In this document: positions 1 through 38,032 of the stretch, piece by piece
Position numbering within the stretch: the first letter of the stretch is position 1
How the letters are laid out: the number at the start of each line of letters is the position of its first letter
Source: Nakamurella sp.
Lineage (GTDB): Bacteria; Actinomycetota; Actinomycetes; Mycobacteriales; Nakamurellaceae
Assembly (NCBI GenBank): GCA_017848755.1
Contig: JAFIHI010000148.1
Span: 1-38,032, forward strand
Length of the DNA: 38,032 nt
Direction of reading: 5' to 3'
The notes under the pieces: model-generated
What the model was told of the DNA's origin: nothing
The model's input: the letters and a program-made list of their open reading frames with translations, nothing else
Databases searched by the model: none
Made by a program: the position numbers and the translations under genes

Positions 1-1
1 C

Positions 2-2041
2 ACGTCCGCGCAGCGGGCCATGGACCAGCTCTCCGCGAAGATCCCCACCGTGGGCGGCGCCACCGGCCGCATCGTGTTCGCCGCACCGCAGGGCCATACC
101 ATCACCGAACCGCAGTACAGCCAAGCAATCTCGTCCATGCTCGCGAGGTCCGCGGATCTGCCCTCGGTGGTGACGGTCGTCGATCCGACGAAGGCGAAGG
201 CGATCTCTCCGGACGGCAGGGTCGCGATGGCGCAGATCATGTTCAAGGGGCAGGTCACCGAGGTTCCCGTCGGCACCCAGAATGAACTGGCCCGGCTGGC
301 GACACGGTATTCCGTCGACGGGATGACGGTCGACCTGTCCGGTGCGGCCGTCAAGCAGATGCCGTCGGTCGGCTCGACGGAAGGGCTCGGCGTCGTTATC
401 GCGCTGATCGTGCTGCTCATCACGTTCGGATCCGTTGTCGCGGCGGGACTCCCCCTGCTCACTGCTCTGATCGGAGTCGGCGTCGGCATGGCGGGCATCC
501 TCATCGTGTCCGGTTTCGTGCAGATGTCTACCACTGCACCGATTCTCGCGCTCATGCTGGGGCTTGCCGTCGGCATCGACTACGCGCTCTTCATCGTCAA
601 CCGACACCGATGGCAACTGCGCGCGGGCGTGGACGTCGAGGACTCCATCGGACGGGCGGTCGGAACCGCCGGCTCTGCAGTGGTTTTCGCCGGGCTCACG
701 GTGGTGATCGCGCTCGCCGCGCTGTCGGTGGTCGGGATCCCGTTCCTGACGGTGATGGGTGTGGCCGCGGCCGCGACCGTCGTCATGGCCGTGCTCATCG
801 CCGTCACCCTCGTGCCGGCGCTCCTCGGTTTCGCCGGGACCAAGGTGCTCCGCCGATCGAGCCGCGCGCTCGTCGACAGCGACGTTGCCGTGCCCGCGCC
901 GCGATCGAACCGCTGGGCACGCCTCGTCACCCGACGCCCCGTCGCGATGCTCATGGCCGGCGTGCTTGCCTTGGGAATCCTTGCGATACCGGCGTTCTCG
1001 CTCCGACTGGGCTTGCCGGACGACGGGACCGCGGCCCCCAGCACCACGCAGCGGCACGCCTACGACATCATCTCCAAATCCTTCGGGCCGGGCGCCAATG
1101 GCCCGCTCATCGTGACGGTGACCTCGGACAGCCCGATGGCGATGATGACGGCCGTGAACACCGTCGCCGGCGAACTCGCTCGCGTCCCCGGCGTGGTCGC
1201 CGCGCAGCCCAGCGGCATGAGCAAGGACGGCAGCCTCGCGATGCTGCAGGTGATCCCGGCGACCGGCCCGGGGGAGAAGGCGACCGAGGATCTGGTGCAC
1301 ACCATCCGCGCGGAGGCCCCCGCCTGGGGCGAGAAGACGCACGCCGAGATCGCGGTCACCGGCCAGACCGCCATGCAGATCGACGTGTCCGCGAAACTCG
1401 CTGCGGCCCTTCCGGTCTACCTCGCCATCGTCGTCGGGTTGGCGCTGATCCTGCTGCTGCTCGTGTTCCGGTCACTGCTGGTTCCGATCAAGGCCGCGCT
1501 CGGCTTCCTGCTGACCATCGCGGTGAGTTTCGGATTGGTGGTCGCCGTCTTCCAGTGGGGCTGGCTCGGCGCCTTGTTCGGGGTGCACACGCCCGCGCCG
1601 ATCATCAGCTTTCTGCCGATCCTGATGATCGGGGTGCTGTTCGGCCTCGCGATGGACTACGAGGTGTTCCTGGTGTCCGGTATGCGGGAGTCGTGGGTGC
1701 ATGAGGGCGTGGTCACGGAAGACGCGACAGCGTCTGTGCGGCATGGGTTCTCGGCGAGCTCCCGGGTGGTGACGGCGGCAGCGATCATCATGACGAGCGT
1801 GTTCGGCGGGTTCATCATGGCCCCGGACACGATCATCGCCTCGGTCGGTTTCGCGCTCGGCGTGGGCGTGCTGGTCGACGCGTTCGTCGTCCGGATGACC
1901 CTGGTTCCCGCCGTCATGACGCTGCTCGGCCGGCGGGCCTGGTACCTGCCGGCGTGGCTGGCGAAGATCCTGCCCAACGTCGACATCGAGGGCGCCGCGC
2001 TGTTGGCGGATGCGCGCGCCAAGGAGTTGACGCCTGCCTGA
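2..2041 (+). CDS. MMPL-family transporter, 5' end cut by window edge
   Basis: This is an inner-membrane RND-superfamily transporter of the MMPL type, which in mycolate actinobacteria exports lipids or drugs by proton motive force. The reading frame is open to the left edge, so the first membrane helix and part of the first periplasmic loop are missing; the internal ATG at 20 is probably not the true start. Two membrane bundles are visible, each with the family motif: AVGIDYALFIVNRHR in the first and GLAMDYEVFLVSGMRE in the second. They are separated by a second extracytoplasmic domain. The Asp-Tyr pairs of these motifs are the expected proton-relay residues. The C-terminus is short and hydrophilic, without the long tail of some mycobacterial MmpLs. 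The substrate cannot be read from the sequence. Confidence 0.93.
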   Translation, partial: TSAQRAMDQLSAKIPTVGGATGRIVFAAPQGHTITEPQYSQAISSMLARSADLPSVVTVVDPTKAKAISPDGRVAMAQIMFKGQVTEVPVGTQNELARLATRYSVDGMTVDLSGAAVKQMPSVGSTEGLGVVIALIVLLITFGSVVAAGLPLLTALIGVGVGMAGILIVSGFVQMSTTAPILALMLGLAVGIDYALFIVNRHRWQLRAGVDVEDSIGRAVGTAGSAVVFAGLTVVIALAALSVVGIPFLTVMGVAAAATVVMAVLIAVTLVPALLGFAGTKVLRRSSRALVDSDVAVPAPRSNRWARLVTRRPVAMLMAGVLALGILAIPAFSLRLGLPDDGTAAPSTTQRHAYDIISKSFGPGANGPLIVTVTSDSPMAMMTAVNTVAGELARVPGVVAAQPSGMSKDGSLAMLQVIPATGPGEKATEDLVHTIRAEAPAWGEKTHAEIAVTGQTAMQIDVSAKLAAALPVYLAIVVGLALILLLLVFRSLLVPIKAALGFLLTIAVSFGLVVAVFQWGWLGALFGVHTPAPIISFLPILMIGVLFGLAMDYEVFLVSGMRESWVHEGVVTEDATASVRHGFSASSRVVTAAAIIMTSVFGGFIMAPDTIIASVGFALGVGVLVDAFVVRMTLVPAVMTLLGRRAWYLPAWLAKILPNVDIEGAALLADARAKELTPA

Positions 2042-2075
2042 TCCGGGTCGCGCAGTCGCGCGGTCGCACCCCTCC

Positions 2076-2100
2076 GCCGGACACTGCTAGCCTGTCCGGC
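2076..2100 (+). promoter_or_regulatory. Palindromic promoter of tRNA-Ser(UGA)
   Basis: A perfect 8 bp inverted repeat (GCCGGACA / TGTCCGGC, 9 nt loop) ends exactly one base before the tRNA. It contains a -10-like TAGCCT at 2088-2093, which is 7 nt upstream of the mature tRNA 5' end. The same TASSCTGTCCGG arrangement occurs in front of tRNA-Ser(GCU) at about 12.76 kb. No good -35 box is visible. The -10 assignment is inference. Confidence 0.5.
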
Positions 2101-2185
2101 GGAGGCGTGTCCGAGTGGCCGAAGGAAGCCGCCTTGAAAGCGGCCAGGCTCAAAAGCCTCGGGGGTTCGAATCCCTCCGCCTCCG
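2101..2185 (+). tRNA. tRNA-Ser, anticodon UGA
   Basis: The acceptor stem GGAGGCG (2101-2107) pairs with CGCCTCC (2178-2184), followed by discriminator G. The anticodon loop CTTGAAA carries TGA, which reads UCA-type serine codons. A long variable arm, as required for serine tRNAs, precedes the T-arm GGGGGTTCGAATCCCTC. CCA is not encoded. Its 3' end is partly repeated at 3594-3608, so it may be a boundary of the toxin-antitoxin islet that follows. Confidence 0.97.
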
Positions 2186-2253
2186 CCGTGTTCGTACCGC
2201 GGTTGAACTGGGCAAACGATGTTCGATGAACGCGGCCTCCGCCGGCATCGCGG

Positions 2254-2871
2254 CTATCCGGCCACGCGGTAGTTGAACCGTCGTGCGGCGGCGAGGATCA
2301 GTGGGCGCATGGCCGGGTCGGCCAGGGCGCGGCTGAACTCGGGGGTCGGCGGGAAGCTGTCGCCCGCCGGGGTGAACAAGGCCACGGCCGGGCTGCCGGT
2401 GATCGCGGAAGTGTGCCACAGCCCGTCGACCCGGGCGGGGTGGTCGTGGATGGCGTGCGCCCAGGCTCGGCAATAGTCGTGCCGACCTGTATTCAGAGCG
2501 TGGGATGCGCCGTTGGCGGTAGGCCAGACACCGGTCAGGTCCAACAACCGCAACGGCCGGGTGATCCGCCATGCCGTCAGGTACGGGCCGCCGGCGGTGA
2601 CGTTGATCGTGCGGGCGCGTTGGTAGACCTCGGCGAACGGCGTGTATGGGCCCGGCGCGGTGTAGCTGACGGCATAGTTGATGTGCACGCGGGGCGGTGG
2701 CGGGTGCGGGTCGAATCTGCTGGCAGTGGGGCCGTAGAAACGTAGCCGATCCCATGGCTGCGGGTGTGGGCCGAGGCTGGGATGGATGCGCCACAGCACC
2801 ATCCCGCCCGGGAGGGTGACGATGTCGCCGCGGCGGATCGTCAACTCACTCGGCCGGGTGGGCAGTTTCAC
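2254..2871 (-). CDS. RES-domain toxin (MbcT-like)
   Basis: The protein of about 205 aa matches the RES domain, the toxin of RES-Xre type II systems. Known members such as mycobacterial MbcT destroy cellular NAD+. Visible family features are an N-terminal LWRIHP segment, the RFDPHP stretch about 20 residues later, the YAVSYTA / AEVYQ region, and a C-terminal NYRVAG end. The GTG at 2871 is chosen because it overlaps the antitoxin stop as GTGA; an adjacent GTG at 2874 is also possible. The open frame extends further upstream, but that part lies inside the antitoxin gene. The gene follows its antitoxin in one operon and runs toward the convergent tRNA-Ser. No mutation breaking the frame is visible. 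Confidence 0.85.
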   Translation of the reverse strand: MKLPTRPSELTIRRGDIVTLPGGMVLWRIHPSLGPHPQPWDRLRFYGPTASRFDPHPPPPRVHINYAVSYTAPGPYTPFAEVYQRARTINVTAGGPYLTAWRITRPLRLLDLTGVWPTANGASHALNTGRHDYCRAWAHAIHDHPARVDGLWHTSAITGSPAVALFTPAGDSFPPTPEFSRALADPAMRPLILAAARRFNYRVAG

Positions 2872-3461
2872 CACTGGTACAGGCCGGCCAGGATCTCGCA
2901 CACCGGAGCCGGATCGCCACCGGCGCGCAGCCAATCCTGCGGAGACACGGGCGTATCGCCCAGCGCCAACTCTGGCTGTGGGCTCGTCATGAAGGCGGCC
3001 AACTCCACCGGGGCGACCCCCTGCGGCGCGGCGGCCAGCACGGCACGCAGATGCGGCAGCGGCGCCGACGCGGTGGCGCCCACGGCGCCGGCGAATTGCC
3101 ACAGCGGCAGCCGCAACTCGCGGCCGAGCCGGAACGCATACAGGCTGCCGTCGGCGACACGGTGCCTGACCCGGCTGGCGTCCACCCCCAGCCGTCGTGC
3201 TGCGTCGGTCACGACGATCGAGGCGCCGGCTAGTTCCACCAGCTCGTCGGCGGTGTGCCGCACGGATGACGCCGGGTCGACAGGTGCCAGATCGGCCGGG
3301 TCGATACCGCGCTCGGTCAGAAACGCCCGCTCGGTACCGGTCAGCATCACCGTCCCCGACGGGGCCCGACCGGTCAGATCGGCGTCCAGGGCAGCGGCGA
3401 AGTCCTGCTCGCTCAGCCCCGCCGCGTACCGGTCCAGCACCTGCTGCACCGTCACCATCAC
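2868..3461 (-). CDS. Antitoxin partner of RES toxin (DNA-binding, MbcA/Xre-like)
   Basis: This gene of about 197 aa lies upstream of and overlaps the RES toxin by 4 nt, the normal antitoxin-first order for this class. The middle part (VVTDAARRLGVDASRVRHRVADGSLYAF) reads as a helix-turn-helix of the excisionase/MerR kind. The C-terminus (SPQDWLRAGGDPAPVCEILAGL) resembles the toxin-binding segment of MbcA/ParS antitoxins, where a TrpLeu-x-x-GlyGlyAsp motif plugs the toxin. The start is GTG at 3461, 8 nt after GGAGG; ATG at 3458 and GTG at 3470 are alternatives. It probably represses its own operon from the roughly 300 bp region upstream. At nearly 200 aa it is longer than typical MbcA proteins. 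Confidence 0.75.
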   Translation of the reverse strand: MMVTVQQVLDRYAAGLSEQDFAAALDADLTGRAPSGTVMLTGTERAFLTERGIDPADLAPVDPASSVRHTADELVELAGASIVVTDAARRLGVDASRVRHRVADGSLYAFRLGRELRLPLWQFAGAVGATASAPLPHLRAVLAAAPQGVAPVELAAFMTSPQPELALGDTPVSPQDWLRAGGDPAPVCEILAGLYQW

Positions 3462-3570
3462 CTGTCCCACCTCCGCACGCTCATCATATGTATCGATTGT
3501 AGTGCGGTTATGGTCTGCGAGGCGGCATCGACCGCCAGCGCTGCACGGAATCGACCTGAATGCGGCCTCG

Positions 3571-3608
3571 GGGTTCGAATCCCGCCACCCCGACCTCCGC
3601 CTCCGCCG
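3571..3608 (+). repeat. tRNA 3'-end remnants, possible right end of TA islet
   Basis: GGGTTCGAATCCCGCC then ACCCCGACC looks like the T-arm and acceptor 3' half of a proline-type tRNA, with no 5' tRNA portion before it. It runs directly into CCTCCGCCTCCGCCG (3594-3608), a 15 nt exact copy of the end of the tRNA-Ser gene and flank (2174-2188). The two sites bracket the RES toxin-antitoxin pair, as att sites do around tRNA-integrated DNA. No integrase is present. Confidence 0.5.
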
Positions 3609-3621
3609 GCCGCGAAGCGTT

Positions 3622-3634
3622 TATGACGATGTTC
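3622..3634 (+). repeat. Copy of dispersed TATGACGNNGTTC motif
   Basis: Exact core TATGACGATGTTC followed by GCGGGCC, intergenic upstream of ald. Confidence 0.7.
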
Positions 3635-3777
3635 GCGGGCCGAACACGTCCGGAAATCGTGTGCTCCCGGGGACCGACCCCCCAAAATTCTTCACGGGAA
3701 CGCGCGCCCGATAGATATTCTTATGGGCGGTAGCAGCGCCTTGTGAGCGGTGGCCGGGTCGATGCAGGAGGCCGAAC

Positions 3778-4893
3778 ATGCGTATCGGAGTGCCGACCGA
3801 GATCAAGAACCGCGAGGGCCGGGTGGCGATGACCCCGGCCGGGGTCCATCACCTTACGCAGGCCGGGCATCGGGTGATGGTGCAGGCGGGCGCGGGAGCC
3901 GGATCGCACATCTCCGACGCGGACTATTCGGAGGCGGGTGCGCTCGTCGTGGCCGAGGCCGAGAAGGTCTGGGGCGACGCGGAACTCGTCGTCAAGGTCA
4001 AGGAGCCGATCGCGGCGGAGTACCGCTACCTGCGGAACGATCTGGTGCTGTTCACCTACCTGCACCTGGCCGCGGATCGCCGGCTCACGGAGGTGTTGCT
4101 GGAGTCCTCGGGCACCGCGATCGCGTACGAGACGGTCCAACTCCCGGACCGATCGTTGCCGCTGTTGGCGCCCATGAGCGAGATCGCCGGGCGGCTCGCG
4201 CCGCAGGTCGGTGCCTACCACCTGATGGCGAGGTCCGGCGGGCGCGGCGTGCTGCTGGGCGGGGTGCCCGGGGTGGCCGGGGCGCAGGTGGTGGTGCTCG
4301 GCGGCGGGGTCTCCGGACGGCATGCTGCGGAGATCGCGCTCGGAATGCGTGCGCACGTCACGGTTCTCGACATTTCTCCCACCGCGCTGCGGCATCTCGA
4401 CGAGCAGTTCGACGGCGCGGTCACGACGGTGGCATCCACCGCGCACGCGGTGGCGGAGCAGGTGACGCAGGCGGACCTGGTGATCGGAGCGGTGCTGATT
4501 CCCGGCGGGCGGGCCCCGCATCTGGTCGGCAACGATCTCGTGTCGCGGATGCGTCCCGGTGCCGTGCTGGTGGACATCGCCGTCGATCAGGGCGGCTGCT
4601 TCGAGGACACGCATCCGACCACGCACGACGACCCGACCTTCCGGGTGCACGACACGGTCTTCTACTGCGTGGCCAACATGCCCGGCGCGGTGCCGCGCAC
4701 CTCCACCTTCGCGTTGACGAACGCGACGCTCCCCTATGTGGCGGCCGTGGCGGACGCCGGGTGGCGGCGGGCCCTGACAGCCGATCCGGCGCTGGCAGCG
4801 GGCCTCCAGTGCCACGCGGGAACCCTGACCAACCCCGCTGTCGGCGCGGCCCACTCCATCACCGCGGTCCCGGTGGCCAGCGTCCTCGGCTGA
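3778..4893 (+). CDS. ald: Alanine dehydrogenase
   Basis: This 371-aa NAD-dependent enzyme interconverts L-alanine with pyruvate and ammonia, in the cytoplasm. The length and the [17 protein letters not shown] start are those of the family. Substrate residues are in the expected places: Arg15, Lys75 (VKVKEP), His96 (TYLHLA) and Asp270 (VDQGG). The Rossmann motif is [10 protein letters not shown] (171-180), with Asp198 at the end of the second strand marking NAD over NADP. A strong AGGAGG lies 7 nt before the ATG. It stands alone and converges on the TauE gene with a 2 bp gap and no terminator hairpin. An Lrp-type AldR commonly controls ald in mycobacteria, but no such gene is adjacent here. 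Confidence 0.97.
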
Positions 4894-4895
4894 CG

Positions 4896-5648
4896 CTAGA
4901 CCAGCAGCTTGACCACGGCGATCAAGCCGACGACCACGATCACCGCGCGCAGCACCGGCGGCGAGAGCTTGCGGCCCACCTTGGCGCCGATCAAACCGCC
5001 TATGACGGACCCGAGCGCGATCAGACCGGCAGCCGTCCAGTCGATGTGAGCACTGGCGACGAACACCACCGCAGCGACCACGTTCACCATTCCGGCGAGC
5101 AGGTTCTTCAGTGCGTTCTGCCGCTGGATCGGCTCGGCCAGCAGCAGCCCGAACAGGCCCATCAGCAGCACGCCCTGCGCCGCGCCGAAATACCCTCCGT
5201 ACACCCCCGTGCCCAGCACCAGTACCCATAACAGCGGGGTGACCGTGGCCCGCGGCGCGTGGCCGCGACGCGCGGCCCATGCCGTCAGCCGCTTGCCGAA
5301 CAACACGAGCAGAATGGCCAGAATGATCAGCACCGGCACGATCGCGTTGAACGCATCGGCCGGGAGCGTAAGGAGTAGCAGCGCTCCGATCGCGGCGCCG
5401 ACCGTGGACGCGACCAGCAGCTTGATCGCCCTGTCGCGCTGACCTTTGAGTTCCCGGCGGTAGCCCCATGCGCCGACCAGAGAGCCGGGGAAGACGCCCA
5501 CGGTGTTCGATACGTTCGCCGTCACCGGCGGCACCCCGAGCGCCACCAGGGTGGGGAAGGTGATCAACGTTCCCGACCCCACCACCGTATTGATGGTGCC
5601 CGCACCGACCCCCGCGACGAAGATCAGCGCCGCGTGCCACCAGATCAC
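4896..5648 (-). CDS. TauE/SafE-family membrane permease
   Basis: This 250-aa integral membrane protein has about eight hydrophobic segments and the two-repeat layout of the TauE/SafE family, proposed exporters of sulfite or sulfonates and other organic anions. The opening segment ([22 protein letters not shown]) and the later [17 protein letters not shown] segment are the two family signature halves. The GTG at 5648 is chosen because it overlaps the hisC2 stop as GTGA; GTG at 5663 would add five residues. Translational coupling to hisC2 implies co-expression, but no functional link is obvious. The substrate is unknown. Confidence 0.88.
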
Positions 5649-6727
5649 TCGCGCGCCGCCCACGAACGGGCCGCGGTGAGGAAGGCGTCATTCTCGGTGA
5701 CGGAGCCGATCGTGATACGGGCTCCGCCGGTGGAATCGGCGAACGGCCGGACGATCACCCCGTTCGCCTCGCAGTGCGCCGCGAATTCCCGGGCGCGCTC
5801 GCGCAGCGGCAGCCACACGAAGTTGGCCTGCGATTCCGGCACCTCGTACCCGGCCGCGCGCAGCGCCGAGAGCACCCGCCCGCGCTCGGATACCACCGTG
5901 GCGACCCGCGCATCGAGCTCCGGCCGCGCCTCCGCCGAGAGCGCCGCGACCCCCGCCGCCTGCGCGAGATCGTTGACGGCGAACGGAAGTCCGACCTTCC
6001 GGATTGCCTCGACGACGGCCTGCGCACCGATCGCGTAGCCGACCCGCAGCCCGGCCAGCCCGTACGCCTTCGATAGCGTGCGCAGGCTGACCACGTTCGG
6101 CCGGGACAACGCGTCCGGCAAACCGCGCGCCGCGTCCGGATCGGTGACGAACTCCGTGTACGCCTCGTCGACCGCGACCAGCACGCGCTCCGGCACCGCG
6201 TCCAGGAACGCGGCGAGCTCGGCGGCAGTGACCACCGTGGACGTCGGGTTGTTCGGCGTGCACACGAACACCAGTCGCGTGCGGTCCGTCACCGCGGCGG
6301 CCAGCGCCTCCAGGTCCAGGCGGTGGTCGGCGGCGACGGGCACCGTCGTCGGCACCGCGCCCACCACCTTCGTCACGATGGGGTAGGCCTCGAACGAACG
6401 CCACGGGAACAGCACGGCATCGCCGTCATCGCAGGTGGCCTGGATCAGTTGCTGGCACAGCGCTACCGAGCCGCAGCCGACGGCAATGTTCGCCGGATCC
6501 GCGCCGACGTGCGCCGCCAGCGCCTCGGACAGCGACACGGCGGCGTTGTCCGGATATCTGTTGAAGCCGCCGTTCGGCCCGGCCGCCACGACTGCCGTGA
6601 TGGCTTCGGCGACGGAAGGCAATGGCGGATAAGGCATCTCGTTCGAGGCGAGCTTCACCGCGCCCGGCACCGTGCGTCCGGGGGTGTAGGCGGGTAGTTG
6701 GGTGAGCGTTTCTCGGGTGTGGACCAT
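5645..6727 (-). CDS. hisC2: Histidinol-phosphate / aromatic amino acid aminotransferase
   Basis: This 360-aa PLP-dependent fold-type I aminotransferase resembles HisC2/Pat, which in mycobacteria acts mainly on aromatic amino acids rather than in histidine synthesis. The N-terminal KLASNEMPYPPLPSV, the NPTSTVV substrate/PLP region, DEAYTEF, the PLP lysine in TLSKAYGLAGLRVGYAIG and the C-terminal RITIGS arginine are all present. The start ATG has a GGAGG about 10 nt upstream. A location apart from the other his genes and near tyrA, tRNA-Ser and tRNA-Arg agrees with a HisC2 role. It transaminates phenylpyruvate or 4-hydroxyphenylpyruvate and so connects to tyrA and hppD later in the window. Confidence 0.9.
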   Translation of the reverse strand: MVHTRETLTQLPAYTPGRTVPGAVKLASNEMPYPPLPSVAEAITAVVAAGPNGGFNRYPDNAAVSLSEALAAHVGADPANIAVGCGSVALCQQLIQATCDDGDAVLFPWRSFEAYPIVTKVVGAVPTTVPVAADHRLDLEALAAAVTDRTRLVFVCTPNNPTSTVVTAAELAAFLDAVPERVLVAVDEAYTEFVTDPDAARGLPDALSRPNVVSLRTLSKAYGLAGLRVGYAIGAQAVVEAIRKVGLPFAVNDLAQAAGVAALSAEARPELDARVATVVSERGRVLSALRAAGYEVPESQANFVWLPLRERAREFAAHCEANGVIVRPFADSTGGARITIGSVTENDAFLTAARSWAARE

Positions 6728-6855
6728 ATGCGTAGAACCTCCGTCGTCCGCGGCTTCACGCTGAGGCTATCCTGGCGTGCCGGACGCGCGGCGCGGGCGC
6801 TGCTCGGCGCGGGCGCGCCCTGTTGCCGGCGGCGGACCTGTGATCGGATGGGGCC

Positions 6856-7593
6856 ATGAGTGATTCGATTCGGCCGGCCGACGCCGGCAATGAACGGACA
6901 ACGCGAACTACCGGAGTACACGGCGTGCCGCTGACGGCGACGGTGCCGGCCGGGGACTTTTCCGCCGGGATCGTCGTGATCCAGGACGCACTGGGTGTCG
7001 GCGATGCCCTCGCCGCGGCGACGGCCAGGCTCGCGGCGGACGGATACCTCGCCGTGGCGCCACACCTGTATCACCGCGTCGCCGAGGCGCCGGTGACGAC
7101 GTTCGACGAAGCGCGCCCACTGATGGCATCGCTCAACGGCCCGGACATGGCGCACGATATCGCCGATGCCAGAGGGTATCTCGACGCGGCAGGAATCGAG
7201 CCGGCGCACATGGGCATCGTCGGATTCTGTATGGGGGGATCGGTGTCGCTGTGGCAGGCCGCCAGCGGCGACTTCGCTGCGTCTGTCACGTTCTACGGCG
7301 GCGGGGTGTCGCAGGCCCGCTGGAAGGGCGTGCCGCCCGGGCTCGAATCCGGCGCCGCGCTCACTTGCCCCTGGCTGGGTCTGTACGGCGACAAGGACCG
7401 CTCCATCACCGTCGACGAGGTCGAAAGGCTCCGCGCTGTCGTCGGGACGACCGGGCTGCCGACGAGCATCGTGCGCTACGCGAATGCCGGGCACGCCTTC
7501 GCGCTGGATCCGCAGTCGCCGAGTTACGTGGCCGATTCCGCCGCGGACGCCTGGGGGCACGCGTTGAGCTGGTTCGACGCGCACCTTCGATAG
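6856..7593 (+). CDS. Dienelactone hydrolase family protein
   Basis: This 245-aa alpha/beta hydrolase of the dienelactone hydrolase family has no signal peptide and is probably cytoplasmic. The Cys nucleophile sits in GFCMGGS (Cys125), the acid in GDKDRSI (Asp179 or Asp181) and the base in NAGHAFAL (His213), giving the Cys-Asp-His triad of this family. The oxyanion-side strand VVIQDALGV near residues 40-48 also fits. It is divergent from hisC2 and followed 50 bp later by acetoacetyl-CoA synthetase, so the two may share a transcript. The natural substrate is not evident; most actinobacterial relatives are uncharacterised. Confidence 0.9.
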   Translation: MSDSIRPADAGNERTTRTTGVHGVPLTATVPAGDFSAGIVVIQDALGVGDALAAATARLAADGYLAVAPHLYHRVAEAPVTTFDEARPLMASLNGPDMAHDIADARGYLDAAGIEPAHMGIVGFCMGGSVSLWQAASGDFAASVTFYGGGVSQARWKGVPPGLESGAALTCPWLGLYGDKDRSITVDEVERLRAVVGTTGLPTSIVRYANAGHAFALDPQSPSYVADSAADAWGHALSWFDAHLR

Positions 7594-7643
7594 CCTTTTC
7601 GCCGGCGCGCCCGATCCAGGACGACTCGCAGAGGAACGAGGAT

Positions 7644-9620
7644 ATGAGCACACCGGAGATCTGTTGGCAGCCGTCCGCCGAGCAGATCGCGCAGGCGAAT
7701 ATGACGAAATTCGCCGCCTTTCTCGCGTCGCGAACCGGGCGCTCGTTCCCGGATTATGGCTCGCTATGGGACTTCTCGGTGAGCGACCTCGCCGGGTTCT
7801 GGGGCGGGCTCGCCGAGTACGCCGGGGTGCACTGGCACGATCGGCCGACCGAGGTGCTGGCTGATGCGTCGATGCCCGGAGCGTGCTGGTTCCCGGGCGG
7901 CACGCTCAACTATGCGGAGCACGCGCTCGCCTTCGGCGGAGATCGGGATCCGGCAGAGATCGCCGTGATCGAAACCGACGAATCCGGTTTCGAGCGACAG
8001 GTCTCGATCGGCGAGCTGCGGGCGATGGTCCGCGCGGCCCAGACCGGGCTCGTGCGGATGGGGGTGGGCGCCGGCGATCGCGTCGTCGCGCTGGCCCCCA
8101 ACCGGCTGGAGGCGCTGGTGGCGTTCCTGGCGACGGCAGCGCTCGGGGCGGTCTGGTCCTCCTGCTCGCCGGATTTCGGGGCGCTGTCGGTGATCGACCG
8201 GTTCACGCAGATCTCGCCGAAGGTGCTGATCGCCGTGGACGGATATGTCTACGGCGGCAAGGAGTTCGATACGTCGGCCACGGTGGCGACGCTGCGGGAG
8301 GCGCTGCCGGACCTAGCCGGAGTCGTGCACATCCCTGCGCTCGGCAGCACCGCGCCGGCCGGGGCGATCTCTTGGGCGGAGTTCACCGCGCAGGCCGCGG
8401 AGCCGCGCTTCACCGCGGTCGAGTTCTCCGCCCCGCTGTGGGTGCTGTACTCGTCGGGCACCACGGGACTGCCCAAACCGATCGTGCAATCCGTCGGCGG
8501 GATCCTGCTCGAGCACGTGAAAATGCTTCGGCTGCACCAGGATCTAGGCCCCGGAGACCGGTTCTTCTGGTTCTCCACCACCGGCTGGATGATGTGGAAC
8601 TACCTGATCGGCGGTCTGTTGGTGGGGGCCACGGTCGTGCTGGACGACGGCAACCCCGGCCCGCCCGACCTGATGACGCTCTGGCGGCTCGCGGCCACAC
8701 ACCGGATCGGCACCGTCGGCGTGTCGGCCGCCTTCATCCACGCCTGCCGGGCGGCGGGGTTGGGGCCTTCGGACGAGCTCGACGTCTCGTGTGTCCGGGT
8801 GGTCGGGTCCACCGGATCCCCGCTCTCCGCAGCGGGTTTCGACTGGATCATGGAACACATCGGGCCGCAGGTCCAGATCGCATCGGTCTCGGGCGGAACG
8901 GACCTGTGCACCGCGATGGTTGCGGCGTCGCCCACGGTTCCGGTGTGGCGCGGCGAGATCTCGGTGCGGGCGCTCGGCGCGAAGGTCGAAGCGTACGACG
9001 CCGCGGCGCGGCCCGTGGTGAACGAGGTCGGCGAGCTCGTCCTGACGGCACCCATGCCGTCCATGCCGGTCTTCCTCTGGGGCGACACCGACGGAAGCCG
9101 TTTGCGCAGTGCCTATTTCGAATACTTCCCGGGGGTGTGGCGGCACGGCGACTGGATCCGGATCACCGATCGGGGGTCGGTGGTGATCGAGGGTCGCTCC
9201 GATGCGACGCTCAATCGCGGCGGGGTGCGGATGGGTACGGCCGAGTTCTACCGCGTCGTCGAGGATGTGGACGGCATCACGGACTCGCTGGTGGTCGACA
9301 CCTCGACGCCCGACGGGGAGGGCGACCTGATCCTGTTCGTCGTGCTCGCCGACGGCGCGGACGCGGATACTGCGGCCACCGAAGTGAAAAGCGCCATTCG
9401 CAGCGAACTCTCGCCGCGACACGTCCCCGGGAAGGTGATCCCGGTGCCGGCCGTCCCGCGCACCCTGAATGGCAAGAAGTGCGAGGTCCCCGTGAAACGC
9501 ATTCTGGCGGGAGCCGATGTGGCACAGGCGATCTCACGCGATGCGCTCGCCGACCCGGCTGCCTTCGACGCGTTCCTCGCGGCCGCGCGTGCGGCGCACG
9601 CGGCGCGGGTGGGCGCATGA
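7644..9620 (+). CDS. Acetoacetyl-CoA synthetase
   Basis: This 658-aa adenylate-forming ligase makes acetoacetyl-CoA from acetoacetate, ATP and CoA. It has the family's WFPGGTLNYAEHAL entrance, the AMP-binding loop LYSSGTTGLPKPIVQS, the substrate region FFWFSTTGWMMWNYL, the hinge ITDRGSVVIEGRSDATLNRGGVR and the C-terminal lysine in TLNGKKCEVPVK. The length is typical (about 650-680 aa). Its ATG is preceded by GAGGAACGAGGAT. Its substrate is an end product of the homogentisate pathway encoded at 31-36 kb, so a link to tyrosine or ketone-body use is plausible, although the genes are far apart. Its stop overlaps the start of the downstream lipoprotein gene (ATGA). Confidence 0.93.
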   Translation: MSTPEICWQPSAEQIAQANMTKFAAFLASRTGRSFPDYGSLWDFSVSDLAGFWGGLAEYAGVHWHDRPTEVLADASMPGACWFPGGTLNYAEHALAFGGDRDPAEIAVIETDESGFERQVSIGELRAMVRAAQTGLVRMGVGAGDRVVALAPNRLEALVAFLATAALGAVWSSCSPDFGALSVIDRFTQISPKVLIAVDGYVYGGKEFDTSATVATLREALPDLAGVVHIPALGSTAPAGAISWAEFTAQAAEPRFTAVEFSAPLWVLYSSGTTGLPKPIVQSVGGILLEHVKMLRLHQDLGPGDRFFWFSTTGWMMWNYLIGGLLVGATVVLDDGNPGPPDLMTLWRLAATHRIGTVGVSAAFIHACRAAGLGPSDELDVSCVRVVGSTGSPLSAAGFDWIMEHIGPQVQIASVSGGTDLCTAMVAASPTVPVWRGEISVRALGAKVEAYDAAARPVVNEVGELVLTAPMPSMPVFLWGDTDGSRLRSAYFEYFPGVWRHGDWIRITDRGSVVIEGRSDATLNRGGVRMGTAEFYRVVEDVDGITDSLVVDTSTPDGEGDLILFVVLADGADADTAATEVKSAIRSELSPRHVPGKVIPVPAVPRTLNGKKCEVPVKRILAGADVAQAISRDALADPAAFDAFLAAARAAHAARVGA

Positions 9621-10642
9621 CGCGCAGCTCGTCGCCGCGGAGGTTCCGGGCTCTCGGGGTTCGCGGGGCGTACGTGGTGGCTGCGCTGCTCACCGCGTTT
9701 CTCGCATCCGCGTGCGGGTCGGCTCCCGGCGCGGTCGATCAGGCGGCCAGTTCGGTGGGGCCTGTCACGTCCACGGCGCCACCGAGTATGACGAGGTTCA
9801 CGCCAGGCCCTGTCCCTGGATCCGTGCTCGTCACGGTGCCCGAGCTGACCGCGGCGGGGGCGCCGGACACCGGAACGGCTGCGGACCGGAACACCGTCAT
9901 ACCCGGATCGGCAGGCTCGACGGCACCCCCCACAGCCGATACGACGGGCGAAACAGCCGACGCCGTCACGGATCTCACTGCCGTTCCCACTGCTGGGTCC
10001 ACGGCGGGGGTCGGCGGATCGGCGCCGGTGCGGCCACCGCCGCCGCCGACGTCCGCCGCATCCCCGCGGTCCGCACCGCCGTCCGCGCAACCCGGACCGC
10101 CGAATCCCGTCACGGTCGACCTGACGCGCTGCCCGGGATGCACCGTGATCGCGGCGCACGCCGACGTCGCAGGGTCGCTCTCCGCCGCATTGGCGACCGC
10201 TCCGGGCGGCGCCGTGCTACTCGCGGCGAAGCCCACCGGCACCATCGTCGGGGCGATGAATGTGCCGTACGGCGTGACCTTTCCGGCACCCGCCGGCGGA
10301 GTTCTTCCGTGCGACACGTCCGGCAGATGCTTCGTTCTCGCGACGCAGCATGGCGGGAACAGCGTCATCTCCGCATTCGCTCTCGGCTCGGACGGAAGCT
10401 GGCGGGACGTCACCGCGTCCGGCGGATTCCGCTCCGACACGCCCATCGGCGCCGTGGCCGACGTCACCGGGGACGGGCTGCTGGATGTCGCCGTGCAGGC
10501 GTCGGTGGCGGGCCGGGCCGTTTGGCGTGTCCTCGTCTGGTCGGGCGACGGGTTCGCCGTGCTGGGTTGTGCGCCGGCGACGGACAGCGCGTCCGCCGTG
10601 CCACCCGCCGCGCGGTTGTCGCCGGCCGCCTGCCCGGCCTGA
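9617..10642 (+). CDS. Secreted lipoprotein, proline/threonine-rich, function unknown
   Basis: The predicted protein of 341 aa begins with an Arg-rich stretch, a hydrophobic helix and the lipobox LASAC (Cys about residue 33), so it should be lipidated and surface-anchored. Residues of about 40-170 are a low-complexity Pro/Ala/Thr/Ser linker. The C-terminal part of about 170 aa is folded-looking. It has cysteine pairs (CPGC; CDTSGRC) and a DVTGDGLLDVAV stretch like the calcium-binding turn of FG-GAP/VCBS repeats. The start overlaps the synthetase stop by 4 nt, so the genes are coupled. A copy of the dispersed TATGACGNNGTTC motif lies inside the linker-coding part. No characterised homologue is recognised. 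Confidence 0.8.
   Translation: MTRSSSPRRFRALGVRGAYVVAALLTAFLASACGSAPGAVDQAASSVGPVTSTAPPSMTRFTPGPVPGSVLVTVPELTAAGAPDTGTAADRNTVIPGSAGSTAPPTADTTGETADAVTDLTAVPTAGSTAGVGGSAPVRPPPPPTSAASPRSAPPSAQPGPPNPVTVDLTRCPGCTVIAAHADVAGSLSAALATAPGGAVLLAAKPTGTIVGAMNVPYGVTFPAPAGGVLPCDTSGRCFVLATQHGGNSVISAFALGSDGSWRDVTASGGFRSDTPIGAVADVTGDGLLDVAVQASVAGRAVWRVLVWSGDGFAVLGCAPATDSASAVPPAARLSPAACPA
9889..9901 (-). repeat. Copy of dispersed TATGACGNNGTTC motif
   Basis: Exact core on the minus strand (plus strand GAACACCGTCATA followed by CCCGG), inside the low-complexity linker of the lipoprotein gene. Confidence 0.65.
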
Positions 10643-10650
10643 GGTGAGCG

Positions 10651-11775
10651 TCATTTCCGGCCGAAGGTGACGGTGTGCACCGGGCTGATATCGAACTGCC
10701 CCACCTCGCGGAACCCCTTGCGCCGCAACAAGTCAGGGTAGACGGCGCGCGGTTGCAGCTGGTCGTCGATCTGCGCCTCGAAGAATTGGATGCCGCTCAT
10801 CACCCGACCGGGAACGCTCTGCAGTGCCTCGACAGTGTCCGGGAACGGGAAGTCGGAGATGACGAAGTACCCGTCGCTGGCCAGAACCGCCCGGATCCGA
10901 TCGACCGCGCCGTCGATATCGCGGCATTCGTGCATCGAGATGTTGTTGATAACAACGGCAAAGGGCTCGTCGGCTATGACGTCTTCCAGGGCCGAGTGGA
11001 CGAGCCGCACGGATCCGGCCAGTCCGGCTTCGCCGAGGTTCCGCCGCGCGCGGTCCAACGACTGCTGGTCGCCGTCGACGCCGGTGATCTCGCACCGAGG
11101 ATACTCACGCGCCAGGGCGACGAGGCCGCCTCCCGCACCGCAGGCCGAGTCCAGGACCCGGCAGCCCGCACGAAGAAGCCCGGTGAGACCGGGGATGCGT
11201 TCCAGGCCGGACGGGATCAGCCGCCGATAGAACGGCGCACCGGTGTCGGCGACGCTGTCGATCCATTCGGGGCGACAGTCGTTCCACCACATCCTGTTTC
11301 CGGTCGCGAGCGACGACTCGAACCGATCGAACACCTCCGGCTGTTCCAGCGCCAGCACGACGCCGCCCAGATACGCGGGATGGTCCCGGTCGGTCAGCAG
11401 CGTCGCCATGTGCGGTGCCAGGCGGTAGACGGTGGTGTCGTCCGGCCACGCCGTCCCGGAGGCACGCCCAGACAGAGTTTCACGTGGGTCAGCCGGCCCG
11501 TCGGCGGACGCTTCCTGGTCGGTCGATACCTCGCACAGCCGGGCGGCGAGTGCGGCCCGGCACCACACCCCCACGTGGAACGGATCGAGGCCAAGCCGGG
11601 CGGCCAGTTGGCGGGCCGTGCTTCCGTCTTTTTCCGCGAGCGCGCGGATCAGGCCGGACCGGAGCCCGATGGCCGCGGTGCGGTGTGCGACGTACCCGGC
11701 GATGTGGGTCAGTAGCAGCGGTGCCTGCTCGGCCAGGGTGGTTGATGGTCGGATTGCGGTCTGCGTTGTCGTCAT
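10651..11775 (-). CDS. SAM-dependent methyltransferase with N-terminal winged helix
   Basis: This 374-aa protein has an N-terminal part (residues of about 20-120) with the ARLGLDPFHVGVWCRAAL winged-helix pattern that serves as the dimerisation domain of O-methyltransferase-like enzymes. The C-terminal class I methyltransferase fold has motif I VLDSACGAGGGLVALA, an acidic loop ITGVDGD and INNISMHE at motif IV. GGAGG lies 6 nt before the ATG. It is divergently transcribed from an HxlR regulator, with shared control sequences between them, so the regulator is probably specific for it. The substrate is unknown; relatives include methyltransferases of secondary metabolism and a group found in mycobacteria. 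Confidence 0.85.
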   Translation of the reverse strand: MTTTQTAIRPSTTLAEQAPLLLTHIAGYVAHRTAAIGLRSGLIRALAEKDGSTARQLAARLGLDPFHVGVWCRAALAARLCEVSTDQEASADGPADPRETLSGRASGTAWPDDTTVYRLAPHMATLLTDRDHPAYLGGVVLALEQPEVFDRFESSLATGNRMWWNDCRPEWIDSVADTGAPFYRRLIPSGLERIPGLTGLLRAGCRVLDSACGAGGGLVALAREYPRCEITGVDGDQQSLDRARRNLGEAGLAGSVRLVHSALEDVIADEPFAVVINNISMHECRDIDGAVDRIRAVLASDGYFVISDFPFPDTVEALQSVPGRVMSGIQFFEAQIDDQLQPRAVYPDLLRRKGFREVGQFDISPVHTVTFGRK

Positions 11776-11867
11776 GGGGCACCTCCGAGGTTTTTGACGT
11801 CATGACACATAGACCGAGCGTCGCGCGCGGCCTACAGTTCCGGATAGTCCTGGATGTGTACCGGTCC

Positions 11868-11884
11868 GCTACAAGATCTGTAGC
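11868..11884. promoter_or_regulatory. Candidate HxlR operator
   Basis: Inverted repeat GCTACA-AGATC-TGTAGC, 38 bp before the regulator start in the divergent intergenic region; a further half-site-like CCTACAG lies at 11831-11837. The position fits autoregulation and control of the methyltransferase. Binding is inferred only. Confidence 0.45.
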
Positions 11885-11921
11885 GAGCCGCCCGGTCGAT
11901 TGCCGTATTCCGGAGGCGCCC

Positions 11922-12659
11922 ATGGCTGGTTACGGGCAGTTCTGCCCCGTTGCCAAGGCAATGGAACTGCTGGACGAACGCTGGACCCTGCTCGTCGTCC
12001 GGGAGCTGCTTATGGGCAGCACTCGATTCAACGAACTGCGTCGTGGGGTGCCGCGGATGTCGCCGGCGCTGCTGTCCCGGCGACTCCGCCGCCTCTGCGA
12101 CGCCGGCGTCATCGAGCGGCGCGGGCGGGAGAACCGGATCAGCTACGTCGTCACGGACGCCGGTCGAGAACTTCTCCCCGTGGTGGAGGCGTTGGGGCGC
12201 TGGGGGACTCGGTGGATCCCGGAACTCGGCGATGCAGATCTCGACCCACACCTGTTGCTCTGGGACATGCACCGCGGGCTCAATCGCGCGGCGATGCCGC
12301 GCGAACGGACGGTTCTGGCATTCGAGTTCACCGATGTTGCGCGGTCGTCGTCTCGGTGGTGGCTGGTGGTCAACCCCGATGAGGTCGACGTCTGCGATGC
12401 CGATCCCGGCTACGAGGCGATCGTGACGGTGACGGTCGGATTGCGCGTCCTGACCCGGCTGTGGCGCGGCGATATCGACTGGGCGTCGGCGCTACGAGCC
12501 GGGCTCACGCTCGCGGGGCCGGCCTGGGCCCGCCGCGAACTACCTGACTGGCTGCAGATGTCGCCGTTCGCGATGGTGCAGCGACCTGTGTTGTCGGCGC
12601 AGGCCGGCGCGTCACCGGTCGCGTCGCCGGTTGGGGTGGTCGCGGCGGCGGGTCGATAG
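11922..12659 (+). CDS. HxlR-family transcriptional regulator with C-terminal SCP2-like domain
   Basis: The N-terminal half (residues of about 1-100) is a typical HxlR winged helix, with the opening GQFCPVAKAMELLDERWTLLVVRELLMG, FNELRRGVPRMSPALLSRRLRRL and the wing VIERRGRENRISYVVTDAG. The conserved cysteine near the N-terminus is present. The C-terminal 130 aa resemble the sterol-carrier-like extension seen in a long actinobacterial HxlR subgroup and may bind a hydrophobic ligand. CGGAGG lies a few bases before the ATG. It is divergent from the methyltransferase, its likely target. The tail (about 25 aa, Ala/Val/Gly-rich) is unstructured-looking. Confidence 0.9.
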   Translation: MAGYGQFCPVAKAMELLDERWTLLVVRELLMGSTRFNELRRGVPRMSPALLSRRLRRLCDAGVIERRGRENRISYVVTDAGRELLPVVEALGRWGTRWIPELGDADLDPHLLLWDMHRGLNRAAMPRERTVLAFEFTDVARSSSRWWLVVNPDEVDVCDADPGYEAIVTVTVGLRVLTRLWRGDIDWASALRAGLTLAGPAWARRELPDWLQMSPFAMVQRPVLSAQAGASPVASPVGVVAAAGR

Positions 12660-12752
12660 CGGGTTGACAGTGAATCGATAGCGGATCGAGGTGCTGGCTG
12701 CGGTGACTGCGGCGCCGCTAGCGCCTGCGGTTGTCGCTTTGCTGCCGGGCCG

Positions 12753-12774
12753 CCGGACCGGGTACGCTGTCCGG
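12753..12774 (+). promoter_or_regulatory. Palindromic promoter of tRNA-Ser(GCU)-tRNA-Arg
   Basis: CCGGAC / GTCCGG inverted repeat with the -10-like TACGCT (12763-12768) in its loop; a weak -35 (TTGCTG, 12739-12744) lies 18 nt upstream. The block TACGCTGTCCGG mirrors TAGCCTGTCCGG before the other tRNA-Ser gene. Confidence 0.5.
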
Positions 12775-12810
12775 GCGGCGTCTCCTGTGGTTTCGGGACC
12801 GGCCCCGCAG

Positions 12811-12898
12811 GGAAGCGTGCCAGAGCGGCCGAATGGGACACACTGCTAATGTGTTGTGCTCTTACCGGGCACCGAGGGTTCAAATCCCTCCGCTTCCG
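12811..12898 (+). tRNA. tRNA-Ser, anticodon GCU
   Basis: Acceptor GGAAGCG (12811-12817) pairs with CGCTTCC (12891-12897), followed by discriminator G. The anticodon GCT in the loop reads AGC/AGU serine codons. The long variable arm and the T-arm GAGGGTTCAAATCCCTC are intact. CCA is not encoded. It lies 41 nt before tRNA-Arg and is probably co-transcribed with it. Confidence 0.97.
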
Positions 12899-12939
12899 CG
12901 GTGCTAGTCTGCGAGGGCTGGCACACCACAACCGAACAG

Positions 12940-13012
12940 GCGCCTGTAGCTCAACGGATAGAGCATCTGACTACGGATCAGAAGGTTGGGGGTTCGAATC
13001 CCTCCAGGCGCG
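12940..13012 (+). tRNA. tRNA-Arg, anticodon ACG
   Basis: Acceptor GCGCCTG (12940-12946) pairs with CAGGCGC (13005-13011), discriminator G. The anticodon stem-loop CTGACTACGGATCAG carries ACG, whose A34 must be edited to inosine by TadA to read the CGN family. A TadA-associated gene lies at the end of this window. The T-arm GGGGGTTCGAATCCCTC is complete; CCA is not encoded. Confidence 0.97.
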
Positions 13013-13308
13013 CAGAGCCGGATAATCGATGGTGCGGTCGGCGGATTCGATGACAGCGACTCGGGCGCTGACGGAGACCACGGTGTAGCTGATCCTGCGT
13101 CCGCTCCGCGGGAACAGACCGCGACCACCCCTCGTGTCGTGCACGCCGCCTGCTGAGCCGAGGCACTGGGTTGCAGTGCGCGCGTCTCGTTCAGCGCGAT
13201 GCTCTCGGCTCGCGCGTCGTGAGCCATCCCCGATGTTACGGACGACAACCGACCATGCAATGGTGCCGGAGTCCCAGTTCGTTTCCGGCCGCCGGTGGCG
13301 TGCGGCTG
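13013..13308. other. Gene-free stretch between tRNA-Arg and HigA-like gene
   Basis: No convincing gene, hairpin or repeat is seen. The open frames here run into the tRNA genes and are not coding. This is the downstream side of the HigBA-like operon. Confidence 0.55.
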
Positions 13309-13608
13309 CTATGCCGCGTGGTGCCGCGACGTGACCGCAACGGTCAGCTCGGCATCGAGCGCGTCGGCTATCCGATGCAACACCGGCAGGGACGGAACCG
13401 TGCCGCCTGCTTCGAACCTGGCCACAGCAGACTGCGTCATATGCGCCGCCTCGGCCAATTCCCGCTGACTCCAGCCCCGCTCGACTCGCAGTTCTCGGAC
13501 CGCCCGGCCGAGCTCGTAGGCGATCGCTGCCGCCCGGTAGGCGTCGGCGGCCCCGGGTTCGGCCATGCGCTTGTCGCGCAGTTCGCTCCAACTCGTTCGG
13601 TCGCTCAT
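13309..13608 (-). CDS. XRE-family antitoxin (HigA-like)
   Basis: This 99-aa protein has a Cro/C1-type helix-turn-helix at residues of about 37-92 (LRVERGWSQRELAEAAHMTQSAVARFEAGGTVPSLPVLHRIADAL), preceded by an Ala-rich helical N-terminus. Its ATG overlaps the toxin stop by 4 nt (ATGA), so translation is coupled, in the toxin-first order typical of HigBA. It is expected to neutralise the toxin and repress the operon through the palindrome at the toxin start. Confidence 0.9.
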   Translation of the reverse strand: MSDRTSWSELRDKRMAEPGAADAYRAAAIAYELGRAVRELRVERGWSQRELAEAAHMTQSAVARFEAGGTVPSLPVLHRIADALDAELTVAVTSRHHAA

Positions 13609-13955
13609 TGCTCGTCTCCTTCAGTGGTGTGCTTTTCCGCTAGACACTTGGCCAGCGCCCGTCTGGCGCGGTCGATTTCCCGTCCTTCGCGCATTCGGGA
13701 CTTCACGAGTGCGGTCAGCAGGATGATCCGTCTGCCCGATGCGATGAAGTACGTGATTCGGGCGGCCTGGCGGTCGAGGTGGAATCGCAGTTCTCGGAGT
13801 TTGCCGTCGAGTTGACGAGTGTAGGGCTCGTCGAGCATCACGCCCTTGTCCGCCAGTAGGTCGATGTAAAACGCGGCCGTCATGAACTGCGCGGTGCTGA
13901 GTCGCTCCAACCACTCTCGCACCTCGGGCTCAAGTTCGATCGCACCCCAACCCAT
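13605..13955 (-). CDS. HigB/RelE-type toxin (Gp49-like family)
   Basis: This 116-aa protein belongs to the phage-derived Gp49-like/HigB group of RelE-fold mRNA interferases. The patterns EVREWLERLS near the N-terminus, KLRELRFHLDRQAARITYFIASGRRIILLTALVKSRM in the middle and the basic C-terminal helix REIDRARRALAKCLAE are family hallmarks. It would cleave mRNA at the ribosome. The start ATG lies inside a perfect palindrome and exactly 7 nt after a -10-like TAGCAT, so the message is probably leaderless and autoregulated. The islet lies just downstream of the tRNA-Ser/tRNA-Arg pair. Confidence 0.9.
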   Translation of the reverse strand: MGWGAIELEPEVREWLERLSTAQFMTAAFYIDLLADKGVMLDEPYTRQLDGKLRELRFHLDRQAARITYFIASGRRIILLTALVKSRMREGREIDRARRALAKCLAEKHTTEGDEQ

Positions 13956-13969
13956 AGCATTGATGCTAT
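13954..13969 (-). promoter_or_regulatory. Operator/promoter of the HigBA-like operon
   Basis: Perfect 7 bp inverted repeat ATAGCAT-TG-ATGCTAT. One arm contains the -10-like TAGCAT and the other ends on the toxin start codon. HigA binding here would block both polymerase and the leaderless start. Confidence 0.65.
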
Positions 13970-14057
13970 CAGGTCATGGCGCTCGTGGCACGAGCAACCC
14001 TGGCGACTATGGTGCCACAATGGCGCCACGGCAATCTCCCGGACACGGAGGCACGCC

Positions 14058-14366
14058 ATGGTCACGCTCACGGTTCTGTACGGCATGCCCGACGACCCGG
14101 CAGCGTTCGAGGCCTACTACGCGAACCACCACATGCCGCTGGTCGCAAAGATTCCGGGCACGGGGCGGTCGCCGAGGCGGCGCGGGCCGTGGGGACACCC
14201 GACGGGAAGCGCGGCCTACCACCGGAATTTCACCGCGTGGTTCGACAGCCGGGAGGACCTCGAGGCCGCCTTGGCGACGCCCGAGGGCCGCGTGGTCGCC
14301 GCGGACGTGCCGAACTTCGCCACCGGCGGCGCGACGATGTTCGTGGCCGAGGTCGACAGCGCCTGA
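14058..14366 (+). CDS. EthD-domain protein with locally shifted frame
   Basis: This 102-aa protein of the EthD family (dimeric ferredoxin-like fold) has MVTLTVLYGMPDDPAAFEAYYANHHMPL at the start and RNFTAWFDS...EGRVVAADVPNFATGG at the end, both good matches. The middle segment TGRSPRRRGPWGHPTGS does not look like the family. Another frame over the same bases reads AVAEAARAVGTPDGK, which is what family members have there. Two compensating indels, near 14163 and 14210, would explain this and leave the ends intact. The function is unknown; relatives help in degradation or oxygenase pathways. It is either an altered gene or a sequencing artefact. Confidence 0.75.
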   Translation: MVTLTVLYGMPDDPAAFEAYYANHHMPLVAKIPGTGRSPRRRGPWGHPTGSAAYHRNFTAWFDSREDLEAALATPEGRVVAADVPNFATGGATMFVAEVDSA

Positions 14367-14419
14367 TCCCGTCGGCGTGATACCGCCGGCCTGCTTGCGT
14401 CCGCGTGATCGGATCCGGG

Positions 14420-14432
14420 TATGACGCTGTTC
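14420..14432 (+). repeat. Copy of dispersed TATGACGNNGTTC motif
   Basis: Exact core within CCGGG...GCCGCG, in the gap between the convergent EthD-like and Lrp genes. Confidence 0.7.
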
Positions 14433-14485
14433 GCCGCGACCAGGGTCGCGGATGGGCGGGTTCGCGCCGGCCGCGCGGCCGGACC

Positions 14486-14977
14486 CTACACCACCCCCGG
14501 CCCGGCGATAACCTCGAACAGCAACTGGGTTTCGGTGTGCGAGACGCCCGGCTGCACGGTCACGTGTTCCAGGATCAACGCGCGCAGCGCGGCCGGGCTC
14601 GTCACCGCGACGTGCAGCAGGTAGTCGTCTGCGCCAGCGGTATGGAAGGCCGTCAGCAGCCCGGGAATCGTGCGCAGCGCCGTGTGGAACCGCCGTACCT
14701 GGTCCGGGACGTGGCTGGACAGCCGCACCCGGATCATGGCCTGGATCGGCAGGCCGAGTGCCGCGGGATCCACCTGCGCGTGCACACCGAGGATCACGCC
14801 GGAATCGCGCAGCGCCCGCACGCGCGCCAGGCACGTCGACTCCGCAACGCCCACCTTCGCTGCAAGCGCCGCGTTCGTGATGCGCCCGTCAGCGACCAGT
14901 TCGCGCACGAGCGCCCGATCGACAGCATCGAGTCCACCCGGCCCGTCAGTGACATGCGGAATCTTCGGTTCGGCCAT
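14486..14977 (-). CDS. Lrp/AsnC-family regulator, divergent from a Cys/Met PLP enzyme
   Basis: This 163-aa protein has the N-terminal helix-turn-helix LDAVDRALVRELVADGRITNAALAAKVGVAESTCLARVRALRDSGVILG and a C-terminal RAM (alpha-beta sandwich) domain with the effector loop HTAGADDYLLHVAV. Both length and layout are standard. The ATG at 14977 is chosen because family members begin about there; a GTG about 18 bp upstream is possible. It is divergent from the PLP gene, with a long palindrome between them. By analogy with regulators such as MdeR it probably senses an amino acid and controls that neighbour. Confidence 0.9.
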   Translation of the reverse strand: MAEPKIPHVTDGPGGLDAVDRALVRELVADGRITNAALAAKVGVAESTCLARVRALRDSGVILGVHAQVDPAALGLPIQAMIRVRLSSHVPDQVRRFHTALRTIPGLLTAFHTAGADDYLLHVAVTSPAALRALILEHVTVQPGVSHTETQLLFEVIAGPGVV

Positions 14978-15015
14978 GGCTGCGGCCCCCACTCCTGCAG
15001 AATCAACGTCAATAG

Positions 15016-15050
15016 ATCGAGTATGACGAAGAATCTTCGTCATACTCGAT
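15016..15050. promoter_or_regulatory. 17 bp perfect palindrome between divergent genes
   Basis: Perfect inverted repeat ATCGAGTATGACGAAGA / TCTTCGTCATACTCGAT with a 1 nt centre. It lies 39 bp from the Lrp start and 32 bp from the PLP gene start, so it is a likely Lrp-type operator. Its arms contain TATGACG, the 5' half of the dispersed repeat, placed head-to-head. Confidence 0.6.
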
Positions 15051-15081
15051 TCTTGACGCAGGATACTGCCATCATGGTGGC

Positions 15082-16284
15082 ATGAGCAGCGGCGACGTGA
15101 CCAGCAGTGACATGTATGGCAGTGAGCTTGGCATCGACTCGGTGGCGGTGCACGCGGGCCGCGAGGACCTGGCCGCGCTCGGCGTGCACGTTCCGCCGAT
15201 CGACCTGTCCACCACCAACCCGCTGCCGGATATCGAATCCGGCGGGCTCTCCTACGAGTCGATGGCGACCGGCGGACATCCGACCGATGGCGGGTTCGTG
15301 TACCAGCGGCTGTGGAACCCGACGGTGGCGCGCTTCGAGAAGGGCCTGGCCGCGCTGGAGGGTACCGCCGAGGCGGTGGCGTTCGCCTCCGGCATGGCCG
15401 CCGTGACCGCCACCATCCTGGCCGCAGCCCAGGCCGGACCGGGCCGGCACGTCGTCGCGGTGCGCCCGCTGTACGGCGGCACCGACCACATTCTCGACAC
15501 GGGACTGCTCGGCACGACGGTGACATACTGTGGGGCGCACGAGGTTTCGCAGTCGATCCGGCCGGATACCTGCCTGGTGATCTTGGAGACCCCGGCGAAC
15601 CCGACGCTGGAGCTCGTCGACCTCGGGGCCGTGCGAGTGGCCGCCGGCGATGTTCCGATCATGGTCGACAACACCTTCGCCACACCGGTTCTGCAGAACC
15701 CGGCGGCCTTCGGCGTCGACCTGGTGCTGCACTCCGCGACGAAATACCTTGGCGGGCATGGTGATGTGCTCGGCGGCGTCGTCGCGGCGCCCGCCGAGTG
15801 GGCGGGCCGGCTGCGCTCGATCCGCGCCATCACCGGTGCGATCCTGCACCCGTTGGGCGGCTACCTGCTGCACCGCGGACTGGCGACGCTGCCGGTCCGG
15901 GTGCGCACCCAGCAGGAGACCGCACGCCGGCTCGCCGAGTGGCTCACCTCGGTGCCGGCGGTGCGGAAGGTGTTCTATCCGGGCCTTGCCGAGTGCGATC
16001 CCGAGGGCCTCGTGGGCAGGCAGATGCGTGGCCCGGGCGCCATGATTTCCCTTGATCTGGCAGGCGGTTTCGCGGAGGCGACCATGCTCACGAAGAACGT
16101 GCGGCTGTTCACGCACGCGGTGTCGCTGGGCGGGGTGGACTCGCTCATCCAGCACCCGGCGGCGCTCACGCACCGGCCGGTCGCACCCGAGGCCCGCCCC
16201 GGTGCCGGCATCGTGCGGCTGTCGATCGGGCTGGAGAGCGCGGAGGACCTGAAGGCGGACCTGGCCCAGGCCCTCGGCATTTGA
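15082..16284 (+). CDS. Cys/Met-metabolism PLP-dependent enzyme (trans-sulfuration family)
   Basis: This 400-aa fold-type I PLP enzyme is of the cystathionine gamma-synthase/lyase family. Visible features are the N-terminal TTNPL opening, the PLP-phosphate loop FASGMAAVTATIL, VRPLYGGTDHIL, the strand IMVDNTFATPVLQNP with its PLP aspartate, the lysine in HSATKYLGGHGDVLGG, and the C-terminal arginine in GAGIVRLSIGLE. The Cys typical of methionine gamma-lyase (YGCT) is Gly here (YGGT), so a synthase or cystathionine lyase activity is likelier than methionine degradation. Regulation by the divergent Lrp protein suggests an amino-acid-responsive role. No strong ribosome-binding site is visible. Confidence 0.88.
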   Translation: MSSGDVTSSDMYGSELGIDSVAVHAGREDLAALGVHVPPIDLSTTNPLPDIESGGLSYESMATGGHPTDGGFVYQRLWNPTVARFEKGLAALEGTAEAVAFASGMAAVTATILAAAQAGPGRHVVAVRPLYGGTDHILDTGLLGTTVTYCGAHEVSQSIRPDTCLVILETPANPTLELVDLGAVRVAAGDVPIMVDNTFATPVLQNPAAFGVDLVLHSATKYLGGHGDVLGGVVAAPAEWAGRLRSIRAITGAILHPLGGYLLHRGLATLPVRVRTQQETARRLAEWLTSVPAVRKVFYPGLAECDPEGLVGRQMRGPGAMISLDLAGGFAEATMLTKNVRLFTHAVSLGGVDSLIQHPAALTHRPVAPEARPGAGIVRLSIGLESAEDLKADLAQALGI

Positions 16285-16313
16285 CCGCCCGGTCAGCCCT
16301 AGCCCCGGGCTCC

Positions 16314-16436
16314 CTCGGGGTGTGAATGTAACCGGGATATTCCGGACAGAATGCTGCTAGACGCACACCCTCTGGCCTGAGAGTGTGAGTGCTGCAGCAA
16401 AGTGTCGCATTTGTCCCGGTTACATACACACTCGAG
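16314..16436. mobile_element. 123 bp TIR-flanked element (MITE or IS remnant) or bidirectional terminator
   Basis: The ends are imperfect inverted repeats: the core GTGTGAATGTAACCGGGA (16320-16337) against TCCCGGTTACATACACAC (16414-16431) has one mismatch, extended outward by CTCG/CGAG. The interior holds a second hairpin, CACACCCTC / GAGAGTGTG, and no open frame. It lies exactly between the convergent PLP-enzyme and rnhA genes. The TIRs read like IS ends, but no transposase or clear target duplication is seen. The alternative is a large terminator. Confidence 0.5.
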
Positions 16437-16449
16437 TTCGATGGTGTGG

Positions 16450-17097
16450 TCAATCGAAAAGCGTGGGCGCCTCTGGGGTTTCGCGATCCGGGTATGACGC
16501 AGTTCGGCGGCGGGCGGGTTCGTTGATCTCTGGGCCGGGGGGCTGCGTGCCCACCGATCGTCCCGTCGCTTGCTCCGCCGGTCGCCCCGCTGTGAGCACG
16601 TCGCGCCCGGTCCGCCCGGCGCCCGCGATGCCAGGGCCCGGGTCAGGGGCACGGCCTGCTTGATACGCGCACGCCGCGCCGTTGGCCAGCCGGTCGGCCT
16701 GCTCGTTCAGCCCGTGCCCCGCGTGCCCCCGCACCCAACGGAAGTCGATCCGCCGCCCCGCGGCGCGAGCCTTCGTCATCTCAGCATCCAAGGCCTGCAG
16801 CAGTTCGAGGTTCGCGATCGGCTTCCCGTCGGCCTTCCGCCAGCCGCGCCTCTTCCACCCGGGCATCCATTCCGTGATGGACTTGATGGCGTACTGACTG
16901 TCGCAGCAGATGACGAGATCCTCTGCCAGGTGCGATGTTTGGCGCAGGAGGTCGAGCACGGCCGTGAGCTCGCCCTGGTTGTTGGTGCCGTGCGGCCACC
17001 CGCCGGCAGCCCATCGGTCGGCATCGATGTACCAGCCCCACCCGGCTGGCCCGGGGTTGCCGAGCGCGGAGCCGTCGGCGCCGGCGGTGATCGTCAC
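16450..17097 (-). CDS. rnhA: Ribonuclease HI with C-terminal extension
   Basis: RNase HI cleaves the RNA strand of RNA-DNA hybrids. All catalytic residues are present when counted from the GTG at 17097: Asp8 (ADGS), Glu43 (NNQGELTAV), Asp66 (CDSQYAI), His125 (RGHAGHG) and Asp135 (EQADRLA). The catalytic domain ends near residue 140. The remaining 75 aa are a Pro/Gly/Ala-rich tail ending TLFD, without the acid-phosphatase domain of mycobacterial RNase H fusions. GTG at 17103 is an alternative start; AGGA upstream favours 17097. The last part of the gene contains a copy of the dispersed repeat. The CRISPR-like repeats lie just upstream. Confidence 0.92.
   Translation of the reverse strand: MTITAGADGSALGNPGPAGWGWYIDADRWAAGGWPHGTNNQGELTAVLDLLRQTSHLAEDLVICCDSQYAIKSITEWMPGWKRRGWRKADGKPIANLELLQALDAEMTKARAAGRRIDFRWVRGHAGHGLNEQADRLANGAACAYQAGRAPDPGPGIAGAGRTGRDVLTAGRPAEQATGRSVGTQPPGPEINEPARRRTASYPDRETPEAPTLFD
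16493..16505 (+). repeat. Copy of dispersed TATGACGNNGTTC motif
   Basis: Exact core (TATGACGCAGTTC) with CCGGG before it and a GC-rich tail after it, overlapping the non-catalytic C-terminal tail of rnhA. Confidence 0.65.
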
Positions 17098-17148
17098 GCG
17101 CACGATCCTGCCACGTGCTCGCCCGCGAGCGGTGAACGGCGTCATCTC

Positions 17149-17299
17149 CGCGCGCCCCGCCCCCGCGCGAGAGTTGGTGAATACGCGGACTCGGCCGACG
17201 GCGTGACCTCGCGCGCCCCGCCCCCGCGCGGGAGTGAGCTGGCCCACGCCGCCAGATCACCGGCACCGGCCGCGCGCCCCGCCCCCGCGCGGGAGTGAG
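17149..17299. CRISPR. CRISPR-like micro-array: three 29 nt repeats, two 32 nt spacers
   Basis: Repeats lie at 17149-17177, 17210-17238 and 17271-17299, an exact 61 bp period. The last two are identical over 29 nt (CGCGCGCCCC... ending GGGAGTGAG). The first shares the first 21 nt and differs at three of the last eight. The spacers (17178-17209 and 17239-17270) are both 32 nt and unrelated to each other, so this is not an ordinary minisatellite. Period, lengths and the GC-rich partly palindromic repeat fit type I-E arrays, probably read on the minus strand. No cas gene lies in the window. Confidence 0.45.
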
Positions 17300-17459
17300 A
17301 CGTTCGGAGGTGGTGGCTGTGGCCCCTAGCGCGGGGCGGGCGGCGGGGTCATCATGGCGGAAGACACCGCTGGAGAACCAGGCAGTCTCGCCAGGCCGGT
17401 GTGTCGGCCCGATCCGGCGGTGTCCGCCGAAAGGGACGCCAACCGAAGGGAGCCGCGCG

Positions 17460-17699
17460 ATGACCAGGATTCCGCCGACCGTCGATTGGTCGGCTGAGGT
17501 GCCGGATGCGGATGTGGCGCCGGAGTTCGCGCCGGACGAGCCCGCCGATCCGGAGGAGCCGGACACCTTGGCCCCGGATGCCGACGCGCAAGGGCCTACA
17601 GCCGAATCAGCCGAATCCGGTGAGGCAAACCCCGTCGATGTGGCAGAGCAGCAGGAAGTGGTCGGCGACGAGGACGACGACTACAACCGCGACGAGTGA
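17460..17699 (+). CDS. Small acidic protein, conserved actinobacterial type, function unknown
   Basis: This 79-aa protein is very rich in Asp, Glu, Pro and Ala (PEFAPDEPADPEEPDTLAPDADAQGP) and ends in an acidic DEDDDYNRDE tail. It has no membrane segment, signal peptide or fold-like hydrophobic pattern, so it is probably disordered. The ATG has GGGAG 8 nt upstream; an in-frame extension to about 17295 exists but lacks a ribosome-binding site and protein-like composition. Similar short acidic proteins recur in this bacterial group, but I know no function. It is followed by a hairpin 100 bp downstream. Confidence 0.7.
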   Translation: MTRIPPTVDWSAEVPDADVAPEFAPDEPADPEEPDTLAPDADAQGPTAESAESGEANPVDVAEQQEVVGDEDDDYNRDE

Positions 17700-17799
17700 A
17701 AGCCACGACTCGTGACGATCGAAACGGAGTGCGACAGATCCGGGGGCGGTCGGCGTGAGGTGTAGCGGAATCGGGTGACGGCCGGTTCGAGCGCCCCGC

Positions 17800-17824
17800 C
17801 CCTTCCGGCTCATACCCGGAAGGG
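17800..17824 (+). terminator. Hairpin downstream of acidic-protein gene
   Basis: Perfect 9 bp stem CCCTTCCGG / CCGGAAGGG with 7 nt loop CTCATAC. There is no T-run, as is common for actinobacterial terminators. The loop is identical to that of the hairpin at 18311-18349. Confidence 0.55.
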
Positions 17825-18310
17825 ACGCGGAAGCGCCGCGCTGTCGAGCGGCAAGAATCCGGCGGCTACGCAGTGGGTACCCACCGGACACCTGCCAGTA
17901 TCGGAGCGCTCGGATGCGGAATCTGGGACCTTCGTCGGCGTGTCGCACGAACACGCCGGAGTGCTTCGGAATTGGTGCCGCTGACCTCTTGCCCCCCGCG
18001 TGCGGACCGGCTAGAAATATCCCTACACAGCGCGGATCGATGCGGAAAGCCGGGGAGACTCGACCATCTGCAGTCGGGACGCGAGGTGTGTCGGATGGCT
18101 CCGAGGCCGGCCTGTCATGGCGATCGCAGCGACGCGCGTCGTCTCCGGGAAACCGGGAGGGCTCGGAAGAAGTGCCGTTCGGCTGCGCGGTACCCCGCGC
18201 TCGCGGATCCGGCTTCGGCTGGAGACGTAGGGCGTGAGCCGGGTGTCACAGCCCGGCGCCCGCCGCCGCTGCGGAATACGCCGGTCGGCGAGGCGAGGGA
18301 ACGCGCACAG

Positions 18311-18349
18311 CGGGGCCTCTTTTCGACTCATACTCGAAAAGGGGCCCCG
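18311..18349. terminator. Strong hairpin downstream of psuG
   Basis: 16 bp stem (CGGGGCCTCTTTTCGA / TCGAAAAGGGGCCCCG, one mismatch) with loop CTCATAC. It lies 41 bp after the psuG stop on the minus strand and is a likely terminator of the psuK-psuG operon. Confidence 0.65.
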
Positions 18350-18389
18350 CACCCATTTCGGGGGCATTCGCCGACCATGGGTTGGGCCG

Positions 18390-19334
18390 TCAGCGCGACT
18401 GTGCGGTCAGGGCGGTGAAGGCCTTGGCGACCTCGGCGCCGAGCCGCGCGTTGTTCTCGACGAGCGCGATGTTCGCGGTGAGCGACGCACCGCCGGTGAT
18501 CTCCACGATGCGGCCAAGCAGGAACGGCGTCGCGTCCTTGCCGTGGATCGCGTTTTTTTCCATGTCCGCGAGGGCCTGCTCGATGATTCCGTCGATCTGG
18601 TCGGCGGGGATCTCGTCGGCCTCCGGGATCGGGTTGACGACGGACACGCCTCCGCCGATGCCCAGATCCCACTTCGCCTTCATGACTGCGGCCACCTCGG
18701 AAGGTGTGTCCACCCGCATCGGTGCGGCATGGCCGCTGCTGCGCGAGAAGAACGCAGGGAACTCGTCGGTGCCATAGGCGAGTACGGGGACCTCGAGGGT
18801 TTCCAGCGTTTCCAGGGTCAGTCCGATGTCCAGGATGGACTTCACGCCGGCGGAGATCACCGCCACGCTGGTGTGCGAGAGCTCGGTGAGATCGGCGCTG
18901 GTGTCGAAGGTCTGCTGCGCGCCGCGGTGCACGCCGCCGAGCCCGCCGGTGACGAACGTGGTGATCCCCGCGAGCGAGGCGAGCCGCATGGTCGCCGCGA
19001 CCGTGGTCGCTCCGTGCAGCCCGCGGGCCATCACGTACGGCAGATCGCGGACGGATACCTTGAGCACGTTCTCGTCGCTAGCCAAGAGTTCCAGCGCATC
19101 CGCGTCGAGGCCGATGTGCGGCTTTCCGCCGAGCAGCGCGATCGTCGCCGGGACAGCCCCGCCGTCGCGGATGATTCTCTCCACCGTCGTCGCCATCTGC
19201 ACGTTCTGCGGGTACGGCATCCCGTGGCTGATGATCGTCGACTCCAGCGCGACGACGGGCCGGCCGTCGGCCAGGGCGGCGACGACCTCGTCGGTCATGG
19301 CCAGGCCGGGGTGCGGGGTGCGGGCGGTGCTCAT
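18390..19334 (-). CDS. psuG: Pseudouridine-5'-phosphate glycosidase
   Basis: This 314-aa enzyme splits pseudouridine 5'-phosphate into uracil and ribose 5-phosphate. The family core is complete: VALESTIISHGMPYPQN near the N-terminus, ATIALLGGKPHIGLD, TTVAATMRLASLAGITTFVTGGLGGVHRGAQQTFDTSADL, VISAGVKSILDI with the catalytic lysine, VLAYGTDEFPAF and a C-terminal SLTANIALVENNARLGAEVA. The ATG overlaps the kinase stop (ATGA) and is preceded by CAGGAG. With the kinase upstream it forms the two-step route that recycles pseudouridine from RNA turnover. Confidence 0.97.
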   Translation of the reverse strand: MSTARTPHPGLAMTDEVVAALADGRPVVALESTIISHGMPYPQNVQMATTVERIIRDGGAVPATIALLGGKPHIGLDADALELLASDENVLKVSVRDLPYVMARGLHGATTVAATMRLASLAGITTFVTGGLGGVHRGAQQTFDTSADLTELSHTSVAVISAGVKSILDIGLTLETLETLEVPVLAYGTDEFPAFFSRSSGHAAPMRVDTPSEVAAVMKAKWDLGIGGGVSVVNPIPEADEIPADQIDGIIEQALADMEKNAIHGKDATPFLLGRIVEITGGASLTANIALVENNARLGAEVAKAFTALTAQSR

Positions 19335-20593
19335 GCGGTTCTCTCCTGGGTGCTCGTGTGGTGCGATGCGGTGGTCCGGCGCGGCGGGGCAGCCGCGGTG
19401 GGCCTGGCCGGCACGGCGGAAGGCGCCGCCGCGGGTGCCGATCCCGGCGGAGCCGCGGGTGCGGATCCCGGCCGCGCCGCGGGCGCGGATGCCAGGGCGG
19501 ACGCCACCAGTCGGGGGGTGAGGTCGCGGCGCACGGTCTCCTCGCTCGCGATGGTCAACGCGGCCGCGGCGTGGCCGAACCGGGCGGCATCGATTGGGTC
19601 GGCGCCGCCGAGCAGGGCGTGGCAGAACGCGCCGAGGAGCGCGTCGCCGGCGCCCGTCACATCGACCACCGCGGCGCGGCCGGCGGGGATGCGGTGGGCA
19701 CCGTTCGGCCCGCTGAGCAGCGAGCCCGCCGCGCCCAGGCGGATCCAGACGTAGGTGACGCCGCTCGCGTGCAGTGCCGCCGCGGCCGCGCGAAGCTCGG
19801 TGTCGCTCCCCGCCGGCAGCCCCGTCAGCGCCGTCACCTCGTCGCGATTGGGTGTGATGAGGTAGACCGGGTGTGCGCGGTCGAACAGGCCCGGAATCGC
19901 AGCGAGCATGGCCGCCTTCGGCACGCTCACCGGCTCGATCACCGTCCGTACTCCGGCCGAGGCCGCGAGATTCCGCGCGTAGCTGAGGGTTTCGGCCGCC
20001 AGGTTACCGTCCAGCACCAGCAGCTCCGCGCTGCAGATCACATCGCGGGCGGCGTCCACCTGAGCCGGGCCGAGTTCGGCTGTGGCCGCCATATCGGAGA
20101 CCGCGACCACGAGTTCGCCGTCCCGATCCAGCACCGCGGTGTACGTCCCGGTGGCCGTCGCGGTGCGATATACATGGTCGAGATGCACTCCCGCGTCAGC
20201 GGTCTCGCGAATCAGCATGTCACCCAAGGGGTCTCGTCCAACGGCCGCCACCAGGTACACGCGGGTGCCCAGCCGCGCAAGGTTTTCCGCGATGTTGCGC
20301 CCGACTCCGCCGGGGGACATGGCCGCCCGGCCAGGGTTGCTGGTGCCCGGCACCGCGCGGGCGGCGCTGCGCGCCTTGATGTCCATGTTCGCGCCGCCGA
20401 CTACCACTACACCCGGCTGCTCCGCGAGCAGGTACCCGCGGCCGAGGATCACGCCCTTCTTGCCGAGGTTGGACAGGTGCACGTTCACCGCCGCCCGCGT
20501 CGATCCGAGCCGCTCCGCGATCGCATCCGAACTCATCATCGGATTGCCGCGCAGCAGACCGACGATCTGCCGCTCCCGATCCGTCAACGCCAT
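19331..20593 (-). CDS. psuK: Pseudouridine kinase with N-terminal winged helix
   Basis: This 420-aa PfkB-family kinase phosphorylates pseudouridine for PsuG. Residues of about 1-55 are a winged helix (LTDRERQIVGLLRGNPMMSSDAIAERLGSTRAAVNVHLSNLGKKGVI), so the protein may also regulate its own operon. The kinase domain shows VVVVGGANMDIKA, PGGVGRNIAENLARLG, and the catalytic loop DVTGAGDALLGAF with its aspartate. The last 60 aa are an Ala/Pro/Ser repeat-like tail (APAARPGSAPAAPPGSAP) not needed for the fold. The ATG lies 7 nt after TATTGT, suggesting a leaderless transcript, with an AT-rich palindrome immediately upstream. Confidence 0.95.
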   Translation of the reverse strand: MALTDRERQIVGLLRGNPMMSSDAIAERLGSTRAAVNVHLSNLGKKGVILGRGYLLAEQPGVVVVGGANMDIKARSAARAVPGTSNPGRAAMSPGGVGRNIAENLARLGTRVYLVAAVGRDPLGDMLIRETADAGVHLDHVYRTATATGTYTAVLDRDGELVVAVSDMAATAELGPAQVDAARDVICSAELLVLDGNLAAETLSYARNLAASAGVRTVIEPVSVPKAAMLAAIPGLFDRAHPVYLITPNRDEVTALTGLPAGSDTELRAAAAALHASGVTYVWIRLGAAGSLLSGPNGAHRIPAGRAAVVDVTGAGDALLGAFCHALLGGADPIDAARFGHAAAALTIASEETVRRDLTPRLVASALASAPAARPGSAPAAPPGSAPAAAPSAVPARPTAAAPPRRTTASHHTSTQERTA

Positions 20594-20618
20594 GCTTACT
20601 ACAATAAGGCTAGCTTAT
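20594..20618 (-). promoter_or_regulatory. psuK leaderless promoter and candidate operator
   Basis: On the minus strand TATTGT ends 7 nt before the psuK ATG, placing transcription start at the start codon. It overlaps an inverted repeat ATAAG-gctag-CTTAT (20604-20618) within a markedly AT-rich patch. Autoregulation by PsuK's winged helix is an inference. Confidence 0.55.
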
Positions 20619-20645
20619 GCTATTAAGCAAGGCTTTAGGTCAGGA

Positions 20646-20687
20646 CCCGTGAACACCGTCATAGTCGACTATGACGCTGTTCACGGG
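20646..20687. terminator. 42 bp near-perfect palindrome made of two inverted repeat copies
   Basis: Arms of 21 nt with one mismatch and no spacer (left CCCGTGAACACCGTCATAGTC). Each arm is one exact TATGACGNNGTTC copy (minus 20651-20663, plus 20670-20682), head to head. It lies 16 bp after the gdhA stop and 53 bp upstream of psuK, so it can act as the gdhA terminator. It resembles a REP-type pair. Confidence 0.6.
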
Positions 20688-20702
20688 CCGGGCCGTGACG
20701 GA

Positions 20703-26835
<6,133 letters not shown>

Positions 26836-26865
26836 GCGGCGCCTGGGTAACGCGCTCCGCCCGGG

Positions 26866-27075
26866 TTACTTGTTCTCGCCCGCGAGCTTGTCGACGAGCC
26901 CGCTGATCGCGCTCTCGGCCTTGTCGACCTGCTCCTGGTGCCCGATCTTGCCCGCGACGAAGTCACCGGCCTTCTCGACACCCTGCTTGATCTGCTCGGA
27001 GTGCTCGCCGACGAAATCGGCGGCCTTGTCCTGAAGTTCCTCGGCCTTGTCCTTCAGCCCGTCGAAGTCCACCAT
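26866..27075 (-). CDS. MT0933-like antitoxin family protein
   Basis: This 69-aa charged helical protein (MVDFDGLKDKAEELQDKAADFVGEH... KAGDFVAGKIG) matches the MT0933-like antitoxin family of mycobacteria and relatives, repeats of Lys/Ala/Asp-rich amphipathic helices. A strong AAGGAGG lies 5 nt before the ATG. In M. tuberculosis the family member is paired with a downstream toxin. Here the neighbours are HrpA (convergent) and a DUF1089 protein 34 bp upstream on the same strand, so it is an orphan or has another role, such as a stress protein. Confidence 0.8.
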   Translation of the reverse strand: MVDFDGLKDKAEELQDKAADFVGEHSEQIKQGVEKAGDFVAGKIGHQEQVDKAESAISGLVDKLAGENK

Positions 27076-27108
27076 GTCAGCCTCCTTGGCGCCGCGGATG
27101 TAGGACCG

Positions 27109-27696
27109 CTAGCTTATCCGCTCGGTCAGGCCCTCGCTGCGCACGAACAGGCCGTCGCCGTCCACCAGCATGTGACGCTCGCCGTGCGGACCGGCGTAGG
27201 CGATGAGCACGCCGTCGTCCGTGATCGCCTCGGTGCGCCCGTGGCGGACGACCGGCGTCACGGTGAGGTCCGGCAGGCTGATCGACGCCACCGTGACCTC
27301 CGCCTCCGCGCCGATCGTCCGCTGCAGGCCGAGTCGGCGAACCGGCAGGGACGCGGAGAACGCCGAAGCCGCGACGTACACGTCGACCGCGTCGCGCAGG
27401 GCTGGCTGCGTGGTTGACCCGGCGACGCTCTCGGCGATCCACGGGCCGCCGGGGCTGCGGGTGAGGGTCAGTGATCGCTCTCCGTGCAGATCGTCGCTAC
27501 GGACCGTGATCCGGCGTGTGCGGCCCTCGTTGTCGACGACCACCGAATACGAGGCGCCGAACGCGGGCTCCCGGGTCGAGACGATGTATCCCGTCGCCCG
27601 CATCGCCAGTTCGTTCAGGGCGACTCGGACGGATTCGACCGTGCTCCCGTCGGGGGAGGAGTAGCTGAGCATTCTCGCAGTCATCGGCTCTGTCAC
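27109..27696 (-). CDS. Putative glycolipid-binding protein (DUF1089 family)
   Basis: This 195-aa protein matches the putative glycolipid-binding (DUF1089) family: WIAESVAGSTTQPALRDAVDVYVAASAFSASLPVRRLGL and the beta-rich VTVASISLPDLTVTPVVRHGRTEAI are the conserved parts. There is no signal peptide or membrane segment. Start GTG 27696 is chosen because TACCGT lies exactly 7 nt upstream (leaderless); ATG at 27684 is the alternative. It is probably co-transcribed with the MT0933-like gene 34 bp downstream and is divergent from copD. Confidence 0.8.
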   Translation of the reverse strand: MTEPMTARMLSYSSPDGSTVESVRVALNELAMRATGYIVSTREPAFGASYSVVVDNEGRTRRITVRSDDLHGERSLTLTRSPGGPWIAESVAGSTTQPALRDAVDVYVAASAFSASLPVRRLGLQRTIGAEAEVTVASISLPDLTVTPVVRHGRTEAITDDGVLIAYAGPHGERHMLVDGDGLFVRSEGLTERIS

Positions 27697-27758
27697 GTGG
27701 GCTACGGTAGCGCCCTTTGGCGGCCCGCGTGGCACCGGTCCATGCGACGATGGGCGGC

Positions 27759-28877
27759 ATGACGGATCGCGCGACCCCGGCCGGTTGCCCGCCGCCGGAT
27801 TCGACCTCGGAGATGACGTCGTTCGGCGCCGCACCGGCTCCGGAGGGCGATGCGCGGGTACGGTTCGCTGGGGTGTTGCGGCGCGGTGGGGTGTTCGTCG
27901 CTCTGGTGGTGGCCGCCGGGGTCGTGGCCGTGGTGGTGGGGTCGGCGATCACCGAGCCGTCGGTGATCGCCGGCCTGGTCCCCGGCCCGCTGGTGCGGTA
28001 CGGCATCCCGGTCGCCCGCGTGCTGCTCGATTTCGGCGCCGCGGCCGCGGTCGGCTTGGCGCTGGTGCCGAAACTGCTGGGCTTCGACCGGCCGGAGCGC
28101 ACCGAACCCGTGTTGGCGCCCGCCCGTCGGTACGCGGCGTGGGCCTCGGCGCTCTGGACGGTGACGGCGCTGGCGTCTGTCGTGCTGCTGACCGCCGAGC
28201 TCGCGCCCGGCGAGGTCGTGACGCCGGCCGCCGTGTGGCGTTACATCGGGTCGATCGCGGCGGGCAAGGGTCTGATGCTGTCGGCCGTATGCGGCGCGAT
28301 CTCGTGGTGGCTTTCGCGGCTGTCCGTCCGGCATGGGGAGAAGGTTCCGGCGGAATTACGTGCCGGCGTGGCCCTTTTCGGCCTGCTGCCGTTGCCGCTC
28401 ACCGGGCACGCGTCGAACTGGTACTACCACGACCTGTCCATGGTGTCGATGGAGCTGCACGTGACCGGGTCGGCCGCCTGGGCGGGCGGTCTGGCCGCGA
28501 TCGTGCTGCTGCTCGCCCGGCACCGGGATCTGCTCGCCGAGGCGCTGCCACGGTTCTCGAAGCTCGCGACCTGGTGCGTGTTCGTGGTCGGGCTGTCCGG
28601 GATCGCGAACGGACTGATCGAGCTGTACCTGTCGCCGATCACGACACTGCCGTCGTCGCTGTGGGAAACGCGTTACGGCGTCCTGATTCTCGCGAAGGCT
28701 CTGTGTCTCGCAGCGGTCACGCTCATCGCGATCCACGTCCGCCGGCGGATCATGCCGGCACTCGCCACGGGCCGGCGGGCCCCGTTCGCCGCGTGGTGCG
28801 GATGGGAGGTGACGGTGCTCGCCGTGGCGTTCGCCGTGGCCGTGGTGCTCACCCGCGCCGAGGTTGCGCCGTTCTGA
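27759..28877 (+). CDS. CopD-family copper-resistance membrane protein
   Basis: This 372-aa protein has nine or so hydrophobic helices and the CopD domain in its second half (LLPLPLTGHASNWYYHDLSMVSMELHVTGSAAWAGGLAAIVLL), with the conserved histidines and Trp of that family. CopD proteins move copper across the membrane. In many mycobacteria CopD is fused to a C-terminal CtaG/caa3-assembly domain; this protein stops after CopD. The first 30 aa are a polar cytoplasmic lead. It shares a 62 bp divergent gap with the DUF1089 gene. No CopC partner is next to it. Confidence 0.88.
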   Translation: MTDRATPAGCPPPDSTSEMTSFGAAPAPEGDARVRFAGVLRRGGVFVALVVAAGVVAVVVGSAITEPSVIAGLVPGPLVRYGIPVARVLLDFGAAAAVGLALVPKLLGFDRPERTEPVLAPARRYAAWASALWTVTALASVVLLTAELAPGEVVTPAAVWRYIGSIAAGKGLMLSAVCGAISWWLSRLSVRHGEKVPAELRAGVALFGLLPLPLTGHASNWYYHDLSMVSMELHVTGSAAWAGGLAAIVLLLARHRDLLAEALPRFSKLATWCVFVVGLSGIANGLIELYLSPITTLPSSLWETRYGVLILAKALCLAAVTLIAIHVRRRIMPALATGRRAPFAAWCGWEVTVLAVAFAVAVVLTRAEVAPF

Positions 28878-28923
28878 GGCGGTGCCGCTCTGGCGCCCTT
28901 GGGCTCGCGTAGCCTGTTATGTC

Positions 28924-28958
28924 TTGCACAACAGTGAGTTGTGTCTTACACTTCTGGC
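28924..28958 (+). promoter_or_regulatory. Promoter and operator of the BrnT/RHH-like operon
   Basis: TTGCAC (28924-28929), 17 nt spacer, TACACT (28947-28952), then 6 nt to the GTG start, so the message is leaderless. Inverted repeat CACAAC-AGTGA-GTTGTG (28927-28943) fills the spacer and suits repression by the ribbon-helix-helix partner. Confidence 0.7.
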
Positions 28959-29237
28959 GTGGCGATCAGGTGGACCGACAGCGCCGACAAGCACGGGATC
29001 CCCCACGAAGATGCGTTGCACGCCGTTGCGAACGCCGTATACGAGGAGTACGCGTTCGACGAACCTCGTGTTCCGGGCCACGCCCGGCCGGACCTGTATA
29101 TCGGACCAGCGCGCGGCGGCGCGCCGCTTCTGGAGGTGATGCTCGAAGTGTTGAACCCGCGAGACCTGGTGATCTTCCATGTGATGATCGCCCGCGACAA
29201 TCACCTGCGACGGATGAAGGGTGATGGCGATGAGTAA
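28959..29237 (+). CDS. Putative toxin, BrnT-like, paired with RHH antitoxin
   Basis: The protein of 92 aa resembles BrnT-type RelE-fold proteins in layout: an N-terminal WTDSADKHGIPHEDALHAV helix (KHGI plus acidic/His residues) and a C-terminal strand-rich part, LYIGPARGGAPLLEVMLEVLNPRDLVIFHVMIARDNHLRRM. It is the first gene of a two-gene operon and overlaps the ribbon-helix-helix gene by 8 nt, the order of BrnTA. The start is GTG at 28959, placed at the predicted transcription start. Its activity as an RNase toxin is inferred, and similarity to characterised BrnT is weak. Confidence 0.65.
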   Translation: MAIRWTDSADKHGIPHEDALHAVANAVYEEYAFDEPRVPGHARPDLYIGPARGGAPLLEVMLEVLNPRDLVIFHVMIARDNHLRRMKGDGDE

Positions 29238-29580
29238 GACGACCGACTACGCGGAGCTCGCCGAGTGGGCGGAAAACGAGATGCAGCTGCGAGAGGGCTC
29301 GACTACGGCACGCCGCGGCCGCGCAGCTGCGGCCAAGGGCCGCGCCGCGCTGGAGGCGGCGCTCGGCGGGCCAGCCGCGGTCGAACGTGCCATTCGTGGT
29401 GGTCGCCCGCCGCTCGACCCGGATGCCAGACCCGGTCAGCATTCGCGCAGCCGCACCATCAGACTGACCACGGACCTCAACGACCGGCTCGACGCCCTCG
29501 CCACCGAACAGCACCGCAGGCCCAGCGACATCATGCGGGAAGCGCTGGCCGACTATCTGAAACGGCATCGCGCCAGCTGA
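29230..29580 (+). CDS. Ribbon-helix-helix (CopG-type) antitoxin
   Basis: This 116-aa protein has a C-terminal ribbon-helix-helix (residues of about 76-113: SRTIRLTTDLNDRLDALATEQHRRPSDIMREALADYLKRH) and an Ala/Arg-rich N-terminal region with RGRAAAAKGRAALEAALGG, probably the toxin-neutralising part. In most antitoxins the RHH domain is N-terminal, so the order is reversed here, as in BrnA-like proteins. ATG 29230 has GAAGG upstream. It overlaps the toxin stop and probably represses the operon through the palindrome at 28927-28943. Confidence 0.85.
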   Translation: MSKTTDYAELAEWAENEMQLREGSTTARRGRAAAAKGRAALEAALGGPAAVERAIRGGRPPLDPDARPGQHSRSRTIRLTTDLNDRLDALATEQHRRPSDIMREALADYLKRHRAS

Positions 29581-29610
29581 CGTGGGGTCGCTCGTGGCGC
29601 GGTCGGGGCG

Positions 29611-30891
29611 TCAATTCTCGGCGGACACTCGGTCCGGCTCGTCGAATCCGGCGAGATAACCCTGTGCATTGCGGCGCGGCTCCGGCGCGTAGACCACCGT
29701 CTGTGCCGGCGGTCGGGGTGTGGTCAATCCGACCGTGCGCTGCGCGAACATCGTCATACCCGCCCAGGTGACGGCGAGAAGCAGTGCGGCCCACCACCAC
29801 GAGGTCCAGTCGACGGGCGGGGTGTGCAGGTTCGCGCCGGCGGCGTGAGCGGCTCGCATCTCGTCGATCGACAGCTTCGCGAGATCGATCGGGGTGCCCT
29901 CCGCGACGGTCTGCAGCAGCAGCGCGCCGTAGCCGGCCGCCGTGACGAGCGCAGCACCCAGGGCCGCGCGCACATACGGATTTGCCGGGATCACGAACGC
30001 GAGATCGACCGCGAGACCTATGGCGAGCAGCCAGAACGGGGCCGACGACGGCGGGAAGATCGTGTAGTAGAGCACCGGCCAGATCAGCATGCGATAGGCG
30101 ACGTACGCCCCCGCGACGACGGTGGCGGTCCAGACCCGGCCGACGAGGATGCGCGTGAGAACCAGCACTGCGGCGCACAGGGCGATGGTCCACACCGGGT
30201 AGACCCACGCCGGGATGGGCAGCGAGAAATGCTGCACGGCAACGGCATCGACGGGATGGCCGATCTGCTTCGCGGCGAAAGCGAGCAGACTCGGCTCGGC
30301 GTAAGGCTTCCCGTCGAAGAAGGCGCTGATCGAGAGGATCCCGTACTCCTGCTGGTAGTTCGGGAAGAAGGCGTTCTCGAACATGAATGCGCCGAAGGCG
30401 GTGAGGCCGGCCGTGTACTGCCAGGCGAAGCGCCCGGCGCGCGGGTAGTTGATCCACCAGTTGCGCCACACGCCGGCGATCATGATCGCCGTCCCCGTAT
30501 AGAGCAGCATGTGCGACGGCGACCAGGACGTGATGTCCAATCCGTTGATGCGGTGGTTGATCACATCGATCGGACCGGCAATCACGAACACGATGGTGCC
30601 GGTTTGGATGATGCGCAGGCTCCGGCGATCCGCGCCGTACCCGGTGAACGTGTGCACGAGCACGAGAACGATCGCGATGCCGGTGCCGACGGTGTTGAGC
30701 AGGTGCGGCGGGGCGAAGTCGTCGCGGATCCATTTGAAATGCCAGGAGACGTCCCAGGAGGAGCCCAGCAGCTTGAATGCGAACGCGACCAGCCACCAGC
30801 GCAGCATCAGGACGGTAGCGGACTCGGGCGTCGGACGTCCCGGAACGCCGCGGGTCCAGTAGGTGCGCAGGAATGCGGCCAGGCGTTGCAT
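29611..30891 (-). CDS. Multipass membrane protein of unknown function
   Basis: This 426-aa protein has about ten transmembrane helices. Unusual conserved-looking polar residues lie within or next to them: DVSWHFKWI, APPHLLNTVGTG, DVINHRINGLDITSWSPSHMLLYTG and the VLYYTIFPPSSAPFW stretch. Several buried histidines suggest a metal, heme or quinone ligand, and copD lies nearby, but nothing more specific can be claimed. The hydrophilic C-terminus (about 45 aa) is cytoplasmic or disordered. ATG 30891 lies 8 nt after TAGACT, so the mRNA may be nearly leaderless; an in-frame TTG at 30900 is less likely. I know no characterised family match. Confidence 0.85.
   Translation of the reverse strand: MQRLAAFLRTYWTRGVPGRPTPESATVLMLRWWLVAFAFKLLGSSWDVSWHFKWIRDDFAPPHLLNTVGTGIAIVLVLVHTFTGYGADRRSLRIIQTGTIVFVIAGPIDVINHRINGLDITSWSPSHMLLYTGTAIMIAGVWRNWWINYPRAGRFAWQYTAGLTAFGAFMFENAFFPNYQQEYGILSISAFFDGKPYAEPSLLAFAAKQIGHPVDAVAVQHFSLPIPAWVYPVWTIALCAAVLVLTRILVGRVWTATVVAGAYVAYRMLIWPVLYYTIFPPSSAPFWLLAIGLAVDLAFVIPANPYVRAALGAALVTAAGYGALLLQTVAEGTPIDLAKLSIDEMRAAHAAGANLHTPPVDWTSWWWAALLLAVTWAGMTMFAQRTVGLTTPRPPAQTVVYAPEPRRNAQGYLAGFDEPDRVSAEN
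29746..29758 (-). repeat. Copy of dispersed TATGACGNNGTTC motif
   Basis: Exact core (plus strand GAACATCGTCATA then CCCGCC), inside the membrane-protein gene where it encodes part of its last hydrophobic segment (AGMTMFAQ). Confidence 0.6.
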
Positions 30892-30993
30892 GGGGCCCAA
30901 GTCTAGGCGATCGGGTGATCTTCGCTGGGGTTCGTGCGGCGTCGCGGGGCGGCGTCACCGAGCGGCGTTACCGGAGTCCCGGGACGGGGCCGG

Positions 30994-31467
30994 TCATCGC
31001 TCCCGGGCGGCGGCGTGCACCAATGGCCCTGTGCGGTAGGCGATCTCCTGCGTCAGCGAGATGACGGTGGACGTGCGCAGCACCGACTCGTCCGACACCA
31101 CCAGGTCGATCACGCGCTGCAGGTCGGTGTTGTCGCGGGCGACCAGCCGCACCCAGATGTCGGTGCCGCCGGTGACGGTGTGCGCCTCGATCACCTCGGG
31201 TATGCCGGTGAGGTGGGACACCACGGCGTCGCGGCCCTGATGCTGCGCGATCTCGAGGGAGAGGAAGGCCGTCACCGGGAAGCCGAGGGCGGACGGATCG
31301 ATCTGCGGTGCGAGGTCGTGGATCACGCCGGTACGCTGCAGCTTGTCGAGCCGCGCCTGCACGGTGCCGCGTGCCACGTGCAAACGGCGGGACGCCTCCA
31401 GGACGCCGACGCGTGGCTCGGCGGCGAGCAGGTCCAGCAAACGGACATCCAAGCTGTCGATCGGCAT
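30994..31467 (-). CDS. Lrp/AsnC regulator divergent from hppD
   Basis: This 157-aa protein has the N-terminal helix-turn-helix LDVRLLDLLAAEPRVGVLEASRRLHVARGTVQARLDKLQRTGVIHD and a RAM effector domain with HTVTGGTDIWVRLVARD. Length and architecture are standard. It is divergent from hppD across 162 bp, an arrangement common for tyrosine-catabolism genes in actinobacteria, so an aromatic amino acid or keto acid is the likely effector. The stop TGA is at 30994. Confidence 0.92.
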   Translation of the reverse strand: MPIDSLDVRLLDLLAAEPRVGVLEASRRLHVARGTVQARLDKLQRTGVIHDLAPQIDPSALGFPVTAFLSLEIAQHQGRDAVVSHLTGIPEVIEAHTVTGGTDIWVRLVARDNTDLQRVIDLVVSDESVLRTSTVISLTQEIAYRTGPLVHAAARER

Positions 31468-32877
<1,410 letters not shown>

Positions 32878-32892
32878 AATCGTTTATGATGG

Positions 32893-34161
32893 CTATGACG
32901 ATGTTCGTGGGCCGGGCCGTGCTTGCCCCGGTAAACCCGCGTCGGCGCGCGCCGGCAGGACAGTGCCGCTGACGGAGCCCAGCTCGATGCGCCCTCCCGA
33001 GATCGACGGCGCCGTCGCGACAATCGTGACGGTGTCGCCGTCTTCCAGGAATGTGCGGGTGGATCCGTCGGCCAGGCGCACCGGGTCCCGCCCGCCGCGC
33101 GACAGCTCGATGAACGAGCCCACCTGGTCCGCGGCCGGGCCGGAGATGGTGCCCGACGCGTAGAGATCGCCTGGCCGAACGGTGGCGCCGTTGATCGTGG
33201 TGTGCGCGAGCATCTGCGCGCCGGTGTAGTACATCGACGCGTACGGCGGCTTCGAGACCACCGTGCCGTTCCACTCGATTTCGAGCGAGATATCAAGCCC
33301 CCACGGCTCTTCCGGATCGTCGGCGAGATAGTCGAGCAGCGCCACCGTGCGCGGCGGGGGCGGGACGCGCGCCGACCCCAGGGCGGCCAGCGGGGTGATC
33401 CACGGCGAGATCGACGTGGCGAACGATTTGCCCAGGAATGGCCCCAGCGGCACGTACTCCCAGGCCTGGATGTCCCGCGCGCTCCAGTCGTTGAGCAGCG
33501 TGACGCCGAACACGGTGTCCGCGAAAGCCGCTGCGGGAACCGGGGTCCCGAGCTCCGAGCCGGTGCCCACCACGTACGCCAGCTCCGCCTCGATGTCGAG
33601 CCGCGCGGTCGGCCCGAAGGTGGGCCGGTCGTCGTCGGGTCCACGTCGCTGTCCGCACGGCCGGACGATCGGTGTCCCGGAGATCACGACCGTCTGCGAC
33701 CGGCCGTGGTACCCCACCGGCAGATGCTTCCAGTTCGGCAGCAGCGGTTCCGCGTCCGGGCGGAACAGCCGCCCCAGGTTCGAGGCGTGGTGCTCGCTCG
33801 CGTAGAAGTCGACGTAGTCGCCGACCCGGAACGGCATCTCCATGGTGACGGCATCGATCGGCAGCAGATTCGGCTCGACCATCGCCCGGTGCCCGGGGTC
33901 GGTGAGGACCGTGGTAAGCCAGTCGCGTGCAAAGGCCCAGACGCGCGGACCTGCCGCGAGAAACGGCTCCAGCGAAGGTTTGTGCCACAGCCCCGCGACG
34001 TTCATGCCCCCGGCCGCGGCGGCAGGCCCCGCGGAGAGCACGAACTCGCCGATGCGCACGCCGACGCTCGGCTCGGAGCCTTCGGCGCGGAACACGCCGA
34101 ACGGCAGGTGATCTGCACCGAACCCGGACCCGGCGGCGCCCGGCACCCAACTGGCTGTCAT
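32893..34161 (-). CDS. Fumarylacetoacetase
   Basis: This 422-aa enzyme hydrolyses fumarylacetoacetate to fumarate and acetoacetate. Metal and catalytic residues are all in place: Asp in GDYVDFYASEHHASN with the catalytic His, Glu-x-Glu in LDIEAELAYVVG, Asp in LLNDWSARDIQAWEYVPLGPFLGKSFATSISPW, and the Lys of GKSF. The start overlaps the upstream gene's stop as TGATG, so the two are coupled. The last residues (ARPGPRTSS) and the stop codon are encoded by a copy of the dispersed repeat: TCGTCATAG supplies Ser-Ser-stop. The repeat therefore sets the C-terminus. It converges on hppD with a 15 bp gap. Confidence 0.97.
   Translation of the reverse strand: MTASWVPGAAGSGFGADHLPFGVFRAEGSEPSVGVRIGEFVLSAGPAAAAGGMNVAGLWHKPSLEPFLAAGPRVWAFARDWLTTVLTDPGHRAMVEPNLLPIDAVTMEMPFRVGDYVDFYASEHHASNLGRLFRPDAEPLLPNWKHLPVGYHGRSQTVVISGTPIVRPCGQRRGPDDDRPTFGPTARLDIEAELAYVVGTGSELGTPVPAAAFADTVFGVTLLNDWSARDIQAWEYVPLGPFLGKSFATSISPWITPLAALGSARVPPPPRTVALLDYLADDPEEPWGLDISLEIEWNGTVVSKPPYASMYYTGAQMLAHTTINGATVRPGDLYASGTISGPAADQVGSFIELSRGGRDPVRLADGSTRTFLEDGDTVTIVATAPSISGGRIELGSVSGTVLPARADAGLPGQARPGPRTSS
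32894..32906 (+). repeat. Copy of dispersed TATGACGNNGTTC motif at gene end
   Basis: Exact core (TATGACGATGTTC then GTGGGCCGGGCC), lying between hppD and the fumarylacetoacetase gene and supplying the stop codon of the latter. A half-copy, TTATGATGG, precedes it. Confidence 0.7.
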
Positions 34162-35144
34162 CACGGCGTCCCTTCGGTGGGTATTGCTGTCGGACCGGTC
34201 GACGGCACCGGCGCGATTCGCGGAATCACGCCGAGGTCGGCGAGTTCCGCGAGCGGTTCGAGGACACCGCAACAGCCGAACGAGGCGAAGACCGACCGCA
34301 CGGCCAGTGCTTGGGCTCGCGTGAGCGACAGTGCTTCGGCCGCAAGGCGATCGGCGTCACGGCGCATCAGGGTGCGGACAAGTGCGCGGCCCGGAACGTC
34401 GTCATAGTCGGGTGTTCGGAGCGCGGCGTGGACCGCGGCGATGATGTTGAGGACACCGTATTGGCGGCTGCCGCCCGGGCCGTGCGGACCGGTGACAGCG
34501 TGGTGCAGCCCGGCGGTGAACTTGACGGGTAGCCGGAGGCGCGCTGCCGCGGCGATCACCGCGGCCAGCGCGTCGGCGGGCGGGGAGTCGGCCGGACCGG
34601 TGCCGCCGGTGCGGAACTTCCCGCGGACGTCCCGGCCGGTCGCCTCGCGAGCGGCGACGATCGATCGTAAGGCGAGATCTGGTGCTGTGTTGTCGATCTC
34701 GACGGAGATGTGCTGCGCTGCGGGAAGGGTCCCGGTGAGCGCGGCAACGGTGCCGGTCGCATCGGTCGCGCCCGCCGGCAGCGCGATCTCGACGCCGACC
34801 ACGCGCAACCCCGCGGTGTGCGCGAGACCGCTGACGGCGTCGCGCATGTCGGCAAGGCGATCTCCGCGCCGGTTGATCAGGACCACGTCGAAGGTGCCGT
34901 CGGGCTCGGCGTCACGGTCGATCAGCGGCGGGAGCTGGCGCCAGAGCGCCGAGCGCAGCAGGAACGGCCCGACGTAGCGGCTGGTCGCCGATCGCCGGAT
35001 GTCGCGGTGCCGGGCGACGGCGACGTCCAGCGGGGCCAGGCCGGGCGGAAAGATCGCCGCGTCGTCGATCAACCCGTCAAAGAGGACGTGGGAGAGAGCA
35101 CTACTGTCCGGTCTTCGGGAAGCAGGGTCGTCCGCACTGGACAC
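34161..35144 (-). CDS. Uncharacterised protein of the homogentisate cluster
   Basis: This 327-aa soluble protein has an opening VLFDGLIDDAAIFPPGLAPLDVAVARHRDIR and later RYVGPFLLR, GVEIALPAG, KFRTGGTG and LPVKFTAGLHHAV. The pattern recalls proteins of unknown function in Streptomyces and relatives, with alternating strands and helices like a TIM barrel. GTG 35144 is chosen because GGAGGT lies 7 nt upstream; an ATG-like start at 35186 lacks this. Its stop overlaps the start of the fumarylacetoacetase gene (TGATG), so the two are translated together and it probably acts in tyrosine catabolism. A copy of the dispersed repeat lies inside the gene. I cannot name a reaction. Confidence 0.8.
   Translation of the reverse strand: MSSADDPASRRPDSSALSHVLFDGLIDDAAIFPPGLAPLDVAVARHRDIRRSATSRYVGPFLLRSALWRQLPPLIDRDAEPDGTFDVVLINRRGDRLADMRDAVSGLAHTAGLRVVGVEIALPAGATDATGTVAALTGTLPAAQHISVEIDNTAPDLALRSIVAAREATGRDVRGKFRTGGTGPADSPPADALAAVIAAAARLRLPVKFTAGLHHAVTGPHGPGGSRQYGVLNIIAAVHAALRTPDYDDVPGRALVRTLMRRDADRLAAEALSLTRAQALAVRSVFASFGCCGVLEPLAELADLGVIPRIAPVPSTGPTAIPTEGTP
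34394..34406 (-). repeat. Copy of dispersed TATGACGNNGTTC motif
   Basis: Exact core (plus strand GAACGTCGTCATA then GTCGGG, preceded by CGGCCCG), inside the uncharacterised gene where it encodes PDYDDVPGR. Confidence 0.65.
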
Positions 35145-35317
35145 TCTGCCCACCTCCTGCCGGGATTCGCGCGGCGATCTGTTCAATCGTGGAACACTTT
35201 TAGTGACGTCTTGACACGTCCCCCAGCGTAGCGAATGGTCAATACAGGGAACACATCAGTTGATGCGATACCGCAGTTGATCAGATACCGCAGCACGCCC
35301 CGACGAGGGAGAGCGAC
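35145..35317. promoter_or_regulatory. Divergent control region of the fumarylacetoacetase operon and hmgA
   Basis: Contains two near-identical boxes, GCGATACCGCAG and AGATACCGCAG, about 17 bp apart (35268-35292), each close to a TTGAT, plus a CTTGACACG on the plus strand near 35210 that could be a -35 for hmgA. These are candidate binding sites for a tyrosine-catabolism regulator. Confidence 0.45.
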
Positions 35318-36559
35318 ATGGCCTACTACCGCAGCGTCGGCGAGATCCCGCCGAAACGTCACACCCAGTTCCGGGCGCCGGACGGAACGCTCTACGCCGA
35401 GGAGCTGATGGGGGAGGAGGGCTTCTCCTCCGATTCCTCCCTGCTGTACCACCGGCGCAACACCTCGGCCATGGTCGACGCGCGCGTCTGGGACCTGCCG
35501 GACCTGGCGACGACGCCGAACCATCCGCTGAAGCCACGGCACCTCAAGCTGCACGACCTGTTCCCGGGGTCTGCGCCCGGTGCCGGAATCGACGCGGTGA
35601 CGGGTCGCCGGCTGGTGCTCGGCAATGGCGACGTGCGCATCGGCTACGTGGTGTGCGACACGCCAAGCCCGTTGTACCGCAACGCGATCGGTGACGAGTG
35701 CGTGTTCGTCGAGGCTGGTGCGGCGACCGTCGAAACCGTCTTCGGCGCGCTGACCGCGCGGCAGGGTGACTATGTGCTGATCCCGCGGGCGACAGTGCAC
35801 CGGTGGGTGCCGGACACCTCGGACCCCGCGGTCGGACCGCTGCGGCTGTACGTGATCGAGGGCAACAGCCATATCGGTCCGCCCAAGCGGTATCTGTCGA
35901 GATTCGGCCAGCTGCTGGAACATTCGCCGTACTGCGAGCGCGATCTGCACGGGCCTGCCGAGCCGCTGCTCGCGGCGGAGGCGGACGCCGAGTCGGATAC
36001 CGAGGTGTACGTCAAGCACCGGGGCAACGGCCCGTCCGGCGTGGTCGGGTCGATCGTCGTGTCGCCGCACCACCCGTTCGACGTGGTCGGCTGGGACGGC
36101 TGCCTCTACCCGTACACGTTCAACGTCGCGGATTTCGAGCCCATCACTGGGCGGATCCACCAGCCGCCGCCGGTGCACCAGGTGTTCGAGGGGTGGGGCT
36201 TCGTGGTGTGCAACTTCGTGCCGCGGAAGGTCGACTACCACCCGCTGTCGATCCCGGTGCCGTACTACCACTCCAACGTCGACTCGGACGAGATCATGTT
36301 CTACGTCGACGGAGACTACGAGGCGCGCAAGGGGTCTGGGATCGGCAAAGGGTCGATCAGCGTGCATCCCGGGGGGCACTCGCACGGTCCGCAGCCGGGC
36401 GCCGTGGAGGGTGCGATCGGCAAGCATTACTTCGACGAGCTGGCCGTGATGATCGATACCTTCCGCCCGCTGGAGCTCGGCGAGGGCGGTCTCGCGGCGG
36501 ACGACGGGCGCTATGCGTGGTCGTGGTCCGGGCGCGGCCCGGGAGGGCCTATCGGCTGA
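35318..36559 (+). CDS. hmgA: Homogentisate 1,2-dioxygenase
   Basis: This 413-aa Fe(II) enzyme opens the homogentisate ring to maleylacetoacetate. Iron ligands of the family are visible: His and Glu in YYHSNVDSDEIMFY and His in SVHPGGHSHGPQPG. The cupin core VLIPRATVHRW and PFDVVGWDGCLYPYTFNVADFEPITGR also fit. GAGGGAGAG precedes the ATG. It is divergent from the fumarylacetoacetase operon. A maleylacetoacetate isomerase gene, needed between this step and fumarylacetoacetase, is not in the window. Confidence 0.97.
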   Translation: MAYYRSVGEIPPKRHTQFRAPDGTLYAEELMGEEGFSSDSSLLYHRRNTSAMVDARVWDLPDLATTPNHPLKPRHLKLHDLFPGSAPGAGIDAVTGRRLVLGNGDVRIGYVVCDTPSPLYRNAIGDECVFVEAGAATVETVFGALTARQGDYVLIPRATVHRWVPDTSDPAVGPLRLYVIEGNSHIGPPKRYLSRFGQLLEHSPYCERDLHGPAEPLLAAEADAESDTEVYVKHRGNGPSGVVGSIVVSPHHPFDVVGWDGCLYPYTFNVADFEPITGRIHQPPPVHQVFEGWGFVVCNFVPRKVDYHPLSIPVPYYHSNVDSDEIMFYVDGDYEARKGSGIGKGSISVHPGGHSHGPQPGAVEGAIGKHYFDELAVMIDTFRPLELGEGGLAADDGRYAWSWSGRGPGGPIG

Positions 36560-36625
36560 GCCGGAACATGCCCCCACCGAGTGCGCCCCGCCGGGCCATC
36601 ACGGTGAGACACGCGCCCGGGCAAC

Positions 36626-36638
36626 GAAAGTCGTCATA
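36626..36638 (-). repeat. Near copy of dispersed motif downstream of tyrA
   Basis: Plus strand GAAAGTCGTCATA then CTCGAT, one mismatch from the core, beginning 5 bp after the tyrA stop (minus strand) and preceded by CGCGCCCGGG. Confidence 0.55.
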
Positions 36639-36643
36639 CTCGA

Positions 36644-37639
36644 TCATTCGTCGCGTGGGTACATCGCTTCGACGGACAGCCGGCCTCCGGCGCCGGAGAC
36701 GCCCGTCACGTAGCCGCCGACGGCGCCGACCGACAACAGCTGGTCGACCAGGTCGCCTCCGGTCAAGGTGAACGGTTCGAGGTCGTCGAAGCGGCGGGCG
36801 AGTGCCGTGCGGGCCTCGTAGCCCTGCGACGTGATCTTGGCGAGCGACCCGCTGGAGGCGAGCGATCCGCGCGCGACCCCCAACTGCGCGAGGGCCTCGT
36901 CCATGGCCTCGATCAGGTGCTCGGCGTTCGACTCGCACATGGCGCGCACCAGCTCGGGGCGGGTGGCAGCGACCCGGGTGCCGTCCGCGAACGAGCCCGC
37001 CGCGAGGGACAGCGCGAGCGGCCCGCCCATCGCGCCGACCTGCGCGAGCGCGGCGGCCATGAGGTGCGGCAGATGCGAGATGCGCGCCGCGGCGTCGTCG
37101 TGCGCGTCCGCCTCACAGGGCACCACGCGCGACCCGATCGTCAGCGCCAGGCCGGCGATGGGCGCCCACAGGTCGGCGTCGCTGTCCTCGTCGAGGGTGG
37201 TGACCCAAGTCCGGTCGGCGAACAGACCCGCGGAGCCGGCGGCCCAGCCGGAGTGCTCGGTGCCCGTCATCGGGTGCGAGCCGATGTACCGTGCGCGCGG
37301 CGCGAGGGCCGCAACCTCCACTGCCACAGGGCTTTTCACGCCGGCGACGTCGGTGAGCCTGGTGGCCGGCGCCGTCTCGTCGATCGCACGCAGCAGCGAC
37401 GGGAGGGCCGTGACCGGCGCGGCCAGCACCACCAGGGCGTCGGTCTCGGTTGCGCGGCGCAGCGCGGATTCCAGGCCTTCCGCCACGGTGAACCCGTCGG
37501 CGGCGGCTGCGGCGCGGGTGTCCCGGCCGGGCGACCAGCCGAAGACCGGGACGTGCGGCGCGGCGGCGCGCATCAGGGAACCGCCGATCAGGCCCATCCC
37601 CAGCACGCACACCGCGGGGGGGAGTGGTGTGTCCGACAT
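36644..37639 (-). CDS. tyrA: Prephenate dehydrogenase
   Basis: This 331-aa enzyme oxidises prephenate to 4-hydroxyphenylpyruvate for tyrosine synthesis, the same compound HppD consumes. The N-terminal Rossmann fold shows VCVLGMGLIGGSLMRAA. The substrate region has YIGSHPMTGTEHSGW with the catalytic His, and the helical domain has DAHDDAAARISHLPHLMAAALA. There is no ACT domain. GGAGG lies 6 nt before the ATG. It is divergent from a tRNA-adenosine-deaminase-associated gene, as I recall for M. tuberculosis Rv3754/Rv3753c. Confidence 0.95.
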   Translation of the reverse strand: MSDTPLPPAVCVLGMGLIGGSLMRAAAPHVPVFGWSPGRDTRAAAAADGFTVAEGLESALRRATETDALVVLAAPVTALPSLLRAIDETAPATRLTDVAGVKSPVAVEVAALAPRARYIGSHPMTGTEHSGWAAGSAGLFADRTWVTTLDEDSDADLWAPIAGLALTIGSRVVPCEADAHDDAAARISHLPHLMAAALAQVGAMGGPLALSLAAGSFADGTRVAATRPELVRAMCESNAEHLIEAMDEALAQLGVARGSLASSGSLAKITSQGYEARTALARRFDDLEPFTLTGGDLVDQLLSVGAVGGYVTGVSGAGGRLSVEAMYPRDE

Positions 37640-37666
37640 TCGGTGCCTCCGTGGTGGGTGGTGCGG

Positions 37667-37698
37667 GGTGTCTGGGTGTCTGGGTGTCTGGGTGCTGG
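37667..37698 (+). repeat. Octanucleotide tandem repeat upstream of tyrA
   Basis: Three perfect copies of GGTGTCTG followed by an imperfect fourth (GGTGCTGG), 28 bp upstream of the tyrA start. Length changes here could alter tyrA promoter spacing. Confidence 0.7.
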
Positions 37699-37865
37699 TG
37701 GTTGGCGCTGCGCCCGGCGGGTCGGTGCGCTGGGCGGTGAGCCGCGCCTCGATCATTCCTGTTTCACCCGTCCAGTGCAGCATCGGCGCGCCCGGAATCC
37801 CGCGCGGCAGGGCAGGATTCGTGCGCACGTAGCAGGACGCGCGCCGCTGCCGTACCGTTGCCACC

Positions 37866-38032
37866 GTGGACACCGAAGGGTTCGCGATCGCGGTCGCACA
37901 CGAGAACGGCGGTTGGCGCTGCTCCCAGCTCGACGACGAGCTGGTGGATGACCTGGACGGCCTGCTCACGGCGCTGCGCAGGCTCGCCTCCGGGGGCGGA
38001 GCGGTGCTCGCTATGGTCGGCGTCGACGACGC
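37866..38032 (+). CDS. tRNA adenosine deaminase-associated protein, 3' end cut by window
   Basis: The visible 55 aa (FAIAVAHENGGWRCSQLDDELVDDLDGLLTALRRLASGGGAVLAMVGVDD) match the actinobacterial family annotated as tRNA adenosine deaminase-associated. Its gene normally precedes tadA, the editor of A34 in tRNA-Arg(ACG). The start is GTG at 37866 with TACCGT exactly 7 nt upstream and no Shine-Dalgarno, so it is probably leaderless. It is divergent from tyrA, with an octanucleotide repeat in the gap. The rest of the gene, and tadA if present, lies beyond the edge. Confidence 0.85.
   Translation, partial: MDTEGFAIAVAHENGGWRCSQLDDELVDDLDGLLTALRRLASGGGAVLAMVGVDD

Follow-up and report, generated by a model that had tools for sequence, protein, structure and literature searches.

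It was found that a 13-letter motif with the consensus core TATGACG(A/C)TGTTC is dispersed in hundreds of copies through the genome of a Nakamurella species. Its pattern of abundance, turnover and placement suggests, with a probability of roughly 0.6, that it is an independently evolved, uptake-sequence-like 'self' watermark in an actinobacterium.

Abundance and distribution of the motif

It was confirmed that the repeat is real and lies far above chance. The genome of the window (G000, 3.85 Mb; the window is the whole analyzed stretch of 38,032 nucleotides) has 516 copies, 272 on the plus strand and 244 on the minus strand, against 3 for the reversed pattern. Its congener 'Actinobacteria bacterium 69-20' (G010), about 91% identical in DNA to G000, has 555 copies (272/283 by strand) and none of the reversed-pattern control. 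In sampled stretches covering 541 kb of the 3.85 Mb of G000, 66 exact copies were counted where an order-3 Markov model expects 0.17, a several-hundredfold excess that withstands the Markov-based refutation test set in the initial annotation of this DNA, and stretches covering 578 kb of about 4.5 Mb of G010 have 94; the densities in these stretches are biased because many of them come from contigs known to carry copies, while the whole-genome counts are unbiased. The density of the motif is one per 7.5 kb. The excess is graded across 0, 1, 2 and 3 mismatches, forming a halo of near copies (0.17 is the Markov model value, and the exact-match ratios of the mismatch curve use a floored expectation). 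Such a graded excess is reported for known uptake sequences, and the curve has the same shape (PMC1939737).

High copy number is restricted to the two sister species. The remaining 15 of the 17 genus members examined have 0-5 copies each, and a longer pattern occurs at most 3 times per genome in 296 further genomes from the order. An Actinomycetes bin was considered as a possible third bearer and rejected (3 copies versus 2 in the control). Carriage by phages was likewise set aside, the 32 viral contigs with one match each being a raw count without a chance baseline.

Copies in the window and the consensus

The window has 11 exact copies and, with up to two mismatches allowed, 27 matches; 100 shuffles averaged 6.5 matches and always stayed below 27. 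Ten of the exact cores had been listed in the initial annotation of this DNA, each at the right position and strand; the eleventh, at 9787..9799 (+), was absent from that list, and its core is kept in G010. A copy at 3622..3634 (+) lies between called genes. Those at 14420..14432 (+) and 16493..16505 (+) lie close to gene 3′ ends, the latter inside the called gene; G010 keeps both cores, with an altered spacer in the latter. The copy at 34394..34406 (-), within the gene at 34161-35186, also keeps its core in G010, while the one at 32894..32906 (+), at the very 3′ end of gene 32893-34272 on the minus strand, has one core change there. In the copies at 9889..9901 (-) and 23395..23407 (+) the first T is C in G010; the second of these falls within a variable part of the long gene 22051-26835, which is helicase-like by its sequence. 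The copy at 29746..29758 (-) is within the gene at 29611-30900. Behind the glutamate dehydrogenase gene (20703-22118), the copies at 20651..20663 (-), kept in G010, and 20670..20682 (+) form the two arms of an inverted pair. This head-to-head arrangement had been pointed out before, and the pair folds into a strong stem-loop (-36.5 kcal/mol).

Six further sites differ by one mismatch. Those at 10357..10369 (-), 17134..17146 (-) and 27812..27824 (+) have G in place of the first T, a variant that is over-represented; the one at 26447..26459 (-) has C at this position and is exact in G010, with a 9-base length difference. The site at 7700..7712 (+) has A at G9 and is an exact copy at the same place in G010, and the site at 36626..36638 (-) has T at G9. 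The near copies proposed initially at 17134, 26447 and 36626 are present, one mismatch each. Of the half-sites proposed at 15022/15038, all that was recovered is one match at 15032-15044 with two mismatches.

A set of 160 copies bore out the longer shared context suggested for the core. The core is followed by N-C-G-G and preceded by C and G at -4 and -3 (96-97% conserved), R at -2 and G at -1 (68%). In these 160 copies no clear signal was seen outside about -6 to +18, and the sequence common to the copies ends at about 25 bp. Within the core, ATGACG is sharply intolerant of change.

Conservation and turnover between the two species

Of 26 G000 anchors, 19 had one clear place in G010, L190 was placed partially, L181 had several places, and five (L117, L118, L184, L193 and L197) had none. 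It was found that 41 of 54 G000 copies are intact in G010, while 10 have substitutions and 3 have indels; in the reverse set of 56 orthologous comparisons, the numbers are 11 and 4. This comparison also drew on 30 G000 and 69 G010 loci fetched for motif presence. With partner stretches not selected by the motif, 39 of 50 G000 copies are intact, versus 375 of 1010 slid templates (37%, p 2e-8), with 0 changes in 282 ATGACG positions and a variable spacer and flanks. From the G010 side, again with unselected partners, 39 of 54 copies are intact, with 3 changes in 300 ATGACG positions. Composition-matched control words are intact in 96 of 198 cases. The comparisons show that the core is conserved amid fast-evolving flanks and that copies are gained and lost mainly by substitution.

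Divergence adjoining the copies exceeds the background, which places the sites in permissive DNA. Homogenisation near copies was considered and rejected, since the opposite of lowered divergence was observed around them. There is a weak signal at the codon level: TAT/GTT codons in the motif are kept in 17 of 21 cases, versus 444 of 770 elsewhere (p 0.04).

Placement in genes, gaps and acquired DNA

By crude gene calls, 29 of 66 copies in the G000 stretches and 53 of 94 in the G010 stretches lie between genes, while 36 of 66 and 40 of 94 fall within genes and are oriented either way. Relative to the noncoding share, copies outside genes are enriched 2-3 times, a share which is overestimated because the crude calls miss real genes such as that of glutamate dehydrogenase. 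The initial description of the copies as mainly intergenic was inexact, about half of the copies lying between genes.

The motif is scarce in acquired DNA. In 106 kb of conjugative-element DNA, a set which includes a contig (C21) picked up for its low copy count and excludes a fourth, weakly related G010 stretch with one copy (L222), there are 2 copies versus 13.7 expected. In 41.7 kb of species-specific insertions there is 1 copy versus 6.4 expected. Absence from G010 alone was not taken as a mark of mobile DNA, since the unplaced anchors L184 (5 copies) and L197 (3 copies) are motif-rich.

Pilus and competence genes

G000 has genes for PilB, PilT, PilC, PilM, prepilins, ComEA and ComEC, with ComEA adjoining ComEC, and G010 has a type IV-a pilus locus and ComEC. 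ComEC is present in all 17 congeners; five of the 17, both motif bearers among them, have the type IV-a pilus. The association of pilus and motif is weak (p about 0.07 assuming independent genomes, which these are not), and three pilus-bearing congeners have no motif. A search of 118 kb from each of these three for an alternative dispersed word gave only local repeats or weak words. The main pilin scores at best 22.4 bits against the ComP_DUS model, below the cut-off of 27.3. This match was dropped as evidence for a receptor because the pilins of motif-less congeners (G005 and G011) match too. No strongly basic pilin, as a receptor candidate, was found in the pilus locus.

Proposed reading of the motif as an uptake sequence

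The initial annotation had offered an uptake or chromosome-organising signal among its readings. This class is supported, and an uptake sequence fits best, given the substitution turnover, the lack of polarity and the scarcity in acquired DNA. The motif has the marks of an uptake sequence in its abundance, its presence on both strands without polarity, its turnover by substitution with a halo of near copies, its scarcity in acquired DNA and the accompanying transformation genes. It is proposed that a sequence-specific receptor, most likely within the type IV pilus/ComEA path, would favor free DNA with CGRGTATGACG(A/C)TGTTCNCGG. After entry via ComEC, motif-bearing fragments would be recombined into the chromosome, and motif alleles would thereby tend to displace motif-free alleles. 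Such a drive could accumulate hundreds of copies via point mutation in permissive DNA, and the same drive could hold the motif core intact. Three points are inferred: competence of the cells, preferential uptake of motif-bearing DNA and the receptor itself. Several observations count against this reading: the pilins gave no distinctive match to a receptor, three piliated congeners lack the motif, its density is low, divergence is not reduced around the copies, and close inverted pairs are rare.

Uptake sequences of the Neisseriaceae (DUS and their dialects, with ComP as the receptor) are likewise hundreds of dispersed words of 10-13 bases on both strands, with a required inner core and tolerant outer positions, permissive placement, a low density in genomic islands, some inverted pairs able to form stem-loops, and type IV-a pilus and ComEA/ComEC genes. 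The motif differs in its unrelated sequence and its phylum, and its role in uptake is putative. It is also about ten times sparser than the Neisseria DUS, whose density is one per 0.4-1.1 kb (PMC7371117). The Pasteurellaceae USS has a core with less conserved flanking positions, as does the motif, and a gradual build-up via point mutation has been proposed for it (PMC1939737); the USS is, however, of unrelated sequence and from another phylum, with A/T-rich flanks where those of the motif are C/G-rich.

The odds lean slightly toward sequence-specific DNA uptake having arisen independently a third time, in Actinomycetota, which would involve a type IV-a pilus lineage, its own 13-base word and a non-ComP receptor. 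A published account names only the Pasteurellaceae and Neisseriaceae as having uptake sequences. Judged by titles and the beginnings of abstracts, with subscription journals and preprints outside the scope, the literature searched reported no actinobacterial uptake sequence. If the reading is true, pilus-based competence can lead to DNA self-tagging repeatedly, and such tagging is not peculiar to two Gram-negative families. The molecular-drive account of uptake sequences could then be tested on a third case that differs in sequence, phylum and pilus. Since two sister species have the motif and 15 congeners, three of them piliated, do not, its origin and receptor could be compared within one genus.

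Alternative readings

The motif might instead be the chromosome-wide binding site of a lineage-specific chromosome-organising or segregation protein, each site being under selection. This is unlikely but deserves weight, since it would also predict a core kept intact amid permissive flanks and a low count in mobile DNA, and the intolerance of ATGACG resembles a protein site. Chromosome-organising proteins are usually conserved, however, and only two of the 17 genus members examined carry the motif. About half of the copies are intragenic, and strand polarity is absent, with 40 same-strand and 65 opposite-strand neighbors among the copies, and a polar signal of the KOPS type was rejected on these counts.

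A Chi-like recombination hotspot, read by a resident nuclease of the RecBCD/AddAB/AdnAB type, is improbable. It would account for an abundant, conserved, lineage-specific chromosomal word. KOPS and Chi are also chromosomal words that occur in excess and are recognized by DNA-processing machinery, but they are shorter and oriented (known Chi sites have 5-8 bases and are usually orientation-biased), whereas the motif has a core of 11 fixed bases with conserved flanks and no polarity. The congeners without the motif also argue against this reading.

More doubtful still is a role in regulation, for instance as an operator or transcription terminator. The noncoding enrichment and the hairpin behind the glutamate dehydrogenase gene would suit it, but no T-run was found behind that hairpin and the flanks evolve fast. 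The earlier suggestion of a regulator site was not supported, because the copies number in the hundreds, about half of them are intragenic in both orientations, and the intergenic ones are found in gaps of every kind, whether divergent, tandem or convergent.

A REP/BIME-like or other mobile repeat spread by insertion, also raised initially, is largely refuted: hundreds of dispersed copies with a few close inverted pairs and strong stem-loops would suit it, but nothing is shared past about 25 bp and the orthologous differences are mainly ungapped substitutions. REP/BIME repeats are similarly dispersed, in a partly palindromic arrangement and enriched between genes, whereas the motif has no repeat unit outside the site and no insertion signature. 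HIP1 of cyanobacteria is likewise a lineage-limited short word that is abundant in genes too, but it is palindromic and far denser than the non-palindromic motif. The intragenic copy 29746..29758 arose without insertion: across the codons that contain it, eight orthologues of motif-less congeners align gap-free, and their sequence at this place is unable to encode the motif.

Abundance and distribution of the motif

The initial annotation named ten exact copies of a dispersed short repeat in the window. All of them are present, and one further copy of TATGACGNNGTTC lies at 9787, giving 11. This word occurs 516 times (272 and 244 per strand) in the 3.85-Mb, 259-contig assembly of the same genome (G000, Nakamurella sp.; the window is its contig C44), versus three times for the control, the pattern read backwards. 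The supposed excess over a third-order background was borne out: 66 copies were found in 541 kb of sampled stretches versus 0.17 expected under an order-3 Markov model. In G000 and its congener 'Actinobacteria bacterium 69-20' (G010), the word-count lists are headed by the 10- and 12-letter pieces of the motif and gapped forms.

Is the motif common in the genus and the order? I counted it in 61 genomes, 17 of the genus and 44 others of the order, and found enrichment only in G000 and G010. G010 has 555 copies (control 0). Counts are 0 to 2 in fourteen of the remaining congeners, 5 in the fifteenth (control 2) and 0 to 6 in each of the 44 non-congeners. The longer pattern ATGACGNTGTTCNCGG, searched in 298 genomes of the order, occurs 143 times in G000, 149 times in G010 and at most 3 times in every other genome. 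Among the matches listed, 69 of the 73 stretches from named genome contigs belong to G010 and the remaining four to genomes holding 2 to 6 copies; 32 stretches of viral contigs have one match apiece. The window region is 90-92% identical in DNA between G000 and G010, versus 65-83% for other congeners among the matches listed.

Sequence of the motif and its near copies

A consensus was built from 160 exact copies. C and G precede the core at positions -4 and -3 (96-97%), followed by A or G at -2 (85%) and G at -1 (68%). The core starts with TATGACG, continues with A or C at position 7 (81%) and T at position 8 (76%), and then GTTC; C (63%), G (72%) and G (64%) prevail at positions 14-16. No clear signal was found in these copies outside about -6 to +18. 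Frequent single-mismatch variants affect only the first T (replaced by G or C), G9 (usually by A) and T10/T11 (chiefly by C), and changes within ATGACG (positions 1-6 combined) are rare, with 6 forms in G000 stretches and 5 in G010 stretches. The excess is about 12- and 15-fold with one mismatch, 2.1-fold with two and 1.2- to 1.3-fold with three, versus 0 to 1.3 over the same mismatch range in three motif-less congeners. Such a curve is known for uptake sequences and was read as gradual accumulation by point mutation, according to a passage of PMC1939737.

Conservation of single copies and scarcity in acquired DNA

Orthologous stretches were compared by placing G000 on G010 via anchors. The core of 54 aligned G000 copies is kept in G010 in 41 cases, has one or two substitutions in 10 and an indel in 3; for 56 aligned G010 copies, the figures in G000 are 41 kept, 11 with one substitution and 4 with an indel. 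Across the 51 comparisons without a gap, no change falls in any of the six ATGACG columns, spacer column 7 has 13 changes, and most flanking columns have 3 to 9. The count was repeated with partner stretches not picked for the motif, with a null obtained by sliding the same template through the flanking sequence. In this set, 39 of 50 G000 copies are intact versus 37% of slid templates (p 2e-8), and 39 of 54 G010 copies versus 35% (p 6e-8); ATGACG positions changed in 0/282 (G000 side) and 3/300 (G010 side). Composition-matched control words are intact in 96/198 cases. Coding divergence is 10% at 16-100 bases from copies versus 7-8% beyond 250, and noncoding divergence is 12.5% near copies versus 8-10% farther out. 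Thus, the core is held within fast-evolving DNA. At the codons of the intragenic copy at 29746, eight orthologues from motif-poor congeners align without gaps, and their residues are incompatible with the motif. For the copies at 23395 and 34394, which are in variable segments with gaps, the comparison is uninformative.

A 54-kb contig of G000 (C21) encodes a conjugative coupling protein, a secretion ATPase and a transposase-type integrase, and has one copy. This conjugative element (L117, L118, L181) has several G010 relatives at about 68-82% DNA identity, on C14, C13 and C41 (L219-L221), and is nearly motif-free. Three related G010 stretches (52 kb) have one copy versus about 6.4 expected, which makes 2 copies in 106 kb versus 13.7 expected; C21 was spotted because it had so few copies, its G010 relatives being retrieved later, and a fourth, weakly related G010 stretch with one copy was excluded from this sum. 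Insertions specific to one species, selected by rule (3 in G000, 8 in G010; 41.7 kb), contain 1 copy versus 6.4 expected. According to a passage of PMC7371117, the density of DUS falls drastically within genomic islands of neisserial genomes.

The motif is probably an uptake sequence (probability roughly 0.6), because the tested features are those that mark DUS and USS, the uptake sequences of Neisseriaceae and Pasteurellaceae, in genomes. A chromosome-organising site is possible, and conservation and scarcity in mobile DNA would likewise be expected of it, but two observations argue against such a role: only two species have the motif, and near copies form a graded halo around it. No tested rival accounts for the tested features taken together.

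Placement and orientation

Crude gene calling puts 29 of 66 copies in G000 and 53 of 94 in G010 outside genes, plus one per genome on a gene edge, and noncoding sequence makes up 21% and 18% of the respective stretches. Intergenic copies occur in divergent, tandem and convergent gaps alike. An inserted repeat should have left insertions, whereas the orthologous differences between G000 and G010 are mostly substitutions. Operators or terminators are not expected within genes in both orientations, yet intragenic copies of the motif have both (32 in the same orientation as the gene, 44 opposite). KOPS should show polarity, but 40 pairs of adjacent copies are on the same strand and 65 on opposite strands.

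This preference for opposite-strand neighbours (65/105 in the stretches of both genomes, p 0.02) is only partly caused by close inverted pairs. Seven of the eight neighbour pairs at most 120 bases apart are inverted, two of them being counted in both species. The inverted pair behind the glutamate dehydrogenase gene, 20651..20663 (-) and 20670..20682 (+), folds at -36.5 kcal/mol (z -5.8), with no terminator-like T-run. DUS sit in permissive regions, often as inverted pairs capable of stem-loops, as a passage of PMC3630211 states.

Pilus and competence genes

G000 has a type IV-a pilus locus on contig C236 that encodes two PilM-like proteins, PilB, PilT, PilC, the main prepilin and two further proteins with a prepilin start; PilN and PilO are likely from position alone. 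The same locus exists in G010. PilB, PilT, PilC and one PilM are 95-97% identical between the two (L147 and, on G010 C17, L148). For the main pilin, identity is as low as 64%, as if it were fast-evolving or swapped, versus 94% for one minor prepilin. A specificity common to both species would thus more likely reside in the minor prepilin, although this is a guess. Two products of the pilus locus (L147 9260-18658) are possible pilus-tip adhesins: a prepilin-like protein with Ig-like domains and, farther along, one that has a ricin-type lectin domain.

ComEC was found in 17/17 congeners. A ComEA-type protein directly precedes it in G000, scoring above the cut-off for TIGR00426 and below it for the longer comE model. 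ComP is the receptor of neisserial DUS, but the ComP_DUS model matched the main pilins of G000 and G010 at 22.4 and 16.1 bits, under the cut-off of 27.3; pilins of the motif-less congeners G005 and G011 gave 18.8 and 16.5 bits. The consensus is also unlike the DUS and USS sequences in passages of PMC6370729 and PMC1939737. Thus, the motif was not assigned to the neisserial or the pasteurellacean family. If the uptake reading is right, it would work like DUS outside both. A passage of PMC7811141 places strong short-motif preference, among tested competent bacteria, in these two families, and the titles and abstract openings from a literature search hold no report of an actinobacterial uptake sequence. 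Under the uptake reading, the motif would represent an independent uptake-sequence system, the third of its kind and in a different phylum.

Within the genus, type IV-a pili have a patchy distribution; PilT above cut-off together with prepilins was found in 5/17 genomes (G000, G010, G001, G005 and G011). The last three are without the motif, and no substitute word was found in the samples taken from them, a point against the uptake reading. On contig C2 of G011 (L164 12443-12623), 44-base units that have a dyad-like core are arrayed in tandem.

Follow-up and report, generated by a model that had tools for sequence, protein, structure and literature searches.

The window, meaning the whole stretch of 38,032 nucleotides analysed here, is contig C44 of a 3.85-Mb draft genome of Nakamurella sp. 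in 259 contigs. Table 1 presents an overview of a mini-array of three direct repeats and two spacers, together with its neighbour rnhA, whose likely start lies 54 bp away. The rnhA gene is outside the array proper and was used as the conserved neighbour for synteny. Within the array, repeat starts are separated by 61 and 61 nt, the exact identity between copies 2 and 3 spans precisely 29 nt, and the three mismatches of copy 1 all fall within the final 8 nt of the repeat. Since the two spacers agree at just 8 of 32 positions in an ungapped comparison, they are regarded as unrelated. The repeat cores are nearly pure G+C and imperfectly palindromic. An earlier note on this DNA had described two identical repeats and one diverged copy, two unrelated 32-nt spacers, a 29/32 nt geometry and a 61-nt period, and the re-measured values agree with it throughout.

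Table 1. Features of the mini-array and its surroundings in the window.
Feature	Position	Strand	Remarks
rnhA (RNase HI)	16453..17094	-	PF00075, 2.3e-29; likely GTG start at 17094
Segment between conserved flanks	17134..17308	.	about 20 bp in G010; delimited by blastn flanks
Repeat copy 1, diverged	17149..17177	+	26/29 match to copies 2 and 3
Spacer 1, 32 nt	17178..17209	+	TGAATACGCGGACTCGGCCGACGGCGTGACCT
Repeat copy 2, 29 nt	17210..17238	+	CGCGCGCCCCGCCCCCGCGCGGGAGTGAG
Spacer 2, 32 nt	17239..17270	+	CTGGCCCACGCCGCCAGATCACCGGCACCGGC
Repeat copy 3, 29 nt	17271..17299	+	CGCGCGCCCCGCCCCCGCGCGGGAGTGAG; identical to copy 2 (29/29)

Direct repeats of 28-29 nt, a constant period and unrelated spacers of 32-33 nt mark an array as type I-E, and the mini-array has all three. 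Its repeat is likewise of the I-E kind, for which a palindromic CCCCGC...GCGGGG core is the mark, when read on the + strand. The analysis supports the reading of the locus as CRISPR-like, with the geometry of a type I-E array. The earlier note had taken the reverse complement to be the I-E-like orientation, which proved wrong: compared jointly with seven I-E repeats, the + strand gives p 0.007 and the reverse complement p 0.10. Against the individual I-E repeats of its own genome and of genomes G002, G006 and G058, the + strand repeat scores p 0.002-0.008 in dinucleotide shuffles. Its fit to I-E repeats is about that seen within the I-E set itself, and the resident repeat resembles it no more than the I-E repeats of other genomes do. 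Its RNA hairpin is modest (z -0.8).

The mini-array has no cas remnants beside it, and the I-E cas locus of the same genome is not adjacent to it. The genome-wide search for cas3 and cse genes that the earlier note had proposed led to contig C119, which carries a complete type I-E locus of all eight genes: cas3, cas8e, cas11e, cas7e, cas5e, cas6e, cas1e and cas2e. Cas1e and Cas2e are matched at 5e-129 and 5e-44, so that Cas1-Cas2 is encoded in the cell. The cas genes are followed by an array with the repeat GTATTTCCCGCGCCCGCGGGAGTGACCCS, a 29/32 nt geometry and a period of 61, which reaches the end of C119 and apparently resumes at the start of contig C34, where its distal repeats are decaying. 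The gene adjoining cas3 has a 92% identical counterpart in the nearest relative, G010, which assigns C119 to this organism. In G010 itself no match to I-E Cas1 or Cas8e was found; the whole cas island is absent there, and the sequences bordering it on C119 and C34 lie right next to each other. Relative to G010, the resident island therefore looks like a gain or a clean loss.

The mini-array is like the resident array in its 29-nt repeat, 32-nt spacer and 61-nt period. Common to both repeats is CCCGC...GCGGGAGTGA, a 10-nt core plus palindrome, in which the first palindrome arm starts at about repeat position 7. The repeats otherwise differ, and the mini-array, unlike the resident array, lies without adjacent cas genes or a recognisable leader, has only two spacers and carries the second palindrome arm about 3 nt nearer to the spacer (6 nt against 9 nt). 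That the repeat is unlike the resident's makes it less likely that the resident system has a second array here, but leaves the case for a CRISPR array as it was. Of the options in the earlier note, a satellite array of a distant system is the best fit, given the complete I-E locus and 61-nt-period array in the genome, with the correction that the repeat is not the resident's.

The search for the same 29-mer, also proposed earlier, was run and returned no copy outside the mini-array in its own genome, nor any in 17 genomes of the genus or in viral contigs. Allowing up to 3 mismatches, the repeat is also absent from 396 genomes of the phylum. The weak DNA matches that relatives gave are short and GC-rich, with no 61-nt arrays at those loci. 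I-E systems with diverse repeats are scattered across the genus and order. As separate observations, G002 has a long array with the repeat GTGCTCCCCGCGCCCGCGGGGATGAGCCG beside its own I-E locus (L150; L029/L035); its additional Cas1 matches near 1.36 Mb may be part of a different CRISPR type. At a contig end, locus L170 (contig C14 of G000, positions 15-110) contains GGCTCGCGGGGGTGTGAGCCC units in a short tandem, spaced 45-47 nt apart.

To place the 61-nt spacing in context, exact direct repeats of at least 14 nt were counted at each spacing from 35 to 110 in 1,195,061 bases (~1.2 Mb, 31%) of the same genome. The mean over spacings was 0.76 per spacing. At spacing 61 there were 8, all within the resident I-E array or the mini-array; no other ectopic 61-spaced repeats, and no second ectopic array, were found in this 31% of the genome. 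The relative G010, which lacks cas genes, had 0 at spacing 61 in 427 kb. The restriction of this spacing, within the 1.2 Mb, to the mini-array and the resident array counts for a resident I-E origin. It also bears on an improbable alternative, namely a GC-rich element with a regulatory or structural role, lying upstream of rnhA, that happens to recur three times at 61-bp intervals. False positives in CRISPR calling are most often small arrays, and the composition and imperfect palindromes of the repeat cores would suit such an element, but coincidence would then have to yield the exact 29-nt duplication, 61-nt period and unrelated 32-nt spacers of the resident I-E array at a spacing that is otherwise empty in 1.2 Mb. 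Moreover, the rnhA upstream regions of other relatives hold no such repeats, which argues against a conserved regulatory role, and an Rfam scan gave no match for the mini-array, with just one sub-threshold snoRNA match nearby. No promoter- or terminator-like sites were found.

The spacers offer one further point to the regulatory-repeat alternative, since searches of phages, plasmids, viral contigs and 299 genomes of the order yielded no protospacer. The phage and plasmid BLAST of both spacers, as suggested in the earlier note, returned only matches at E 0.2-10, and a search of the 299 genomes, cas genes included, at up to 3 mismatches returned only self matches. With exact 20-mers and a gapped pattern, IMG/VR gave one half-spacer match to spacer 1 and five to spacer 2, with whole-spacer identity of just 23-25/32; these were judged to be chance matches. 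As evidence the missing protospacers are neutral, because the majority of known spacers are without an identified source (PMC8616872).

Comparison with the nearest relative presents an empty site. The window and G010 are collinear at 90-96% identity from 14.4 to 22.1 kb and are interrupted at the array, where 175 bp here stand against 20 bp in G010. The flanks aligned by blastn, 14398-17133 (90.5%) and 17309-17697 (92.8%), abut at positions 4803 and 4782 of G010 contig C9; the rnhA region of G010 is the same sequence as MKSW01000009.1, "Actinobacteria bacterium 69-20". The 20-bp segment keeps only about 12 similar bases, so that a 29-bp site as it would have stood before integration is not clearly recognisable in G010. 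The earlier note had set one pattern against a CRISPR interpretation, the same block conserved in distant strains with no cas locus in relatives. This was not seen; among the genomes compared the mini-array is strain-specific. The same alignment makes an assembly artefact very improbable. The genome is a fragmented draft, possibly derived from a metagenome, and the resident array itself splits the assembly into two contigs, but the mini-array lies at least 17 kb from each contig end and both its flanks are 90-96% identical to, and collinear with, G010. The mini-array is real, CRISPR-type and ectopic. It is an unusual find, though it adds no new kind of system, and very probably it is a genuine type I-E-type array made by Cas1-Cas2.

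Type I-E Cas1-Cas2 inserts 32 bp and duplicates exactly 29 bp around the insert. The sequence of events that we infer at the mini-array follows from this property. An I-E-kind Cas1-Cas2 would have linked a 32-bp DNA fragment to either side of 29 bp of repeat-like sequence, gap filling would have duplicated the 29 bp to give a 61-bp unit, and a second round of integration would have produced two units. The integrase would most likely be Cas1-Cas2 of the C119 system, working off target on an imperfect palindrome, rich in GC, that resembles its own repeat. Spacers integrate outside arrays in E. coli with overexpressed Cas1-Cas2, according to the accounts of Nivala et al. 2018 in PMC11788318 and PMC9456107, and in vitro a type II-A system integrates off target at sites resembling the leader-repeat junction (PMC6895254). 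In view of this documented activity, off-target integration by the resident I-E integrase is preferred as the origin, with about an even chance of being correct.

Several of the observations above favour this origin, among them the 29/32 geometry with its exact 29-nt duplication, the complete I-E locus and 29/32 array in the same genome, the + strand likeness to I-E repeats, the core shared with the resident repeat and the lack of cas remnants. A repeat unique to the site, as judged from its own genome, 17 genomes of the genus and 396 of the phylum, fits a repeat born on site. The clean difference of 175 bp against 20 bp, in a relative that lacks Cas1, Cas8e and the island, counts for off-target integration as well. 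Other findings pull the opposite way. As the repeat is no closer to the resident's than to those of other genomes, another I-E system could be the maker. In local alignment the flanks of the mini-array match the resident leader no better than shuffles do (p 0.24 left, 0.89 right), although a leader-like flank would be a help to off-target integration rather than a strict requirement. In the + orientation, the diverged copy 1 would be leader-proximal, which is contrary to the usual pattern and counts against the preferred origin. The lack of protospacers, the scant trace of a pre-integration site in G010 and the absence of a second ectopic array from the 31% of the genome scanned weigh against it as well.

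These same features place another explanation close behind: the repeat looks I-E in itself, no flank is leader-like, and the diverged copy sits at the expected leader end. Under this explanation, which is possible but has clearly less than an even chance, the genome would once have held a second I-E system with CGCGCGCCCCGCCCCCGCGCGGGAGTGAG as its repeat, or would have acquired an array of that kind through recombination; the cas genes would since have gone, leaving an orphan array shrunk to two spacers. The repeat is equally similar to the G002, G058 and resident repeats, genus and order contain scattered I-E systems with diverse repeats, the divergence of copy 1 points to decay, and orphan arrays are well known (PMC8616872). 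Set against a remnant are the lack of any cas remnant or other scar at the site, a gene order unbroken on both sides relative to G010 with just 175 bp in place of 20 bp, and the absence of the repeat from the 396 phylum genomes at up to 3 mismatches. Compared with orphan arrays such as the E. coli I-F CRISPR4 (PMC8616872), the mini-array is similarly small and without adjacent cas genes. It differs from them in showing no evidence of former cas genes, in a repeat that was not found elsewhere and in spacers for which the 299 genomes of the order, allowing up to 3 mismatches, hold no other match.

Returning to off-target integration by the resident integrase, the mini-array is like the neo-CRISPR loci of Nivala et al. 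2018, as relayed by PMC11788318 and PMC9456107, in having repeat-spacer units at a place in the chromosome that is not a CRISPR locus, with Cas1-Cas2 encoded by the same cell. Unlike the loci in those accounts, it is known from sequence alone, has two sequential spacers and has a pre-integration site that is only partly recognisable in the nearest relative. Tentatively, and at somewhat under an even chance, it may be a natural neo-CRISPR caught early, in which the resident I-E Cas1-Cas2 added two successive spacers at a chromosomal palindrome by rnhA and so founded a new array with a new repeat. Two-spacer arrays without cas genes are treated as noise by most genome surveys. Here, a period identical to that of the resident I-E array, a different repeat and an empty site in a relative provide a natural test of off-target array founding, and the mini-array deserves to be retained as a candidate neo-CRISPR of natural origin, for which the empty-site comparison is clear. 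Nivala and colleagues reportedly proposed natural neo-CRISPR cases in 2018 as well. If true, a neo-CRISPR would show repeat diversity and second arrays arising without gene transfer.

The mini-array is probably decaying or inactive at present, as the divergence of copy 1 indicates. An immune function appears doubtful, as does a usable crRNA, because the distance from hairpin to spacer is about 3 nt short (6 against 9 nt); the resident Cas6e, cutting at the hairpin base, would give a crRNA with a shifted and altered 5' handle. A CreTA-like antitoxin role was considered and set aside. Antitoxin mini-CRISPRs of that kind (PMC8501985, PMC9458426) resemble the locus in having few ectopic repeats around a spacer-like guide, whereas the mini-array has two identical repeats and two spacers and is not beside cas genes.

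Two other features of the window were observed. Between a gene for a PLP enzyme and rnhA, at 16320-16431, there is a 112-bp imperfect palindrome with 56-nt arms that are 71% complementary and ends of the form GTGTGAATGTAACCGGG...CCCGGTTACATACACAC. Its GTGTGT-AAAACCGGG and CACACCC motifs have similar counterparts on other contigs (L234, L228 and L255) and in G010 (L191), a recurrence that suggests a dispersed MITE-like element. At 17460-17699 (+) lies a short acidic protein of about 79 amino acids ending in VVGDEDDDYNRDE; it has no Pfam match, and its region is about 93% conserved in G010 next to rnhA.
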